A stretch of 64,000 nucleotides of DNA from Allobosea sp. (GTDB lineage Bacteria > Pseudomonadota > Alphaproteobacteria > Rhizobiales > Beijerinckiaceae): contig NZ_JAFKFW010000029.1 in NCBI RefSeq assembly GCF_017308015.1, positions 1 through 64,000 on the forward strand, in the 5' to 3' direction. The notes beneath the pieces were generated by a model. The model worked only from the letters and a program-made list of their open reading frames with translations, ran no database searches and was not told the DNA's origin. Shown here piece by piece: positions 1-64,000 of this stretch. A program made the position numbers and the translations under genes. Numbering within the stretch: the first letter of the stretch is position 1; every line of letters starts with the position of its first letter.

Positions 1-1
1 C

Positions 2-178
2 TTTGCCGACGAGAGGGCGCAGGCGCTCGGTTATGCTTCGGTGCATCTCTACACCCATGCCAAGCTGACCCAGCGCATCGGCTGGTACGAGCGGCTGGGC
101 TTCACCGTCACGCATCATGAGGAGATGGCCGACCGCCGGCTGACCCATATGCGCAAGACCTTTGCAAAAGCGGGCTGA
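2..178 (+). CDS. GNAT family N-acetyltransferase, C-terminal fragment
   Basis: The reading frame is open from the window edge and stops with TGA at 176-178, leaving 58 residues of a gene that starts upstream. The visible part contains the C-terminal GNAT signature: an alpha helix followed by RIGWYERLGF (acetyl-CoA binding tail motif Y-x-R-x-GF) and a closing beta strand ending in HMRKTF. GNAT enzymes move an acetyl group from acetyl-CoA to an amine; the substrate cannot be told from this part. The next gene starts 15 bp downstream, so the two may be cotranscribed. Confidence 0.8.
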   Translation, partial: FADERAQALGYASVHLYTHAKLTQRIGWYERLGFTVTHHEEMADRRLTHMRKTFAKAG

Positions 179-192
179 AAGAGGGAACGGGC

Positions 193-939
193 ATGGCAGG
201 ACGTTTGAAGGGCAAGGTCGCGGTCGTCACCGCCGCAGGGCAGGGAATCGGCCGGGCCATCGCCGAGGCTTTCGTTGCCGAAGGCGCCATCGTCTGGGCG
301 ACCGACAAGGACGTCGCCCTGCTGGAGGGCATTCCGAAGGCGAAGAAGCGCAAGCTCGACGTGCTCTCGACCAAGGCGGTCAACGCCTTCGCCGAGAAGG
401 TCGGCCCGGTCGACATTCTCGTGAACGCCGCCGGTTTCGTCCATCACGGCACGGTGCTCGACACCGACGACAAGGCCTGGGACTTCTCTTTCGACCTCAA
501 CGTCAAGTCGATGCACCGCACGATCCAGGCCTTCCTGCCGGGCATGCTGGCGAAGGGTTCGGGCTCGATCGTCAATATCGCCTCTGGCGCCGGCTCGGTG
601 CGCGGCATCCCGAACCGCTACGCCTATGGAGCGACCAAGGCGGCGGTGATCGGCCTGACCAAGGCGGTTGCGGCCGACTACATCAAGAAGGGCATCCGCG
701 CGAACGCGATCTGCCCCGGCACGATCCAGTCGCCCTCGCTCGACCAGCGCATCAAGGATCTCGCCCAGGCGACGAAGACCACCGAGGCCGCGGCCCGGCA
801 GGCCTTCATCGATCGTCAGCCCATGGGCCGGCTCGGCACGGCCGAGGAGATCGCGGCGCTCGCCGTCTATCTCGCGGCCGACGAGTCGAGCTACACCACC
901 GGCCAGATCCATCTGGCGGATGGCGGCTTCGCGCTCTGA
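193..939 (+). CDS. SDR family oxidoreductase, DHRS6/BDH2-like
   Basis: 248 aa, a classical short-chain dehydrogenase. The N-terminal Rossmann motif TAAGQGIGRA (about residues 14-23), the NAAG motif after strand 4 (about 78), the catalytic Ser in NIASGAGS and YxxxK in YAYGATKAA (about 142-150) are all present. The stretch VNAAGFVHHGTVLD and the C-terminal TAEEIAALAVYLAADESSY resemble the DHRS6/BDH2 subgroup (cytosolic 3-hydroxybutyrate or 4-hydroxyproline-type dehydrogenases) and bacterial 2-keto-3-deoxy-L-fuconate dehydrogenases. An AGAGGGAA Shine-Dalgarno precedes the ATG. It lies 96 bp before two denD-like genes on the same strand, which points to a catabolic operon for a sugar acid; the substrate is inferred only. 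Confidence 0.88.
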   Translation: MAGRLKGKVAVVTAAGQGIGRAIAEAFVAEGAIVWATDKDVALLEGIPKAKKRKLDVLSTKAVNAFAEKVGPVDILVNAAGFVHHGTVLDTDDKAWDFSFDLNVKSMHRTIQAFLPGMLAKGSGSIVNIASGAGSVRGIPNRYAYGATKAAVIGLTKAVAADYIKKGIRANAICPGTIQSPSLDQRIKDLAQATKTTEAAARQAFIDRQPMGRLGTAEEIAALAVYLAADESSYTTGQIHLADGGFAL

Positions 940-1034
940 AGCGCTTCCGGACGAAGGGCGCTCGCCGCCCTCCGTTTTCCTGACGCGGTTGCCGCCGAGA
1001 GCGACCCGAGACGCGAACCGGATAGGGAGAGATC

Positions 1035-2021
1035 ATGCATGTCCTGATCACGGGTGCGGCCGGCATGGTCGGCCGCAGGCTGGCGGAGCGTCTGGCGCGT
1101 GAGGGCCAATGCGCCGGCCAGGCGATCGACAGGCTGACGCTGACCGATGTGGTGCCGGCTTCGCTGCCGGCGGAGCTTGGGGGACGGGCGACGATCCGCG
1201 TCGAGGATGCCGGCGATGCCGCTGTCGCGAAACAGCTCGCGGCGCTGCGGCCGGACCTGATCTTCCACCTTGCAGCGATCATCTCCGGCGAGGCCGAGCG
1301 CGATTTCGACAAGGGCTACCGCGTCAATCTCGACGGCATGCTGAACCTGCTGGAGGCGATCCGACACGAGGGCGGCGCGGATTATGTGCCGAAGCTGGTC
1401 TTCACCAGCTCCAGCGGCATTTTCGGTGCTCCGTTCCCAGCGTCGATTTCGGACGAATTCCACGTCACGCCGTTGACGAGCTACGGCACGCAGAAGGCGA
1501 TCGGCGAGTTGCTGCTGGCCGACTATTCGCGGCGCGGCTTCGTCGAGGGCGTCGGCATCCGCTTTCCCTCGATCGTGGTCCGGCCGGGCAAGCCCAATGC
1601 CTCGGCCGGCGGCTTCTTCTCCGGCATCATCCGCGAGCCGCTGCAGGGCGTGGAAGCGCTCTTGCCGGTCGGCGATGAGGTGCTCTTCACCCACGCGAGC
1701 CCGCGCTCGGCCGTCGGTTTCCTGATCCATGCCGCCGGTTTGTCCCGTGAGCAGCTCGGCCCTCGCGTCAACCTGACCATGCCCGGCGTCTGCGTCACTG
1801 TCGGCGAGCAGATCGAGGCGCTGCGGCGCATTGCCGGCGACAAGGCGGTGAAGCTGATCCGGCGTGCGCCAGATCCGGCTTCCGCGGCGATCGTCGCAGG
1901 CTGGCCGACCCGTTTCGACGCCAAGCGCGCGCTGGCTCTGGGCTTCACGGCCGAGCGCGATTTCGACGAGATCATTCGTGTCCATATCGCAGACGATCTC
2001 GGCGGCCATCTTCCGAACTGA
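1035..2021 (+). CDS. denD: NAD-dependent epimerase/dehydratase, D-erythronate dehydrogenase-like (first copy)
   Basis: 328 aa extended SDR. It begins with the nucleotide-binding GAAGMVGRRL (residues 7-16), followed by the conserved LIFHLAAIISGEAE and a YGTQKAIGELLL segment carrying the catalytic YxxxK. This motif set is that of DenD-type dehydrogenases, which oxidise C2 of D-erythronate to 2-oxo-tetronate. GGGAGAG precedes the ATG by 3-9 bases. A second homologous gene follows after 34 bp. Family membership is seen directly; the D-erythronate substrate comes from the family name and no denA/denB/denC partner genes are visible here. Confidence 0.85.
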   Translation: MHVLITGAAGMVGRRLAERLAREGQCAGQAIDRLTLTDVVPASLPAELGGRATIRVEDAGDAAVAKQLAALRPDLIFHLAAIISGEAERDFDKGYRVNLDGMLNLLEAIRHEGGADYVPKLVFTSSSGIFGAPFPASISDEFHVTPLTSYGTQKAIGELLLADYSRRGFVEGVGIRFPSIVVRPGKPNASAGGFFSGIIREPLQGVEALLPVGDEVLFTHASPRSAVGFLIHAAGLSREQLGPRVNLTMPGVCVTVGEQIEALRRIAGDKAVKLIRRAPDPASAAIVAGWPTRFDAKRALALGFTAERDFDEIIRVHIADDLGGHLPN

Positions 2022-2055
2022 CGAAACCTCAGAGCAAACCTTCAGGACAGAACCG

Positions 2056-3036
2056 ATGCATATTCTCGTTCTCGGCGGCGCCGGCATGGTCGGGCGCAAG
2101 TTCATCGAGCGGCTGGCGCGCGATGGCCAGCTCGGCGGCAAGCCGGTGAGGCGCGTGACGGCGCAGGATGTGGTCGTCGCTTCGCCGCCGCCGGCCGCAC
2201 CCTTCGATTTCGAGGCGGTGGTCTCCGATCTCTCGATCCAGGGCGAAGCCGAGAAGCTGATCGCGACCCGGCCGGAGGTGATCGTCCATCTCGCCGCTGT
2301 GGTCTCGGGCGAGGCCGAGGCCGATTTCGACAAGGGCTATCGGATCAACCTCGACGGTACGCGCTATCTCTTCGAGGCGATCCGCCACGCCGAGGCCTAT
2401 AAGCCGCGCGTGGTCTTCACGTCGTCGGTCGCGGTGTTCGGTGCGCCCTTCCACGAGAAGATCGAGGACGAGTTCTTCACCACGCCATTGACCAGCTACG
2501 GCACGCAGAAGGCGATCGGCGAATTGCTGCTCTGCGACTATTCGCGGCGCGGTTTCTTCGACGGCGTCGGCATCCGCCTGCCGACGATCTGCGTGCGGCC
2601 GGGCAAGCCGAACAAGGCGGCGTCGGGCTTCTTCTCGAACATCATCCGCGAGCCGCTGAACGGCGAGGAAGCGGTGCTGCCGGTCTCGGACCAGGTGCGC
2701 CACTGGCATGCCAGCCCGCGTTCGGCGGTCGGCTTCCTGATCCATGCCGCGACGATGGATACCGCCGCCATCGGCCCGCGCCGGGCGCTGACCATGCCGG
2801 GCTATTCCTGCACGGTCGCCGAGCAGATCGAGACCTTGCGCAAGGTCGCCGGCGAGAATGTGGTGAAGCGTATCCGCCGCGAGACCGACCCGGTGATCGA
2901 TGGGATCGTCGCCGGCTGGCCGCGCAACTTCGATCCGCAGCGGGCGCTGGCGCTTGGCTTCAGGGCGGAAGCGAATTTCGAGGAGATCATCCGCGTGCAT
3001 ATCGAGGACGAATTGCACGGGACGTTCGTGAAGTAA
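2056..3036 (+). CDS. denD: NAD-dependent epimerase/dehydratase, D-erythronate dehydrogenase-like (second copy)
   Basis: 326 aa from the ATG at 2056 (MHILVLGGAGMVGRK). A longer frame is open to 1864 but that part overlaps the upstream gene, and the chosen start aligns with the start of the first copy. Motifs match the first copy nearly one for one: VIVHLAAVVSGEAEADFDKG, YGTQKAIGELLL, VRPGKPN, SPRSAVGFLIHAA. Same reaction family as 1035-2021. The pair is an evident tandem duplication that has diverged mainly near the nucleotide-binding region and in the segment after the HLAA motif. A strong hairpin terminator follows within 25 bp. Confidence 0.85.
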   Translation: MHILVLGGAGMVGRKFIERLARDGQLGGKPVRRVTAQDVVVASPPPAAPFDFEAVVSDLSIQGEAEKLIATRPEVIVHLAAVVSGEAEADFDKGYRINLDGTRYLFEAIRHAEAYKPRVVFTSSVAVFGAPFHEKIEDEFFTTPLTSYGTQKAIGELLLCDYSRRGFFDGVGIRLPTICVRPGKPNKAASGFFSNIIREPLNGEEAVLPVSDQVRHWHASPRSAVGFLIHAATMDTAAIGPRRALTMPGYSCTVAEQIETLRKVAGENVVKRIRRETDPVIDGIVAGWPRNFDPQRALALGFRAEANFEEIIRVHIEDELHGTFVK

Positions 3037-3059
3037 GGCACTGCGCCTGAACAACCCTC

Positions 3060-3088
3060 ATGCCCGGCCTTGAGCCGGGCATTTCTTT
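3060..3088 (+). terminator. Rho-independent terminator after the denD pair
   Basis: A perfect 8-bp stem TGCCCGGC / GCCGGGCA with a CTTGA loop starts at 3061 and is followed by a T-rich TTTCTTT. It ends the SDR-denD-denD transcript. Confidence 0.8.
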
Positions 3089-3140
3089 GCAGGACAGCGA
3101 GATACCCTGGCCGGGGCTGGCCCGGCCAGGGCGTGAATAT

Positions 3141-3836
3141 TCAAGCCGGGCAGGGCTCGGCCTGTTCCTGCTGGCGACGCGGCGGGATGCCGGACGCAGG
3201 CGCACCACGCACAGGCTCTTCCACCGGCTCCAGCCCGGGCGCATGCGCCCAGCCGCTGGCGCTCCAGCTCTTGAGTGCCGCCCAGGTCGAGCGGTCGAGC
3301 CGGAACTGCTCGCAGGGGAACAGCCCGCCACGCGCCGGCAGCGACTTCAGGAACGAGCCCTCGGAGCGGAAGCCGGACTTCTCCAGGACCCGCCGCGAGG
3401 CCGGGTTGATGACACGGGTGTCCGCCTCGATCGCGGCCATGTCGATCAGCGAGAACAGGCTGTCGATCAGGCCCTGCACCGCCTCGGTGGCATAGCCCTT
3501 GCCCCAGTGCGGGGTGCCGAGCCAGTAGCCGATGAAGGGCACGCCCGTCGCCTGCCGGTGCGCGCTGATCATGCCGATCAGCTCATTGGGCTTGGAGCGC
3601 GGGGTGATCGCCAGCGCGAGATGCTCGCCCAGGGCATTGCCCTTGCGCATCGCGAAGACGAAGGGCTCCACCGCCTGGGACGGGTAGGGATGGGGAATCG
3701 ATGCCGTCATCTCCGCCACGGCCTTTTCTCCGGCAAGGCGCAGGATGGCATTGGCATCGGCCATGCGGGGCCAACGCAGCCAGAGACGGCGGGTCTCGAG
3801 CCGGAAGACATCGTCGCGGGTCAGTTCGGGGAACAT
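3141..3836 (-). CDS. GNAT family N-acetyltransferase (RimJ/RimL-like)
   Basis: 231 aa from ATG 3836, supported by GGAGAG five bases upstream; a start seven codons earlier lacks a site. The LxTRRLWLRWPRMADANAI opening, the ELIGMISAHR strand, the acetyl-CoA loop in YWLGTPHWGKGYATEAVQGL (Q/RxxGxG/A) and the VLEKSGFRSEG tail are typical of RimJ/RimL-type acetyltransferases, which acetylate ribosomal or other protein N-termini or small molecules. It lies downstream of rplU-rpmA on the same strand, but a strong terminator sits between them, only 25 bp before its start. The tail after about residue 185 is extra, Pro/Arg-rich and likely unstructured. Confidence 0.85.
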   Translation of the reverse strand: MFPELTRDDVFRLETRRLWLRWPRMADANAILRLAGEKAVAEMTASIPHPYPSQAVEPFVFAMRKGNALGEHLALAITPRSKPNELIGMISAHRQATGVPFIGYWLGTPHWGKGYATEAVQGLIDSLFSLIDMAAIEADTRVINPASRRVLEKSGFRSEGSFLKSLPARGGLFPCEQFRLDRSTWAALKSWSASGWAHAPGLEPVEEPVRGAPASGIPPRRQQEQAEPCPA

Positions 3837-3860
3837 ATCGTCTCTCCGTCGGCGCAAACG

Positions 3861-3894
3861 AAAAAAGGGAGCTGGGACTTTGGTCCCATCTCCC
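3861..3894 (-). terminator. Rho-independent terminator between rpmA and the GNAT gene
   Basis: Read on the minus strand, GGGAGATGGGAC pairs with GTCCCAGCTCCC (12 positions, one mismatch, CAAA loop) and is followed by six Ts. It closes the rplU-rpmA transcript and lies just 25 bp upstream of the GNAT start codon. Confidence 0.88.
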
Positions 3895-3991
3895 CTTCGC
3901 TGACCTTCGGGAGACCCTCTTCGGGCCTTTTAACCCTTGATCCGTTCGGTTCGATGGAACCGGCGGATCGAGAGAATTCCCTATCCGCCTT

Positions 3992-4258
3992 TTACTCTGC
4001 GGCCTCTTGGCCCGGAATTACGTTCACGAAAGCTCGGCCGAGTTTCGTCGTGAATCGGACGCGGCCGTTCGCTGTCGCAAAGAGGGTATGGTCTTTGCCC
4101 ATGCCGACATTGGCGCCGGCATGCCACTTGGTGCCGCGCTGACGGATAATGATGTTGCCGGGAATGACGGCCTGATCGCCGAACTTCTTGACGCCGAGGC
4201 GCCTTCCGTCGGAATCGCGACCGTTGCGGGACGAGCCGCCTGCCTTTTTGTGAGCCAT
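3992..4258 (-). CDS. rpmA: 50S ribosomal protein L27 (bL27)
   Basis: 88 aa, full family length. It begins [22 protein letters not shown] and contains [15 protein letters not shown] and GKDHTLFA, the standard bL27 sequence. The N-terminal arm reaches the peptidyl-transferase centre of the large ribosomal subunit. It directly follows rplU (168 bp gap), the conserved bacterial order, and is ended by the terminator at 3861-3894. The usual obg gene is not next to it here; a GNAT gene is. Confidence 0.98.
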
Positions 4259-4426
4259 AACGCCCTACCTCAAAACTTGTCGTGTCTCTCTAACCCGAAT
4301 CGGCGGCGAAAGCCACCCGTCTCGGATACGAAATGCCGGAACACCATTCTGTCAGGAGTGACAGGCGGGAGACTGAACCCCGTCAGTGGTGATCCGGCGC
4401 GGAATTCGATGCCGGGAAACCCGGTC

Positions 4427-4915
4427 TCAGGCCTTGGACGCCTCGTCCTTGGCCTTCTTGGCAGGGGCCTTCTTGGCCGCGGCCTTCTTCGGCTTCTCAG
4501 CCTCCTCGCCAGCCTCGGCCTTGGCGGCCTTCGGCGCAGCCTTCGCCTTGGCGGCGACCGGAGCAGCGGCGGCATCGGCCTTCTTCATCTCCGGCTTCTT
4601 GCCGCCGGTGAGGATGTCGGTGATGCGGATAACGGTCAGCTCGGCGCGGAAGCCGCGCTTGCGCTTGGAGTTCTGGCGGCGGCGCTTCTTGAAGGCGATG
4701 ACCTTCTCGCCACGGGCCTGCTCGACGATCTCACCGACGACGGTGATCTCGGAGAGGGCCTTGGCGTCGAGCGTCGTCTTTTCGCCCTCGGTGAGCATCA
4801 GCACCGAGTCGAACGCGACTGTGTCGCCGGCATTGCCTTCGATCTTAGCAGCGGTGATCTTGTCGTTGGCGGCAACGCGGAACTGCTTCCCGCCGGTCTT
4901 GATGACTGCGAACAT
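4427..4915 (-). CDS. rplU: 50S ribosomal protein L21 (bL21) with Ala/Lys-rich tail
   Basis: 162 aa. The start MFAVIKTGGKQFRV at 4915 has a consensus GGAGGACA site upstream; a much longer open frame upstream is not coding. Residues 1-103 form the bL21 domain, including the RRRQNSKRKRGFRAELT rRNA-binding stretch. Residues from about 108 on form a low-complexity extension of Ala, Lys, Pro and Glu, as seen in many alphaproteobacterial L21 proteins. It heads the rplU-rpmA transcript. Confidence 0.97.
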   Translation of the reverse strand: MFAVIKTGGKQFRVAANDKITAAKIEGNAGDTVAFDSVLMLTEGEKTTLDAKALSEITVVGEIVEQARGEKVIAFKKRRRQNSKRKRGFRAELTVIRITDILTGGKKPEMKKADAAAAPVAAKAKAAPKAAKAEAGEEAEKPKKAAAKKAPAKKAKDEASKA

Positions 4916-5209
4916 TTTGTCCTCCATGTTCGGCCCCGTCCTGTCGCGGCTTCCGGTCGGGAGCCTCGCGGGACGGCTTTTTGGCAGTCGATTGCGTGAT
5001 CTGGCTTGCTCTTGCCGGCATGCGACGCAGCGCACATGCCAAAAGAGATCGGGCGCGGATTTCTCCACGCCGGACGGTGCTCGATAGTCGCAAGGCCGGG
5101 GGAGGTCAAGCGAAAGCGGCTGTGAAGAGTGGATTTCTGTCGGTCGGGAGGCTTGCCCCCCGGCGGAGGGTTGTGTAGTAAGCGCCTCGCTTCGACCGAA
5201 GGCGACCGC

Positions 5210-5299
5210 GGACAGGTGGCAGAGTGGTTGAATGCACCGCACTCGAAATGCGGCATACCTGCAAGGGTATCGGGGGTTCAAATCCCTCCCTGTCCGCCA
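5210..5299 (+). tRNA. tRNA-Ser (anticodon CGA)
   Basis: A 90-nt type-II tRNA with acceptor stem GGACAGG / CCTGTCC, a G discriminator and an encoded CCA end. The anticodon loop reads CTCGAAA, giving CGA (codon UCG). A long variable arm (ATACCTGCAAGGGTAT) and the T-loop GGTTCAAATCC are present. Its 3' end is the attachment site of the integrated element that starts here. Confidence 0.97.
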
Positions 5300-5300
5300 C
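5286..5300 (+). repeat. attL core, 15-bp direct repeat inside tRNA-Ser 3' end
   Basis: CTCCCTGTCCGCCAC covers the last acceptor-stem bases, CCA and one more base. It is identical to 35670-35684. The tRNA is left intact. Confidence 0.9.
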
Positions 5301-5354
5301 CTTCTCCATCTAAGTAGTTGAAATCATTAGCGCCGCTCCGGCGCGGTGACCTTG

Positions 5355-5377
5355 TTCCCCAACTTATTCCCCAACTT
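5355..5377 (+). repeat. Left pair of arm-type repeats (TTCCCCAACTT x2)
   Basis: Two exact copies of TTCCCCAACTT begin at 5355 and 5367, a 12-bp pitch, 55 bp inside the attL core. The same paired pattern is found next to the integrase at 35529-35551, and inverted at 16482-16504. Their position fits arm-type integrase binding sites. Confidence 0.7.
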
Positions 5378-5444
5378 GCGCCGAGAGAGTGGACGGAAGT
5401 CCATAAACGCTGACGTAGCCAATCGCACTGGGCGCGTGCCTTCC

Positions 5445-7013
5445 TCAATGCGAGGACGGAGGAGTTTCCCGATGGGCGTGCGCTACCATCACCGCCCACC
5501 AGTCCCCCACGACATCGGGAATCCGATCTGTGAACGGATATGGCCGGGCTTCTGGGAGTTCAGGGTGAAGCTTGTTGTGGACGCGCTCCAACATCCAGCC
5601 GCGATGCTCGTCATCCGTGCCTCGAACAACCGCTTCGAAAAAGCTGTCCTCGGTCGCTGAGGCAAAAGTCTTCTCCAGGTCGTCAATATGGCAGAAACGC
5701 ACCGCGATCTGGTCAGCGTCTGTGATTTCCGGATCGCTTTCGCGAGCTATGGATTTGGCGCGGCTGAGTACCTCATCGATGATGGGGCCGCCCATAGAAA
5801 GCCAAGTGTCTAGCGTCACGACGATGCCGCGCACGTCGCTGGCGAATTCGACGGGTGGAAGAATGCCCCTTCGGCGGTGTGAGACGTAACGCCAGATCTG
5901 AAAGGCGCCTTTGGCCATCTCGTCATATCCACGGGCGGCTGCGCTGATCGGATCATCGCCAAAGCGAGCGCTGAAAGACATTCGCCTAGCCTTGCATTCG
6001 AGGACGACGGCCATCCCCCCGCGGCGTGAAATCAGGACGTCAGGCGTATCGAAGTGGCGCTTGCCCTGCTTGTATTTGAAGCTCGGCGAGATTTGGGACG
6101 ATGGGAGAACGGCACGGAGAAAATCGACGCAGTACGTTTCAAACCTCGCCGCAATCTCGTTTTTCACCGGATCCGGTCCGTCAATAACATCGTAGAAGAC
6201 ACCGCCTGCCGCCCTTAGGCTTATGAGTTCTGGAAGAGGGCAAACGGCAGCCTCCCCGAACACAATTAGGGGCGTTGAGCGGAGAATACTTGGTTTGTAG
6301 GCGGTCTGGCCCGGTACAGTGCGGATCCGTGCGGCCTCACGCCGCGCATCTTGGTGCGTGCAGCTGATATGTTTAATGACGGCGACCGAAAGTTCCGATG
6401 GAATGCTCACTCCCGTAAAGTCGAAATCGAGCCTGACGTTTGGGCGTTCGTTAAAAGCAGCGCGGAGCGCAAAGCAAGCATGGGAGTATTCTGAGAGGGA
6501 AAAGCCGTTCTTGGCCTGAAAATAGGCAGTTGTCAGAGGTCCGCCATAGAGGAAGCCAGAGCGATAGAGCTGCTGGAACGATAAAAATCCACGCTGCCAC
6601 TCGAACTGACGCTGACTTAAGCGATGCAGCTCATATAGAATCCCGACATTTCGGCGCGCGATGCCATCTTCGGCATTCTCTAACTCATTCACCAAATTGC
6701 GGGCTCTTCCCATTGCCGAAAATGCGCGACAGTTCAGGGTTTTAGTTTTGGTGCGAAGCCTGGGCGTTTCCTTCGGAACTACGAGCAGCTCGTTTGCAAG
6801 GGTTTCGATCAGCCAGGGATAGATCGCCAGTCGGTTGGTCAGGTCGGAATTGGCGGCCTCTTCGGGAAACTCCAAATGCTTCGCGGCTGCTCTGACGTTG
6901 CCTGTCTGCAGCGTCCGCGTGGCCCAGCACATTATCAAGAACGCGGCATCATCGGCGCGCGACAACAGCTCATCCAGTTTCCGCCGGTAGAGTTCCTTTT
7001 TCTGTCGGCTCAT
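5445..7013 (-). CDS. Putative PD-(D/E)xK nuclease, defence-associated
   Basis: 522 aa protein that I do not recognise by name. The C-terminal half carries a PD-(D/E)xK nuclease signature: PD at 324-325, then a hydrophobic strand ending in ECK at 339-341 (VVLECKARR), with a preceding helix containing E287/E292. The first roughly 280 residues are mostly helical with many Arg residues and could hold a DNA- or protein-binding region. The gene is the last of the leftward operon and follows the methyltransferase-Mrr gene with a 120-bp gap, so a joint role in restriction is likely but inferred. A weak AGGGCGA site precedes ATG 7013. Its codon use looks less GC-rich than the chromosome. Confidence 0.7.
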   Translation of the reverse strand: MSRQKKELYRRKLDELLSRADDAAFLIMCWATRTLQTGNVRAAAKHLEFPEEAANSDLTNRLAIYPWLIETLANELLVVPKETPRLRTKTKTLNCRAFSAMGRARNLVNELENAEDGIARRNVGILYELHRLSQRQFEWQRGFLSFQQLYRSGFLYGGPLTTAYFQAKNGFSLSEYSHACFALRAAFNERPNVRLDFDFTGVSIPSELSVAVIKHISCTHQDARREAARIRTVPGQTAYKPSILRSTPLIVFGEAAVCPLPELISLRAAGGVFYDVIDGPDPVKNEIAARFETYCVDFLRAVLPSSQISPSFKYKQGKRHFDTPDVLISRRGGMAVVLECKARRMSFSARFGDDPISAAARGYDEMAKGAFQIWRYVSHRRRGILPPVEFASDVRGIVVTLDTWLSMGGPIIDEVLSRAKSIARESDPEITDADQIAVRFCHIDDLEKTFASATEDSFFEAVVRGTDDEHRGWMLERVHNKLHPELPEARPYPFTDRIPDVVGDWWAVMVAHAHRETPPSSH

Positions 7014-7133
7014 CGAATCGCCCTAGTGAGAGCGATCAATCTACGCTCTCACCACTCTCCTTGAAGGTTCAAATGCTGCTCCTCTTTGGCGGCGTAAGCC
7101 GGACCTCACCAACGAGATTGGGCCGAGGCAAGC

Positions 7134-8876
7134 CTAGCGGTGCCTTCTGGCCTTCTTCTCGACCTGGTTCACCAACAGAGGCTCGTCCAAGGGTAAGGGT
7201 TGCTGGTCTCGGGTCGGCTTGCCCCCGGTAATTGGCATTGGCGGCAACGGTGGCTCCCTGCGCAACTCCTCTGGCGTAGGCTTGCGAGCCGGCCTCTTAC
7301 GCTGAACGGCGCGGGCCTCTTGTGTGGCCCGTACAGTGTTGAGTTCGGTTAGAATGCCCAGATTCGGACCCGTGATTAGATCCTTCACAGTCACGATCTG
7401 GATTCTCGGGCGCTCTCCGCCTGGGAGCTCGATTCGTCCTCCCAACGCGGCCTCAGTCCGCATATCAGGCGTCGGGTCGTTCACGCAGATGAACACGCCC
7501 ATGTCCGCGCCTTCGCGCTGAACAACACTCTTGAGAACCCTAATAGCGTCCGGCCCAACATGCCGGCCGCCTTTGACCGACACGATTGCGTGTCCGTAGC
7601 GCCCCGGTCCAGAGATGAAGGAGATTTCGCCGTCGATGCCCTTGTCGGGGCCGCGTCCCTTCGCCTGGCCGCCAATGCGACCAACTGCCCATTCCTGGAA
7701 GGTGTACGGCTGGAGCTCTGCCAATTTGCGAGCCGCGAATTCGTCTTTAGGTATTCCCTCGACGACATATTTCGTGGTGGGAAGCCAGGTTTTTATCCGA
7801 TCCTCAATGACTTGGATCGCAAGATAGGTGATATCGATACCGACCCACGACCTGCCCAGCCGTTCCGCAGCGTGAACAGCAGTCCCGCAACCGCAAAACG
7901 GGTCGAGCACGACATCTCCGGGCTTGCTGGAAGCCAAAATTATTCGCTCCAGCAGAGCCAGCGGCTTCTGCGTGGGATAGCCAATGCGCTCTTCCGCTTG
8001 CGAGTTCAGAGGAGGAATGTCTCCCCAAAAGCTACCAACAGGCGCGCCTTTATCTTGGTCAGGCCGTAGCTTTCTTCTCGGCGCTCCCGATTTCGACCAC
8101 GCGAGATTCCCAGCCGCGTCGATCGCACGAAGCTTTTCGATATTGACCCTCCACCCATAAGGCGGAGGCGTGTAGCCCTTGTATTCATAGACCAGATTCG
8201 GGCGGGGACCCATGCTCGCCGAACAGATAATGGGGCCATCGGCATAGCGGCCGTGTTCATCTTCTCGGTCGTACTTTTCGATCAGCTCTTCCTCAGACAG
8301 AGGGCGCCGTATCGCGTCGTCATAGAATGGCGCTTCGCTTGATCGGGCATAATACAGTATCGTATCAGTGCTGGGGCTGAATTTCTTGATCGAGTGCTGG
8401 GAGCCTTTCGGGTTTCTGGAACGAAGCCATACAATTTCATTTCTGAAATTTGCGGCCCCGAAAATGGCGTCCATTACGGCTTTCAGATAATGACTGGCGG
8501 TCGGGTCGCAGTGGAGATATATGCTTCCGGTTGACTTAAGGACCCGCTTTAGTTCGATAAGTCTGACTGTCATCATGGCTAAATATGCCATGAGGTCGCT
8601 TTGCCCTAGAAAGCCCTGCAAAGCCTGAAGCACTCGAAAGATGGCGACGTCAGATCGCCTGACTGCTTCCATAGCAGCTTCGGCCCCGTCCTCCCACCGC
8701 CATGTATCCTCGAAAGCTTTCTTTTGAGCATCTGCACCAACGGGTGACTTGTACAGAATGTTGTATGTTGCCTTCGAATTGAAGGGAGGGTCGAGGTAGA
8801 CGAGGTCTACGCTCTCATCCTTGATTTTGCCGCCCCGCAGCCATTCCAAATTGTCGCCGAAGAACAGTCGGTTCAT
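7134..8876 (-). CDS. DNA methyltransferase (beta class) fused to Mrr-like endonuclease domain
   Basis: 580 aa. The catalytic DPPF lies at 29-32 and the AdoMet-binding DPFCGCG at 325-331, with the target-recognition region between them. That order defines a beta-class N6-adenine or N4-cytosine methyltransferase (N6_N4_Mtase family). After about residue 390 comes a second domain, TFQEWAVGRIGG, then a GPDKGIDG turn (D411, D415) and IVSVKGG (K435), the layout of Mrr-type PD-(D/E)xK endonuclease domains attached to some methylases. The last 70 residues are Pro/Arg-rich. One chain may thus both modify and cut DNA. The next gene downstream encodes another nuclease. Start ATG 8876 follows a GGCGGGG stretch. 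Confidence 0.88.
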   Translation of the reverse strand: MNRLFFGDNLEWLRGGKIKDESVDLVYLDPPFNSKATYNILYKSPVGADAQKKAFEDTWRWEDGAEAAMEAVRRSDVAIFRVLQALQGFLGQSDLMAYLAMMTVRLIELKRVLKSTGSIYLHCDPTASHYLKAVMDAIFGAANFRNEIVWLRSRNPKGSQHSIKKFSPSTDTILYYARSSEAPFYDDAIRRPLSEEELIEKYDREDEHGRYADGPIICSASMGPRPNLVYEYKGYTPPPYGWRVNIEKLRAIDAAGNLAWSKSGAPRRKLRPDQDKGAPVGSFWGDIPPLNSQAEERIGYPTQKPLALLERIILASSKPGDVVLDPFCGCGTAVHAAERLGRSWVGIDITYLAIQVIEDRIKTWLPTTKYVVEGIPKDEFAARKLAELQPYTFQEWAVGRIGGQAKGRGPDKGIDGEISFISGPGRYGHAIVSVKGGRHVGPDAIRVLKSVVQREGADMGVFICVNDPTPDMRTEAALGGRIELPGGERPRIQIVTVKDLITGPNLGILTELNTVRATQEARAVQRKRPARKPTPEELRREPPLPPMPITGGKPTRDQQPLPLDEPLLVNQVEKKARRHR

Positions 8877-8967
8877 TACGCAACGCCCCGCCAGCCAAAT
8901 GACTGACAGGAAATTACGTCAATTTATGTCATATTAGGTTAATCTCGTGGCGGCTCCCTGAGCTTCA
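8877..8967 (-). promoter_or_regulatory. AT-rich gap in front of the methyltransferase gene
   Basis: A 91-bp stretch much richer in A and T than its surroundings. Two near copies of a TGACRTAA-like motif (TGACATAA and TGACGTAA on the minus strand) sit side by side. It may hold a separate promoter for the methyltransferase and nuclease genes; I cannot assign -35/-10 boxes with confidence. Confidence 0.35.
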
Positions 8968-9339
8968 TTAGCCCTGCTCTCTCAACCCATCGCAGTCGGC
9001 AATGCCATTGTCATCCGACTGGCCTTCGTCGTCGCACTGCGCCCCTTCATCCTCGCAAACGGATTCCTGATCAGTGCTGTCTTCCAGGTCAGAGTCGCCA
9101 TCGAGCGCATTGGCCACGCCGATCAGTGATTCCACGATGGCGCCCAGCCGGCGCCGCACGCCGTCGATGGAGAGGGCGCGGTCTGTCAGGCGGCGCGCCA
9201 CGTCCAATAGGATGCTTCGGACCTCCTGCCGCTCGACATCGCTCAGGGTGATGCCGTCGCCGAAAGGGCCGTCATCGGGGTCAAGCTGGCTGAGTGTAGC
9301 GAACAATTCGGCGGAGGGGCGAAGATCAATGAGGCTCAT
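8968..9339 (-). CDS. Hypothetical acidic protein of the leftward operon
   Basis: 123 aa, not recognised. The N-terminal two thirds look helical (VERQEVRSILLDVARRL, LGAIVESLIGVANAL); the last 40 residues are very acidic (runs of D/E with a few Cys), which resembles DNA-mimic tails but may simply be a linker. It overlaps the upstream gene by 4 bp (ATGA), so translation is coupled. Confidence 0.7.
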   Translation of the reverse strand: MSLIDLRPSAELFATLSQLDPDDGPFGDGITLSDVERQEVRSILLDVARRLTDRALSIDGVRRRLGAIVESLIGVANALDGDSDLEDSTDQESVCEDEGAQCDDEGQSDDNGIADCDGLREQG

Positions 9340-9671
9340 TGCATCTGCTCCAGCATGCGCTTGGCGTAGTGAAAGACGGCGACCAGGCCGCGTTCCCCAT
9401 CGTCCAGCACTTCGGGATTGTCGGGGTCATTGAGGTTGAGATGGTCGCCGTCTGCCTCCAGCATGACGGTCATCATCGCGACCAGCCCGGCCGGCGTCGT
9501 CGGCTCGATCTTGTAGATGGCGCGGAGCGCGTCATAGGCCGGGCCGATGCTGATCTTCACGGCAGCGTCACAGGCCATGCCGTCCTCAATGTCGCAATCA
9601 GCTATGAAAACAGCCCATAGCGGGCGCCAGCGCTCGATCGCGGCGAAGACAGGATCAGGCTGCGCATTCAT
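9336..9671 (-). CDS. Hypothetical protein of the leftward operon
   Basis: 111 aa from ATG 9671 (MNAQPDPVFAAIERWRPLW). A longer frame upstream overlaps the next gene and is not used. The opening AAIERWRPLWAVF plus a predicted helical body is a style common to small phage-encoded proteins of Rhizobiales, but I do not know its role. It shares 4 bp with both its neighbours (9668-9671 and 9336-9339). Confidence 0.7.
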   Translation of the reverse strand: MNAQPDPVFAAIERWRPLWAVFIADCDIEDGMACDAAVKISIGPAYDALRAIYKIEPTTPAGLVAMMTVMLEADGDHLNLNDPDNPEVLDDGERGLVAVFHYAKRMLEQMQ

Positions 9672-9841
9672 TGGCGTGGCTCCAGAGGAATGACGCGACG
9701 CCCGATAACCAGTTCTCCATCGACGTAGACGACGGGGAGATGGCCGTAGAAGGAGAACGTCGGGAGGCTGACGGGCTTCATGCCATAGGAGCGCGCGGGC
9801 TTGCCCTTGCCGCGCTGGCGGTTGATGCGAATAGAGCTCAT
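9668..9841 (-). CDS. Hypothetical small basic protein
   Basis: 57 aa from ATG 9841 (MSSIRINRQRGKGKPARSYG). Basic first half, beta-rich second half (VVYVDGELVIGRRVIPL). It overlaps both neighbours by 4 bp in the operon, which supports that it is translated. No function recognised. Confidence 0.6.
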   Translation of the reverse strand: MSSIRINRQRGKGKPARSYGMKPVSLPTFSFYGHLPVVYVDGELVIGRRVIPLEPRQ

Positions 9842-10206
9842 GCGCTCGCTCCCACATGCTGGCGCAGGAAGGCAGCGCAAACCTTCAGAACGGCCTCGTT
9901 TGCGTTTGAGTCGATGAAGTCGGCCATCTCGCTCAGCACGAACTCAATTCCGTGCATCGCACCGGCAAAGGTCGTCGGCATGGGTGGCGAGGTACAGAGC
10001 CGATCCATGCTCGGGCCGTAGGTGGCCTCAGTCAGACCTTCCCATTCCTCGGTGACGGAGCGCGCATTGAATGCTGCGGTCCCGTGCCGGTATTCTTCAA
10101 TGAGCGCAACGAGCGGATCCTGGCTCGCGGCTGCTGAGGGGTCGATGCTGCCTGCGCAAGCTATGGCGGCGGCGCCTTTGAGGATCGATCGACGTTCTAC
10201 GGACAT
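9838..10206 (-). CDS. Hypothetical protein with twin-arginine-like N-terminus
   Basis: 122 aa. The N-terminus ERRSILKGAAAIACAGS looks like a short Tat-type signal (RR followed by a hydrophobic stretch and a small-residue cleavage region), so export is possible. The rest is helical, with a Cys-Thr-Ser-Pro-Pro turn in the middle. AGGAG lies 10 bases before the ATG. It overlaps the next gene by 4 bp. A Tat signal in a phage-type early operon would be odd, so this may be a cytoplasmic protein that only resembles one. Confidence 0.65.
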   Translation of the reverse strand: MSVERRSILKGAAAIACAGSIDPSAAASQDPLVALIEEYRHGTAAFNARSVTEEWEGLTEATYGPSMDRLCTSPPMPTTFAGAMHGIEFVLSEMADFIDSNANEAVLKVCAAFLRQHVGASA

Positions 10207-10243
10207 ACGAGAGCACTCCTCTGGAAAGGGAGGGGTTGCGGGG

Positions 10244-10666
10244 TCAGCGGCGAGTGGTCAGGAATTCCCGTTCGGCGGCCGATGCCTGGGCGCTCAAGGC
10301 CGCGATGTCGGCAAGGTCTTCGGAGACCAGCGCCGCATGCCGGAGCGAGAGCAGCGCCCGCCAAATGGTCTCGAGATGGCCTTCGGGCTGACGCGCCTGA
10401 GCAGCTTCACGAATGTCGTGGAGCGCGCACACAAAGATGCCGTTTAGGCGCTCCAGCATGGAGCAAGAGGGCGTGAGCCGTTCGAGATGCGAGACGTGGC
10501 TGAGTGCGATTAGCTCGCACGCTGCATCAAGTGTGCGTGAAAGCTCGTGCAGATCCTTCATCGAGAGGCGAGCGAGCTTGTCCGCTTGGAAGATGCAGGA
10601 GGCGACCTCGGCGGCGTCGAATTTCGGCAAGCCAGTAGCGGCTGCCGGAGCGGTTGCGCTCGGCAT
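10244..10666 (-). CDS. Hypothetical helical protein
   Basis: 140 aa, not recognised. Almost wholly helical by composition (KLARLSMKDLHELSRTLDAACELIALSHV and later helices). It lies 37 bp before the Tat-like gene and 35 bp after the next one upstream in the same minus-strand operon. No catalytic motif is visible. Confidence 0.65.
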   Translation of the reverse strand: MPSATAPAAATGLPKFDAAEVASCIFQADKLARLSMKDLHELSRTLDAACELIALSHVSHLERLTPSCSMLERLNGIFVCALHDIREAAQARQPEGHLETIWRALLSLRHAALVSEDLADIAALSAQASAAEREFLTTRR

Positions 10667-10701
10667 TGGATCTTCTCCAAAGATGTTGATGGTGTGGCGG
10701 G

Positions 10702-10935
10702 TTAGATCGTCTTGACGGCGACGAAGACGTTTTCAGTGAGCCGGCGGGCAATATCCCGTCCGACCCAGGCGAGCGCGCCGATACGGGCGAGGGTCGCAGT
10801 CTGCTCGGGCGTCATGCCTTCTCGGATCAGTTCGCACTCCTCGCTGACGATGATGTCCAGCAGCTCGGCAAGGTTGCCGGCATCGGTTTCGGCGCTGTTG
10901 GCGTCGTAGGCGTCAGGCTGGGCTTTCTTTGTCAT
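10702..10935 (-). CDS. Hypothetical small acidic protein
   Basis: 77 aa, acidic N-terminal half and a helical C-terminal half (ARIGALAWVGRDIARRLTENV). Preceded by a GAGGGAG site. Nine bp separate it from the upstream gene. Function not recognised. Confidence 0.6.
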   Translation of the reverse strand: MTKKAQPDAYDANSAETDAGNLAELLDIIVSEECELIREGMTPEQTATLARIGALAWVGRDIARRLTENVFVAVKTI

Positions 10936-10944
10936 GGCTCCCTC

Positions 10945-11184
10945 TCAGGCGGCGGTGCCTCGCGCGCGACGCGCGCGGAGCTTGGACAGGTTGCGGAAGC
11001 AGAGGCGCTTTCGGGTGGGGCAGCCCATGGCATTCGCGGCAGCCAGGGCGCGGCGCAGCTCGATAACGGACAGGTCCAACCAACCGCTTGGGGCGGGAAG
11101 CCGGCGCTCATCATCGAGAGCGAACCGGAGATAATCGAGCGAGAGGCCGATAGCGCGATTGAAGCAGGCGCGAGCGTCGTTCAT
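10945..11184 (-). CDS. Hypothetical small basic protein
   Basis: 79 aa. The first part is amphipathic (RACFNRAIGLSLDYLRFAL); the C-terminus RKRLCFRNLSKLRARRARG is strongly basic, suggesting nucleic-acid contact. It overlaps the upstream gene by 4 bp. Function not recognised. Confidence 0.6.
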   Translation of the reverse strand: MNDARACFNRAIGLSLDYLRFALDDERRLPAPSGWLDLSVIELRRALAAANAMGCPTRKRLCFRNLSKLRARRARGTAA

Positions 11185-11555
11185 GTCGCATCTCCCTCGC
11201 GCTCGCTATCGATTAGGTTGAAGGCCTGCTCCGCTTCCTCGGTCGTGCATTCGAAGACGCCGATTTCATCCATGATGAGCAGCCGTAGGCGGTATGTGCG
11301 GTCTTCTTCCGTGGCGGCCGGCAGAGTACGGGCACGTTGCGCGATGGCGTCCGCCAGCAGGCCGAATTCGCGGGCGAAATCGTCAACGATGTCCCCGGCG
11401 CCGGTCCAGGTGACGACGCCGCGCGAATCATTCGCCCGATGGTCGCGAAACCGTGGCTGGCAATTGAAATTGTCGAGCAAATCGCTGGTGGCGCGAGCCG
11501 CTTCCCAGAGGGCGAAAAGCTGCATGTGGTTGAGCTGGGAGATATCGGGCGCCAT
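11181..11555 (-). CDS. Hypothetical protein of the leftward operon
   Basis: 124 aa, not recognised. Helical start (HMQLFALWEAARATSDLLDNF), a middle with RVVTWTGAGDIVDDFAREFG-like order, and an acidic C-terminus. Four bp overlap with 10945-11184, and only 2 bp from the upstream gene. Translation therefore appears coupled along this block. Confidence 0.65.
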   Translation of the reverse strand: MAPDISQLNHMQLFALWEAARATSDLLDNFNCQPRFRDHRANDSRGVVTWTGAGDIVDDFAREFGLLADAIAQRARTLPAATEEDRTYRLRLLIMDEIGVFECTTEEAEQAFNLIDSEREGDAT

Positions 11556-11557
11556 GG

Positions 11558-11758
11558 CTACTCCTCCTTGCGGATGCTGCCGAGCATGGTTTCCAGTTCC
11601 GCGAGGCGGATGGACACATGGTCGATGATGGTGGTGATGGCGTTCTTCTGCTTCTCGCCTTCGATGGCGCCGGCCGCCATGTAAGCGGCTTCCTGCAAGT
11701 CCATCGTTTCGTGAAGGTGGTTCACTGCGTCGAGCAGCGTTGCGGATGCGCTCGCCAT
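11558..11758 (-). CDS. Hypothetical small helical protein
   Basis: 66 aa from ATG 11758 (MASASATLLDAVNHLHETMD); the long frame upstream of this ATG is the opposite frame of the zinc-finger gene. Two amphipathic helices, the second (DHVSIRLAELETMLGSI) looking like a short coiled coil. One bp separates it from the upstream zinc-finger gene. Confidence 0.6.
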   Translation of the reverse strand: MASASATLLDAVNHLHETMDLQEAAYMAAGAIEGEKQKNAITTIIDHVSIRLAELETMLGSIRKEE

Positions 11759-11759
11759 T

Positions 11760-12026
11760 TCAGGCTCCAATGCGGTGGCGGTTGATGCGGCGGAACGGGC
11801 CGCACTTGGCCTTCGGAGCGCGGCGCGCGAGGCGTGCAGCCTCTGCCTGCTCGTCCGCATAATCGATGCAGAGTTCACAGATGGCGCGCTTGGGGTGAGC
11901 GATGGGGATGACCCGGCCGGTTTGGTCCGGCTCCTCGCGGCAGCCGCAGAATCCGCAACTGGTATCCGCGAGGCGCGTCCGAATGCGGAGCGATGCCGGC
12001 GGCAGCAGTTCGTGATGGGTGGCCAT
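11760..12026 (-). CDS. ClpX-type C4 zinc-finger small protein
   Basis: 88 aa from ATG 12026. Residues 22-50 read CGFCGCREEPDQTGRVIPIA then, after five residues, CELC, a C-x2-C-(about 21)-C-x2-C pattern followed by DYADEQAEAAR. This matches the zinc-binding domain at the N-terminus of ClpX, which dimerises and binds substrates and adaptors. No ATPase domain follows. It is the first gene of the leftward operon, directly downstream of the TTGACA promoter. A role as a decoy, adaptor or inhibitor of the host ClpXP protease is an attractive inference but unproven. Confidence 0.7.
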   Translation of the reverse strand: MATHHELLPPASLRIRTRLADTSCGFCGCREEPDQTGRVIPIAHPKRAICELCIDYADEQAEAARLARRAPKAKCGPFRRINRHRIGA

Positions 12027-12137
12027 CGCTGATACCTCATACCTAACGATTAACGTTAAGGTGAGTGATAAGCGATGCATATCGTCATGTCAAACGAAAA
12101 GCGTTATAGATGGCGCGAAACGTTACAGGGGATTTCG
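12027..12137. promoter_or_regulatory. Divergent promoter-operator region between zinc-finger gene and XRE repressor
   Basis: On the minus strand TTGACA (12088-12093) and TATCAC (12065-12070) are 17 bp apart, a near-consensus promoter for the leftward operon. A 10-bp perfect palindrome TTAACGTTAA (12050-12059) overlies the expected start of transcription. Related half-sites AGCGTTA (12100-12106) and AACGTTA (12119-12125) lie near the start of the divergent XRE gene; TATAGA at 12105 is a candidate -10 for it. The arrangement fits a lambda-like three-operator switch bound by the XRE protein. Confidence 0.7.
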
Positions 12138-12560
12138 ATGACACCTGCGCAGTGCCGGGCCGCCCGTGGTCTGGTGGAGCTTTCCCAAGCCGAGCTGGCC
12201 GCCGCGTCGCGAGTCGGCATATCGACGGTTCGGAATTTCGAAGCGGGCCGCTCAGTGCCGGTGGAGAACAATCTACTCGCGATCAAAGGTGCTTTGGAGG
12301 CGCGCGGAGTTCAGTTCATTCCCGAAAACGGCGGCGGCGCTGGCGTGCGCTTGGCGAAGCCATCCGGTGTTCCGCGGGCGACGCCGGACGAGATGGAGGC
12401 CAGCGCTACCGAGGTTCGCTCACGGGCGGCGAGCGCGGCCGACGAAGCCATGAGCGATATGGACGCGACCAAGCAGGAAAAGGCTGAGCGACGCGGCGCG
12501 CTGACGGGCGAACCGGCAATGGTGGAGAAGGCGCGCGACAAAGGACGGCCCCGAAAGTGA
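12138..12560 (+). CDS. XRE-family transcriptional regulator
   Basis: 140 aa from ATG 12138 with GGGGA upstream. Residues 3-57 are a helix-turn-helix of the lambda-Cro/XRE type ([20 protein letters not shown], then [14 protein letters not shown] and [16 protein letters not shown]). The rest is charged and rich in Ala/Glu/Arg, ending GRPRK, without a LexA-type peptidase. It lies divergent from the leftward operon and next to the palindromic operators, so it is probably the repressor of that operon and of itself. Confidence 0.85.
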
Positions 12561-12582
12561 ACCAGTTTCTCATGAGGATTGA

Positions 12583-12869
12583 ATGAGCAACGATCGAATT
12601 ACCCGCCGCCCAACCAGCGCGCGTGACAAGGCGGAAGCCCTGTCAAAGCGCAGGCGCCGACAGTGGCTGCGCCAGTGGAGAAGAGGACGGTTCTGCCTGG
12701 CGCTAAGGAGATGGTGACGCTCCGGATCGACAGCGAAGTTCTAGCTTATTTCCAAGATGGCGGACCCGGTTGGCAGGACCGCATCAACGACATTCTCCGC
12801 CATGCAATGCCGGGTCCGATAGACGAGGGCCTCAGGCCTGACGAGCTGAATTCGTCGAACGACGGCTGA
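12583..12869 (+). pseudogene. BrnA-like antitoxin, apparently frameshifted
   Basis: ATG 12583 with a good GAGG site opens MSNDRITRRPTSARDKAEAL but this frame stops at 12714. A frame one base back (open from 12627, first start GTG 12663) continues as KRTVLPGAKEMVTLRIDSEV and FQDGGPGWQDRINDILR, the conserved ribbon-helix-helix part of BrnA-type antitoxins. Joined, they give a normal-looking protein of about 94 aa, so a -1 shift (mutation or recoding) between 12627 and 12712 is likely. The alternative is a short 68-aa protein from GTG 12663. No BrnT toxin gene is next to it. Confidence 0.6.
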
Positions 12870-12913
12870 ACGATATCGTTGTACACGAGGATTCAGAGCG
12901 CGCGAATTAATCC

Positions 12914-13405
12914 ATGAAAGCAGTGAAATTCGGCGTCGCCACTTTCGTCGCGACCTTCATCTTCCTCAACCTGATCTCGGGTCCGCTAACCTGTAATTCT
13001 GGTTGGGCCTCGCCGTCGATCGGCTCGCAGGGCGCATGCTCTCATCACGGCGGCGTGGATCGCCTGCCCGGCTTCTTGCGCTTCCTGGCCAGCGCTGCCG
13101 CAGGCATCACCGTCGGCAATTGGGTGTCTAAGCGAAACTCGGCGCCGCAGCGGCAGCCGGCAAACGTCGTTGCTGTCCAGCGGAAGCGAGACGAAGAATT
13201 GGTCCAGCGAAATGCCCCGGTGCGTCGTGACCTCGAAAAGCGCCTCGCTCCGGCTAGCGGCAACACCGACTGCCCGACATGCAATTCGCCTATGATCGGC
13301 GTTGCTGAGGCTGGAGTGATTTTCTTGAGGTGCTCCGACGCGGCCTGTGGTCATGAGGCGGCCATTGAACGGCCGGTCGCGAAACGCAAGCGACGCCGAG
13401 CTTGA
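12914..13405 (+). CDS. Membrane protein with C-terminal zinc ribbon
   Basis: 163 aa. An N-terminal hydrophobic helix (FGVATFVATFIFLNLISG) and a second one (FLRFLASAAAGITVGNWV, about 56-73) bracket a short loop with the motif SPSIGSQGACSHHGGV. The C-terminal part is basic and has a zinc-ribbon pattern, CPTC about 119-122 and CSDAACG about 138-144, of the topoisomerase-type. This combination of a CSHHGGV loop and a cytoplasmic ribbon is seen in membrane proteins of unknown role. It stands alone between two regulatory-looking genes. Confidence 0.65.
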   Translation: MKAVKFGVATFVATFIFLNLISGPLTCNSGWASPSIGSQGACSHHGGVDRLPGFLRFLASAAAGITVGNWVSKRNSAPQRQPANVVAVQRKRDEELVQRNAPVRRDLEKRLAPASGNTDCPTCNSPMIGVAEAGVIFLRCSDAACGHEAAIERPVAKRKRRRA

Positions 13406-13532
13406 GAGGGGGGTGAATTGAGCGAAGCCGCAAAATTCGGAGTTGGGTCTGCTCCTGAATGCGACGTCGGTCGAATGAGCGTCAGGATCCATTATGAGAA
13501 GCGCGCTGACCGGATGAGCGGAGAGCATTGAC

Positions 13533-13838
13533 GTGGCCCGCAAACTCCAACTTCCCGCATCGAAGACAAAGGTCGCTCACATCAGCGGGGAGCAATTCCG
13601 CTATGGGCTTCGTCAAATCGAGATGGCGCCGGACAGGTTCGCAGCCTTATTCTGTAACGGGCGGGTCAGCCGCGTGCATGAATGGCTGAATGACGAGGTG
13701 CCGGTCCCTCCTTGGGTGCCGGCTCTGCTTGCCGCGATGATGACACCGGAGGCCAGGACGAGGGCAATTGCTACGGCAGAGCACCTTCTGGCTAGCGCAG
13801 CTAACGCTGGTGACGGAGAGCGGAATGACGCCCGCTGA
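13533..13838 (+). CDS. Small HTH-like protein
   Basis: 101 aa with a GTG start at 13533 behind GGAGAGC. The segment FRYGLRQIEMAPDRFAALF followed by GRVSRVHEWLNDEVPVPPWV has the spacing of a plant-regulator-like or Cro-type helix-turn-helix (the NG-x-W-P/N-W tail). It overlaps the following gene by 14 bp, which suggests the two are cotranscribed. Confidence 0.6.
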   Translation: MARKLQLPASKTKVAHISGEQFRYGLRQIEMAPDRFAALFCNGRVSRVHEWLNDEVPVPPWVPALLAAMMTPEARTRAIATAEHLLASAANAGDGERNDAR

Positions 13839-14343
13839 GAGGCTTGGGATCGAGGCTGAACAAGAGGCTTTCAACAAGGCTCTGCTCGGGGAGGACGACC
13901 TGGGCATGGTTGTCAGAGCCCATATCCATATCGAAAGCAGGCTTTCCGAGTTCATTGAAGCTCGGCTCGTCCAGCCCGAGCAATTGGAGTTGAGCAAGGT
14001 GCCGTTCGAGATGCGAGTCCGGCTCGCCTTGGCTCTGGGTCTTTCTGATAAATTCAAGTCCGCGCTGAATTTTGTCGGTACCCTACGGAATAAGTTCGCC
14101 CACACCCTCACTGCGAGTCTTGGGGAAGAGGAGGCTACAAATTTCGAGCGGGCGCTTGGCTCTGAGGGCAAGCAAATTCGGGACAAAAGCTATAAGAGCA
14201 CAAAAGCGAAGTTGGCCGCGGATAAACCAAGCTCGCCATCTGGACTTGAGCCTAGGGACAAGATCGTCCTGTCTTTCGTCACTCTGTGGGGCGGTATCGC
14301 AGTCGCCGCGGTAAGGGCAAAAGCTGCGGCAGCGCGCGATTGA
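13825..14343 (+). CDS. HEPN-like protein with R-x4-H motif
   Basis: 172 aa from ATG 13825, preceded by GGAGAG. An all-helical protein: HIHIESRLSEFIEARL, then RVRLALALGL, and TLRNKFAHTL with R88-N-K-F-A-H93. The R-x4-6-H motif and its helix position match HEPN ribonuclease domains and the related MltR and DUF4145 groups (LRNxxAH). HEPN proteins are common RNase toxins or effectors of abortive infection, although MltR-type members are not nucleases. A Lys-rich linker and a hydrophobic helix (VLSFVTLWGGIAVAAV) end the protein. Its coupled neighbour is the small HTH protein upstream. Confidence 0.6.
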   Translation: MTPAERLGIEAEQEAFNKALLGEDDLGMVVRAHIHIESRLSEFIEARLVQPEQLELSKVPFEMRVRLALALGLSDKFKSALNFVGTLRNKFAHTLTASLGEEEATNFERALGSEGKQIRDKSYKSTKAKLAADKPSSPSGLEPRDKIVLSFVTLWGGIAVAAVRAKAAAARD

Positions 14344-14347
14344 AGCA

Positions 14348-14860
14348 TCACGCTTCGTCTTCGAAGTCCATTTTTCTCTGAGGGTCTTCGGGTGGATAGG
14401 GCAATTCATCGATCTTGATGATTTCGATCTTGGTTCCCCGTAGATAACCGCCCAACCCGTCATCGTCGGTACAGACGGCACGAGCACGCCAAATCTTCGC
14501 CGTCGCGGCTATCATCGCGTCGTACTTCATCGCCACCTTCCAGCCCGCCGGACGGTTGGCTTCAGGCATTCGATCGAGCGCGCGTCGGATCATTTCGCCC
14601 GCCTCGATGGCAACGATCTGGTCGAACGGTTGCACGATAAAAGAGCGGTTGCGCTGGAGTAAGGCGACGATTTCCTCCACGCGATCGATGCGGCCTGCCA
14701 CAATCTCCGCAACGACGGGTGCAGGGATGACGATTTCTTCTTTCGTCCGTGCAAGCTCTTGGGTGAAGAACTCGACCCGCTCCTTGCCTCTATCGAGATG
14801 GGGCATAGCCCCTTGGGGATCGAGGAGCAGGATTAGGAAATTCGCGTCGACGACAATCAT
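14348..14860 (-). CDS. PIN-domain protein (VapC-like)
   Basis: 170 aa. The four acidic residues of the PIN RNase fold are visible: D5 in IVVDANFLI, E52 in PAPVVAEIVAG, D114 in MKYDAMIAATAK and D132-D134 in CTDDDGL. PIN toxins cut RNA using bound Mg2+. It starts inside the last codons of the upstream gene (4-bp overlap), the usual arrangement for an antitoxin-toxin pair, but that partner is far larger than a VapB. The last 25 residues are acidic and Pro-rich. Confidence 0.8.
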   Translation of the reverse strand: MIVVDANFLILLLDPQGAMPHLDRGKERVEFFTQELARTKEEIVIPAPVVAEIVAGRIDRVEEIVALLQRNRSFIVQPFDQIVAIEAGEMIRRALDRMPEANRPAGWKVAMKYDAMIAATAKIWRARAVCTDDDGLGGYLRGTKIEIIKIDELPYPPEDPQRKMDFEDEA

Positions 14861-15573
14861 GCCCGGCGCAGATCCCGGATGGCTTTCACCGCCTGGCTGG
14901 CGCTTCCCTCTGGGAGCATCTGCCCGGCTTTTCGCAAGACCTCGCCGATCGGCTCATCTTCAAGGGGCTCGAAAGAGGAGACGTCGAGCAACTCCAGATC
15001 CCATTGACCTTCCGAATTGCGCCGCCACTTTCCGCTGCCGGAGAGGCGAACGTGCGTGTGGAAGTATGTTGCCATTTCCTTCGCCAAATCCGCCTTCACG
15101 ACAATGCGGCCCGCAATGTCGCTGCCATCCTCGATGCCAACGCCTACTAGGTCGCCATTGCCTTCAAGGCGAACGAGCCGGCCTTGTAGCGATGTCGGCT
15201 GACGCAGCGGGCCGATGGGCTTGGCCGGCGGAGTGGTACCTGGAAACGGAATAACCCTGCTGCCGGGCAGCGTGAGCGCCGCTACCGTCTTGTCCTTTCC
15301 CAGCATCTCATTGAGGCGGGCATAAGCTGCTCTTGCTTCCTTTCCGCCTTCTCCTGTCGCGGCCGATCGAACGCGCGGGCTAACGACGGGCAAAGCTTCC
15401 TGATCGACCTTCGCGACAAGGCGCACACTGCCCTTTTCGACGCCACCGAAATGGACACCATCCTTCGACCCGAGAAGCTGGGCAAAGCCGAGCAAATATT
15501 CGGCGATGCGCTCCATCGGCAGAGTTTCGGGGGTATACCCCTCAATTCGGAATTCGAACTCGGCGGCGGACAT
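14857..15573 (-). CDS. Unknown 238-aa partner of the PIN protein
   Basis: ATG 15573 with AAGGGG upstream; a longer frame upstream lacks a site. I do not recognise a named family. Visible: an N-terminal helix (PMERIAEYLLGFAQLLGS), the turn GVHFGGVEKGSVRLVAKV, a charged helix, then a beta-rich segment (LVRLEGNGDLVGVGIEDG, ADLAKEMATYFHTHVRLSGSGKW) that could be an OB- or SH3-like nucleic-acid-binding fold. The 4-bp overlap with the PIN gene means the two are made together. It could act as antitoxin, RNA-binding guide or sensor. Confidence 0.65.
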   Translation of the reverse strand: MSAAEFEFRIEGYTPETLPMERIAEYLLGFAQLLGSKDGVHFGGVEKGSVRLVAKVDQEALPVVSPRVRSAATGEGGKEARAAYARLNEMLGKDKTVAALTLPGSRVIPFPGTTPPAKPIGPLRQPTSLQGRLVRLEGNGDLVGVGIEDGSDIAGRIVVKADLAKEMATYFHTHVRLSGSGKWRRNSEGQWDLELLDVSSFEPLEDEPIGEVLRKAGQMLPEGSASQAVKAIRDLRRA

Positions 15574-15715
15574 CCCTGCCCCTTGGGGAGTGCTGCGGCG
15601 ATACACCATGAACGCTGTCACTTAAGCAAGCGTTGCGCCCGAAGGGTGACAGGATTGAGTCGCGCGTCGGGTGCGATCAAATTCGTTCGCCTCAGAAGGG
15701 CAATGAGGCCACTCG

Positions 15716-16387
15716 ATGATGCGAACGCCCGTCGAACCGGTATTCGTCGACAGAAAGACAGCCGCGGCTAGGCTGATGATCAGCGTCGATACCTTCGACA
15801 CATGGTTGCGCGCTGGCTTCATCCCGGGACCGCATATCGAGCGCGGTCAGATTGTTCGCTGGCATTGGCCGAGCCTAGAGCGCCACCTGATAAATGATGG
15901 GCCGAGTCATGAACCCGATCCGTTTCTTGAAGGGGTGAAGAACCTCAAGAAGAAACGCGATCTACCCGCAGGCCGCGTTGAGCCTAGCAGATGGCCTCTG
16001 CCGTCTAGCGCAGGTGACCACCTGGACCGGTGGTATTCGAAGCTTGGCTTCGATCCTCATACGATGACGGACGCCGACATGGAGCGTCTGCAGGAAGAGG
16101 CATTCGACCGCTGGAAGTCCGAATTCATTTTCACGCGACTGGGAAAGCGTGAGCGCGACGTACTTCGACAATTTCAGGGCATTCAACCCGGAAGTCTGGT
16201 CCGGCCTGCTGGGATCAAGGGCCTTGGGGTAGATACCGAACAGCGCCTTGAAGCGCGTGGGTTCATTGCCACTCGCTATCGCGACAATGACGCAAATCTC
16301 TTGGAGGGCTGGGAGCTGACCGAGGCGGGCAACCAAGCAGTTCAGGCCGTCTTGGCTGGTCAAGAACCCGATCGGCCGGCGCGGTAA
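15716..16387 (+). CDS. HTH_17/excisionase-like regulator
   Basis: 223 aa. Residues 8-58 (VFVDRKTAAARLMISVDTFD, then WLRAGFIPGPHIERGQIVRW and HWPSLERHLI) form a MerR/AlpA-like winged helix as in excisionases. The rest is a less conserved domain with charged helices (LGKRERDVLRQF) and a C-terminal half that resembles a second winged helix (LVRPAGIKGLGVDTEQRLEARGFI). It is transcribed divergently from the PIN module and lies 95 bp before the central repeat pair, which makes it a candidate binder of those repeats. Confidence 0.65.
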   Translation: MMRTPVEPVFVDRKTAAARLMISVDTFDTWLRAGFIPGPHIERGQIVRWHWPSLERHLINDGPSHEPDPFLEGVKNLKKKRDLPAGRVEPSRWPLPSSAGDHLDRWYSKLGFDPHTMTDADMERLQEEAFDRWKSEFIFTRLGKRERDVLRQFQGIQPGSLVRPAGIKGLGVDTEQRLEARGFIATRYRDNDANLLEGWELTEAGNQAVQAVLAGQEPDRPAR

Positions 16388-16706
16388 GAATCCAGCCTCA
16401 CTAGCACCAGGGTTCTCGCGTTGCCTGCCTTCGCTGGCAGCCGTCGCAATAGGCATGTGCCGACGGGGCAGCCTTCTCCCAAAGTTGGGGAATCTGTTGG
16501 GGATCGAGCAGGTCACTCGCATTGGGTCTGAACTTTATCAATATCTTGTGCTCTATCTGGCGCGGATGACCTCTCCGCGTAACTGCGGCTTGCTCTACGT
16601 GGTTGGACGGGCGCAGACGGAAGTTGACGTATCTAACAGTATGATTTCATTGTGAAAATTTCATTTCGAGGGTATTTTGGCGCGGTCCGCATCAGGGTCA
16701 TGAGCC
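16388..16706 (+). promoter_or_regulatory. 319-bp gap with central repeat pair, upstream of the virion-protein operon
   Basis: No convincing gene. It contains an inverted-orientation copy of the element's end repeats: AAGTTGGGGAA at 16482-16492 and CTGTTGGGGAT at 16494-16504, again with 12-bp pitch. The last 80 bp are AT-rich and could contain the promoter for the plus-strand operon that starts at 16707. Confidence 0.55.
16482..16504 (-). repeat. Central pair of arm-type repeats
   Basis: The exact 11-mer AAGTTGGGGAA is the reverse complement of TTCCCCAACTT, followed 12 bp later by a degenerate copy GTTGGGGAT. The same two-site layout, including the GGGGAT second copy, is found just upstream of the integrase start. 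It could be an operator, or an internal att arm left from an older fusion. Confidence 0.65.
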
Positions 16707-16889
16707 ATGTATCCCGAGCTAGTCCAGATGAAAGCAGAGAGGGGCTTTGCTGAAGCGGTCGCGAAAGCGGCCGAGCGTCAACGCGTAAGCGCCAGCGAGT
16801 TCATGCGGCAGACGCTCCGCAAGGCCATCGAGGCTAACGGCGTCGACCTGCCGCCCTATCCGAAACTCCGGTTCGGTCGGAAAGCGTAA
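16707..16889 (+). CDS. Small ribbon-helix-helix-like protein
   Basis: 60 aa. The helix pair EAVAKAAERQRVSASEFMRQ then TLRKAIEANG has the spacing of Arc/MetJ-type DNA-binding proteins. Its stop TAA overlaps the next start (TAATG), so it is coupled with the GNAT gene. Confidence 0.6.
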   Translation: MYPELVQMKAERGFAEAVAKAAERQRVSASEFMRQTLRKAIEANGVDLPPYPKLRFGRKA

Positions 16890-17401
16890 TGACAGATCTG
16901 CATCACGGCGCGGTCATTGGCGAGGGTGCTACCCTATTCGCTGACAGCCAGGCGGAGGTCGCCCAGGCCATAACCAATCGGCGCATCTTCCTCCAAGCGT
17001 GGCCCGACAATTCCGTGATTGCCACCCTTTTCGCACAAGAGAAGTCAGTTCCGATCGGCACGGTCGAACGGAACCTCATCATCTTCACTCACGACCGCTC
17101 CCGATCCGGCGCCGTTGCTCTTCACAACGTGACGGCCACGATGGAGGCGGAGCTAATCGCTTCATCCACGCCCGGCATCTGGCATCGCAGCACGCTGCGC
17201 TATCTCGCGTTCTGGATCTTTTGCGAGAACCCCGTGCGTCGCCTCGTCTGCCGGATCCCGGCCAACCAGCCCAAGCTCCAGGACTACGCTCGCCGCCTTG
17301 GCTTCACGCTGGAGGGCCGCGCTCGCCACTACTTCACGGACGACATCGACGCCACCGTGTGGGTGATGTTCGCCAACACCTGCCCATGGCTGAAAGGATA
17401 A
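16889..17401 (+). CDS. Phage-type GNAT acetyltransferase
   Basis: 170 aa. The C-terminal half shows the GNAT core: RRLVCRIPANQPKLQDYARR followed by LGFTLEGRARHYF, i.e. a strand, the N-x-x-L/S helix and the GF-x-x-EG turn. GNAT genes of this kind are found among podovirus-type structural genes of alphaproteobacterial phages. Target unknown. It lies 6 bp before the large ejection-like protein gene. Confidence 0.7.
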   Translation: MTDLHHGAVIGEGATLFADSQAEVAQAITNRRIFLQAWPDNSVIATLFAQEKSVPIGTVERNLIIFTHDRSRSGAVALHNVTATMEAELIASSTPGIWHRSTLRYLAFWIFCENPVRRLVCRIPANQPKLQDYARRLGFTLEGRARHYFTDDIDATVWVMFANTCPWLKG

Positions 17402-17407
17402 GGGCCA

Positions 17408-20035
17408 ATGGCTGACACGTTCACCTGGGGCGAGGGCGGGCAAAAGCTCTCTTCGACCGACCTCAAGCGCCGCATGGCGTACTCTTTGATGAAGGAAGGC
17501 ACGAGCACGGCGCCCGTCCAGCACTGGTTGCAGGGCGTTGACCGCGTGGCCAAGGCCCTCATCGGCGGCTGGGAAATGAGCGAGCTCGATAAGGCTGAGA
17601 AAGCTAATCAGGCGCTCCAGGCCAAGGACGATGCCATTCTCAACGGAGGAGGCGGCGCCTTCAGCCTGGGAGGCACGCCCGCCACGACCGCGACCGCAAG
17701 CCTAGCGCCTACCGCGACGGACGGGGACACCGGCAGCGCGCTCCCCGCCTCGCTCAACACGACCGAGAGCGGCGGCAACTGGCAGGCTCAGAACAGTGCG
17801 GTAGGCGCTGGGGGCATGACCGGACATTTCGGCCGTGCGCAGTTCGGTCAGGCGCGGTTGCAGGAAGCCGCCGCCGCTGGAGCTATTCCCCAGGGCACGA
17901 CGCCGCAGATGTTCATGAAGTCACCGGAGCTGCAAAAAGCGGCGGAGAACTGGCACTTCGGCGATATCGATCAGAACATTCGCGCCAACGGGTTCGATCG
18001 CATGATCGGCCAGAGCATCAACGGCGTGCCCATTACGATGGGCGGCATGCGGGCCGTGGCGCACCTCGGCGGCAATCGCGGTCTCCAGCGCTTCATCGAG
18101 ACGGGCGGGCGATACAACCCGGCCGACGCCAACGGCACGTCGCTGATGGATTATTTCACCACGCACGGCGGCAAAATGCGGACGGCCGAGGCTGACATGC
18201 CGGCGCCGGGCGCGGTGCCTGTTCAGGGCAGTGGCGGCGCTGAGGGATTCTTCATCCCGCCCGGTCAAAGCGACCTGCCGGCGATGCAACCGAATGGGGC
18301 TTTCCCCAACTTCGACCCGGCGACGGGGCGTTGGCTGGGGTCGAGCCCGTCCGCCCCCGCGTCGGCGGCCATCCAGCCCGATCCGCCGCAGCCCTCTGTC
18401 GCGGCCCCGGAGGCCCAGCCTGCGCCTCAGCCGCTCAACCCTGTCTTTATGAGCGAAGGCGTCGATCAGCCGTGGATGAACAGCACGTTCACGCCCTCCG
18501 CCAATCCGCGCGAGGCGATTGCCCGCGCCCTTGCCAAGACGCAAACCCTTCCTCCGTCGCGCCCGGCCGATCTTGCGATGCCGCAGGCTGACTTGCCCGC
18601 ACCTGGCGCCGTCCAGGCGATGGGGCAAGTTCCAGTTAGCCAGCCGGCGCCGCAGCCGTCCTATGGCGAGATCGATCCAAACAGCCCGGATGGCGGAGCA
18701 CGGATCGGGATGCTTGCCAGCGAGGAAGCCCGGCTCGGCCTTCCCTCTGGCGCCGGCATCATGTCCCCGTCCGAGGGCATGAAAGCCGTTGCGGCAGCAC
18801 TGATGCAGAGCCGGGCCGGCCGTGATCCGCTCTCCACTGCCAGCACGCCAATCCAGCGCGTCGCGGCGGCGCTCATGCCTGCCACGTTTTCGCCGGGAGC
18901 GTCGGCCGCTCCGACGCAGACGGGCAGCGGCACGGCGCCGCAAGCGGCATGGAGTTCCCAGCCCCAGACGCAGGGCGCGAGCCCCTTGGCAAATGGTCCG
19001 GTTCCGGTCCCGCAAGCCGCTGATCCGGGCACGCCCCAGCGCCAAGCCCAGATTGGGGCAGCCATGCGAACGCTCAACAACCCGAACGCCACGGCCGGTT
19101 CCAAGCTCATCGCGCAGCAGGTCATCCAGCAGGCTTTCCGGGGCCGCGAGCTTGAGACTGTCAACCGTCCTGACGGCAGCGTGTGGCACGTTCCGAAGAA
19201 CGGCCAGGGCTCGCCCGTCCAGATCTTCGGGCCGCAGAACAAGCCGGAGGATCGAACCGGCGACATGAAGGAATACGATATCTACGTGGCGCAGGAGAAA
19301 GCCGCAGGGCGGACGCCTGGCGACTTCACGACTTGGATGCGCGGCAACAAGTCGTCGGGAGCGACGCAGCTCAACATCGATACGAAGGGCTCGCAGGCTT
19401 TCGCCACGAAGGCGAACGAGTATCAGGCGAAGCGCTACTTCGACATGGCCACGTCGGCAGACGAAGCGGTCGTGCTGCGCAGCGATGTCGAGACGCTTTC
19501 CGGCCTCTTGAGCGGTATCCAGACCGGGCGCGGAACGGAAGCCCGTCTCGGCCTCGCTCAGATGGCGAAAGGCGTCGGGCTCGATGCCGTGGCAGACAAG
19601 CTGACCGGCGGCAAGATGGACGAGATGGAAGCGGCTTTGTCCATCATGGACAAACTCACGCCCCGGATGCGCGTCCCCGGTTCGGGCGCGACTTCCGACA
19701 TGGAGATGCGGACCTTCCGCAATGCCCTGCCGAGCCTACTCAAGCAGCCGGGCGGCAACGCCATCGTGTCGGATACATATCGCGGCATGCTCGACTATCA
19801 GGCCCAAGCTGGCGACATCGCCCGCCAAGCCTTGCGTGGCGAAATCAGCCAAGCGGACGCGGACAAGGCACTGAAGGAGCTGCCCAGCCCGTTCCAGCGC
19901 CTCAAGGATTACCAGAAGGCGCAGAAGGAAGGTGCGAGCGGAGCGGCGGCCCCGCAACAGCCTGCGCCAGAAGCCCGGAAGTCGGTAGGCGGCAAGAGCT
20001 ATGTCAAGCGCGGCGCCGAATGGTTTGAGGAGTGA
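17408..20035 (+). CDS. Internal virion/ejection protein with transglycosylase-like domain
   Basis: 875 aa. Residues about 115-245 contain a lysozyme/transglycosylase-like core: NTTESGGNW with E120 as candidate catalytic acid, then GHFGRAQFG, and later GGMRAVAHLGG. Residues about 250-560 are a Pro/Ala/Gln-rich low-complexity linker. The C-terminal 230 residues are helical (QAFATKANEYQAKRYFD; MRVPGSGATSDMEMRTFRN) and match a domain seen in phage DNA-ejection or internal virion proteins. In podoviruses such proteins leave the capsid first, open the cell wall and help DNA entry. No capsid genes accompany it here. Confidence 0.75.
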   Translation: MADTFTWGEGGQKLSSTDLKRRMAYSLMKEGTSTAPVQHWLQGVDRVAKALIGGWEMSELDKAEKANQALQAKDDAILNGGGGAFSLGGTPATTATASLAPTATDGDTGSALPASLNTTESGGNWQAQNSAVGAGGMTGHFGRAQFGQARLQEAAAAGAIPQGTTPQMFMKSPELQKAAENWHFGDIDQNIRANGFDRMIGQSINGVPITMGGMRAVAHLGGNRGLQRFIETGGRYNPADANGTSLMDYFTTHGGKMRTAEADMPAPGAVPVQGSGGAEGFFIPPGQSDLPAMQPNGAFPNFDPATGRWLGSSPSAPASAAIQPDPPQPSVAAPEAQPAPQPLNPVFMSEGVDQPWMNSTFTPSANPREAIARALAKTQTLPPSRPADLAMPQADLPAPGAVQAMGQVPVSQPAPQPSYGEIDPNSPDGGARIGMLASEEARLGLPSGAGIMSPSEGMKAVAAALMQSRAGRDPLSTASTPIQRVAAALMPATFSPGASAAPTQTGSGTAPQAAWSSQPQTQGASPLANGPVPVPQAADPGTPQRQAQIGAAMRTLNNPNATAGSKLIAQQVIQQAFRGRELETVNRPDGSVWHVPKNGQGSPVQIFGPQNKPEDRTGDMKEYDIYVAQEKAAGRTPGDFTTWMRGNKSSGATQLNIDTKGSQAFATKANEYQAKRYFDMATSADEAVVLRSDVETLSGLLSGIQTGRGTEARLGLAQMAKGVGLDAVADKLTGGKMDEMEAALSIMDKLTPRMRVPGSGATSDMEMRTFRNALPSLLKQPGGNAIVSDTYRGMLDYQAQAGDIARQALRGEISQADADKALKELPSPFQRLKDYQKAQKEGASGAAAPQQPAPEARKSVGGKSYVKRGAEWFEE

Positions 20036-20040
20036 CGGGT

Positions 20041-22077
20041 ATGGCGAACAAGGTCACAGACCCGGCGCTCCTGCGCGCTCTCGAATCTCCCGACACGCCC
20101 AGCCTGCCGATCGAGACGAGCGGGCGCAAGGTGACAGATCCGGCTTTGCTCGCTGAGCTGGAGGGCGCTGCTCCAGCGGCGCCGGCCCAGATGGTCCCGG
20201 AATACGACGCCATGGGCAACCCGACTGGCGGCATGGTCGCGGCTCCTGCACCCGTGACGATGGGCTACGGCGAGCAGATGGGGAAGATTGGCAGCCTCGT
20301 GGACAAGGGCGTCCGCATGGCGGCCAACGGCCTCACCTTTGGCATGGCCGATCGGTTCGCGGGCGGCATGGATGCCCTCACCGGACAGGCGCCCAGCTAT
20401 AGCTCTGGCGTCGATGCGCAGCATGTGCGTACCCAAGCAATCCGTGATGAGGCGCCAATCCTTGCCGGCATCGCAGAGGCAGCGGGCGGCCTCACGGGTG
20501 GCGTCGGGCTCATCAAGAACGGCGTCACGCTGGCCGGGCGCGTTGGCTCCGGTCTCATGCCCCGGATCGCGGCTTTCGGCGCGGAAGGCGGGCTCTATGG
20601 CGCTGCCGCTGGCGCGGGCAACACGTACACCGGCAACGCTCAGGATTACGTCGACAACGGGTGGAGTGGGGCGAAGACTGGCGCGCTGATCGGCGGCGCT
20701 CTGCCGGCAGTCGGCTCGGCATCGTCGTCGGTCTACAAAATCGCTCGGGCTCTCGCGGGGCAGAATGTCGAAGGCGTTGGACGAGCCGGATCAGCCGCCT
20801 TGCGGGCCGCGGCGAGCGCGGATGAGGCGGGCTTGCGCAACCTACCGAACCTCGGAGCGGAAGCCATGCTCCCTGACGCGGGACCCTCGATGCTCGGCAT
20901 TGCCCAGGGCGCGGCGACGGGCAATGGCCCGGGCAAAACGGCTCTCGTCAATGCGCTCCGCGAGCGCGATGCTGGCACGGCTGGCCGGTTGGCGAGCGTC
21001 GTGGATGATGCTCTCGGCCCTGCGCCTATCCCGTCGCAGGTCGACGCTGCAATTCGGGCCAATCAGCGGGCCTTGAGCCCCGTCTACAATGAGGCATTCC
21101 GGGACGCCCGCGCCGTCGACACTCGCCCCATCGCGGAGCATATCGAGGCGCTGATTCCTGACAGCCGTGGCCCCGTCCGCTCTGCGCTGGAGCAAGTCCG
21201 GTCGGATCTCAACATTCCGGGCAATCCGGCAAACCTCGAAGTCAATCCGCGTGCCCTGCTCAGCGTCCGCCAGTCGATCGACGACGCACTGGAGAGCGCT
21301 CCGCGCAACGTCCAGTCTGCGCTTGGCGACATTCGGCGCCGGATCGATACCGAGCTGACGGCGAAGATTCCGGGGATCAAGGCGGCCGATGCGCAGTATG
21401 CCGAACTTGCTCGGCAGCGCGAAGCTCTGGAGATGGGGCAAACCATCTTCGATACCGGGCGTGGAACCGTCATTCGTCCAATTGAGCTGGCGGAAACCCT
21501 TCGCAACGGTGGCCTCCCCCAAGGCCAGATGGTCGGACCTTCGGCGGCGCCCGTCATGGTCCGTCAAGGCGCTCGCGCGGAACTGGACAGGGTCGTCGGG
21601 ACCAACATCAACGACCTGAATGCGCTGGAGCGCACCTTCGCCACGCCTCGCGACTGGAACAACGTCAAGAGTAGGCTCACCTGGGGCGATGACGCGGTGG
21701 ATCGCGTGACGGATGCGCTGCGCACCAATCGGACCTTCCGGGATTCGATGCAGCGGATCGTGGACGGGTCGCGCACGGCTCCGACATCGGCCGCGGCGAA
21801 ATCGTTGGAGGCCGGCGACGGACCTCGCACGGATATGACCATGACCGGACTCGCCTCAGCAGGTGTTCGCGCGGTTTCGCGGGCGCTGATGGGTGCCAGC
21901 TCTCAAACCACGAAAGATCAGGTGGCGAGGCTAATGGCGAACCCTGCTTACGAGCGAATCGCCACGGCACTGCTTGAGGGAGCTCAGCGGACAAACGAAC
22001 GGGCGGCGGCTCTCAGTCGTGCCTTGTCCCAGCCTGCGTATCTCGGCGCTTCTTCGCCTGCCAGCGGTCGTAGATGA
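20041..22077 (+). CDS. Second ejection/internal-virion-like protein
   Basis: 678 aa from ATG 20041 behind GAGGAG; a GTG three codons earlier is possible. The N-terminus has two copies of a short motif, KVTDPALLRALE (residues 4-15) and KVTDPALLAELE (30-41). A Gly/Ala-rich, partly hydrophobic region follows (about 80-250), then a long helical part with many Arg (AIRANQRALSPVYNEAFRDA; AQYAELARQREALEMGQTIF). Large helical proteins with glycine-rich membrane-active stretches behind a transglycosylase gene are typical podovirus ejection proteins. Exact role inferred. Confidence 0.7.
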   Translation: MANKVTDPALLRALESPDTPSLPIETSGRKVTDPALLAELEGAAPAAPAQMVPEYDAMGNPTGGMVAAPAPVTMGYGEQMGKIGSLVDKGVRMAANGLTFGMADRFAGGMDALTGQAPSYSSGVDAQHVRTQAIRDEAPILAGIAEAAGGLTGGVGLIKNGVTLAGRVGSGLMPRIAAFGAEGGLYGAAAGAGNTYTGNAQDYVDNGWSGAKTGALIGGALPAVGSASSSVYKIARALAGQNVEGVGRAGSAALRAAASADEAGLRNLPNLGAEAMLPDAGPSMLGIAQGAATGNGPGKTALVNALRERDAGTAGRLASVVDDALGPAPIPSQVDAAIRANQRALSPVYNEAFRDARAVDTRPIAEHIEALIPDSRGPVRSALEQVRSDLNIPGNPANLEVNPRALLSVRQSIDDALESAPRNVQSALGDIRRRIDTELTAKIPGIKAADAQYAELARQREALEMGQTIFDTGRGTVIRPIELAETLRNGGLPQGQMVGPSAAPVMVRQGARAELDRVVGTNINDLNALERTFATPRDWNNVKSRLTWGDDAVDRVTDALRTNRTFRDSMQRIVDGSRTAPTSAAAKSLEAGDGPRTDMTMTGLASAGVRAVSRALMGASSQTTKDQVARLMANPAYERIATALLEGAQRTNERAAALSRALSQPAYLGASSPASGRR

Positions 22078-22216
22078 AGCCGTAGGCCAGGAGCAGACCG
22101 AAGCCGAGAAAGAACGCTGAGTTGGAATTGTCGAATAGCCCAATCCACCTATGGACCAGCCACGTTGTGACCAGTCCCAGCACCGTAACGGCGACGAATT
22201 GAAGGGCAGGGCTCAT
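22013..22216 (-). CDS. Small two-helix membrane protein on the opposite strand
   Basis: 67 aa, two clear membrane helices (LQFVAVTVLGLVTTWLVHRW and SAFFLGFGLLLAYGFIYDRW) with a short loop and a basic tail (QAKKRRDTQAG). Its 3' part overlaps the end of the ejection gene by 65 bp. No good Shine-Dalgarno site is seen, which lowers confidence. The size and shape would fit a holin-like or superinfection-exclusion protein, but that is a guess. Confidence 0.45.
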   Translation of the reverse strand: MSPALQFVAVTVLGLVTTWLVHRWIGLFDNSNSAFFLGFGLLLAYGFIYDRWQAKKRRDTQAGTRHD

Positions 22217-22862
22217 GCAGGCGGAAGATGCGGGACAGTCGGCGGAACGTCAACGACCCGACCAGGTGGCATGGGATTATATCGACCAGCGCCTGGATGG
22301 GGTCTCGGCTCGGGTTGATCGCATCACACTCGCGGCCCATGAGGCGGGGCATGCCGTGGTCGGTTACTATGTCGGCAACCGCGTCCCCGCCGACTGCGAA
22401 GTCTGGATCAATGCACGAGGTAAGGGCGAGGCGACGCTTCGCGGCGGCACTCCCTGGGCGAAGGTCGTCGCAGCCTTGGCCGGTGACGCGGCCGTTGCGG
22501 TCCTCATACCTGATTCCTCGCTCTTCGCCGGCTCTATCGGGGAGGAGGAACTTCGAACGCGGGCAGACAGCACCATCCGCGAGCATAGCCGCTGGCAGGA
22601 GCAAGGCGGCGAGAGCCAGGCCGAGGACGATGAAGACATTGCCCTTGCTCTCATCGTTCAAACCCTTCCGTGGGCGGAATGCGCAGCGGTGATGGCGATG
22701 TTTCGAGATGCGGAGGCTGAAGCTTTGCGAATTGCGAGGATTCCAGCTGTCCGAAATGCAATCGAGACGGTCATGCTCGCCCTGCTTCATCATGAACGGC
22801 TGACGGGCGCGGACGTGGAAAGGCTCATTGTCAGCGCGGGCGAAGGCGGCAGGATCCAATGA
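22215..22862 (+). CDS. HExxH protein, M41 (FtsH protease)-like
   Basis: 215 aa. The segment ITLAAHEAGHAVVGYYVG puts H42-E43-x-x-H46 in the context typical of the FtsH peptidase family M41 (HEAGHA), followed by a VWINARGKGEATLRGG strand and VVAALAGDAAVAVL, which match the helices of the M41 fold. There is no AAA+ ATPase or membrane helix. It overlaps the DUF5681 gene by 4 bp. Likely a small zinc peptidase, or an inactive relative; the third zinc ligand (an Asp in M41) cannot be assigned with certainty. Confidence 0.75.
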   Translation: MQAEDAGQSAERQRPDQVAWDYIDQRLDGVSARVDRITLAAHEAGHAVVGYYVGNRVPADCEVWINARGKGEATLRGGTPWAKVVAALAGDAAVAVLIPDSSLFAGSIGEEELRTRADSTIREHSRWQEQGGESQAEDDEDIALALIVQTLPWAECAAVMAMFRDAEAEALRIARIPAVRNAIETVMLALLHHERLTGADVERLIVSAGEGGRIQ

Positions 22863-23302
22863 AGGCTGCCGCTGAAAATGCAGCGCCGAAGCAGCGCGGG
22901 ACACCTTTCAAGCCTGGGCAGTCCGGCAACCCGGCCGGGAAGCCAAAAGGCGCGCGCAACAAGACGACGCTCGCCATGGAGGCCATCATGGAAGCGGATG
23001 CGGAAGCCATGACGCGCAAGCTCGTCGAACTGGCGAATGCCGGCGATATGACCGCAATGCGCATCTGCATGGATAGGCTCTATCCCGCCCGGCGCGACCG
23101 CGCGGTGACATTCGACCTGCCCAAGATCGAGACGGCGGCGGACCTAACGAAGGCGACGCAAGCTATCATGGAGGCCGTCGCGACTGGAGACTTGACGCCG
23201 CTGGAGGCTGATGCGGTGAGCCGCACGGTGGAAGCGCATGTGAAGGCGATCGAGGTGACGGATCTCATGCGCCGGCTTGAAGCGCTGGAGGGCAAGCCGT
23301 GA
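22859..23302 (+). CDS. DUF5681 domain protein
   Basis: 147 aa. Residues 11-35 hold the DUF5681 signature RGTPFKPGQSGNPAGKPKGA with RNK following. The remainder is helical (MEAIMEADAEAMTRKLVELA; DRLYPARRDRAVTFDLP). Proteins of this family commonly precede the terminase gene in alphaproteobacterial prophages and may act as small-terminase-like DNA-binding proteins; no terminase follows here. Start overlaps the M41-like gene (ATGA). Confidence 0.85.
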   Translation: MKAAAENAAPKQRGTPFKPGQSGNPAGKPKGARNKTTLAMEAIMEADAEAMTRKLVELANAGDMTAMRICMDRLYPARRDRAVTFDLPKIETAADLTKATQAIMEAVATGDLTPLEADAVSRTVEAHVKAIEVTDLMRRLEALEGKP

Positions 23303-23489
23303 GCCTCTCGGTCAGAGTGCAGAAGCTCGAAAGCAGGCGCCGGCCGTCTCCTGTCTGGAGAGCAAGGCGGAGCGAGACGCGCGTGTGGCGGCGTGGGGGA
23401 GTAAAATCGGTTCCGTGAGCATCGACATGGACTTGCTGGCGCCGAACCAAGCGGCGGCGATCCGGGCCGCACAGAGAGCGGACACATGA
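23299..23489 (+). pseudogene. First KLE-family small gene, apparently frameshifted
   Basis: GTG 23299 overlaps the previous stop (GTGA) and opens MSLSVRVQKLESRRRPSP, the start shared by the three following genes, but the frame ends at 23418. A frame one base back continues to 23489 as LESKAERDARVAAWGSKIGS and DMDLLAPNQAAAIRAAQRAD. Joining them gives a protein of about 62 aa, equal to its paralogues. The end overlaps the next start by 4 bp as in the rest of the series. A -1 shift (mutation or recoding) is the simplest reading. Confidence 0.55.
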
Positions 23490-23671
23490 ACTTCCGGGCG
23501 CGCATAGCGAAGCTGGAAGGCGCTCTCCGTCATTCCTGGGAACCCATCATTGCCATCGCGGCAACGGCAGCGGAGGCCCGGCGGGCTGTCGATGAAGAAC
23601 GAAAGCGACGCGGCCTTACGAGCGGCCAACTCGTCCCAACCATCTGCGTGACAGGGAGTGTCGCCCCATGA
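23486..23671 (+). CDS. KLE-family small protein 2
   Basis: 61 aa, MNFRARIAKLEGALRHSWEP at the start. It shares the N-terminal pattern xxRxxKLE with its neighbours, then an Ala/Glu/Arg helix (AATAAEARRAVDEERKRRG) and a short strand (LVPTICVTGSV). Four bp overlaps at both ends. Function unknown; such genes often stand beside terminase genes in related prophages. Confidence 0.65.
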   Translation: MNFRARIAKLEGALRHSWEPIIAIAATAAEARRAVDEERKRRGLTSGQLVPTICVTGSVAP

Positions 23672-23853
23672 GCATCGCTGCACGAGTTGCAAAGCTGGAG
23701 CAGCGTCGCGGGCCGGCCCGCAGCCATGTCCTGTTCGGGCATAGCCGGGACGAGGTGCACGCCCAGCGCAAAGCCATGATCGAGGCGGGCAAGGCGTCTG
23801 AGCTGGATGACTTCGTGATGTTCGTCACCATCCTAGAGGAGCGCCCGCAATGA
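23668..23853 (+). CDS. KLE-family small protein 3
   Basis: 61 aa, MSIAARVAKLEQRRGPARSH. Same start pattern, then HVLFGHSRDEVHAQRKAMIE and a last strand FVMFVTILEER. The layout strand, helix, strand after a short coiled coil is shared with copies 2 and 4. Overlaps both neighbours by 4 bp. Confidence 0.65.
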   Translation: MSIAARVAKLEQRRGPARSHVLFGHSRDEVHAQRKAMIEAGKASELDDFVMFVTILEERPQ

Positions 23854-24089
23854 GCACGACTTCCATCAAGCAGCGGCTTGAGAGGCTGGAGAACAAGCGA
23901 GACTCGGGGCGGTCTGGCATTCATATCCTTGAAGCAGCCTCGCCAGACGAGGCGGCGCAAAAGGAAGCGGACCTGATTGCATCTGGCGATGCGCGCGCCA
24001 CCGACCTCTTCATTGTGATCCGGCGCATGCCCTGGCTGGCCAGAGTCGATGACCCCGATGCTCCGAGCTGGCGTGGGCTGCCTACATGA
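23850..24089 (+). CDS. KLE-family small protein 4
   Basis: 79 aa, MSTTSIKQRLERLENKRDSG. It then has IHILEAASPDEAAQKEADLI and a strand ATDLFIVIRRMPW. It is the longest member of the tandem family and the last one intact. Overlaps both neighbours by 4 bp. Confidence 0.65.
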   Translation: MSTTSIKQRLERLENKRDSGRSGIHILEAASPDEAAQKEADLIASGDARATDLFIVIRRMPWLARVDDPDAPSWRGLPT

Positions 24090-24277
24090 GCGCCAGCATT
24101 CTGAGCGGCCACACGTCAGCTTTCGTCGCTGCCATGGGCGATGTGGCTCTCATCGAGGCCGAATCGGAGCATGGGACCATCTACCCGGTCGCGCGGCATA
24201 TAGCCACCGCATTCCCGGTCCAGCCAACTTGCTACGACCTGACGGACAAATTCGCGGGCTTCCAAGAGGTTCATTAG
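24086..24277 (+). CDS. Short ORF at the broken end of the plus-strand operon
   Basis: 63 aa, starting in a 4-bp overlap with the previous stop, which argues that it was a real gene start. It resembles nothing I know and lies opposite the C-terminal codons of a minus-strand gene. The operon that should continue (terminase, portal) stops here, so this may be the truncated 5' end of a larger phage gene. Confidence 0.35.
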   Translation: MSASILSGHTSAFVAAMGDVALIEAESEHGTIYPVARHIATAFPVQPTCYDLTDKFAGFQEVH

Positions 24278-24967
24278 GTCGTCTTGGGGTATCGTTACGT
24301 TTCGGTTCGACGTTCCATGGCGCCCAAATGCTCGATTATTGGCCGCATTCTTGAAGGCATTCAGAGCTTTTCGTCGCGCGATATTTGCCAGATGGAGCTT
24401 ATCGAGCGTCGTATTTAAATGGCCCGCGATATCTTCCAGGAGCCGATAATACTCGGCCCATGATGGTGGGCCTGCAATAACATTTGCTGCATATGCCGCT
24501 AGATTGTTCTCCGTCATAAAGCGGACCCGATCCATCATGCCCTGTCTAAGGGTTGGATGGCGATCAGTGGTTACAAGGCGGATCGGCGAGTTGTTCGGCA
24601 TCGTGCCGAAGCTCATTTCCAACCAAACATGACCATCTCGATCAAATCGAGCCCCGATCGGTGTGACCGGCGTATAGTTGCTATCTGCGAGAACAGCATA
24701 CCCGTTCAAGGGGGCGATGATTTCCCGAGCCGCCCATTCTGCCTGCCGCTGCGGGTCCCCGGCATAATCAATCAGGGGCAGGCAACCTTCGCCCGTGACA
24801 TAAGGGCGGCTTTGTCCAGGATCGGTTGCCCGATTGAGCGTGCCGACTTTCTCACCGGTTATACTGGTGCAGACATATAGGTCGGGATGGGCACCGACCG
24901 GGAAAAGCAGGCTCAAGGCGTATAGGTCGTCAATGTGACCCTGCAGGAATATCCGAACTGATGTCAT
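24116..24967 (-). CDS. Hypothetical cargo protein, 283 aa
   Basis: 283 aa from ATG 24967 (MTSVRIFLQGHIDDLYALSL). Not recognised. The N-terminal third is beta-rich (LYVCTSITGEKVGTL), the C-terminal half helical with LNTTLDKLHLANIARRKALN and LLEAREFVRQVVASWLD. No catalytic motif is obvious. Base composition is clearly less GC-rich than the chromosome and than the neighbouring phage operon, which suggests separate acquisition. It is convergent with, and overlaps, the short ORF at 24086. Confidence 0.6.
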   Translation of the reverse strand: MTSVRIFLQGHIDDLYALSLLFPVGAHPDLYVCTSITGEKVGTLNRATDPGQSRPYVTGEGCLPLIDYAGDPQRQAEWAAREIIAPLNGYAVLADSNYTPVTPIGARFDRDGHVWLEMSFGTMPNNSPIRLVTTDRHPTLRQGMMDRVRFMTENNLAAYAANVIAGPPSWAEYYRLLEDIAGHLNTTLDKLHLANIARRKALNAFKNAANNRAFGRHGTSNRNVTIPQDDLMNLLEAREFVRQVVASWLDRECGGYMPRDRVDGPMLRFGLDESHIAHGSDES

Positions 24968-25027
24968 GGCCAAGCCCAAAAAACTTTGCCTCAATAGGCT
25001 CTCAGGCATGAAATGGCCATGTCGAAC

Positions 25028-25062
25028 AAAAAAAGGCCGCCGCTCGGGAAGCGACGGGCCTT
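25028..25062 (-). terminator. Rho-independent terminator of the membrane-GAF module
   Basis: On the minus strand AAGGCCCGTCGCT pairs with AGCGGCGGCCTT (one bulge, one G-T pair, TCCCG loop) and is followed by seven Ts. It ends the transcript of 26153-25096 and separates it from 24967. Confidence 0.8.
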
Positions 25063-25095
25063 GTGTCAGGACTAAGCCAACACCAAAGGCGGCGT

Positions 25096-25293
25096 TCAGC
25101 CGATGAGCCTATCCAGAAAAGTTCGATAACGCCGCTTTAGATCGTTCAGCTGCCGCCCTGCCTCATCACCATCAATTTCGCCAGCTTGGTGGCGGCGAAT
25201 AATCTCAGCCGTCTCATCACTCAGTCGGCGCATATGGGCAGGCGTCGGTGATTTCTCTTTCTTTGCGGGCTTCGACGCTATCGCAAGTGACAT
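25096..25293 (-). CDS. Small partner of the membrane-GAF protein
   Basis: 65 aa from ATG 25293, whose A is shared with the stop of the upstream gene (TGATG). Basic start (KPAKKEKSPT), then two helices with conserved look: ETAEIIRRHQAGEIDGDEAG and RQLNDLKRRYRTFLDRLIG. The size and coupling fit an accessory or immunity protein for the upstream membrane protein. Not recognised. Confidence 0.6.
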   Translation of the reverse strand: MSLAIASKPAKKEKSPTPAHMRRLSDETAEIIRRHQAGEIDGDEAGRQLNDLKRRYRTFLDRLIG

Positions 25294-26153
25294 CAGCCAT
25301 TCTCCCGAAGCAGTTCCTTGATCTGATCGACAAATGGTCTGCAAGTAACGACAATCTCTCGGCTACGGTTTCCATAAAACGCATAAGGCCGATTGCAATC
25401 GAGTGAGACAAATGCCCGCACCCGTGGACCCTCGGGGGTGCTCACTTCGACAGGGATAAAAAACAGCGAACTGTACGAGACCTTTGACTGGGTCGGACTA
25501 GGTGTCCCCCGATCGATGGCGCCGAGCCTATGGACCACGCGCGGCTCTGCTCCAGCCATGCAAGCATGGTGCCCTAAGAGATTCGAGCCGTCAAATTCGC
25601 GACCGATAGGTCTCTCGTTGCCCGGATTCCGATGACGGATGGTCATTTTGGTTTGGCTACTGCCGACGTATTCAACCAGCGAGACCGATATCTCCCCCTT
25701 CCCAACCTTCGTGATCTGCCGCGCGTGGATTTCCAGAATGCCGAGACAGGCTCGGATGGCCTCGGCTCGCTTTCCACGCGGAACGGCCCCTGATTTCACC
25801 GCGGATATCAGGTCACCAAATCGCACAATTGCGTCGGATTGCGTGAGGTCGGATCCTTTTCTCTCTGAGAGCGCCTTTAGGCTCCAGAGAGTAGCGCTGC
25901 CAACAAAGAGCACTGGCGCTGAGATTGCAGCGATCTGGAGCGGGACTGCGCCGGCGAAATAACCAACGACCGGAGCGGCGGCGGCCCAGCTATGCTGCCC
26001 GAACCAATAAAGCAGCGGTAACGGCCTAAATCGCCTAGGGACGCGGTTATAGAAAATGCCCTCGGCCGCCATAAAGTAGCGGCGCGGTTTCGAATACTCG
26101 TCCCCAAGCCATTGATTGATGCGACTTTGGATTTTTTCGGCCGACTCAGGCAC
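25293..26153 (-). CDS. Two-helix membrane protein with GAF-like cytoplasmic domain
   Basis: 286 aa, GTG start at 26153 behind a strong GGGGGAA site. Two membrane helices at about 53-95 (AAAAPVVGYFAGAVPLQIAA; SAPVLFVGSATLWSLKAL), then a helix (IRACLGILEIHARQITK) and a GAF-like alpha/beta domain: ISVSLVEYVGSSQTKMTI, LFFIPVEV, AFVSLDCN and a closing helix VDQIKELL. GAF domains bind small ligands such as cyclic nucleotides. Membrane anchor plus ligand-sensing domain plus small coupled partner looks like a signal-responsive effector, but no known system name can be given. Confidence 0.6.
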   Translation of the reverse strand: MPESAEKIQSRINQWLGDEYSKPRRYFMAAEGIFYNRVPRRFRPLPLLYWFGQHSWAAAAPVVGYFAGAVPLQIAAISAPVLFVGSATLWSLKALSERKGSDLTQSDAIVRFGDLISAVKSGAVPRGKRAEAIRACLGILEIHARQITKVGKGEISVSLVEYVGSSQTKMTIRHRNPGNERPIGREFDGSNLLGHHACMAGAEPRVVHRLGAIDRGTPSPTQSKVSYSSLFFIPVEVSTPEGPRVRAFVSLDCNRPYAFYGNRSREIVVTCRPFVDQIKELLRENG

Positions 26154-26257
26154 GTGTTCCCCCAGATCACCAATGGATGCTCTGGGCCGACCGATCGGGT
26201 CAACTGGGAAATTATGAGTGAACGCAGCGTTTGCAACTGCCGGCCCCGTACTCGTTG

Positions 26258-27484
26258 CTAGTATCCGTAGTAGGGCGGAGAAACGAACTTATAGTCATCG
26301 TCGTCTCCGAAAAGCCGCGCCTCCTCGAACTTCTCTTCCAGAGTTGACGCCGAGATAGCCGCCTCAAGCTCGGTGAGCCGGTCATTCGCCCAAGTGACGA
26401 AATTCGCGACCCGAGCAGTCTCGGAACTGGCCAATTGCGAATTTAGCGCCGCCACAAGCTGCCGCATGCGATCGAGCTTCTCGAGTTCCGTCAGGATTGT
26501 ACCGAACGCGGCTATCCGTCTTTCTTGAATATGTTCGGCCCGCAGGCCTTGGTCACGCCGGTCCCGCTCTTCCTGCCGCTTTCGTTCCTTGGCTTCCTGC
26601 CTGAGCCGGTTCTCGATCTTTGCGGCAGCTAGGACTGCAGCGGCAACTGCGACGTCGCTTGCGAACGTTTCAAACCGCTGTGTCTTCCCATCACGAAAAG
26701 TCGAACGTGGCCGAACGTCGCCCCACACCTGCTCCAGCTCGATGGCGAGTTGGCCAGTGGGCCGATAGTCCCATTCCTGAAACCGCGGGGGCATCTCCCA
26801 GCTGTCGTCCCAAGGTCGCCGCCGAGCGCGTTCGCGTCGCTTCTCGTAAGCCTCCTGCTCTTTGCGCTCCGAGGGGGTAAGGACGTGCGCTTCCCGCTTC
26901 ACCGTTTCGGTGATCGAGAACCCTAGCGACTCCACCTCCGATGCAAAGCGCACTCGCCCACCAGCTTCAACGAGTTGAAAGCCCTGGAGTGCCATGGCCC
27001 GAACGATTCTCGGCAGCCCGACTGCAATCCTGTCGATCGATGCCGGGGCCACCGTGCAGTGAATAAGGCCAGGCTCGGCAACGGAGACAAGGCCCTTTTC
27101 GGGGTCTTTTGCTTTGCGAAGGGCCGCCAGCGTCCGCGTGATGATGGGATGCTGGGGGCCGTCGTCGGCGCCGTCACCGCTCGACGCCTGGACGCGAGCC
27201 TGTTCGCGAACCGCGGATAATGTCGCGGCCTCCTTACTCAGATCGGCGTTGGCGATGATGATTTCGCGAGCGGTGCCAGCTTTAGCCTTTGGAAGTGGTG
27301 TCTGCTCGACAGGCTTCCCAGCTTCCTTCTTGGCCCACCAGCCGAGCGGTGGATTAGGAATATCGTGCTTCCGGCAGATCTTATGGAGTGCCACATCGGA
27401 AATGTAGAACTCTTTCGCGAGGTGGGTCAGCGGCTTTGACCAAACCAGCTTGTAAAATTGTTCGCGGGTGAAACTCCTCGCCAT
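26258..27484 (-). CDS. HTH and coiled-coil protein common in mobile islands
   Basis: 408 aa. The N-terminus YKLVWSKPLTHLAKEFYISD then VALHKICRKHDIPNPPLGWW is a helix-turn-helix of a family widespread in integrated elements and annotated as hypothetical. Residues about 215-230 and 290-330 are strongly charged coiled coils (KERKRQEERDRRDQGLRAEH). The C-terminus is acidic. AGAGG lies 8 bases before ATG 27484. Function unknown; it is next to the membrane-GAF pair with a 104-bp gap. Confidence 0.7.
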   Translation of the reverse strand: MARSFTREQFYKLVWSKPLTHLAKEFYISDVALHKICRKHDIPNPPLGWWAKKEAGKPVEQTPLPKAKAGTAREIIIANADLSKEAATLSAVREQARVQASSGDGADDGPQHPIITRTLAALRKAKDPEKGLVSVAEPGLIHCTVAPASIDRIAVGLPRIVRAMALQGFQLVEAGGRVRFASEVESLGFSITETVKREAHVLTPSERKEQEAYEKRRERARRRPWDDSWEMPPRFQEWDYRPTGQLAIELEQVWGDVRPRSTFRDGKTQRFETFASDVAVAAAVLAAAKIENRLRQEAKERKRQEERDRRDQGLRAEHIQERRIAAFGTILTELEKLDRMRQLVAALNSQLASSETARVANFVTWANDRLTELEAAISASTLEEKFEEARLFGDDDDYKFVSPPYYGY

Positions 27485-27669
27485 GGCTCGCCTCTGTTCA
27501 TCCCGCCGACCGGGCTCAGGCCAGCTTACCAGCGATTCGGGAGTGAGCTGGACGTCAAAGCGCAGGCGGCGTTTTGGGAGTCGTGGGCGGCATTCGTGCA
27601 GATCCGGCTACTCACCCCGCCGCGACCCCATCAAAGCCAGCCAGCGACGACGCCAGAGTCATAGCGAGG
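27485..27669. other. 185-bp gap, nothing recognised
   Basis: Short open frames here have no ribosome site and no homologue-like features. The right part could hold the promoter for 27484-26258. Confidence 0.4.
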
Positions 27670-27888
27670 TTATCTATCTTCCGGTGTAAGCTTCCTGCGC
27701 GTAGCCGCAGCAAGAAACTCATCGGAGGATTCCAGCGCAGCTTCTACGATGGGCCGAACGAAGGCCCGCAGATCGCGGCGCCACTCCTCTGACGATTGCT
27801 CCCAACTGAACTGGCGCTTCTCGCGAGCATTTTCGTGGAGAGCTTTCGCCCCCGCCTCGATGGCGAGGTCGATCCGGGTTTCCGCCAT
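27670..27888 (-). CDS. Hypothetical small protein downstream of the direct repeats
   Basis: 72 aa from ATG 27888 with GGAG six bases upstream. Helical, amphipathic (ETRIDLAIEAGAKALHENAR; FVRPIVEAALESSDEFLAAA). The MAETRxDLAIEAGA opening is common in small phage proteins of unknown role. The repeat array at 27924-28009 lies immediately upstream. Confidence 0.6.
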   Translation of the reverse strand: MAETRIDLAIEAGAKALHENAREKRQFSWEQSSEEWRRDLRAFVRPIVEAALESSDEFLAAATRRKLTPEDR

Positions 27889-27923
27889 TGGGTTCTCCAA
27901 CCTCAATCGCCATGCACAAAAAC

Positions 27924-28009
27924 TGCGGTATTGAGCGCCTTTTTTAGCGCGTCACGTTTGCGGTATTGAGCCTCCGAAACGGGGGCGCACAAAATCTGAG
28001 GTATTGAGC
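27924..28009 (+). repeat. Three direct repeats of TGCGGTATTGAGC
   Basis: Copies begin at 27924, 27959 and 27997 (last one TGAGGTATTGAGC), spaced 35 and 38 bp. Each is followed by a CCT-rich or T-rich stretch. They fill the gap between the replication operon and 27888-27670 and look like binding sites or iterons. Confidence 0.7.
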
Positions 28010-28030
28010 CTCTTTTTTATGACGCCCTGC

Positions 28031-28657
28031 TCAAGGTGGACAGCGGGTTCCGAGCTTCTTCCGCAAGTTGGATACCGTTTGCGGGCTCACTCCGACGCGG
28101 CGGGCGATTTCCCGATCGGGCAAATCCGGCGACGTGCTCAGAGTGGACAGCACCTCAGAGCGACGGTCTGCCTGAGTGCGCCTGTCTGCGGCGCCTGATT
28201 CTGCTGGTCGCTCAGATTGGACAGCCGTCGTGAACGCTTGGAAATCGGCTGCGAGACGGGCCGCCAGCGCCGCATCCTCGGCATTTGTGCGGAAGTGATC
28301 GAGCGTCGCGAGGTGAGAGAGCCACGCCAGCCGTGCCGCAATGCCCGGGGCCGATGCATCCGGCAACGTATCCATGAGATGCTCCAGGCCGGCCATTCGC
28401 GCAGAGATATGCGGCTCGCGGCTTTCCAGGGCTCGGGCTTGCCATTGCCGATATTCTGCCCATGCCCCAGCGAGATTGTCCGGCATTGGATGGGCTGAAT
28501 TCAAAACCGCGATAAGTGCCGGCGTCACTGGTTGCCCAAAGTTCCAACCGGCATACCCGCATATCCACGGCTGATCCGTCATTCCATAGCCGGCCTCCAC
28601 CTCGACAGGGGCGAGAGCGGTTTGCAGCTTTCCTTCCAGATCCCAGGCGACCGTCAC
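28031..28657 (-). CDS. Protein with C-terminal HTH, end of the replication operon
   Basis: 208 aa. Residues about 165-203 carry a resolvase-like helix-turn-helix (LPDREIARRVGVSPQTVSNL then RKKLG). The larger N-terminal part has a Trp-rich start (WICGYAGWNFGQPVTPALIA) and helices. Overlaps the gene before it by 4 bp. It could control replication or be the binder of the repeats directly downstream. Confidence 0.65.
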   Translation of the reverse strand: MTVAWDLEGKLQTALAPVEVEAGYGMTDQPWICGYAGWNFGQPVTPALIAVLNSAHPMPDNLAGAWAEYRQWQARALESREPHISARMAGLEHLMDTLPDASAPGIAARLAWLSHLATLDHFRTNAEDAALAARLAADFQAFTTAVQSERPAESGAADRRTQADRRSEVLSTLSTSPDLPDREIARRVGVSPQTVSNLRKKLGTRCPP

Positions 28658-28977
28658 GCGAGTTCTCCCGCTTCTCGTAGGATTTTGCGGCAGGCCTCGA
28701 TCCGCTCGCCCAAGTTGACGATGCCGGCGCCGCCAGGCACAACGTTGCTGGTCAGCATGCTATCCCAGAAGTCGCCATTTCGATCGCGGTGGCCTCCGTC
28801 GCGAGCGCCGTTCCGCCAGCCATGCCAATAGGACCGGCTGCGATTGCCGCCGCAGGGCAATCCCTCTGCGCCATCGCGATAGCCTTCAGCCTGCTCCTCA
28901 TCGTCCAGCCGGGCGAGGTCCATAAGCGAGATGACGGGCTCGCGGTTCGGGATTTTGAAATCTGGTTCGATCGTCAC
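28654..28977 (-). CDS. Small conserved phage protein (GY-x-DG...YWHGWRNG)
   Basis: 107 aa from GTG 28977, preceded by GGAAAGGG. An open frame continues up to an ATG at 29130 that overlaps the primase stop, but that part (residues MMCRTFKGAARQGAASAAK and on) only translates repeat DNA, so I prefer the GTG. The body contains EGYRDGAEGLPCGGNRSRSY and WHGWRNGARDGG, a pattern shared by small phage and island proteins of Rhizobiales. Its role is unknown. Confidence 0.65.
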   Translation of the reverse strand: MTIEPDFKIPNREPVISLMDLARLDDEEQAEGYRDGAEGLPCGGNRSRSYWHGWRNGARDGGHRDRNGDFWDSMLTSNVVPGGAGIVNLGERIEACRKILREAGELA

Positions 28978-29126
28978 TCCGATGCCCTTTCCAATCTCGA
29001 TTTTGCCGCACCTTTGAAATCCGCCGCACCTGCCGCACCCGCACCCCCTTAAGGGTGGGTGCGGTGCGGCAGATTTTGCAGCACTTGCCGCACCTTGCCG
29101 CGCCGCACCTTTGAACGTGCGGCACA
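28978..29126. other. Repeat-rich putative replication origin
   Basis: About 150 bp between the primase-helicase and the next gene. GCCGCACCTTTGAA occurs at 29005-29018 and 29102-29115 as direct repeats, with further GCCGCACC units between. A long imperfect inverted repeat (29030-29072) is centred on CCTTAAGG. Strong strand bias (C-rich plus strand) runs through it. Iterons and a large hairpin beside a primase-helicase gene fit an origin. Confidence 0.5.
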
Positions 29127-31283
29127 TCATGATTTTCCCTCTGGTCCGACGATGATGAAATCGCGCGGATCGCGGTTCTTGTCGGGGCGCCGCTCCTTTG
29201 CGAGCGCACCGTTGTCCAGCCAGATTTTCAGGATGCGCTTGGCCTGCTCCTTGCCGCCCTTCGTATCCGTATCGAGGCCCAGGACTTCGCCAATCGCGTA
29301 GCCGATCCAGTGCGCCGCCTGACTGTCCGCCCGATAGGTTGGATCAGCCTTCACCATGGCGATGACGCGCTCGCAGTCGGCCGCCGTCACGTGTTCGAGC
29401 ACGCCGGGCATTACCCACGCAGTCGCCACGCCAATGTTGTCCTCCGGCTCGAAACCGCGGCCATTGCCCAGGCCGACACTCTCCATGCGAAACCAGCTCG
29501 CGCTTTCCATCGGCGGAGCCATGTTGGCTTTGCCGTCGTCCACCCGGAAATGAAGCCGGCGCTTCTCGGGCTCGACGCCAGCCCGCTCTGCCTCATCCTT
29601 CGACATGGCGTTGAGGACGCGGGCGCTGCGGACCGCGCCAATCAGAGACGAGCCGCCGCGCGCGTCTTCGACCGAATAGCCCTCCGGCCCGCTCGCGGTT
29701 TTGCGGACGTGGTGAACCAGCTCGATCGCGCAGTTGCATCGCTCCGCAATGCCGGCCCATGTCTTGGCCACCCGATCAATCGCGCCGTTGTCGTTCTCAG
29801 GGACGCCGTGCGAGGCGACGAAGGGATCGATGACGAGCAAATCAATCCGGTTTTCGCGGATAGCTTGCTCCACGCCCTCCACGGTCGGGACCGCGACGCT
29901 CACCCTGCCGCCCGCCGCCATCTCAACCAACCGGATAGGCAGGTCGCGCCCGCTGTCGACAAAGAGCCGATCGGTCATGTCCGCCGCCGTCACCTCATAG
30001 TGAAGGCAGGCAGCGGCAATCCTCCGGTCTAGTTCGTCGCGTGGATCCTCACCGTTCCAGAGCCAGACGCGCAGCGGATCGCGAACGCGGATGCCCAGCA
30101 GGTCACGAGCCGTCACCATGGACAAGGCTTCCACGATGGAGAGCGAGGATTTGCCGAGGCCGCCCGGCGCAACCGTTGTGCTGACGAATCGGCGTACGTA
30201 GTGGCGTCCGTAGAGCCACTGTCGCGTGGGAATAGTGCGAGGGTCCATCAGGACGAATGGCGTCGCTTTGATGCCGGGATTTCCGGCTTCAATCGACGCA
30301 TCCAAGTCTGGAGCCGTTCCGAACTCGCGAACTTCCAGCACGTCAGCATGGTCGCTCTCGCGCTTCTGCCAGGCGTCGTTGGCATCCTTCCCCATGCCGG
30401 CCTTGGGGAGGGCGATGAAAACCTCGCGCTCTGCCTCACGCCACGCGCATCCAACCTGCCGGATCGCCTTGGCGCTGGCGCCGCCGTCGTGCTCGCCCAG
30501 GATGGTCAAGCTATCGACGCCATGCAGGACCGGCAGCTTGGCAATGCCGCCGGCCGTCCCCATCGCCCAGGCGGGGGCATAGCCCATCATGAGGCCCGAC
30601 AAGGCGCTCTCAATACCCTCGCCGACTGTCAGCGCGCCCCGCTCCGCGTCCAGCTCGCCGAGCATGATGGCCGAACCGTCCGCCGGCCCCAGCATCTTTC
30701 GATCGAGCTTGCGGCCGTCTTCCGTCAACGCCGTGCGGTGGATAGCAACGATGGCGCCCGTCTCGATCGAGCGCATCGCCGCCACCATGCAGGGCAGGCG
30801 AACGCCCGGCCCGAACGGGCAAGCTGGATGAAAGCGGATCGTGGACATGGCGACGCCATCGGGAAGCTCCAGCCGACGCGAGGCCAGATAGGTTTCCACG
30901 ATGGTCCCGCGCGGGTCGACAGCCTCCGCCCATAGCTTCAAGGCGGAAGCTTGCCGGTTGTCGACGGGCTGGGATTGCGGCCCATTGCCGTTGTGATGCC
31001 CATTCGCTTTGCTGGCGCGGGCCTGCATGCGGTCGATGGCTTGGGCTGCCCCATCGGCATCGCCGCGCTCTGGCTGCCAGACGATGCCAAGCCGCTGCTC
31101 GACATACGCCTTGCACTTCATCGCGTCGTCGCCGGCATGACTATGGACGATGAGGTTGCCGCCCTCGCCAATCTTCACGGCCATACTGCGGTCGTGTGGC
31201 CGATGGCCGGGGCCGGGAGCCATGACCTGTCCGCTGGAAACGACGCCGCCAAGCGCTTTCGCAATCGCGTTGAGAGACATCAT
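29127..31283 (-). CDS. TOPRIM-RepA primase-helicase
   Basis: 718 aa. The N-terminal half is a DUF7146/TOPRIM-type primase: RFHPACPFGPG, then LTVGEGIESALSG (TOPRIM Glu) and SLTILGEHDGG (DxD-like). The C-terminal half is a RecA/RepA-like ATPase with Walker A in VAPGGLGKSSLSI, a strand WLWNGEDPRDELDRR, Walker B LLVIDPFVASHG and sensor HHVRKT. Such fusions prime and unwind DNA for plasmids, prophages and satellites. No CHC2 zinc finger is seen at the N-terminus. It overlaps the upstream gene by 4 bp, and a repeat-rich putative origin follows. Confidence 0.9.
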   Translation of the reverse strand: MMSLNAIAKALGGVVSSGQVMAPGPGHRPHDRSMAVKIGEGGNLIVHSHAGDDAMKCKAYVEQRLGIVWQPERGDADGAAQAIDRMQARASKANGHHNGNGPQSQPVDNRQASALKLWAEAVDPRGTIVETYLASRRLELPDGVAMSTIRFHPACPFGPGVRLPCMVAAMRSIETGAIVAIHRTALTEDGRKLDRKMLGPADGSAIMLGELDAERGALTVGEGIESALSGLMMGYAPAWAMGTAGGIAKLPVLHGVDSLTILGEHDGGASAKAIRQVGCAWREAEREVFIALPKAGMGKDANDAWQKRESDHADVLEVREFGTAPDLDASIEAGNPGIKATPFVLMDPRTIPTRQWLYGRHYVRRFVSTTVAPGGLGKSSLSIVEALSMVTARDLLGIRVRDPLRVWLWNGEDPRDELDRRIAAACLHYEVTAADMTDRLFVDSGRDLPIRLVEMAAGGRVSVAVPTVEGVEQAIRENRIDLLVIDPFVASHGVPENDNGAIDRVAKTWAGIAERCNCAIELVHHVRKTASGPEGYSVEDARGGSSLIGAVRSARVLNAMSKDEAERAGVEPEKRRLHFRVDDGKANMAPPMESASWFRMESVGLGNGRGFEPEDNIGVATAWVMPGVLEHVTAADCERVIAMVKADPTYRADSQAAHWIGYAIGEVLGLDTDTKGGKEQAKRILKIWLDNGALAKERRPDKNRDPRDFIIVGPEGKS

Positions 31284-31525
31284 TGATCCTCCCTCCGCCG
31301 GAAAGAGCGCAAGGTGCGATCGAGCATTGACGATGCCAGCGAGGCGAAATGCGTCCGGTCGGGAGCGAACTCTGCTTCGAGCCGAGCAGCTAAATCCCGT
31401 CCGGCCTTCACTGCCCTGGGGTAGGAGGGGAAGGGCCCCTCCATTCCAGAGCTATCGCCGTGCTCGCTTTCGTGGATCACGAGCCAGCCGCGAGCGTCCT
31501 CCGCGAGATAGACTTCGCCATTCAT
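31280..31525 (-). CDS. Hypothetical small protein of the replication operon
   Basis: 81 aa. Beta-rich start (GEVYLAEDARGWLVIHESEH), then a helix AVKAGRDLAARLEAEFAPDR. The pattern looks like a DUF2188-type or similar small fold, not identified with certainty. It overlaps both neighbours by 4 bp. Confidence 0.6.
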   Translation of the reverse strand: MNGEVYLAEDARGWLVIHESEHGDSSGMEGPFPSYPRAVKAGRDLAARLEAEFAPDRTHFASLASSMLDRTLRSFRRREDQ

Positions 31526-31779
31526 CGGGAAGCCTCCTCGGGCAAAAGCCCTTGCGCGGTCGCGATTGCGAGCGCTTGGTTGAGCGCCTTGGCCAGCGCC
31601 GGCAGATGGCGGACGCCGATGGCGAGCCCAGCCTTGCCAGGCCGCATGCTGCCGTCATCTGCCCGGAACCAAAGCCGGGCGTTGACGACGGGATGGCCGT
31701 TGAATTCATCGAGCGCGACGCGAACGGTTTCGCGCTCGTTCTTCGGCCATTCCGCGACGATGATGAGGGCGGCGCTCAT
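31522..31779 (-). CDS. PC4/p15-like ssDNA-binding coactivator
   Basis: 85 aa. IIVAEWPKNERETVRVALDE, FNGHPVVNARLWFRADDG and the following RPGKAGLAIGVRHLPALAKA match the beta-beta-beta-beta-alpha PC4 fold (K-N-x-R-E-x-V-R-V-x-L, G-x-x-x-x-x-R-x-W, P-x-K-x-G). PC4-like proteins bind single-stranded DNA and act in replication, repair and transcription. Its place one gene before the primase-helicase suggests a role as the element's ssDNA-binding protein. Confidence 0.75.
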   Translation of the reverse strand: MSAALIIVAEWPKNERETVRVALDEFNGHPVVNARLWFRADDGSMRPGKAGLAIGVRHLPALAKALNQALAIATAQGLLPEEASR

Positions 31780-32240
31780 TCGCCGTCCCTCCGAAATTCC
31801 AGCACCGGATGCGGGCCTGCGATGCCGTTCTCCTCGCGGAAGGGTCGGAGCGTGTAGTTGACGCTTTCGGCCTCGTCCGTGATGCCCAACTCGCGATGAT
31901 AGACCTTCGTCGCCGCGACCAAGCCGAGCACATACTGATGTTCAAGCTGGGCATCGGCCCGGCCGAATTCCTGCATCGAATGGATCAGCCCCTGCGCCAT
32001 GAAGTGCGGCGCAATGGTCGTCGGGCCGGCTTCCGTCATCACGGCGCGGGTATCCTTGCCCCATTCCTTGCGGAGGCGGGCAATGAACTCGCGGCGCAAA
32101 TCACGCGGGAGGGCAAGGCATTGCTGCATGTCCTGCCAGGAATGCCAGACCATCCGATGGCCGGGCAGTGGCGGGCGGAAGTAGCGCAAGTTGGCGAGGC
32201 CAACAGCGGCGGCGGAAAGGGGATGAACGATGTCGCTCAT
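31776..32240 (-). CDS. Hypothetical protein of the replication operon
   Basis: 154 aa. Aromatic-rich start (LRYFRPPLPGHRMVWHSWQD), then helices (FIARLRKEWGKDTRAVMTEA). The WxSWxDMQxCLxLPRxLRR segment appears in conserved hypothetical proteins next to phage replication genes. Function unknown. Overlaps both neighbours by 4 bp. Confidence 0.6.
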   Translation of the reverse strand: MSDIVHPLSAAAVGLANLRYFRPPLPGHRMVWHSWQDMQQCLALPRDLRREFIARLRKEWGKDTRAVMTEAGPTTIAPHFMAQGLIHSMQEFGRADAQLEHQYVLGLVAATKVYHRELGITDEAESVNYTLRPFREENGIAGPHPVLEFRRDGE

Positions 32241-32569
32241 GCTTCCTCTCCTTCGTCTTCCTCGCGAGCCGGCAGGACTTCATCCCAGATGAATCCGAGC
32301 AGGCGGCGACTGGTTACGACCGTCATGTCAGCAGTGAAGTAGATCTCGCCCAGCCGCCTATCGAAGGTGTTGGAATTCAGCACATCGGAAAGGATTAGGT
32401 ACGCAGTCGCGTTCATGATGTCCCGGCCAACCTGCTCCTCGGTGCAGCCTGATTCCTTCAAGGCGCGCTCGAAAACCGCGCTGTAGGAGACGGGCTCCGG
32501 CGTCGTGGCAACGTGGACCATGATGCCCGCGATAAGCTGCGCCCGCAGCTCGGGAAGAGGCTTCCTCAT
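32237..32569 (-). CDS. Hypothetical protein of the replication operon
   Basis: 110 aa, mixed helix and strand (LRAQLIAGIMVHVATTPEPV; RRLLGFIWDEVLPAREEDEG). Acidic C-terminus. Overlaps by 4 bp with both neighbours. No motif identified. Confidence 0.6.
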   Translation of the reverse strand: MRKPLPELRAQLIAGIMVHVATTPEPVSYSAVFERALKESGCTEEQVGRDIMNATAYLILSDVLNSNTFDRRLGEIYFTADMTVVTSRRLLGFIWDEVLPAREEDEGEEA

Positions 32570-32877
32570 GCCGCAACTCCCGACGCAGTGCCGCGGTCGA
32601 CCGCAACAATTTCAACAGGGGTGGTCAGCTTGTAGCGGGCATGGGTTCCGATGCCGTGGCTTTCGGAACCCGTCTCGATGCCGACACCCATCCCGCGCAA
32701 GTCGAAGACGTACGCGCCCAGGCGATAGGCAGGCCCGCCGGGGAAATCGACGCCAGAGACGCCTTTGGAACCGCGCTCGACGAGCGCGAGCAGCGTCAAC
32801 GCCTCGCGGCCGTTGCAGTGGATGGTGGTTTCGCCAGCGATGCGGGCGATGACTTTGGGATATGCGCGCTTGGTCAA
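32566..32877 (-). CDS. Winged-helix domain protein, TTG start
   Basis: 103 aa starting with TTG 32877: GGAGG lies 8 bases upstream, and the codon forms a TTGA overlap with the previous stop. A longer frame to 33045 is the opposite-frame image of the upstream gene. The body (HCNGREALTLLALVERGSKG, FDLRGMGVGIETGSESHGIG, THARYKLT) matches the short winged-helix family found next to replication genes of Rhizobiales prophages. Probably DNA-binding. Confidence 0.7.
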   Translation of the reverse strand: MTKRAYPKVIARIAGETTIHCNGREALTLLALVERGSKGVSGVDFPGGPAYRLGAYVFDLRGMGVGIETGSESHGIGTHARYKLTTPVEIVAVDRGTASGVAA

Positions 32878-33074
32878 TGCCGCGCCTCCTTCAAGAGGCC
32901 GGCGTGACCGGCGATGACGAGCGCAACGCTCGGAGAAACGGCAACGCGGGAGAGAATGCGCTTGAGCGCCAGTGCCGTCGTGGTATGTTCGGGAAGGACA
33001 GCCGCCAAGCAAAGTCCATTCCCGAGGCCGGTTTCGCGCTGACACGCGACCGGCCTCGATGCTTTGATGGTCAT
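32874..33074 (-). CDS. Hypothetical small protein
   Basis: 66 aa. Start ATG 33074 lies 5 bp after the AlpA-like gene and the stop overlaps the TTG start of the next gene, so its position in the chain supports it. Ser/Ala/Val-rich helices; no motif recognised. Confidence 0.5.
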   Translation of the reverse strand: MTIKASRPVACQRETGLGNGLCLAAVLPEHTTTALALKRILSRVAVSPSVALVIAGHAGLLKEARH

Positions 33075-33079
33075 GGTGC

Positions 33080-33289
33080 TTACGCAGCCTCCTTCATCGT
33101 CGGGAGGGAGCGGAGCCAGGCTTCCAGATCGGCAGCGAGAATGAGCGTGCGACGCCCGAGCTTGCGGGCGGACAGGCGACCCGCGTTGAGCTCTTGATAG
33201 ATCGTGTTGACGCCCGTCGCAGCGGCTCGCGCGGCCTCTTGTGGCGAGTACGCGAGTGGCTTGGTGGGGCTTTCAGTCCTCTGATGCAT
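33080..33289 (-). CDS. AlpA/excisionase-like HTH protein
   Basis: 69 aa. LAYSPQEAARAAATGVNTIY then QELNAGRLSARKLGRRTLIL and ADLEAWLRSLP is the helix-turn-helix_17 (MerR-like winged helix) of excisionases and AlpA. It heads the replication operon and lies 2 kb from the integrase. Likely regulates excision and possibly transcription of the operon or of int. The upstream gap has a cluster of GGTAA/TTACC inverted repeats. Confidence 0.85.
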   Translation of the reverse strand: MHQRTESPTKPLAYSPQEAARAAATGVNTIYQELNAGRLSARKLGRRTLILAADLEAWLRSLPTMKEAA

Positions 33290-33394
33290 TGAGCGACCCT
33301 TTCGCAGCAGGCAAAGCGCCTGGGAAAGGATGGTCGCAGACGCAGAGCTTACCCGCGACGACGAGGAATTCGAAGAAAACCTTGATTTTTCAAA

Positions 33395-33444
33395 GGGTAA
33401 GAAAAATTATGCTGGGTAAATTCTGTTACCCGGTAAGGCTTACC
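33395..33444. promoter_or_regulatory. GGGTAA/TTACC inverted-repeat cluster upstream of the AlpA-like operon
   Basis: GGGTAA (33395), GGGTAA (33414) with TTACCC (33426), and GGTAAG-G-CTTACC (33432-33444) lie within 50 bp. The stop codon of 34198-33440 sits inside the last palindrome. The cluster lies 105-155 bp upstream of the AlpA-like start, so it probably is an operator for the replication operon. Confidence 0.6.
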
Positions 33445-34198
33445 AGAAAACGACGATCAGCCCCTCGGCTGCCGCTTCGTTCGCTGCTTTGTTCCGGCCC
33501 GAGAGAATTTGCCGGATTGTTTGCTCGCTGAGCGTGTTCGTTGCCCCCAACTTCTCGACAATTGTGCGTGCACCAGCGGTCGGACCTGGTGGCCAAACGC
33601 CTGCGTTCACGAGCTCTATCTTTGCCGCGCGGATCGCTTGCCAATGTCGGATTTGCTGCGTCGCGGCGAAAGATTGCGAACGTGCACTTTTCGGGGCCGC
33701 CGAAGCCGAAACGCCTGGAGCAGTCACGGGGCTTGGATCGACGACCGTGCTAAGTGGGATGTCGTCCATGTCTGCGATGCGTGGCGGCAGAAACTGGCGC
33801 TCAAGATCTGCGCGTCGGAACACCGGAGATTGATAGTAGGGGTAGTCACCCTGCTTTGGCTGCGCGTCCTTGTCGTCCAGTTTCATGCTGAGCCAATCGG
33901 CCGGGTCTATTCGCTCGGATTTGGGGCCGAAGTTCCAATAGTTCCCGGTCGTTTCCCAGGCCTCATCTTTCTGCCGCAGATGACCTTTCGCTAAAACTCT
34001 CCCTCGCTCGCAGGCGCTCAGAAGGAACTGGCGCGAACGGCGAAAATGGCGGTGCGGCCTCGTATTATTCTGAACTGTCCAATGGGAAATCCTAAGCGCA
34101 AATCGGATGCCGTTTTCGTCCCGGCAACTCCGCGCGAATTTCTCGTCGCCTGTGATGATCCAGGCAATAGCCCAATTGAGCGAGACATATTCATCCAT
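33440..34198 (-). CDS. Hypothetical protein next to the integrase
   Basis: 252 aa, start MDEYVSLNWAIAWIITGDEK. The middle holds an aromatic cluster (WETTGNYWNFGPKSERIDPA) and the C-terminal 60 residues form a helix-turn-helix-like segment (ARTIVEKLGATNTLSEQTIR then QILSGR). The N-terminal SLxEAIAWIxTGD pattern is known from hypothetical proteins of Rhizobiales islands. Function unknown. A 96-bp gap separates it from int. Confidence 0.65.
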   Translation of the reverse strand: MDEYVSLNWAIAWIITGDEKFARSCRDENGIRFALRISHWTVQNNTRPHRHFRRSRQFLLSACERGRVLAKGHLRQKDEAWETTGNYWNFGPKSERIDPADWLSMKLDDKDAQPKQGDYPYYQSPVFRRADLERQFLPPRIADMDDIPLSTVVDPSPVTAPGVSASAAPKSARSQSFAATQQIRHWQAIRAAKIELVNAGVWPPGPTAGARTIVEKLGATNTLSEQTIRQILSGRNKAANEAAAEGLIVVFW

Positions 34199-34294
34199 TA
34201 TCGCAGCACCGCGAACACCGAAGTGGAGGACAGGGAAACCGAGCGGTGCTTCTCGGCTTATCGGCTGGCCGGCCTATCCCTGCCCAACTGTGCC

Positions 34295-35524
34295 CTATCC
34301 GGCTTTTGCCCGGATTGGCGTGACGTTTTCGCCCTTGGTCTTCGGCGTTCCGACGAATCCCGCCCAAGCGTCCATCAGTTTCTTGCGCTTCAGCAGCGCA
34401 TCGCTCCGGCGGTATGCGCGCTCGGTCTCGTCTCCAATCACGTGCGCTAGGGCTGCCTCGGCAACCTCTCGGGGGAAGGAAGTGCACTCTCCCGCCCAAT
34501 CGCGGAAGCTCGATCGGAAGCCGTGAGGTGTGAACTGTTCCCTGTCCATGCGACGCAGCAGCATGAGCATTGCGTGCGAGGACAACGGCCGACCCTTTCG
34601 GGCGCCTGCGAAGACGTACTCGCCCAGCGATTTGCTGGGTTCAACACTTTCGAGAATGGCGATGGCTCGATCCGTCAGCGGTACGCGGTGAGGTCGGCCG
34701 GCTTTCATCCGTTCAGCCGGCACCGTCCAAACCTTCGCTTTCAAATCGATTTCGGTCCATTCCGCGCCAATTACCTCACCCGATCGGCTCGCGCACAAAA
34801 TCAGGAACTCCATTGCCTTCGCCGCCGTCGCGTCGCGCTTGCGAAGCTCAGCGATGAAATCGGGGACGTCGGCATAGGGCATGGCTGGATGATGCCCGCG
34901 CTGAAGTTTCTGCTTGCGTGGCAATAGGTGATCGAGGTGGCCGCGCCAGCGGGCTGGATTCTCGCCGGTGCGATGGCCTTTCGCTTTGGCGGCATCCAGA
35001 ACGCGCTCAATCCGCCCGCGGAGCCGAGACGCCGTTTCCTGCTTCATGGTCCATATCGGCTTCAGCACGCCCAAGACCTGCTCGGTTCCGACTTTGTCGA
35101 TGGGGATGGGCCTTAACGACGCCCCATGCGTCTTGAGTGTGGTCGACCATTGCGCCTGATGCTTCGCGTTGCGGAAGCCGACCTTGATATCTTCCACCAA
35201 ATCGTCAGCGAATTTGCCGAAAGTCGGGACTGCCTCAGGCTCCGTCTGGGAAGCTGCTTCGCGCTTAGCTTCGATCGGATTGATCCCGGCTTTCACCTGC
35301 TTGCGGGCTTCCGCAGCTTTGTCGCGCGCATCAGCGAGAGAGACAGTCGAGACGCCTCCGAGGCCTAGCTCCTTCAGCTTGCCTTGCCAGCGAAACAGGA
35401 ACAGCCAGCTCTTGGCGCCGGCCGCATTGATCGTGAGATAGAGGCCTTCGCCATCGTTGTGGCGCCCGGGCTTCGTGAGCGTTGTGACGGCTCTTGCAGA
35501 GAGGCGCTTTAGAGGGCGGCCCAT
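34295..35524 (-). CDS. int: P4-type tyrosine integrase
   Basis: 409 aa from ATG 35524 (MGRPLKRLSARAV); a TTG eight codons upstream is less likely. Residues 1-90 are the arm-binding DUF4102 domain (DGEGLYLTINAAGAKSWLFL; RWQGKLKELGLGG). The catalytic residues of tyrosine recombinases are visible: R247 in CASRSGEVIG, H334-x-x-R337 in HGFRSSFRDWAG, H361 in ALAHV and the nucleophile Y371 in AYRRSD. It inserts and excises the element at the tRNA-Ser 3' end. The start region overlaps a pair of GTTGGGGA repeats, so the protein may bind next to and repress its own gene. Confidence 0.95.
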   Translation of the reverse strand: MGRPLKRLSARAVTTLTKPGRHNDGEGLYLTINAAGAKSWLFLFRWQGKLKELGLGGVSTVSLADARDKAAEARKQVKAGINPIEAKREAASQTEPEAVPTFGKFADDLVEDIKVGFRNAKHQAQWSTTLKTHGASLRPIPIDKVGTEQVLGVLKPIWTMKQETASRLRGRIERVLDAAKAKGHRTGENPARWRGHLDHLLPRKQKLQRGHHPAMPYADVPDFIAELRKRDATAAKAMEFLILCASRSGEVIGAEWTEIDLKAKVWTVPAERMKAGRPHRVPLTDRAIAILESVEPSKSLGEYVFAGARKGRPLSSHAMLMLLRRMDREQFTPHGFRSSFRDWAGECTSFPREVAEAALAHVIGDETERAYRRSDALLKRKKLMDAWAGFVGTPKTKGENVTPIRAKAG

Positions 35525-35528
35525 GGCA

Positions 35529-35551
35529 ATCCCCAACTCTTTCCCCAACTT
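35529..35551 (+). repeat. Right pair of arm-type repeats
   Basis: ATCCCCAACTC at 35529 and TTCCCCAACTT at 35541, 12-bp pitch, directly upstream of int and 119 bp inside attR. Matches the left pair 5355-5377 in strand and spacing. Confidence 0.7.
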
Positions 35552-35669
35552 CTGACGAAGGTTCTAACGGAGCGGGACGGAAAGAGACAGAGAAAAAGGC
35601 AAGGAATCCCCTAGAATGACCGCGAGCGGGGTTGCACTGACGGAGATTGACGGATAGCGGTTACGCGGA

Positions 35670-35684
35670 CTCCCTGTCCGCCAC
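35670..35684 (+). repeat. attR core, 15-bp direct repeat
   Basis: CTCCCTGTCCGCCAC, identical to the tRNA-Ser 3' end at 5286-5300. It marks the right boundary of the element; chromosomal DNA resumes after it. Confidence 0.88.
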
Positions 35685-35856
35685 TTCCATCTCCGCTGCT
35701 TCTCCGAATTCGCGGATATTCCGTGTCTGCAATACACGTGACGCGTGCGTTTCCGCGTTTCCGCAAGCAAATTTCGGCGGGGGTAGAGTCCAGGAGGGTT
35801 GAACCACCCTGCAAGTCTGCGCCTTAATCGGGGCTCCCACAGCAAGGAGAAAACCA

Positions 35857-36066
35857 ATGCGACTGGCACTTGCCATCATCACCTTGGCTCTCACCGGCTG
35901 CAACGGCACGCCGGAGTCCCATCATCCCGCACGCGACTATACGGTCGGCACAGCACAATGCTCGAAATTCGGGTGGGGCACGGCGCAGATGGCCGAATGC
36001 CTCGACCGCGCAGCCGAGCGGCAGTCGGCGACCGCGTCGCAGAATCGCGCCGGCGACGCGGGTTGA
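35857..36066 (+). CDS. Small lipoprotein
   Basis: 69 aa. Signal peptide MRLALAIITLALTGC with a lipobox (LTGC, Cys15), then a short mature part with a second Cys pair region (QCSKFGWGTAQMAECLD). AAGGAG precedes the ATG. It would be anchored to a membrane facing the periplasm. Function unknown. Confidence 0.7.
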   Translation: MRLALAIITLALTGCNGTPESHHPARDYTVGTAQCSKFGWGTAQMAECLDRAAERQSATASQNRAGDAG

Positions 36067-36184
36067 ACCGCATGGGACCGGTGGATTTTGCGGCCCGGTT
36101 TCCCTGCTGCAGCCCCAGCTTGTATTTCGTGAGATGACATGGACAGGGTTGCAAGCGGCCGTCAGGCGCGGCAAAGATAAGGGC

Positions 36185-36466
36185 ATGATCAGGATATCGA
36201 TAGCCGCCAGCCTGGTTGCCGTTCTGGCCGCCGGCTGCGTTTCATCCCGGCCTCAGCCTGTCCAGCAGACTGCGGCTTCTCCTGCCAAGCGCATCGTTCG
36301 CGACGGCGCGCAACTCGCTCTACCGGATGGCACGCGAGTCACGCCGGATTATACCGGCGGCTTCACCTTGCCGAATGGCGACTACGTGAAGCGCGAGCGC
36401 GGGGCGCTGGTGTTGCCCACGGGCGCACGCTGCCAGCCCGACGCAACCGGGTATGTCTGTCCCTGA
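36185..36466 (+). CDS. Lipoprotein, hypothetical
   Basis: 93 aa from ATG 36185. Signal peptide SIAASLVAVLAAGC with lipobox AAGC. The mature part has two related beta units, LALPDGTRVTPDYTGGFTLP and LVLPTGARCQPDATGYVCP, like a small DUF-type cell-envelope fold. An open frame extends further upstream but lacks support. Confidence 0.7.
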   Translation: MIRISIAASLVAVLAAGCVSSRPQPVQQTAASPAKRIVRDGAQLALPDGTRVTPDYTGGFTLPNGDYVKRERGALVLPTGARCQPDATGYVCP

Positions 36467-36544
36467 CGTGGCGGGGCGCCGGATCACGGCGCCTGCGTCG
36501 CGGCTGATTCGTCCCCCAGCCCGTCGGTGACGGCTGGGGTGCCC

Positions 36545-36757
36545 TCATGCAGCGCCGGATGAGTGCCGGCGTTTCTTCGCCATGTCAGCGCCAGCATCAT
36601 CGGAATCGTCGAGCACGCGATTATGGCTGCGGAAGGCCCAAATTTCCTTCGCTGCCTCCCAGTGCTCGCGATCACGCCCTTCGGGCTGCCCATCCTTGAT
36701 CCAGAGCCCGTAAGCGATCTTCCGGATCTCATGCTGGGTCTTGTCGTCCTGCTTCAT
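36545..36757 (-). CDS. DUF2934 domain protein
   Basis: 70 aa from ATG 36757 with GGAGG six bases upstream. HEIRKIAYGLWIKDGQPEGR followed by DREHWEAAKEIW is the DUF2934 signature (I-A-Y-x-L-W-x-x-x-G-x-P-x-G-x-x-x-x-H-W), a small domain common in Rhizobiales with unknown role. Confidence 0.8.
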   Translation of the reverse strand: MKQDDKTQHEIRKIAYGLWIKDGQPEGRDREHWEAAKEIWAFRSHNRVLDDSDDAGADMAKKRRHSSGAA

Positions 36758-36880
36758 GTCTCGCCTCCATGATCGCTCCCCAATGCGCATATGGGGAATC
36801 CTGGTTTCGGAGAGGATGACGGCTTCGCCGTGCGGGGGAACAACTGCGGATCGGCCGGGTTGTTCCCGCGCGCGGGAAGT

Positions 36881-36903
36881 ATCCCGCCCGGAGCGGGCGG
36901 GAT
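36881..36903 (-). terminator. Hairpin after the symporter gene
   Basis: ATCCCGCCC / GGGCGGGAT, 9-bp perfect stem with a short loop, three bases after the stop codon of 36906-37928. No T-run follows, so termination would be weak. Confidence 0.4.
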
Positions 36904-36905
36904 GG

Positions 36906-37928
36906 TCAGGCGTTTGCGGCGGCTAGCGGCACTTTGTCAGGCTCTTCGGCTTGCGGTCGGGCGGGGCGGCGCGCGTAGCGCTGGGCCAGAACGGCGCAGG
37001 CGAAAAGCTGGGCCTGATGAAACAGCATCAGCGGCAGCACGATGAGGCCGAGCGCCTGGCCGGGAAACAGGATGTTCGCCATCGGGATGCCGCTCGCCAT
37101 GCTCTTCTTCGAGCCGCAGAAGACGATGGCGATCTCGTCCTCCTTGGAAAAGCCGAGGCGCCGGCTGGCGATGGTGGTGATCGCCAGCACGGCGGCGAGC
37201 AGGGCCCCGTCCAGCGCGATGACGAGGCCGAGATCGGCAAGCGTGACCTGAGACCAGATGCCGGCGACCATGCCCTCGCTGAAGGCGGCATAGACGACGA
37301 GCAGGATCGAACCGCGATCGACCAGCGAGATCGGCGCCTTGTGGCGTTGCAGGAACGGCCCGATCCAGCGGCGCAGCAATTGCCCGACGAGGAAGGGCAG
37401 CAGCAATTGCAAGGCGATACTCTCGACGGCGCGCGTGCTGAAGCCGCCGCCCTTCGAATCGAGCAGCAGGACGACGAGCAGCGGCGTCAGCACCATGCCG
37501 AAGAGGTTGGAGACCGAGGCGCTGCACAGGGCGGCTGCGACATTGCCTCGCGCGATCGAGGTGAAGGCGATCGACGACTGCACGGTCGAGGGCAGGATGC
37601 AGACGAAGATCAGCCCGGCGATCAGTTCCGACGGCAGAAGGCCGGCGAAGAGGCGGGCGAGCACGAGGCCAAGGATGGGGAACAGCACATAGGTGCTGGC
37701 GAAGACCAGCGATTGCAGACGCCAGTGCAGCAGGCCTTCCCAGACCGCCTGCGGCGACAGCCTCGCGCCGTAGAGGAAGAACAGCAGGGCAACCGCGACA
37801 GAAACGGCATCGTTGGCGATCACCGCGCCTTCGCCATGGGCCGGGAATACGGCTGCGGCTGCGACCGTGGCCATGAGGGCGATCAGATAGGGATCGATGC
37901 CAAAGCGGGCGAGGGTGCGGCGGATCAT
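36906..37928 (-). CDS. Bile acid:sodium symporter-like family transporter (SBF-like)
   Basis: 340 aa from ATG 37928 with AAGGAG upstream. About nine or ten membrane helices; the signature segments ALLFFLYGARLSPQAVWEGL, ILPSTVQSSIAFTSIARGN (broken helix with the N/Q-S binding residues) and FCGSKKSMASGIPMANILFP match the YfeH/PF13593 branch of the BART/SBF superfamily. These are inner-membrane secondary carriers for organic anions; the substrate is not known. A divergent LysR gene 88 bp away probably regulates it. Confidence 0.88.
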   Translation of the reverse strand: MIRRTLARFGIDPYLIALMATVAAAAVFPAHGEGAVIANDAVSVAVALLFFLYGARLSPQAVWEGLLHWRLQSLVFASTYVLFPILGLVLARLFAGLLPSELIAGLIFVCILPSTVQSSIAFTSIARGNVAAALCSASVSNLFGMVLTPLLVVLLLDSKGGGFSTRAVESIALQLLLPFLVGQLLRRWIGPFLQRHKAPISLVDRGSILLVVYAAFSEGMVAGIWSQVTLADLGLVIALDGALLAAVLAITTIASRRLGFSKEDEIAIVFCGSKKSMASGIPMANILFPGQALGLIVLPLMLFHQAQLFACAVLAQRYARRPARPQAEEPDKVPLAAANA

Positions 37929-37988
37929 CTGCGCTCCTTGCGTGGAAGACCGCCTTCTAGGCCCTTTCGTGTTCATTTTGATCTGGAC

Positions 37989-38009
37989 TGATCACGATAT
38001 CGGCTATCA
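37989..38009. promoter_or_regulatory. Candidate LysR operator
   Basis: TGAT-N13-ATCA surrounding the palindrome CGATATCG (37995-38002), in the gap between the divergent LysR and symporter genes and ending 7 bp before the LysR start. It has the shape of a LysR-type binding box. Confidence 0.45.
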
Positions 38010-38015
38010 TGAGTT

Positions 38016-38921
38016 ATGATGACCGCCGGCTCCGACCCCAAACCACTCGATCCTGTCCTGTTGCAGAGCTTCCTTAAGGTCTGCGAAACGCTGAGCTTCA
38101 CCGAAGCCGCGCGCCAGCTCGGCCTGCGCCAGTCCTCCGTCAGCCAGCATGTCGCGCGATTGGAGAAGCGGCTGGGGCGGCGCCTGCTTGAGCGCGACAC
38201 GCACGAGGTGCGGCCGACGCCGGACGGGGATGCGATCCTGCCCTTCGCGCGACAGGCGCTCGAGGCGGGACAGCGGATCGAACGCTATCTCGCCGGCTCG
38301 ACCCTGCGCGGGCGGCTCCGGCTCGGAGTCTCCGAGGATTTCGCCTATACCGCACTGCCGGAGATTCTGGCCGCCTTCGCCATGCAGCATCATGCGGTCG
38401 ATCTCGAACTGACGGTCGGCCTGAGCGGCCTGCTCTACGAGCAATACGACGCGGGCGATCTCGACCTGATCTTCGCCAAGCGGCGGAAGGGTGACGTGCG
38501 CGGGGAGGTTGCGTGGCAGGAGCGGCTCGTCTGGGCCGGCCGGCCCGGCGCAAGGCTCGCGGAGCAGCCCGTCGTACCCCTCGTACTCTATCCGCCACCG
38601 AGCATCACGCGCGTTCATGCCATCGAGACGCTGGAGCGCGCGGGACGGGCCTGGCGCGTCGCCTGCACCAGCGGCAGCCTCGCTGGATTGCGCGCGGCGA
38701 CGGTTGCGGGGCTCGGCATCACGGCGCATTCCGCCCGCCTGATCCCACAGGGGCTGGCTGAGGTCGAGCCGCGCGAGGCCTTGCCACCGCTGGGGACGAT
38801 CGAGTTCGTGGTCGTGGGCGGCCAGTCGCATCAGGCGGCGGCGCGGGCCCTTGCCGACAGCATCCTCGCGAGCGCCGGGCGCCTGATGCCGGAGGCGCCA
38901 AGGCGGAGCCGGAAAGGCTAG
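38016..38921 (+). CDS. LysR-family transcriptional regulator
   Basis: 301 aa. The winged helix-turn-helix occupies residues 11-70 (LLQSFLKVCETLSFTEAARQ, LGLRQSSVSQHVARLEKRLG). The C-terminal periplasmic-binding-like domain follows from about 95 (LRGRLRLGVSEDFAYTALPE), with a shortened end. It is divergent from the SBF-like transporter and likely controls it in response to its substrate. Confidence 0.9.
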   Translation: MMTAGSDPKPLDPVLLQSFLKVCETLSFTEAARQLGLRQSSVSQHVARLEKRLGRRLLERDTHEVRPTPDGDAILPFARQALEAGQRIERYLAGSTLRGRLRLGVSEDFAYTALPEILAAFAMQHHAVDLELTVGLSGLLYEQYDAGDLDLIFAKRRKGDVRGEVAWQERLVWAGRPGARLAEQPVVPLVLYPPPSITRVHAIETLERAGRAWRVACTSGSLAGLRAATVAGLGITAHSARLIPQGLAEVEPREALPPLGTIEFVVVGGQSHQAAARALADSILASAGRLMPEAPRRSRKG

Positions 38922-39066
38922 CGCGGGCTCCGTGCCGCGCGGGCGCAATCCTGGGCGAAGCTCTCCGACACCGGGAGCATCGGGGGTTGCGACGGATGTA
39001 GCGCTGCCGTTGTCAAACCTGAAAGGAACGGTGTGATAGCGACACCGAGCTCATTCGGAGGGACCG

Positions 39067-40125
39067 ATGCCCGTTGCGTCGATGTTCGCTGAAACTTTGC
39101 GCCGCCACGCGGGCGTTCTTGTCGTGGCGGCCTTCACGCTTGGCGTTGCCGCCTTCGTTGGCCGCGAAACAAGGAACGAGCTCGATCTCGCCGGGGTCTC
39201 GGCCTTCCTGGAGTATCTGGGGATTGCCGCATGGTGCCTGGCGAGCATCTACGCCGTCTGCCGGCTGGTCTGGCTCGGCTTCGTTGAGCGCGACCCCGCG
39301 CCGCTCAAGGCATTCCTGAGGCCGTTCAGGTCCTTCTTCGGGGATGTTCCCCTGCTGGCCAATCTCTGCGTGGGAATGGCCGCCATCGCGCTTTTCATGA
39401 CGGGCTTCGGTGTCCTCAAGGGCGCGATCGCGCTGCTCAATCCGTTCAAATGGGACATCGCGTTTGCCGATCTCGATCAATGGATGCATTTCGGCCGCTT
39501 GCCGCATGAATATTTCTGGTGGCTGATCGAATGGCCGGCCGGGATTTTCGTCGTCAATTTCTTCTACAATATGTGGTTCTTCATCATGATCGGGACGTTT
39601 CTGATCGTGGCTGCGGCCCGCGAAGACACAGTCCTGCGCCAGCAATATCTCATGGCGTTCATGGCGATCTGGTTCATCGCGGGGTTCCTGATCGCGACGG
39701 GCTTCTCTTCGGCAGGGCCTTGCTATTTCGACGATCTCGAACTCGGCGATCGGTACAAGCCGCTCATGGACGCGTTGAAGCGCTCATCCGAGACCTACAC
39801 CATCTGGGCTTTGACGACCCAGGACATGCTGTGGGAAGGCTTCAAGGGCGAACGCTCCGGCTCGCTCGGGATCAGTGCCTTCCCCTCGATCCACGTCGCC
39901 ACCTCCGTGCTGTTCGCGCTGTATTACAGCGCGCGCTGGAAGCGCGTCGGGGTTTTGATGTGGATCTTCGCCGGGATCATCATGGTCGGCTCGGTCGTGC
40001 TCGGCTGGCACTATGCGGTCGACGGCTATGCGGGAGCGATCCTGGCCTGGGTGATCTGGCGGGTGGTCGGTCTCCGGAGGCCTCGCATGGGCGTTGCCAT
40101 CGCGCCGGGCGCCCAACCGGCGTAA
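39067..40125 (+). CDS. PAP2-superfamily membrane phosphatase/inositolphosphotransferase-like
   Basis: 352 aa, six or seven membrane helices. Conserved catalytic motifs of the PAP2 fold are SAFPSIHVATSV (PSxH, about residue 278) and GWHYAVDGYAG (HYxxD, about 313-317). The long loop with GPCYFDDLELGDRY is characteristic of the Aur1/Ipt1-like PAP2_3 branch, which works on phospholipids or inositol-phosphate head groups in the membrane. Preceded by GGAGGGACCG. Confidence 0.82.
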   Translation: MPVASMFAETLRRHAGVLVVAAFTLGVAAFVGRETRNELDLAGVSAFLEYLGIAAWCLASIYAVCRLVWLGFVERDPAPLKAFLRPFRSFFGDVPLLANLCVGMAAIALFMTGFGVLKGAIALLNPFKWDIAFADLDQWMHFGRLPHEYFWWLIEWPAGIFVVNFFYNMWFFIMIGTFLIVAAAREDTVLRQQYLMAFMAIWFIAGFLIATGFSSAGPCYFDDLELGDRYKPLMDALKRSSETYTIWALTTQDMLWEGFKGERSGSLGISAFPSIHVATSVLFALYYSARWKRVGVLMWIFAGIIMVGSVVLGWHYAVDGYAGAILAWVIWRVVGLRRPRMGVAIAPGAQPA

Positions 40126-40143
40126 CACCGCCCGTCTGCGGCG

Positions 40144-42096
40144 CTAATCCCGCGCCAGTGCCGCGACCGGGTCGAGCTTCGCGGCGTTGCGGGCCGGCAG
40201 GAAGCCGAAGGTCAGGCCGATCAGCGTCGAGCAGGCGATCGCGACGGCGAAGGCTTCGCCTGAATAGATGAACCTCATCTGTGAGCCTGATGCCTCGAAG
40301 CCAGAGCCGATGGCGAGCGCCAGACCGATGCCGAGCGCGCCGCCGATGAAGCAGACCAGCGAGGCCTCGATCAGGAATTGCTGCATGATGTCGCTGCGGC
40401 GTGCGCCGACCGCCATGCGCAGGCCGATCTCGCCGGTGCGCTCGATCACCGAGACCAGCATGATGTTCATCACGCCGATGCCGCCGACCAGGAGCGAGAT
40501 GACGGCGATCGAGGAGATCATCAGCGTCAAGGTCCGGGTCGTGGCGGTGATGGTGTTGCGGATCTCGTCCTGGTTGAAGATGAAGAAGTCCTTGGCGCGG
40601 TGGCGATGGGTCAGGAGTTCCGTCACGGCCTCCTGCGCCGCCGCCATCGGCGTGTCGTCGTCGACGCGCAAGGTGATCGAGCGCAGCGAGAGATCGCCGA
40701 GGAACCGGCCCTGCACCGAGGTATAGGGCATGAAGATCTGCGGGTTCTGGCTGCCGCCGAAGCCGCCCTGCTGCTGGCGCATCACGCCGACGATGCGGCT
40801 GGGCACCGTGCCGATCAGGAAGACCGTGCCGATCGGGTTGGCCGTACCGTTCGGGAAGAGCACGCCCTGCGTGTTCTCGTCGATCACGACGTCCTGCGCC
40901 AGCGTGCGGACATCCTCGGCCGTGAAGAAGGAGCCACGCGTCAGCACGCTGCCGCGCACGTCGAAATAGCGTTCGCTGACGCCGTTGACGAGCGCCGTCG
41001 CCTCGACATTGCCGAGCCGGATCGTCGCGCTGGTCGAGACCGTCGGCGTCACGCTCGCGGCATAGGGCTGGGCGGCCAGGACCTGGGCATCGAGCACGGT
41101 CAGCGTCTTGACGCGACCGGAGCGCGTGTCGCCGAAGCCGGCGCCGGGGAAGATCTCCAGCGTGTTGGTGCCGAGGCCGGAAATGTTCTGGAGCACGTTC
41201 TGCTTGGCGCCCTCGCCGAGCGCGACGACGCTGACCACGGCGGCGATGCCGATGACGATGCCGAGCATGGTGAGCGTCGTGCGCAGCTTGTGGGCGGCCA
41301 TGGCGCGCACGGCCATGCCGAAGGCTTCCTTGAGGCGGCCGAAGCCGGCGCGTAAGCGGCCCGCCGGGGCCGGTACTGGGGAGGGCGGCGGCACGGCTTC
41401 CGAACGCGGGGCGGTGCGCCGGTCGTCGATGATCCGGCCGTCGCTGAGCTCGATGATGCGATGGGCACGCGCCGCGACATTCATGTCGTGGGTGACGAGG
41501 ATGACGGTATGGCCCTCGCGGTTCAGTTCCTCGATCAGCGCGAGCATCTCCTCGCCGCTCTTGCGGTCGAGCGCGCCGGTCGGCTCGTCGGCGAGGAGGA
41601 CGCGAGCGCCGTTCATCAGGGCGCGCGCCACGGAGACGCGCTGCTGCTGGCCGCCGGAGAGTTCCGAGGGGCGGTGCGTCGCGCGGGAAGCCAAGCCCAG
41701 CCGCTCCAGCAGCATCGCGGCGCGGGTCTGGCGGGGGCCGGGCGGCACGCCGGCATAGATCGCGGGCACCTCGACATTGGCGAGAGCCGTCAGTTCGGAG
41801 AGCAGGTGATAGCGCTGGAAGACGAAGCCGAAATATTCGCGCCGGAGTCTTGCAAGCTCGTCCGGGTCGAGGTCGCGGGTCGGGCGGCCATCGATCTCGT
41901 AGCTGCCACCGGTCGGGCGATCGAGGCAGCCGATGATGTTCATCAAGGTCGACTTGCCCGAACCGGACTGGCCGACGATCGCGACCATCTCGCCGGCCTC
42001 GATCACGAGATCGGCGCCGTCGAGCGCGGCGACCGCGGCCTCGCCTTCGCCGAAATCGCGCCGGACGCCGGCGAGGCGGATGAGCGGCTTGCCCAT
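40144..42096 (-). CDS. macB: MacB-like macrolide-type efflux ABC transporter (ATPase-permease)
   Basis: 650 aa from ATG 42096. The ATPase half has Walker A GQSGSGKSTL, the MacB/LolD-type Q-loop FQRYHLLSELTALANVEVPA, signature LSGGQQQRVSVARALM and Walker B VLLADEPTGALD. After about residue 250 comes the permease: one helix near 275 (LTMLGIVIGIAAVVSVVALG), a large periplasmic domain, and three C-terminal helices with the FtsX motif GGIGVMNIMLVSVIERTGEI. It exports substrates together with the adaptor and outer-membrane genes just upstream (10-bp gap). Confidence 0.92.
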   Translation of the reverse strand: MGKPLIRLAGVRRDFGEGEAAVAALDGADLVIEAGEMVAIVGQSGSGKSTLMNIIGCLDRPTGGSYEIDGRPTRDLDPDELARLRREYFGFVFQRYHLLSELTALANVEVPAIYAGVPPGPRQTRAAMLLERLGLASRATHRPSELSGGQQQRVSVARALMNGARVLLADEPTGALDRKSGEEMLALIEELNREGHTVILVTHDMNVAARAHRIIELSDGRIIDDRRTAPRSEAVPPPSPVPAPAGRLRAGFGRLKEAFGMAVRAMAAHKLRTTLTMLGIVIGIAAVVSVVALGEGAKQNVLQNISGLGTNTLEIFPGAGFGDTRSGRVKTLTVLDAQVLAAQPYAASVTPTVSTSATIRLGNVEATALVNGVSERYFDVRGSVLTRGSFFTAEDVRTLAQDVVIDENTQGVLFPNGTANPIGTVFLIGTVPSRIVGVMRQQQGGFGGSQNPQIFMPYTSVQGRFLGDLSLRSITLRVDDDTPMAAAQEAVTELLTHRHRAKDFFIFNQDEIRNTITATTRTLTLMISSIAVISLLVGGIGVMNIMLVSVIERTGEIGLRMAVGARRSDIMQQFLIEASLVCFIGGALGIGLALAIGSGFEASGSQMRFIYSGEAFAVAIACSTLIGLTFGFLPARNAAKLDPVAALARD

Positions 42097-42106
42097 CGCA
42101 GATGCC

Positions 42107-43312
42107 TCAGAAGCCAAAGGGCGAGCGCCGCGCACGCGCCGGGCGCGTCGCATCCGGGCCGCCGCTGCTGCGGGTTGTGACGACGCGCTCGCCAGCCTTC
42201 AGGCCGGAGGTGATCTCGACGACGATCTTGTTGTCGAGCCCGGTCGTGACCTTGCGCTGCTCGGGCTTGCCGTCGGCATCGAGCACATCGACGAAGGCGT
42301 TGGGGCCACGGCGCCTGACCGCAGTCGAGGGGACGGTGAGGACGTTCTGCGCCCGCCCGACGATGACGGTGACCTGCGCTGTCATCGAAGTCAGCAGCCG
42401 CCCTTCCGGGTTCGGCACCTCGAACAGCGCGTTATAATAGACCGCGCTGGTGCTGGCGGCCGAAGACGAACTGCTCGCGCTCGACGAGGACGTCATGTTC
42501 TGCGTCTTCAGGGTGTCGGGCGCCGGTTCGACATAGGAGATCTTGCCGGGGAAACGCCGCTCGGGGGCGCCGAGCACGCTGAAATAGACCTCCTGTCCGG
42601 CTTTCACGCGGAGCACGTCGGCTTCCGAGATTTTGGCCTTCACCGTCATGGTCGAGACGTCGCCGAGCACCACGACGGTCGGCGCGGATTGCACCGCATT
42701 CACCGTCTGGCCTTCCAGCGCGACGATGGCGAGCACGGTGCCGGGGCTCGGCGCCGTGATGCGGGTATAGCCGAGCTTGGCACGGGCATCCTCGACCTTG
42801 ACCTGACTCGACTGGATCTGGGCATCGAGCGACTCGATCTGGGCGCGGGTCACGCTCACGGTCATCTCGGCATTCTCGAAGGCATCGCGCGAGACGGCGT
42901 TCTGGCCGACCATCTGCTTCTGACGGGCGAGCACGGCCTGGGCATAGGCGAGGCTGGCGCCGCGCTCGGCGCGCTGGGCCTTGAGCGCGGCAAGGTCGGC
43001 CTCGGCCGAACGCAGCGCGTTCTGCTGGGTGATGCCGTCGATCTCGGCGATCAGGTCGCCCGTCGCGACATTGTCGCCGAGCTTGACCTTGAGCGAGACG
43101 ATGCGGCCGGTTGCCTGCGCGCCGACGCTGACCTGCCGGACCGGCTCCAGCGCGCCGGAGGCGAGCACGGCCTCCTCGACATTGCCCATCACTGCCTCGC
43201 TGCTCGGCAGGCTGACGGTCTCGGCCGGCGAGGGCTGGCGGGCCTGCCACCAGTAGTAGCCGCCGGCGGCAGCGAGGATCAGGGCGGGGATAAGGAGGCG
43301 GCGCAGCCTCAT
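42107..43312 (-). CDS. macA: MacA-like periplasmic adaptor (membrane fusion protein)
   Basis: 401 aa. N-terminal membrane anchor (LLIPALILAAAGGYYWW). Then the lipoyl half-motifs (VSVGAQATGRIVSLKVKLGD; LGYTRITAPSPGTVLAIVAL) flanking a long alpha-hairpin, followed by beta-barrel domains. The inserted Ser-rich loop (MTSSSSASSSSSAAS) near residue 280 is unusual. It links the MacB-like inner-membrane pump to the NodT outer-membrane channel, whose gene overlaps it by 4 bp. Confidence 0.9.
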   Translation of the reverse strand: MRLRRLLIPALILAAAGGYYWWQARQPSPAETVSLPSSEAVMGNVEEAVLASGALEPVRQVSVGAQATGRIVSLKVKLGDNVATGDLIAEIDGITQQNALRSAEADLAALKAQRAERGASLAYAQAVLARQKQMVGQNAVSRDAFENAEMTVSVTRAQIESLDAQIQSSQVKVEDARAKLGYTRITAPSPGTVLAIVALEGQTVNAVQSAPTVVVLGDVSTMTVKAKISEADVLRVKAGQEVYFSVLGAPERRFPGKISYVEPAPDTLKTQNMTSSSSASSSSSAASTSAVYYNALFEVPNPEGRLLTSMTAQVTVIVGRAQNVLTVPSTAVRRRGPNAFVDVLDADGKPEQRKVTTGLDNKIVVEITSGLKAGERVVTTRSSGGPDATRPARARRSPFGF

Positions 43313-44757
43313 GGTTGCGGTTCCTCGATCGGGATGATGCGCGGGCGCGGACCGGTCTCGCCATCGATGACGGCCGGAGCCGAGACGTTGACGGGCCGCA
43401 GCCAGCCGCCGCCCAGCGCCTTGTTGAGCGCGATGAAGCTCGTGGCCAGCGCGACCCGGCTCTGGATCAGCGATTCCTCTGATGCGTAGAGCGTGCGCTG
43501 GGCTTCGAGCACGTCGAGGAAGCTCGCCGTGCCCGCCGTATAGAGCGCGCGCGAGAGGCGTGCCGCCTCGGCCGAGGCGCGTGCCGCTTCGGTGAGGCTG
43601 CCGAGCCGCAGCCGCTGCTGTCGCAGGCCGACGAGATTGTCCTCGACATCCTGAAGCGCGGTCAGCACAGCAAGCCTGAGCGCGGCGTCCTGCTGGTCAC
43701 GCCTGGCGCGGGCGGCATCGACGGCAGCCGCCAGTTCGCCGCCATTGAAGATCGGGACGCTCAGGCTCGGGCCGATCGACCAGCCGATGGCACTGTTCTT
43801 GGCGAGGTCGCCGAGCTTGAGGGCCGAGGTCGAGATGTTGCCGGTCAGCGAGACGGACGGGTAGCGGTTGGCTTCGGCCTGGCCGATCCGGGCCGTCGCC
43901 TGCGCGAGCTGGCGCTCGGCCGAGCGGACATCGGGGCGGCGGCGCAGCACGTCGGCCGGTATGCCGGCGCGTGGCGGGGCGGGCGTGCCGGGCACTGCCG
44001 CAGTGCGATTGAAATAGCCGGCCATCGCGGCCGGCGGGCGGCCGGTCAGCACGGCGAGCCGATGCTGGCTCTGGGCGAGCGAGGCTTCGAGCGCAGGGAT
44101 CTGCGCTTCGGTGCTGGCAGCCTGCGCGGTCGCGCGTGCGGTGTCGATCGCGGAGATGTCGCCGGCCTGGAAGCGGGTGCGGGTCAGCGCCTCGGTCTCG
44201 CGCTGCGTCTTCGCCGTGCTGCGGGCAAGCCCGATCCGGGCCTGAAGGCCGCGCGCCTCGACATAGGTCGAGGCGACATCGCCGATCAGCGTCAGCATGA
44301 CCGTGTCGAGGTCGTCGAAGGCGGCATCCGTGCCATAGGTCGCGGCCTCGACGGCGCGGTCGCGCGCGCCGAACAGGTCGATTTCCCAGGAGGCGTCGAA
44401 GCCGGCGCGGAAGCTGTTGCGGGTGACCGTCGCCGAGCGCGAGCGCGTGGCGGAGGCGCCGCCATCGACCTGCGGGAAGAGGGCGCCGACCGCCTGCTCG
44501 CGGGCGGCACGCGCCTCGCGGATGCGGGCCTTGGCCTGCGCGACGTCGAGGTTTCCGGCGATGGCCTGCTCGACCAGCGCGTTGAGCGTCGCGTCGCGGA
44601 AGCCGCGCCACCATTCGCTGGGCCGGGGCGACGCCTTGTTGCCCGCAGCCGCATTCCAGCGCTGCGGCAGATCGAGCGCGGGCGGGGCGTAATCCGGCCC
44701 CACGGCACAGGCGCCGAGACTGAATGCCAGCAGAGACAGGAGGGCGATGCGAATCAT
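43309..44757 (-). CDS. NodT-family outer-membrane efflux lipoprotein
   Basis: 482 aa. Lipoprotein signal LLSLLAFSLGACAVGPDYAP with Cys17. Two OEP (TolC-like) repeats follow, each with a long helical hairpin: QARARIREARAAREQAVGAL-like in the first half and QLAQATARIGQAEANRYPSV in the second. First gene of a three-gene tripartite efflux operon (NodT-MacA-MacB). Confidence 0.92.
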   Translation of the reverse strand: MIRIALLSLLAFSLGACAVGPDYAPPALDLPQRWNAAAGNKASPRPSEWWRGFRDATLNALVEQAIAGNLDVAQAKARIREARAAREQAVGALFPQVDGGASATRSRSATVTRNSFRAGFDASWEIDLFGARDRAVEAATYGTDAAFDDLDTVMLTLIGDVASTYVEARGLQARIGLARSTAKTQRETEALTRTRFQAGDISAIDTARATAQAASTEAQIPALEASLAQSQHRLAVLTGRPPAAMAGYFNRTAAVPGTPAPPRAGIPADVLRRRPDVRSAERQLAQATARIGQAEANRYPSVSLTGNISTSALKLGDLAKNSAIGWSIGPSLSVPIFNGGELAAAVDAARARRDQQDAALRLAVLTALQDVEDNLVGLRQQRLRLGSLTEAARASAEAARLSRALYTAGTASFLDVLEAQRTLYASEESLIQSRVALATSFIALNKALGGGWLRPVNVSAPAVIDGETGPRPRIIPIEEPQP

Positions 44758-44952
44758 TGCGGCCAGAATGCCGGTAAAACCCGCAGCCGCCAGCTTTCCG
44801 TCCCCTTCATGCGCAATAATTCGTGCCTATCGCATTCCTGTGAGCAGGATAGCGTGCCCACCCGTCCCGCACCGTGCGGCCCGAGAGGCTGAAACCTGCG
44901 GCGGAAGGCCGCAATCGCTTCGTCGAGATTGGCGCGGAAAGATAGCGGGTGG
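44758..44952. other. Intergenic gap, nothing recognised
   Basis: 195 bp between the efflux operon and the aspartate dehydrogenase gene, both on the minus strand. The promoter of the efflux operon should be here; no clear box is seen. Confidence 0.4.
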
Positions 44953-45771
44953 TCAGCGCACCAGCGTCCGCACACGGTTCTCGATCAGCCGGACGAGCCC
45001 CAGTGCCGTCATCTCCGAGGATTTCGGGTTCGTGGCCAGCGCGCGGTTCTCGATGGCGATGTCGAGCTTGCCGAAGGCGCCCCGCGCGCTGAGCTGGTGG
45101 CCGTTGCCGCCGGCGCCAGGGTCCGCGACAAGCTCGACACGAGTGCGGTCGAGCCCGATGCCGGCGAGCGCCGTGATGACAGCGACATTGGCGTTCTGCG
45201 GAAAGCGCGAGGCGGCCTCGCGGGCGGTGCCGGAGAAGAAGACCACGGCCTCGGCGAGCCCATCGAGCGCGATCAGGCTCTCGGCCGAGGTTCCCTTCCA
45301 GGCTGACGGCGGTTTGACGATGCGGTGTACGACTTCGTCAAGCGGCAGGAGCGAGGCGGCGGCGATGCCGTCGATCCCGGCCAGCGCGCCGGGCGGGATC
45401 AGGAGCTGGCTGCCGCTGCTCTCGGCTTTTGCGATCAAGCCATTGAGCAGAACATCGTCGCAGAAGGCGCTGGTCGAGGCGACGGCGAAGGCGGGCGCAT
45501 TCCCGAGTGCTGCCTTGCCCCAGATACCGACGGCTTCGCGCCCCGCCGCCTCGACGATGAGGTCAAGGTCGAGCCCGGCCAGTTCATCGGGTGCCGTGAT
45601 GAGCCTGGCGCCGGCCGGGATGTCGGTGGCTGCGGCGGCGTTGCGGACGGCGACAGCGACGATGGCGATATCGCCATTGCCTCGTTCCGCCTGCAGCTCC
45701 GCGATGCGCCGGTTGATGGCGCCCCAGCCGATCAGGGCGAGGCGTAGTGGCTGGCGGGCTGGATTCGTCAT
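44953..45771 (-). CDS. nadX: L-aspartate dehydrogenase
   Basis: 272 aa from ATG 45771. Rossmann start LRLALIGWGAINRRIAEL, then LDLDLIVEAAGREAVG, the SxSAFxDD and LLIPPGALAGIDGI segments, and the DUF108 domain core with RIVKPPSAWKGT and AVVFFSGTAREAASRFPQNA and NVAVITALAG. The protein oxidises L-aspartate to iminoaspartate with NAD(P), a feed into NAD synthesis; related members act on other amino acids. The frame stays open upstream but that part lacks a start signal. Confidence 0.85.
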   Translation of the reverse strand: MTNPARQPLRLALIGWGAINRRIAELQAERGNGDIAIVAVAVRNAAAATDIPAGARLITAPDELAGLDLDLIVEAAGREAVGIWGKAALGNAPAFAVASTSAFCDDVLLNGLIAKAESSGSQLLIPPGALAGIDGIAAASLLPLDEVVHRIVKPPSAWKGTSAESLIALDGLAEAVVFFSGTAREAASRFPQNANVAVITALAGIGLDRTRVELVADPGAGGNGHQLSARGAFGKLDIAIENRALATNPKSSEMTALGLVRLIENRVRTLVR

Positions 45772-46113
45772 GAGCTTTCCGCAGTGCGCTGGCCGGGATC
45801 GGGCCGGGCGGCGCCGTCCAGGACCGCCAGCAAGCCGAAATGATGGCCCGGACAGAGCAGAGGCGCCAGTGCTTGTCATGTCGTCTCAGGCGCTGCCGAT
45901 CGCGCCGCGAGGGCGTCGCACTCGGGGCGGTCGACATCGAGCCGTGTTCCGGTCCGGAGCAGGACAGGATGGTCTGGCCTCGGCCGGACACGGCATCGCC
46001 GAGCTGTGATTCATGCGCGGGCCCCGGTGCTGGCGTGATCGCTGACCGAGCCGCGGATCACGCGGGATATGCTGATGATTCGTTCCGGTGGCCGCCCGGC
46101 CGTACCGGGCAGC
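45772..46113. other. Intergenic gap, nothing recognised
   Basis: 342 bp with short open frames on both strands that lack ribosome sites or recognisable motifs. I see no RNA gene in it. Confidence 0.4.
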
Positions 46114-46145
46114 AAAAAGGCCGCCCGGTGAGGCGGCCTTTCGTC
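46114..46145 (-). terminator. Terminator downstream of tRNA-Val
   Basis: AAAGGCCGCC / GGCGGCCTTT perfect 10-bp stem with a CGGTGA loop at 46116-46141. The A and T flanks let it work in both directions; on the minus strand it would end the tRNA-Val transcript. Confidence 0.75.
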
Positions 46146-46167
46146 CCTGTATTGCAAGGGCATCAAA

Positions 46168-46242
<75 letters not shown>

Positions 46243-46410
46243 GTCGCCGCCCTGAGGCGGCTTCCGGAAGCGTGTCCGGGCCGTGTGGGCCGCGATCACG
46301 CTGCGAGGTGAGGGGGCTATAGCGGCTCGCTTCGCGGGTGGCAAGGCGTTTGCCGCATAAATTCTCAAGGGGCTGTTGGCAGTCGCCATCGCGCGATGCC
46401 GAGCCGCCGT

Positions 46411-46770
46411 TCAGGCCGCCAGAAGCTTCTCGACCTCGTTGACGAGCTCGCGCAGATGGAAGGGCTTGGACAGCACCTTCGCATCCTTCGGCGTCTGCGA
46501 ATCGGGGTTCAGCGCAACGGCGGCGAAGCCGGTGATGAACATCACCTTGATGTCGGGGTCGAGCTCGGTGGCGCGGCGCGCGAGCTCGATGCCGTCCATC
46601 TCCGGCATGACGATATCCGTCAGCAGGAGCTCGAACGGCTCTTCGCGCAGGCGATTGTAGGCCGACAGGCCGTTATCGAAGGAAGCGACGTCGTAGCCCG
46701 CATTCTGCAGGGCCTTGACCAGGAAGCGACGCATATCGTTGTCGTCTTCCGCAAGCAGTATCTTCGTCAT
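46411..46770 (-). CDS. cpdR: Cell-cycle response regulator CpdR
   Basis: 119 aa single receiver domain. Acidic pocket D9-D10, phospho-acceptor D52 in LLLTDIVMPEMDGIELARRA, the FITGFAAVALNPDS stretch and KPFHLRELVNEV make it a full-length CpdR. In alphaproteobacteria unphosphorylated CpdR directs the ClpXP protease to cell-cycle substrates such as CtrA and PdhS factors; phosphorylation comes from the CckA-ChpT relay. The tRNA-Val and formylglutamate amidohydrolase neighbours match the Rhizobiales arrangement. Confidence 0.95.
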   Translation of the reverse strand: MTKILLAEDDNDMRRFLVKALQNAGYDVASFDNGLSAYNRLREEPFELLLTDIVMPEMDGIELARRATELDPDIKVMFITGFAAVALNPDSQTPKDAKVLSKPFHLRELVNEVEKLLAA

Positions 46771-46993
46771 GGGCCTGATCTGTCCGTCCCTGAGGCCTAT
46801 ATCTCTTTAGCGTCTGGCGCCCCGGCCGAGGCCGGGTCTGGAACGGTTGGGTACTCACCCGGCCGCACAGTTGGAACCATGTCCTTTCATAAGGCAGCAT
46901 CATGGTAAACAACGCGTGAATCCGGCGCTGAATTTCCCCGGCTTCGCGACATCGCTTCAACCGCTCCGGTTTGTGTGCTTCAGTCTGCGCGAG

Positions 46994-47914
46994 ATGAGCC
47001 TGTCCACCAGCCCTTTCCTGCCCGCGCCGGACGACGTCGTCGCCGAGATCGCGCGGCCGTTCAGCCTTTACCAGCCGGCCCTTCAGGTCGTGCCGGTGGT
47101 GGTCGACGTGCCGCATGCCGGCCGGTGCTATCCGCGCGGCTTCGTCGAGGCGGCGCGCCTGCCTTTGCGCAGCCTCAGGCGCTCCGAAGACGCCTATGTC
47201 GACCGGCTCTTCGCGCAGAGTGTTTCGCTGGGCGCGCCGCTGCTCGCGGCCGAGTTCCCGCGCGCCTATCTCGATGTCAACCGCGAGCCTTATGAACTCG
47301 ACCCGCGCATGTTCGATGGGAGAGTTCCACCCTTCGCCAATACACGTTCGATGCGGGTGGCAGGCGGGCTCGGCACCGTTCCCCGCATCGTCGGCGACGG
47401 GCAGGAAATCTATTTCGGCCGGATTCCCGTCCAGGAGGCGCTGGCCCGCATCGAGGAATTCTACCGGCCCTATCATGCGGCCCTGCGCAGTCTCGTCCAG
47501 CGCACGCAAAGCGTGTTCGGCACCTGCATCCTCGTCGACGCGCATTCGATGCCTTCCGCCGGGCTCGACCGCGACGGGCTCGCGAAATCCGACATCATCC
47601 TCGGCGACCGGTTCGGCACCAGCGCGGCCGGCTACATCATCGACATCGCCGAGCAGGCCTTCACGCGGCTGGGCTTCAGCGTCACCCGCAACCGGCCCTA
47701 TGCCGGCGGCTTCATCACCGAGCATTACGGCGCGCCTGCTGCCGGCGTGCATGCGCTGCAGATCGAGGTGAACCGTGCGCTCTATATGAACGAGGCGACG
47801 CTGGAGCCGCATGGGGGCTTCGGTGACGTCGAGCAGGCGATGGCGGCGGTGATGGCCGATTGCTTTGCGCGCTGGAGCGGCTGGCTCGACGAATGGCGCG
47901 ATGCGGCCGAATAG
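46994..47914 (+). CDS. N-formylglutamate amidohydrolase
   Basis: 306 aa from ATG 46994 (MSLSTSPFLPAPDDVVAEI). Conserved: VVVDVPHAGRCYP, LRRSEDAYVDRLF, the zinc-binding-type PRAYLDVNREPYELDPRMFD, ILVDAHSMPS, and GGFITEHYGAP with LQIEVNRALYM. The enzyme hydrolyses N-formyl-L-glutamate to glutamate and formate. It is divergent from cpdR with a 223-bp gap. An open frame upstream of the chosen ATG is unsupported. Confidence 0.88.
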   Translation: MSLSTSPFLPAPDDVVAEIARPFSLYQPALQVVPVVVDVPHAGRCYPRGFVEAARLPLRSLRRSEDAYVDRLFAQSVSLGAPLLAAEFPRAYLDVNREPYELDPRMFDGRVPPFANTRSMRVAGGLGTVPRIVGDGQEIYFGRIPVQEALARIEEFYRPYHAALRSLVQRTQSVFGTCILVDAHSMPSAGLDRDGLAKSDIILGDRFGTSAAGYIIDIAEQAFTRLGFSVTRNRPYAGGFITEHYGAPAAGVHALQIEVNRALYMNEATLEPHGGFGDVEQAMAAVMADCFARWSGWLDEWRDAAE

Positions 47915-47933
47915 GAGCGGGGAGACACCCAAG

Positions 47934-48026
47934 AAAAAAGGGCCGCACACTTGCGTGGCGGCCCAAGTCTAGGGAGGAAACGCCCAAGGAGGGCAATGAA
48001 GGTTTGAGGTCATCTCCCCTTCGCAG
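47934..48026 (-). ncRNA. suhB/MmgR (alpha-r8)-type small RNA
   Basis: Minus-strand transcript ending in a hairpin GGGCCGCCACGCAA... pairing with TGTGCGGCCC (47940-47964), followed by six Ts. Upstream of that it has CCCTCCTTGGGCG and TTTCCTCCCTAGACTTGGGC, CU-rich anti-Shine-Dalgarno loops as in the suhB/MmgR family. The family was named for its place next to an inositol-monophosphatase gene, which is also true here (hisN-like gene at 48211). A TTGTTG-N17-TAATAT promoter lies just upstream at 48061-48033. Confidence 0.75.
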
Positions 48027-48032
48027 TGCACA

Positions 48033-48061
48033 ATATTAAAGTGCGCTGCAAAACGCAACAA
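48033..48061 (-). promoter_or_regulatory. Promoter of the suhB/MmgR-type sRNA
   Basis: On the minus strand TTGTTG (48061-48056), 17-bp spacer, TAATAT (48038-48033). Predicted start near 48026, giving an RNA of about 90 nt. Confidence 0.65.
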
Positions 48062-48210
48062 AAATCAGCGAAATCAATGGCGCTATGCGATAAGTGCATG
48101 GTGTAGTCTGAAAATGCTGGGGTTTTCGGATATTTCCGCGTCCGTGCCCCGGTTCGAATCGTCCATGCGCGGAGTTGATGCTGCAGGGCAGCAAACGGGA
48201 GTGCCTATTC

Positions 48211-48993
48211 ATGAGCGCAGTCGATTTCGGCGCTTTCGTTGCCGAGCTGGCGACGCAGTCGGGGCGGGCGATTCTGCCGTTCTTCCGGGCGCTGCATGCG
48301 ACCGAGGACAAGTCCCGTGGCGGAGTGTTCGATCCCGTGACCGAGGGCGACCGCGCCGGCGAATCGGTGATGCGCCACATGATCAAGCGGCAGTTCCCGG
48401 CCCACGGCGTGCTGGGCGAGGAGTTCGGCAGCGAGAACACCGATGCTGAATATGTCTGGGTGCTCGATCCGATCGACGGTACGCGCGCCTTCATCTCCGG
48501 CATTCCGGTCTGGGGCACGCTGATCGGGCTGACGCGCAACAGCTTGCCGGTCTACGGCATGATGCACCAGCCCTTCTCGGGCGAGCGCTATTCCGGCGAT
48601 GGGCGCGAGGCGCGCTACGAGGGGCCGGGCGGGGCGAAGAAACTGCGGACGCGCCCGACCACGGATTTCGCCGCCGCCACGCTGATGACGACCTCGCCCG
48701 CGCTGTTCAAGGGCGAGGAGGCCGAGGCTTTCGCCCGCGTCGAGACAGGAGTCCGGCTCTCGCGCTATGGCTGTGATTGCTACGCCTATTGCATGCTCGC
48801 GGCCGGCCATGTCGATCTCGTCATCGAGAGCGGCCTCAAGCCCTATGACATCGTCGCACTGATCCCGATCATCGAAGGCGCCGGCGGCATCGTCACCTCA
48901 TGGGACGGTGGCAGCGCTGCCGGGGGCGGGCGCATCCTCGCGGCCGGCAGCAAGGCGCTGCATGAGGCCGCCATGGCCAAACTCGCCGGCTGA
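48211..48993 (+). CDS. hisN: Histidinol-phosphatase, inositol-monophosphatase family
   Basis: 260 aa from ATG 48211. IMPase metal-binding motifs: GVLGEEFGSEN (E about 69-70), WVLDPIDGTRAFISG (DPIDGT, about 85-90) and GLKPYDIVALIPIIEGAGG (D about 211). The RAFISGIPVWGTLIGL stretch and the CDCYAYCMLAAGHVDLV segment fit HisN-type histidinol-phosphate phosphatases, which perform the penultimate step of histidine synthesis, rather than SuhB. Its last 96 bp overlap the convergent hydrolase gene. Confidence 0.87.
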   Translation: MSAVDFGAFVAELATQSGRAILPFFRALHATEDKSRGGVFDPVTEGDRAGESVMRHMIKRQFPAHGVLGEEFGSENTDAEYVWVLDPIDGTRAFISGIPVWGTLIGLTRNSLPVYGMMHQPFSGERYSGDGREARYEGPGGAKKLRTRPTTDFAAATLMTTSPALFKGEEAEAFARVETGVRLSRYGCDCYAYCMLAAGHVDLVIESGLKPYDIVALIPIIEGAGGIVTSWDGGSAAGGGRILAAGSKALHEAAMAKLAG

Positions 48994-49953
48994 GCCGGGC
49001 CGGGCCTGGTCCTCGCCGGGAATGAAGGCGTCGAAGGCGGCCCAGAACTGGGCGCGGATGTTGTCGCTTTCCATCAGGATTTCGTGGCGCGCCGTCGGCA
49101 GGATCAGCGCCGAGCCGGTCTTCAGCCGCGCCGCGAAGCGCTCGATCGCCGCCGTCGAGACGACTGGGTCGCGGCCGGCGGCGATGATGAGGGTGGGCAC
49201 CTTCACCTCCAGCGGAGCGGAAGGCGTGGCGAGGCGCGCCATCAGGCGGAAGGCGGTCCTGATCCAGGCGACGGTGGGATCGCCGATGCTGAGTTCGCGC
49301 GCAGCCGCAGAAAGCGCGGCGTTCCGGGCATAGCGGACAGGGTCGCTGGTCAGACGATTGCCGGCGAAGGGTTTCGTCGCGATCGCGGTATCGCCACCGC
49401 CCGGCACGAAAGCCCGGCCGAAGCCGAGCCAGTAGAGCAGACTCGCCAGGATTTTCGCCCGGCCGGGGTGGGCGATCATCGCGATGCCGAGCATCGGCGC
49501 GAGCGCGACCATGCGCGAGACCGGCAGGGCGTTGGAACGGGCGGCGTCCAGGCAGAGCGCGGCACCCATCGAATGGGCGAGGGCGAAATAGGGGGCTGGG
49601 AATTTCGCCTGCATCTCGGTCATCGCCAGTGCGAGATCGGCTTCGTAATGCCTGAGACGCCCGACATGGCCCTTGCGCGTGCGCCGGACGAAGCGCTGCG
49701 ACCCGCCCTGGCCGCGCCAGTCGAAGGCCAGCACATGGAAGCCGCGGCGGCGCAGTTCCGCGACGGTTTCGCTGTAACGCTCGATGAACTCGGCCCGGCC
49801 CTGCACGACGACGATGGTGCCGCGCACGGGTTTCACCGTCGGGCGCCAGCTCGCGAAGCGCAAGGCGGCGCCGTCCTGCGTCGTCGCGAGCCAGGTCTTG
49901 CCATGACCCGGCACGGGATAATCCGGATCGGCGAAAAAGGCGGCCTCGGCCAT
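48898..49953 (-). CDS. Alpha/beta hydrolase, lysophospholipase-like
   Basis: 351 aa. A serine hydrolase fold: GTIVVVQGRAEFIERYSETV (oxyanion strand), LAFDWRGQGGSQR, nucleophile Ser in ALAHSMGAALCL (about 146), acid in IIAAGRDPVVST and His in LILPTARHEILME. This matches the PldB/monoacylglycerol-lipase branch. The last 30-35 residues overlap hisN and are Gly/Pro/Ala-rich, so they are probably a recent read-on extension. ATG 49953 begins MAEAAFFADPDYPVPG. Confidence 0.85.
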   Translation of the reverse strand: MAEAAFFADPDYPVPGHGKTWLATTQDGAALRFASWRPTVKPVRGTIVVVQGRAEFIERYSETVAELRRRGFHVLAFDWRGQGGSQRFVRRTRKGHVGRLRHYEADLALAMTEMQAKFPAPYFALAHSMGAALCLDAARSNALPVSRMVALAPMLGIAMIAHPGRAKILASLLYWLGFGRAFVPGGGDTAIATKPFAGNRLTSDPVRYARNAALSAAARELSIGDPTVAWIRTAFRLMARLATPSAPLEVKVPTLIIAAGRDPVVSTAAIERFAARLKTGSALILPTARHEILMESDNIRAQFWAAFDAFIPGEDQARPGSAGEFGHGGLMQRLAAGREDAPAPGSAATVP

Positions 49954-50090
49954 CTAGTGCTCCGCATCACGGCCGCATCCTGAATCACGGCCGCTGCATG
50001 CCCGACATCCTGCACCGGATATCCTGCGAAAACATGTCGGTACGTCGAAAAAGAACGCGAGCTTTCATTTCGCGTGCCGGAAATGCGGCT

Positions 50091-50118
50091 CTTGAAAAGC
50101 CTGAAGCCCTCCTTAGAT
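50091..50118 (+). promoter_or_regulatory. RpoH (sigma-32)-like promoter of hsp20
   Basis: CTTGAAA at 50091 and CTTAGAT at 50112, with 17 bases between the CTTG and the CTTAG boxes. This is close to the alphaproteobacterial RpoH pattern CTTG-N17-CYTAT. Transcription would start near 50122, giving a 5' leader of about 95 nt. Confidence 0.65.
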
Positions 50119-50119
50119 C

Positions 50120-50217
50120 AGGTCTGCGCAGGCCAGAACCGGCTGCGCGAAAGCAGCCAAGGTCCGCGCTCAGGCGAGGCGGACCGATACCATTGTCGCT
50201 TCTTCGGAGGACATATC
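50120..50217 (+). promoter_or_regulatory. ROSE RNA thermometer in the hsp20 leader
   Basis: The last hairpin pairs TGTCGCTTC with GGAGGACA, closing the Shine-Dalgarno GGAGG (50206-50210). The anti-SD strand has UCGCU at 50196-50200, the UYGCU core of ROSE elements, with a G bulged opposite the SD. Two stable hairpins precede it: GGCTGC/GCAGCC near 50142-50160 and GGTCCGC/GCGGACC at 50161-50185. Heat melts the SD helix and allows translation. Confidence 0.88.
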
Positions 50218-50685
50218 ATGCGTCATTTCGACCTTTCCCCGCTCTATCGCTCGACCGTCGGCTTCGACCGTCTGTTCAATCTCCTCGACCAGGCGACGAG
50301 TAACGAATCCGCCCCGAGCTACCCGCCCTACAATATCGAGCGGACCGCCGAGAACGCTTACCGCATCACCGTCGCGGTCGCGGGCTTCGGCGAGGGCGAC
50401 CTCTCCATCGAGTCCAAGGAAAACGCGCTGACCGTCAAGGGCGAGAAGCAGATCGTCGAGGGCGCCGAGAAGCGCGAGGTCCTGCATCAGGGCATTGCCG
50501 CGCGCGCCTTCGAGCGCCGTTTCCAGCTCGCCGACTATGTGCAGGTGACCGGCGCCAGCCTTGAGAACGGCCTGCTCCATATCGACCTCGTGCGCGAGAT
50601 CCCCGAGGCGAAGAAGCCCCGCCAGATTCCGATTGGCGGCGGTTCGGCCAAGGTTCTCGAGGCCAAGGTCGCCAAGGCCGCGTAA
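50218..50685 (+). CDS. Small heat-shock protein Hsp20 (IbpA-like)
   Basis: 155 aa from ATG 50218. The N-terminus MRHFDLSPLYRSTVGFDRLF is that of class-A alphaproteobacterial Hsp20 proteins. The alpha-crystallin domain runs from about 35 to 130 (NIERTAENAYRITVAVAGFG to LENGLLHIDLVREIPE) and a C-terminal IPI motif (RQIPIG) is present. It holds unfolding proteins in a refoldable state. Controlled by the RpoH-like promoter and the ROSE element; a terminator follows at 50714. Confidence 0.95.
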   Translation: MRHFDLSPLYRSTVGFDRLFNLLDQATSNESAPSYPPYNIERTAENAYRITVAVAGFGEGDLSIESKENALTVKGEKQIVEGAEKREVLHQGIAARAFERRFQLADYVQVTGASLENGLLHIDLVREIPEAKKPRQIPIGGGSAKVLEAKVAKAA

Positions 50686-50713
50686 TCCACGCGAGAAGCT
50701 TTCGATGAAAGCG

Positions 50714-50742
50714 AAAGGCTCCCGGAAACGGGAGCCTTTTTT
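50714..50742 (+). terminator. Terminator after hsp20
   Basis: GGCTCCCG / CGGGAGCC perfect 8-bp stem with GAAA loop and six Ts; it may also serve the convergent proline-rich gene. Confidence 0.9.
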
Positions 50743-50751
50743 GTGGGCCGG

Positions 50752-51720
50752 TCAGTTCATCGGAGCGACCGGGGCGATCGGCGTTTCGGGCTTCGGCGTG
50801 GAGGGACTCGGATCGACATGCTGCACGGGCGGGATGGCCGAAGTCGCGGGCCCGGGTGCTGCGGTCGAGAGGGGCGGCTTGCGGTCGGTGCCTTCGGTAT
50901 TCCTGACGTCGCTGGGATTGACGAGCTTCGGCTTGTCGGCGCCGGTCTCCGGATTGGTTGCGCCGGGTGACGGCTCTGCCGGTGCTGCGGGTTGCGGAGG
51001 CACGGCCGTCGCGGGTGCGCTGGCCTCAGCCGGCCCGGTTTCCGCGGGTTTGACCGGTTCGGGAGCAGCCGGCGCGGCGGGCGAGGGCGGTGAGGTCGTC
51101 GCAGGTGCGCTCGCTTCTGCCGGCGGCTTTTCCACGGGCGCGGCCGGTTCGGGCGCGGGCGGTGCGGCGGGGGAGGGTAGCACGGTCGTTGCGGGGGCGC
51201 TGGCTTCCGCCGGGCCCTTGAACTCGGGCGGCCGTTCCGGCGGCTGGGGCACAAGGCGCTGGCGTGGCTGCGCGTGCTCCTCGCGCGGGTCGGCGCGGGC
51301 GACGCTGGGGGCTGGCGCTGCCTGTCCGCGCAGGGGGATGCGACGGATCAGTTCGCCGGCATAGGCGTCGAGGATCAGGCGCTGACGCTGGCCGCCGGCC
51401 GTGACGCCGTCGACGATATACGTGTCGTCGCGGCGGATCGAACGCTCGATCCGTACGAGTCCGTAACGGCGGGCTGCGAGGCTGTTGACCGAATAGGGCG
51501 AGACCGCAGCCGGCGCCCGGGGCACGGCAACCGGTGGCCGCGGGGCATAGCCGTAGTCGTAGCGGTAGCCATAGCCGTATCCGTACACCGGGTAGGGCTC
51601 GTAGCCGTCGTCATAATAGTAATACTGGGCGCTGGCGGCGCCCGCCATGCCGGCCATTGCGCCGGCCACGACCAGGCCCATCAGCGCGATGCGCCCCGGT
51701 GCGGTCGAACGATCTGCCAT
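50752..51720 (-). CDS. Exported Tyr- and Pro/Ala-rich protein
   Basis: 322 aa from ATG 51720. Signal peptide with AxA cleavage (MGLVVAGAMAGMAGAASA). The mature protein starts with a Tyr/Gly/Pro stretch (YYYYDDGYEPYPVYGYGYGY), then a small folded part with YIVDGVTAGGQRQRLILDAY (PepSY-like), then about 180 residues of Pro/Ala/Glu repeats. Three near copies of EASAPATT-x5-SPAAP-x-APEP are seen. Likely a cell-envelope or periplasm-spanning protein. Function unknown. Confidence 0.7.
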   Translation of the reverse strand: MADRSTAPGRIALMGLVVAGAMAGMAGAASAQYYYYDDGYEPYPVYGYGYGYRYDYGYAPRPPVAVPRAPAAVSPYSVNSLAARRYGLVRIERSIRRDDTYIVDGVTAGGQRQRLILDAYAGELIRRIPLRGQAAPAPSVARADPREEHAQPRQRLVPQPPERPPEFKGPAEASAPATTVLPSPAAPPAPEPAAPVEKPPAEASAPATTSPPSPAAPAAPEPVKPAETGPAEASAPATAVPPQPAAPAEPSPGATNPETGADKPKLVNPSDVRNTEGTDRKPPLSTAAPGPATSAIPPVQHVDPSPSTPKPETPIAPVAPMN

Positions 51721-51813
51721 GCCAAGTTCCCTTAACAACTGAATGCTTGCCTTTCAGTCTTGTTAGGGATTGCGGCAGGTATGCGGCTGGAAACGGGGCG
51801 CAAATGCGCCCGT

Positions 51814-52869
51814 TCAGCCCGCGATCGCGGCGACCAGGCGTTCGACATCCTCGGCTCGCGTCGCGAAGGACATCACGAAGCGGCCGACGACCTCACCGTC
51901 CTTGAGCGGTGCTTCCGGCGGCAGCGAGCGCGCCGACCAGTCGTGATAGCCGACGCCGGCCGCCTTCAGCCTCTGCCGGACGGCTGGCGGCAGGACGAGG
52001 AAGACCTCGTTCGCCTGGCAGGGCCAGGCGAGCCGGGCCTCGCTGCCCTGCGCGACTGAATCGGCCAGGCGCTTCGCCCGGGCATTGGCGTGGCGGGCGA
52101 GGTCGAGCCAGTGGTCGTCGGCGAGCAGGCCCTCGAACTGGGCGCCGAGGACGCGGCCCTTCGAGAGCGTCTGCCCGGCGCGCTTGCGGCGCCATTTCAT
52201 CTCCTCGGCGTCAGCCGGGTCGAAGAAGATCACGGCCTCGGCCGCGAGCGCGCCGTTCTTGGTGCCGCCGAAGGAGAGCACGTCGATGCCGGCCTTCCAG
52301 GTGATCTCGGCCGGTGAGCAGCCGAGGGTCACCAGCGCATTGGCGAAGCGGGCGCCATCCATGTGGAGCTTCAGCCCGCGCGGTGTGACCGCGTCCTTCA
52401 GCGCGCGCACCTCGCCCGGCGTATAGATCGTGCCACATTCGGTTGCCTGCGTGATCGTCAGCGCCTGGGCCTGGACCTGATGGAAGTCGCCGGCGCGCAG
52501 ATGCGAGAGCGCCTTCGTCACCGTCTCCGGTTTCAGCTTGGCGCCGGTGCCGGGCAGGTCGACGAGCTTGGCGCCGTTGCTGAAGAACTCGGGCGCGCCG
52601 CATTCGTCCTCGACGACATGCGCCTCCTCATGGGTCAGGATCGCGCCCCAGGGCCTGACGATGCTTGCGAGCGCGAGCGCGTTCGCCGCCGTGCCGGTGA
52701 GGACGAGGAAGACCGCGACTTCGCGCTCGAAGATCGCCGCGAAACGCTCCTCGACGCGACGCGTCCATTCGTCCTTGCCATAGGGAGAGGCGGCGCCGGC
52801 ATTGGCGGCGGCGAGGGCAGCCATGACGCGTGGGCTGGCGGCGGCGGTGTTGTCGCTGAAGAAATCCAT
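51814..52869 (-). CDS. ltaE: Low-specificity L-threonine aldolase
   Basis: 351 aa from ATG 52869 (MDFFSDNTAAASPRVMAALA). PLP-dependent fold type I: GTAANALAL phosphate loop, HEEAHVVEDECGAPE, the HMDGARFANALV aspartate motif and DVLSFGGTKNGALAAEA containing the PLP lysine. It cleaves L-threonine or L-allo-threonine to glycine and acetaldehyde. A longer upstream frame has no start signal. Confidence 0.92.
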   Translation of the reverse strand: MDFFSDNTAAASPRVMAALAAANAGAASPYGKDEWTRRVEERFAAIFEREVAVFLVLTGTAANALALASIVRPWGAILTHEEAHVVEDECGAPEFFSNGAKLVDLPGTGAKLKPETVTKALSHLRAGDFHQVQAQALTITQATECGTIYTPGEVRALKDAVTPRGLKLHMDGARFANALVTLGCSPAEITWKAGIDVLSFGGTKNGALAAEAVIFFDPADAEEMKWRRKRAGQTLSKGRVLGAQFEGLLADDHWLDLARHANARAKRLADSVAQGSEARLAWPCQANEVFLVLPPAVRQRLKAAGVGYHDWSARSLPPEAPLKDGEVVGRFVMSFATRAEDVERLVAAIAG

Positions 52870-53580
52870 GGCCTGAGCGTTATGCGGAGTGCGCTTTCCT
52901 GCCAAGCGGCATCCACGAAGAGGGGGGCCTGTGCGCCGTGCCGATCGGGGCCGCATGACGAGGAGTGAAGCGATGAAGCGATCCGGGAGGAGCGGGGGGC
53001 GTCTTGCTCGCCCCGCCCTCGGTAGCTTCGCTGCACTCGCAAGGGCGAAGCGGCGCATCGGGTCGAAAAACAAGAACCGGGTAGCTGATGTCCGGCTTTC
53101 ATGCCGGAAATGTCTGGTGTGGATTCAATTTTGCAATAAAATTTCGCTGCAGCGCGAAATCGATGCTTGTGCCTAGATTGGAATTCTGGCAAGTTCACCG
53201 CAATAGGACAGTGTTGCTGTCCCATTTTTCACCGCGCCGATCGAAGGCTGCTCTAGCCGGAGATCGCGCCGTCGCGATGGAGCGGAGCATGACGAGGGGC
53301 CGGGCCGTTACTGCCAAAGCCGCACGTACGCGCGTCCGTAAAACGACGGCCTGAGACAGGCGCGAGCGGGCGAAAGACGCCCGAGGCGCCTGCGGAGGAC
53401 GCGGGCGCGGTGGAAACGAAGCGCAAGCAAAGCCTCCTAGACGACGACGGCCGAGCCGCCCTGGCCGATCCTTGCCGCCGGTATGTCGCCGGCTTCCGGG
53501 AACGAAGCGGTCGGAAACATGGACTGACGGGTCTTCCTGCCGGCGCAAGCCCGCGGGGTTCTGCGAAGCGGGGTTTGACG
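52870..53580 (+). promoter_or_regulatory. 711-bp region upstream of gltB
   Basis: No gene is supported, though the gltB frame is open back to 53410. An AT-rich part at 53110-53200 contains the inverted repeat ATTTCGC-N6-GCGAAAT (53141-53160) next to TTTTGCAATAAAATT. This may be the gltBD promoter and an operator for its regulator. The part from 53280 to 53580 is GC-rich and would be a long leader. Confidence 0.45.
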
Positions 53581-58269
<4,689 letters not shown>

Positions 58270-58367
58270 GCGAACGCCACCCCGCCGGGGCCGTCACGGT
58301 CCCGGCATCTCGATCAGGTTAAGGCACGCGCACGGGGACGCCCCGCGCACACGGCGAGAGAAACGGC

Positions 58368-59792
58368 ATGGGCAAGGTCACGGGCTTTCTCGAATTCGAC
58401 CGGCAGGAGCAGAAGTATCAGCTCGCCGGCGACCGCATCCGGCATTTCCGCGAGTTCACGCTTCCGCTTGAGGAGCGCGACATCAAGAAGCAGGCGGCGC
58501 GCTGCATGGACTGCGGCATCCCGTTCTGCCATGGGCCGACCGGCTGCCCGGTCCATAACCAGATCCCGGACTGGAACGAGCTGGTCTATTCCGGCGGCTG
58601 GGAGGATGCGCTGCGCAACCTCCATTCCACCAACAATTTCCCGGAATTCACCGGTCGCATCTGCCCGGCGCCTTGCGAGGAAGCCTGCACGCTCAACCTC
58701 GAGAACATGCCGGTGACGATCAAGACGATCGAGCAGGCGATTGCCGACAAGGGCTGGGAAGAGGGCTGGATCGCGCCGGAAATCCCGGCCAAGCGCACCG
58801 GCAAGCGCATCGCCATCGTCGGCTCCGGCCCCGCCGGCATGGCTGCGGCGCAGCAGCTCGCCCGCGTCGGGCACGATGTTCATGTCTATGAGCGCGAGGC
58901 CAAGGCCGGCGGCCTGCTGCGCTATGGCATCCCCGACTTCAAGATGGAGAAGAAGCATATCGACCGCCGGGTGAAGCAGATGGAGGCGGAAGGCGTGACC
59001 TTCCACTACAACGCCAATATCGGCGTGAACCTGCCCTTCGCCACGCTGATGGCCGAGCATGACGCCGTGCTGATGACCGGCGGGGCGGAAGCGCCGCGCG
59101 ATCCCGGCCTGCCCGACACCAATCTCGCCGGCGTCCATTACGCGATGCCGTACCTCACCCAGCAGAACAAGCGCGTCGGCGGCGAGGATGTTTCGGGCCT
59201 CGAACCGATCAGCGCGGCTGGCAAGCATGTCGTCGTGGTCGGCGGCGGCGATACGGCGTCGGACTGCGTCGGCACGGCCTTCCGGCAGGGCGCGCTCTCG
59301 GTGACGCAGCTCGACATCCGGCCGATGGCGCCGGAGCTGGAGGACAAGCTCACCGTCTGGCCGTACTGGCCGACGAAGTTCCGCACCTCGTCCTCGCAGG
59401 CCGAGGGCGCCGAGCGCGAGTTCCAGGCGGCGACGCTCGGGCTCGAAGGCCGCAACGGCCGGCTGACCGGCGTGAAGTGCGCCCGCGTCGACGAGAAGCG
59501 CAAGCCCATCCCCGGCACCGAGTTCGTGCTCCAGGCCGATCTCTGCTTCCTCGCCATCGGCTTCGCCGGCTCGGTGATCGAGGGCATGATCGCGCAGTCG
59601 GGCGCGACCGTGGACAAGCGCGCCAACGTTATCGCCAATGATCGCGACTACAAGACCAGCGTCGGCAAGGTCTTCGTCGCCGGCGACATGCGCCGCGGCC
59701 AGTCGCTGGTGGTCTGGGCGATCCGCGAGGGCCGTCAGGCGGCCCATGCCATCGACAAGGAATTGATGGGCGCGACGATCCTGCCGGTGTGA
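58368..59792 (+). CDS. gltD: Glutamate synthase small subunit
   Basis: 474 aa. N-terminal Fe-S cysteines C46, C49, C54 and C60 in AARCMDCGIPFCHGPTGCP, then CPAPCEEACTLN for the second cluster. FAD-binding GSGPAGMAAAQQL and NADPH-binding VVVGGGDTASDCVGTA follow, with a C-terminal GDMRRGQSLVVWAIREGRQA. It passes electrons from NADPH to GltB. Full family length. Confidence 0.97.
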   Translation: MGKVTGFLEFDRQEQKYQLAGDRIRHFREFTLPLEERDIKKQAARCMDCGIPFCHGPTGCPVHNQIPDWNELVYSGGWEDALRNLHSTNNFPEFTGRICPAPCEEACTLNLENMPVTIKTIEQAIADKGWEEGWIAPEIPAKRTGKRIAIVGSGPAGMAAAQQLARVGHDVHVYEREAKAGGLLRYGIPDFKMEKKHIDRRVKQMEAEGVTFHYNANIGVNLPFATLMAEHDAVLMTGGAEAPRDPGLPDTNLAGVHYAMPYLTQQNKRVGGEDVSGLEPISAAGKHVVVVGGGDTASDCVGTAFRQGALSVTQLDIRPMAPELEDKLTVWPYWPTKFRTSSSQAEGAEREFQAATLGLEGRNGRLTGVKCARVDEKRKPIPGTEFVLQADLCFLAIGFAGSVIEGMIAQSGATVDKRANVIANDRDYKTSVGKVFVAGDMRRGQSLVVWAIREGRQAAHAIDKELMGATILPV

Positions 59793-60014
59793 GCTGCGGG
59801 GGCTGTTCAACCCCACCGCCCTCGCTATGATCGCCGCCATGGAATCGAACCAGAAGGGGAAGCAGGCACCGCGCCGCCGCTTCCATTGCCGCACCCGCGG
59901 ACCTGTCTGCGCCCCGCGCTTCACATCGCGGGGCTGACCGGGAACGCATCGTCGTCTCATCGTCAGCCTTATCTGGCGCGCTCCGGCGCGCATGCCTGAT
60001 CTCATGAGATTCCG
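59793..60014. other. Intergenic gap, nothing recognised
   Basis: 222 bp with no clear gene, hairpin or repeat between gltD and the ABC-F gene. Confidence 0.4.
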
Positions 60015-61502
60015 ATGTCCCTGATCACCCTGAAAGACCTGTCGCTCGCTCGCAGCGCGCCTCTCTTCGCCGGCCTCGACCTCGCCATCGCCAAGGGCGA
60101 TCGCCTCGGCCTCGTCGCAGCCAACGGGCGCGGCAAGTCCTCGCTCCTGCGCATCCTGGCCGGTACAGAGGAGGCGAGTGGTGGCACGCTCACCCGATCA
60201 CGCGGCCTCGTCACCGCTTTCGCGCCGCAGGATCCGCCCGCGCGCCTGCTGCCGATGAGCCTCTATGATGCCGTGCTGGATGCGCTCGATGCCGAGGCGG
60301 CCGAGACTGAGAGCTGGCGTGTCGACGTGCTGCTTGACGATCTCATGATCGAGGAGAGCCTGCGCAATCGTGCTGTCGACAGCCTCTCCGGTGGCTGGCA
60401 GCGCACGCTGCTGCTGGCGCGCGCGGCGGTGATCGAGCCCGACCTGCTCTTGCTGGACGAGCCCACGAACCATCTCGATCTCGAACGGATCGGCCTCCTG
60501 GAACGCTTCCTCGCCAACCTGCCGCGCGACTGCGCCGTGGTCGCGGCGAGCCATGACCGCGCCTTCCTCGACGATGTCAGCACGCGCACCCTGTTCCTGC
60601 GTCCGGCAGAGAGCGCCGATTTCGCCTTGCCCTATTCGCGCGCCTTGCAGGCTCTGGAAGAGCGCGACGCGGCGCGGAGCCGGCAGTTCGAGAACGAGAT
60701 GCGCAAGGTCAAGGCGCTCCGCCAGCAGGCTGCCAAGCTCAAGAATATCGGCATCAATTCCGGCTCGGATCTGCTGGTGGTCAAGACCAAGCAATTGTCC
60801 GAGCGTGCCGACAGGCTGGAGGAGCAGGCCAAGCCCGGGCACAAGGAGCACTCGGCCGGCACGATCCGGCTCGCCAGCAGCGGCACTCATGCCAAGGCAC
60901 TGGTCTCGATCAAGGAAACGTCGGTCGCGACGCCGGACGGGCGCCAGCTGTTCCGGACCGGGCCGCTCTGGATCGAGAAGGGCGACCGGATCGCGCTGCT
61001 CGGCGCCAATGGCAGCGGCAAGACGCGCTTCGTCACGCGATTGCGGGCTGCGCTGGACGGCGCTGACCCGGATATCCGCGGTGCCGCGACCCTCACGGTC
61101 GGCTACTCCGACCAGGGCCTCTCGCAGCTCGACGCCTGGCGCACGCCCTGGGACGCGGTGAAGCGCTCGAGCGATCTCGGCGACCAGACGGCGCGCACCG
61201 TGCTGGCCGGAGCGGGGATCGCAAGCGAGGCGCAGACCGCGCCGACGGCCCGCCTTTCAGGCGGACAGCGCGCCCGGCTCGCGATGCTGCTGCTGCGCCT
61301 GGCCGAGCCGAATTTCTACCTGCTGGACGAGCCCACCAACCATCTCGATATCGAGGGGCAGGACATGCTGGAGGGTGAACTGGTCAGCCATGACCGCGCC
61401 TTCGTGCGGGCGGTGGCGACGCGGATCTGGGTCATCACCGGCAAGAAACTGGTCGAGGTCGACGATCCCGGTCCGGTTTTCGATCGGCTGATGGCGGGAT
61501 GA
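60015..61502 (+). CDS. ABC-F family ATPase
   Basis: 495 aa, two ATPase domains without membrane helices. Domain 1: Walker A AANGRGKSSLLR, signature LSGGWQRTLLLARA, Walker B LLLDEPTNHLDLE, switch SHDRAFLDDV. Domain 2: GANGSGKTRF, LSGGQRARLAMLLL, LLDEPTNHLDIEG. ABC-F proteins act on the ribosome E site or in antibiotic protection. In domain 2 the strand between Walker B and the H-switch is missing: LDIEGQDMLEGEL runs straight into VSHDRAF, some ten residues shorter than in domain 1. The linker (about 215-280) is charged. Confidence 0.88.
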   Translation: MSLITLKDLSLARSAPLFAGLDLAIAKGDRLGLVAANGRGKSSLLRILAGTEEASGGTLTRSRGLVTAFAPQDPPARLLPMSLYDAVLDALDAEAAETESWRVDVLLDDLMIEESLRNRAVDSLSGGWQRTLLLARAAVIEPDLLLLDEPTNHLDLERIGLLERFLANLPRDCAVVAASHDRAFLDDVSTRTLFLRPAESADFALPYSRALQALEERDAARSRQFENEMRKVKALRQQAAKLKNIGINSGSDLLVVKTKQLSERADRLEEQAKPGHKEHSAGTIRLASSGTHAKALVSIKETSVATPDGRQLFRTGPLWIEKGDRIALLGANGSGKTRFVTRLRAALDGADPDIRGAATLTVGYSDQGLSQLDAWRTPWDAVKRSSDLGDQTARTVLAGAGIASEAQTAPTARLSGGQRARLAMLLLRLAEPNFYLLDEPTNHLDIEGQDMLEGELVSHDRAFVRAVATRIWVITGKKLVEVDDPGPVFDRLMAG

Positions 61503-62702
61503 TCAGCGCGGCCAGCGGTAATCGTCGAGCCGGCCTGGAAGCGGGTCCGGCGCGATGCCCTGGCCGAAGACGCGTTCGAGCTGGAGGGCAGCATCGCCGC
61601 GGCCCCGCGCCTCGGCGATCGAGGCGAGCAGCGGCTGCTCGGAGAGCGCGGCCTGTCCGGTGAGGGGCTGGATCGGGCCGGCGAGCGGGCGGGCCTGCAA
61701 GGCAGCGGGGAGGCCGATGGTCGGCACGCCCGCAACCATCTGGTCGATCAGGCGCTCGACGCCACCGGGCTGAAGCTCAAGGGCGCTCGGTGCGCCGGTC
61801 TCGGGCGAGACGGGCAGGGCGATGACGCTGCTCTGCGGAGCCGCCTCGATCATGCGGCGGATGACGAGGTCGACGAAATGGGCGGCCTTGCGGGCCCCGG
61901 CCGCCGTAAAGTGGATGCCGTCACCGAGGCGCAAACGCACCGGCTGGCCGGAGACGTCCGGGCCGGTCGCGGCGTAGCGGTTCTCTGCATCGACGAAGCC
62001 GCCCCACAGATCGACATATTGCCCGCCCGCCTTCTCGACGCGCTGGCGATAGAGATCGTTGAAGGTGACGAGATCGGCCGAGAGCCGGCCGTTCTGCATG
62101 GGCGGCGCGCCAACCCAGATCAGCGGCACGCGCTTGCCGGCAAAGGCATTGGCTATGGCGTCGATCCGGTCGCGGTAGAGTTCGAGCCAGCGCGGGCTCA
62201 GGGGCTCGTGGACGGTCTCGCCCTCGCGGAGCGGCTGGCGGTCGTTGAGGCCGAGCAGGATCACCCCGATGCTGATCTTCTGGTCGCTGGCGAGAAGCTC
62301 GGAAGCGGCTTTCGGCCAGTCGTAGAAATCGCTGCGCACCAGTCCGGAATCGGGCTTGGCCTTGTGGATCACCTCGACATCGGGACGGGTGTTGAGGGCA
62401 TCGTCCAGTCCGTTTGCGAGGAGGTTCGCGAGCGAGTCCCCCATGACCAGGATATGGTGGGCGACGTCGACCTTGGGGATGACGGGATCGTCGCGGACGA
62501 CGACCGGCGCATCGCGGCGGCGGACCACAGGCGCGACACGCTGGCGCTGCTGCGGCGCGGTCCGCGGCTGCGCCGGCAATTGCCAGAACATCTGGAACAG
62601 GCTGCGCTGCTGCGGCTGCTGCTGGGCGAGGGAAACCGGCCCGCCCGTCAGGAGGAGCAGGCAGGCGGCACCCAGAACCATGGCAAGCGAACGCAGGCGC
62701 AT
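61503..62702 (-). CDS. DUF459 SGNH/GDSL hydrolase, exported
   Basis: 399 aa from ATG 62702. Signal peptide (SLAMVLGAACLLLLTGGPVS). The SGNH blocks are visible: VMGDSLANLLANGL (catalytic Ser), a Gly block, LLGLNDRQPL (Asn) and DGIHFTAAGARKAA (Asp-x-x-His). DUF459 proteins are thought to be esterases acting on cell-surface or periplasmic polymers. Its stop touches the end of the convergent ABC-F gene. Confidence 0.85.
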   Translation of the reverse strand: MRLRSLAMVLGAACLLLLTGGPVSLAQQQPQQRSLFQMFWQLPAQPRTAPQQRQRVAPVVRRRDAPVVVRDDPVIPKVDVAHHILVMGDSLANLLANGLDDALNTRPDVEVIHKAKPDSGLVRSDFYDWPKAASELLASDQKISIGVILLGLNDRQPLREGETVHEPLSPRWLELYRDRIDAIANAFAGKRVPLIWVGAPPMQNGRLSADLVTFNDLYRQRVEKAGGQYVDLWGGFVDAENRYAATGPDVSGQPVRLRLGDGIHFTAAGARKAAHFVDLVIRRMIEAAPQSSVIALPVSPETGAPSALELQPGGVERLIDQMVAGVPTIGLPAALQARPLAGPIQPLTGQAALSEQPLLASIAEARGRGDAALQLERVFGQGIAPDPLPGRLDDYRWPR

Positions 62703-62758
62703 CGACCGATCCGGAGGTTCCCCTTCGCTCGCCACTATAGGCCGGGAGCGGCTGTGAG

Positions 62759-63991
62759 TCAGCGCTTGCCGCGCAGCTTCGACAGCAGGGCCGGGGTCGG
62801 ATAACCGTCGGCGATCTCGCCGGCGCTGATCTGGTAGCGCCGGACCGCCTCGCGCGTTCCGGTGCCGATGCGGCCATCGGCATCGTGATTGTAGAGGCCG
62901 AGCGCCTTCAGGCGGTGCTGGAGGTCGCGGGTCGCGGCCATGTCGAGCCGCGGCGCCTTGATCGGCCAGCTCGCCTGGATGGCGGGGCGTCCGGCGATGC
63001 GGTCGCCGAGATGGCCGACGGCCATCGCATAGGCGTCGGACGAGTTGTATTTCTTGATGACGTCGAAATTGGCGGTGAGCAGCATCACCGGGCCGGTATG
63101 GCCGGCCGGGTAGAACAGGCGGCCTTCGCCGGAGGAGGGCAGGCGGCCGCCATCGGCGCGGCGAACACCGGCCGAGGCGAAACTGGCGAAGCTCGCCTTG
63201 TCGAGCCGGTGGTCGAAGCCCTGTGGGAGCGTCACCTCCATGCCCCAGGGCAGGCCCGGCACCCAGCCATAGCCCTTGAGGTAGTTGGCGGTGGAGGCGA
63301 TGGCGTCGCTCGACGAGGTCCAGATGTCGGCATGGCCGTCGCCGGTCCAGTCGACCGCGTATTTCATGTAGCTCGACGGCATGAACTGGGTGTGGCCCAT
63401 GGCGCCGGCCCAGGAGCCTTTCAGCTCGCCGCGTTCGACATGGCCCTTCTCGATCAGTTCCAGTGCGGTCAGCAATTCGTCGCGGAAGAAATCGCCGCGG
63501 TAGCGGATCGAGGCGAGCGTTGCGAGCGAACGGATGACGTCCTTGCCGCCCTTGAACGAGCCGTAGTTGGTTTCCATGCCCCAGACGCCGAGGACGATCT
63601 CCTTGGGCACGCCGTAGCGCGCCTCGACCTGAGCGAGGACGCTCGCATTCGCGGCCGCGGCTTCGCGTCCGCGCTGGATGCGGGCGCCGCCGACGGCGTT
63701 CTCGAGATAGCTCCAGATGGGGGCGCTGAACTCCGCCTGTTTCCTGGTGAGCGCGACGATGGAGGAATCCGGCGTCACGCCGCGAAAGGCGAGATCGAAG
63801 GTCGCACGCGAGATTCCGCGCGCCTGCGCCAGCGGCCAGAGCCGCTGCACGAAGATGTCGAAGGAGGCGCTCGCCGGGCTCGCCTGCGCATTGCGGGCAT
63901 GGGCACCGGAGACGTTGATCGAGCCGGTGGTCTGGGCCAGCGCCGGTGCCAGGCTGATCAAGGCCGAGGCTGCGATGACGGACAGGCGCAT
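62759..63991 (-). CDS. Lytic murein transglycosylase, MltB family
   Basis: 410 aa from ATG 63991, with GGAG right behind it near the window edge; a GTG two codons earlier is possible. Signal peptide (LSVIAASALISLAPALA). Catalytic Glu in VWGMETNYGSFKGG, then GSWAGAMGHTQFMPSSYMKY and the SSSDAIASTANYLKGYGW segment of MltB enzymes. The C-terminal 60 residues form a peptidoglycan-binding domain (LQHRLKALGLYNHDADGRIG). Cuts the glycan strands of the cell wall in the periplasm. Confidence 0.92.
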   Translation of the reverse strand: MRLSVIAASALISLAPALAQTTGSINVSGAHARNAQASPASASFDIFVQRLWPLAQARGISRATFDLAFRGVTPDSSIVALTRKQAEFSAPIWSYLENAVGGARIQRGREAAAANASVLAQVEARYGVPKEIVLGVWGMETNYGSFKGGKDVIRSLATLASIRYRGDFFRDELLTALELIEKGHVERGELKGSWAGAMGHTQFMPSSYMKYAVDWTGDGHADIWTSSSDAIASTANYLKGYGWVPGLPWGMEVTLPQGFDHRLDKASFASFASAGVRRADGGRLPSSGEGRLFYPAGHTGPVMLLTANFDVIKKYNSSDAYAMAVGHLGDRIAGRPAIQASWPIKAPRLDMAATRDLQHRLKALGLYNHDADGRIGTGTREAVRRYQISAGEIADGYPTPALLSKLRGKR

Positions 63992-64000
63992 GGACACTCC

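Follow-up and report, generated by a model that had tools for sequence, protein, structure and literature searches.

Across 64,000 nucleotides of an Allobosea sp. contig (NZ_JAFKFW010000029.1; this whole stretch is hereafter the window), a short G-rich motif occurs as a pair at each end of a genomic island and once more, inverted, in its interior. The locus thus raises the question of what the end pairs do, and of how a third one came to lie more than 10 kb from either end.

An island at a tRNA-Ser gene with paired repeats

The island, of about 30.4 kb, begins at the 3' end of a tRNA-Ser(CGA) gene, where the core starts at 5286, and ends with a 15-nt core repeat (35670-35684). The layout is that of integration at a tRNA 3' end, with a direct core repeat whose left copy lies at the tRNA-Ser 3' end (Table 1). 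The integrase has three domains (PF13356, PF22022 and PF00589), all of which exceed their cut-offs and identify it as P4-type, and its named relatives, with 63-69% identity, come from Methylobacterium and Ancylobacter. At the tRNA end, the gene at 7134-8876 encodes a DNA methyltransferase joined in one protein to an Mrr/NA-iREase-like nuclease domain, which is cargo of a restriction-modification-like kind; the methyltransferase was the only match when ten island proteins were examined with PADLOC. Virion- and replication-like genes (endolysin-like domain, DUF5681, primase/helicase-like) at 17408-23302 and 29127-31283 suggest a phage-derived or satellite-like island, and for the 681-aa protein no homologs were found in viral contigs or phage records.

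Table 1. Coordinates of the island features in the window
Feature	Coordinates	Strand	Description
tRNA-Ser(CGA)	5210..5299	+	ARAGORN; 3' end 5286-5299 = left att core
IHF-like box, left P' arm	5311..5323	-	TTTCAACTACTTA, 1 mismatch, offset 33 from pair
Left pair, P' (tRNA-side) arm sites	5355..5377	-	57 nt from tRNA end / left core
Possible cargo by internal site	14348..16387		PIN-domain protein 14348-14860 (-); unknown 14857-15621 (-); unknown 15716-16387 (+)
Internal pair, inverted relative to end pairs	16482..16504	+	Pitch 12 bp
IHF consensus box, internal site	16536..16548	+	TATCAATATCTTG, exact, offset 33 from internal pair
Degenerate core-like stretch	16558..16571	+	TGGCGCGGATGACC, 55 nt from pair; weak; outside model match
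HTH_17 protein, excisionase-like	33080..33289	-	Domain match
P4-type tyrosine integrase (int)	34295..35524	-	Arm-binding, central and catalytic domains; reads inward from right end
Right pair, P (int-side) arm sites	35529..35551	-	Immediately before int ATG; 120 nt from right core
Right att core	35670..35684	+	15-nt direct repeat CTCCCTGTCCGCCAC, copies at 5286 and 35670

The original prediction had placed three pairs with 12-bp spacing in the island, two of them just inside the att cores, and all three were recovered where it put them, with a pitch of 12 bp throughout and the end pairs at the short distances from the cores given in Table 1. The motif TTCCCCAACTT is exact at 5355 and 5367 (+), 35541 (+) and 16482 (-), with ATCCCCAACTC at 35529 and CTGTTGGGGAT at 16494 as pair partners. 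GTTGGGGN5GTTGGGG had three matches in the window, compared to a mean of 0.00 in 100 dinucleotide shuffles. The stricter pattern TCCCCAACNNNTTCCCCAAC had three matches in the whole 4.89-Mb genome, which are these same three pairs, the backwards pattern had none, and no match to the strict pair was found across the other 66 genus genomes searched. A genome scan had been proposed as a check on whether the paired motif is frequent outside the element; it is not, all genome matches lying in the island. A single unpaired exact copy of TTCCCCAACTT at 18302-18312 (+), inside an 875-aa frame (17408-20035), is probably due to chance.

End pairs keep constant spacing and orientation across the genus

The looser pattern GTTGGGG-N5-GTTGGGG gave 30 matches in 19 of the 67 genus genomes, compared to six for the reversed pattern. 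Sixteen of these (the window's and 15 others) point at a tRNA gene (tRNA-Ser, -Ala or -Arg), at a distance of 56-59 nt from its 3' end, and six stand just before an integrase start, as P arms. The distance from core to P pair was 119-120 nt in all five int-side matches measured; around the sixth (L077) a core repeat of 13 nt or more was not found. One further match is the window's internal site, three (L064, L069 and L083) stand at the P' distance from a core-like end that has no tRNA gene, one (L067) has its core-like stretch too close to the pair, and L073, L074 and L076 had nothing recognisable around the pair. Both end arms share the same orientation in 11 of the 11 elements with both ends seen. 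Arm-type sites on the P and P' arms predict such constant spacing and like-oriented end arms, and across related elements the motif was observed to recur on both arms, its distance from the core being constant.

Some of these loci have a composite structure. Elements are stacked at one core in L158:7630-7860, where a P' arm and core are followed by the next element's P arm and integrase. After the P'-spaced site of L083 there likewise come a P arm and integrase that belong to a neighbouring element, and behind the core of L069 there is a different repeat of 12-bp pitch (TGCTACACAATT, in two copies), then an open frame.

The pitch itself is also conserved. Within the 90 nt before the starts of related integrases, a lag-12 self-match (7 of 8 positions) was detected in 34 of 47 cases, which are akin and therefore not independent trials, and among which overlapping genomes may bring repeats (G043, G039d, L021, L022, L024 and L027 were left out of the set). 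Other lags from 8 to 24 were found in at most 4 of the 47 each, except for lag 10 (14/47), at which some elements have a third motif copy. The letters of the motif vary (GTTGGGG, GGTGGGG, GTTAGGG, GTGGGA and others) and the pitch remains constant.

With the consensus WATCAANNNNTTR, as given in PMC7581858, an IHF-type box was found to start 33/34 nt after the pair in 8 of 19 P' arms when at most one mismatch was allowed (shuffle mean 0.03), and in 10 of 19 when up to two were (shuffle mean 0.26). A putative IHF site thus occupies a set place between arm sites and core, as expected of lambda-like arms, and IHF may bind the P' arms at these boxes.

The constant distances to core and integrase start in relatives back the earlier proposal that the pairs are arm sites of the P4-type integrase, as far as the end pairs are concerned, which very probably serve the island's own enzyme as arm-type sites. 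The N-terminal domain of Int would grip the P' and P arm pairs, its catalytic domain would meanwhile act on the tRNA-Ser core, and IHF would bend the P' arm between pair and core. Int bound at the P pair, directly ahead of its own start codon, could in addition repress int.

The internal pair resembles an inverted P' half-site

A P' model was built from 19 P' arms, including the window's left arm and no internal site. It ranked the internal site second in the window (14.1 bits, E 0.0029), above the int-side pair (11.3 bits), with a match that spans positions 3-66 of 90 and ends before the core; a profile of 22 arms gave the same site an E of only 0.11. The spacer that follows the internal pair is weakly P'-like (p 0.011-0.024 for the whole or its core-side part; p 0.18 for the first 30 nt). 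Outside the pair, the spacer was no more similar to the P' arm of the window itself than expected by chance (p 0.74), and as an int-side (P) arm the internal pair was rejected, its flanks being unlike (p 0.60-0.98).

The internal site does carry an IHF box at the P' offset. This box, TATCAATATCTTG, is the sole exact IHF consensus on the + strand of the window (the - strand has one, at 26105), and when the internal spacer was shuffled an exact box appeared at offset 33/34 in 12 of 200000 trials. With its pair and an exact IHF box at the P' offset, the internal site is thus closer in appearance to an inverted P' half-site than to a P arm or an operator. The same two features make it very unlikely that G-rich DNA produced the pair by chance, the expected mean in the window being 0.00. 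Its letters are indeed G-rich, and beyond the genus the loose pair does not much exceed its control, with 41 matches (three of them the window's) in 35 of 397 genomes of the order compared to 26 for the reversed pattern; because of this closeness, the order-wide count is not used here as support.

In the place of the core lies TGGCGCGGATG, a degenerate stretch 55 nt from the pair, compared to 56-59 nt for the other P' arms, and its longest uninterrupted sharing with the tRNA core at the expected end is 5 nt (TGGCG). No tRNA 3' end could be assigned to it, since near-copies of TGGCGCGGATGACC are too common (127+145 at two mismatches or fewer; 33+38 for the reversed sequence). A 10-nt match between internal position 16574 and attR at 35660 was discarded too, being in the wrong order relative to the pair and within chance.

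A search for remnants of a second integrase by tblastn of 12 integrases against the window produced only background outside int (best E 0.036, at 18510). With no accepted integrase match near the internal site and no second P arm, a complete second element was not found. No homologs of 16400-16720 were detected in plasmids, nor of the cargo genes at 14348-16387 in the 44 related loci compared; the 14.3-16.4 kb gene block may have arrived with the internal half-site.

Two options had been put forward for this pair, namely an operator shared by int and the virion-protein operon, or the old end of a second element. An operator, at which Int or an HTH protein would control the virion-type operon starting at 16707, could draw on the position of the pair within the intergenic region 16388-16706, upstream of that operon and next to a small protein gene of unknown family (15716-16387), and on the regulatory role that promoter-overlapping arm sites do have in KplE1 (PMC2951348). 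This option is nevertheless unlikely: the pair resembles the tRNA-side P' arm and not the arm at the int promoter, an operator needs no IHF box at the P' offset, and the site ends 203 bp before the first start codon. A promoter scan found no sigma-70-like match before the 16707 operon and none at int either, and so decides nothing. The second option fits better, in part: one end is present, and the core is degenerate, with neither a second integrase nor a second P arm.

A comparable internal site in another element

With the 22-arm profile, 28 of 29 element stretches were scanned (G043 was left out because its stretch did not reach int; in the joined stretch of G020 one base is doubled at the seam). 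Eleven of the 28 showed both the int end and a P' arm at the far end, the rest having other arm motifs or being incomplete. Among these 11 complete elements, an inverted internal P' match was present in two, the window's and that of genome G014, and absent from nine. The G014 site (588561-588645) matched with an E of 5.3e-5 by the profile and 7.6e-5 in the genome search, and the two integrases are 63% identical.

The internal site of G014 lies after the virion-type genes and that of the window before them, which is a further point against an operator. It adjoins DNA that is 94% identical to another place in the same genome, with a tRNA-Gly gene about 2.3 kb off, and a further P' match lies just beyond the int end of the element, as from a neighbouring element. 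In the window and G014 alike, genes common to relatives flank the internal site on both sides. Given the differing gene position and the shared genes on both sides, the internal site is neither a fixed landmark nor a simple divide between two elements.

The recurrence of the layout in G014, together with a pair and IHF box that are intact in letters and spacing, could also be taken to mean that the internal site is a working half-site which Int uses inside the island, for cargo inversion or capture or for its own titration. The degenerate core, with only TGGCG shared, and the nine complete elements without such a site make this very unlikely for the window. As a general proposition, it is likewise scarcely probable that inverted internal P' half-sites are functional in some islands, Int and IHF joining them to the tRNA-side arm to invert or capture cargo, or the sites titrating Int; if true, the integrase would act inside the island as well as at its ends.

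P' arms are found without a nearby related integrase

Matches to the P' model at E ≤ 0.01, some of them to the pair or core alone, were obtained in 43 of the 67 genus genomes. A tRNA gene was present at the match in 28 of 30 fetched loci (one per genome), an association that is partly circular because the model contains the tRNA 3' end and 16 of the 30 loci were in its alignment; for the loci outside the alignment the figure was 12 of 14. At E ≤ 9.0e-5, 12 of 62 P' matches had a related integrase from the list no more than 80 kb away on the same strand and the other 50 had none, a count that sets 62 matches against 32 integrase matches, with weaker integrase matches left out, and that may be inflated by contig ends and by the tRNA 3' end inside the model. 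For ten of these sites no family integrase was found in the 20-40 kb on the inner side, and the search recovered three of three positive controls. Pfam searches of 20 ORFs beside orphan P' arms gave 16 metabolic, transport, regulatory or DUF proteins, four without a match, and no recombinase.

Examples come from G037, G001, G016, G063 and G038 (loci L237-L250), where P' arms with pair and spacing intact lie at tRNA genes and the adjoining 20-40 kb showed no related integrase; in G037 there are five model matches and no integrase match at E ≤ 0.001. The window's own genome holds a decayed P'-like stretch (E 0.00235) by a tRNA-Ser(TGA) gene (G000:C14:7057-7141; L255:1058-1142).

P' arms thus seem often to outlive their integrases, and on that ground the internal site is most simply read as a scar. 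It would be what survives at the tRNA side of another integration, the integrase end having been lost, and no working part of the present island. Since no second integrase, P arm or clear core accompanies it and the whole-module match is weak, we infer this history; taken by itself, the internal half-site is probably a scar. The whole explanation, with the end pairs as arm-type sites for the P4-type integrase of the island and the internal pair as the scar half-site of another integration, is in our judgement likely, on the comparison of related sequences presented here.

Discussion

The end pairs can be set beside two characterized systems. In the attP of IntS from ICEMlSymR7A of Mesorhizobium, five TGKTGGTATC motifs within 283 bp were shown to be needed for integration (PMC11963761). 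The likeness lies in an alphaproteobacterial tyrosine integrase with several short TGG-rich arm-type motifs and an attP of a few hundred bp; unlike those five motifs, the island has two pairs of predicted arm sites at a fixed 12-bp pitch and one pair far inside. In KplE1 the arm sites of IntS overlap the intS promoter, and the control of int was measured (PMC2951348). There, as in the island, arm sites lie between the att core and the int gene, a position from which the integrase can regulate its own expression; the motif differs, however, and the autoregulation measured in KplE1 is for the island a prediction.

For the internal site, a parallel is offered by the composite genomic island CGI48 (PMC8978831), which has GI21 inside it, both still able to excise. 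An island inside an island likewise leaves parts of attachment sites within the larger one, although in the present case a single inverted half-site is recognisable, in contrast to two islands that excise. No description of the arm sites reported here was found in the literature searched, most subscription journals lying outside that search.

The end pairs are ordinary, and the stray internal pair is a modest curiosity. That the pitch stays at 12 bp while the letters change limits, in a way that can be tested, the modes in which P4-type integrases may bind their arms. The spacing of pair, IHF box and core is a precise signature of the tRNA-side island end, and as it finds ends without a nearby related integrase, it allows both the borders of islands and fossil integrations to be mapped where no integrase gene is available.
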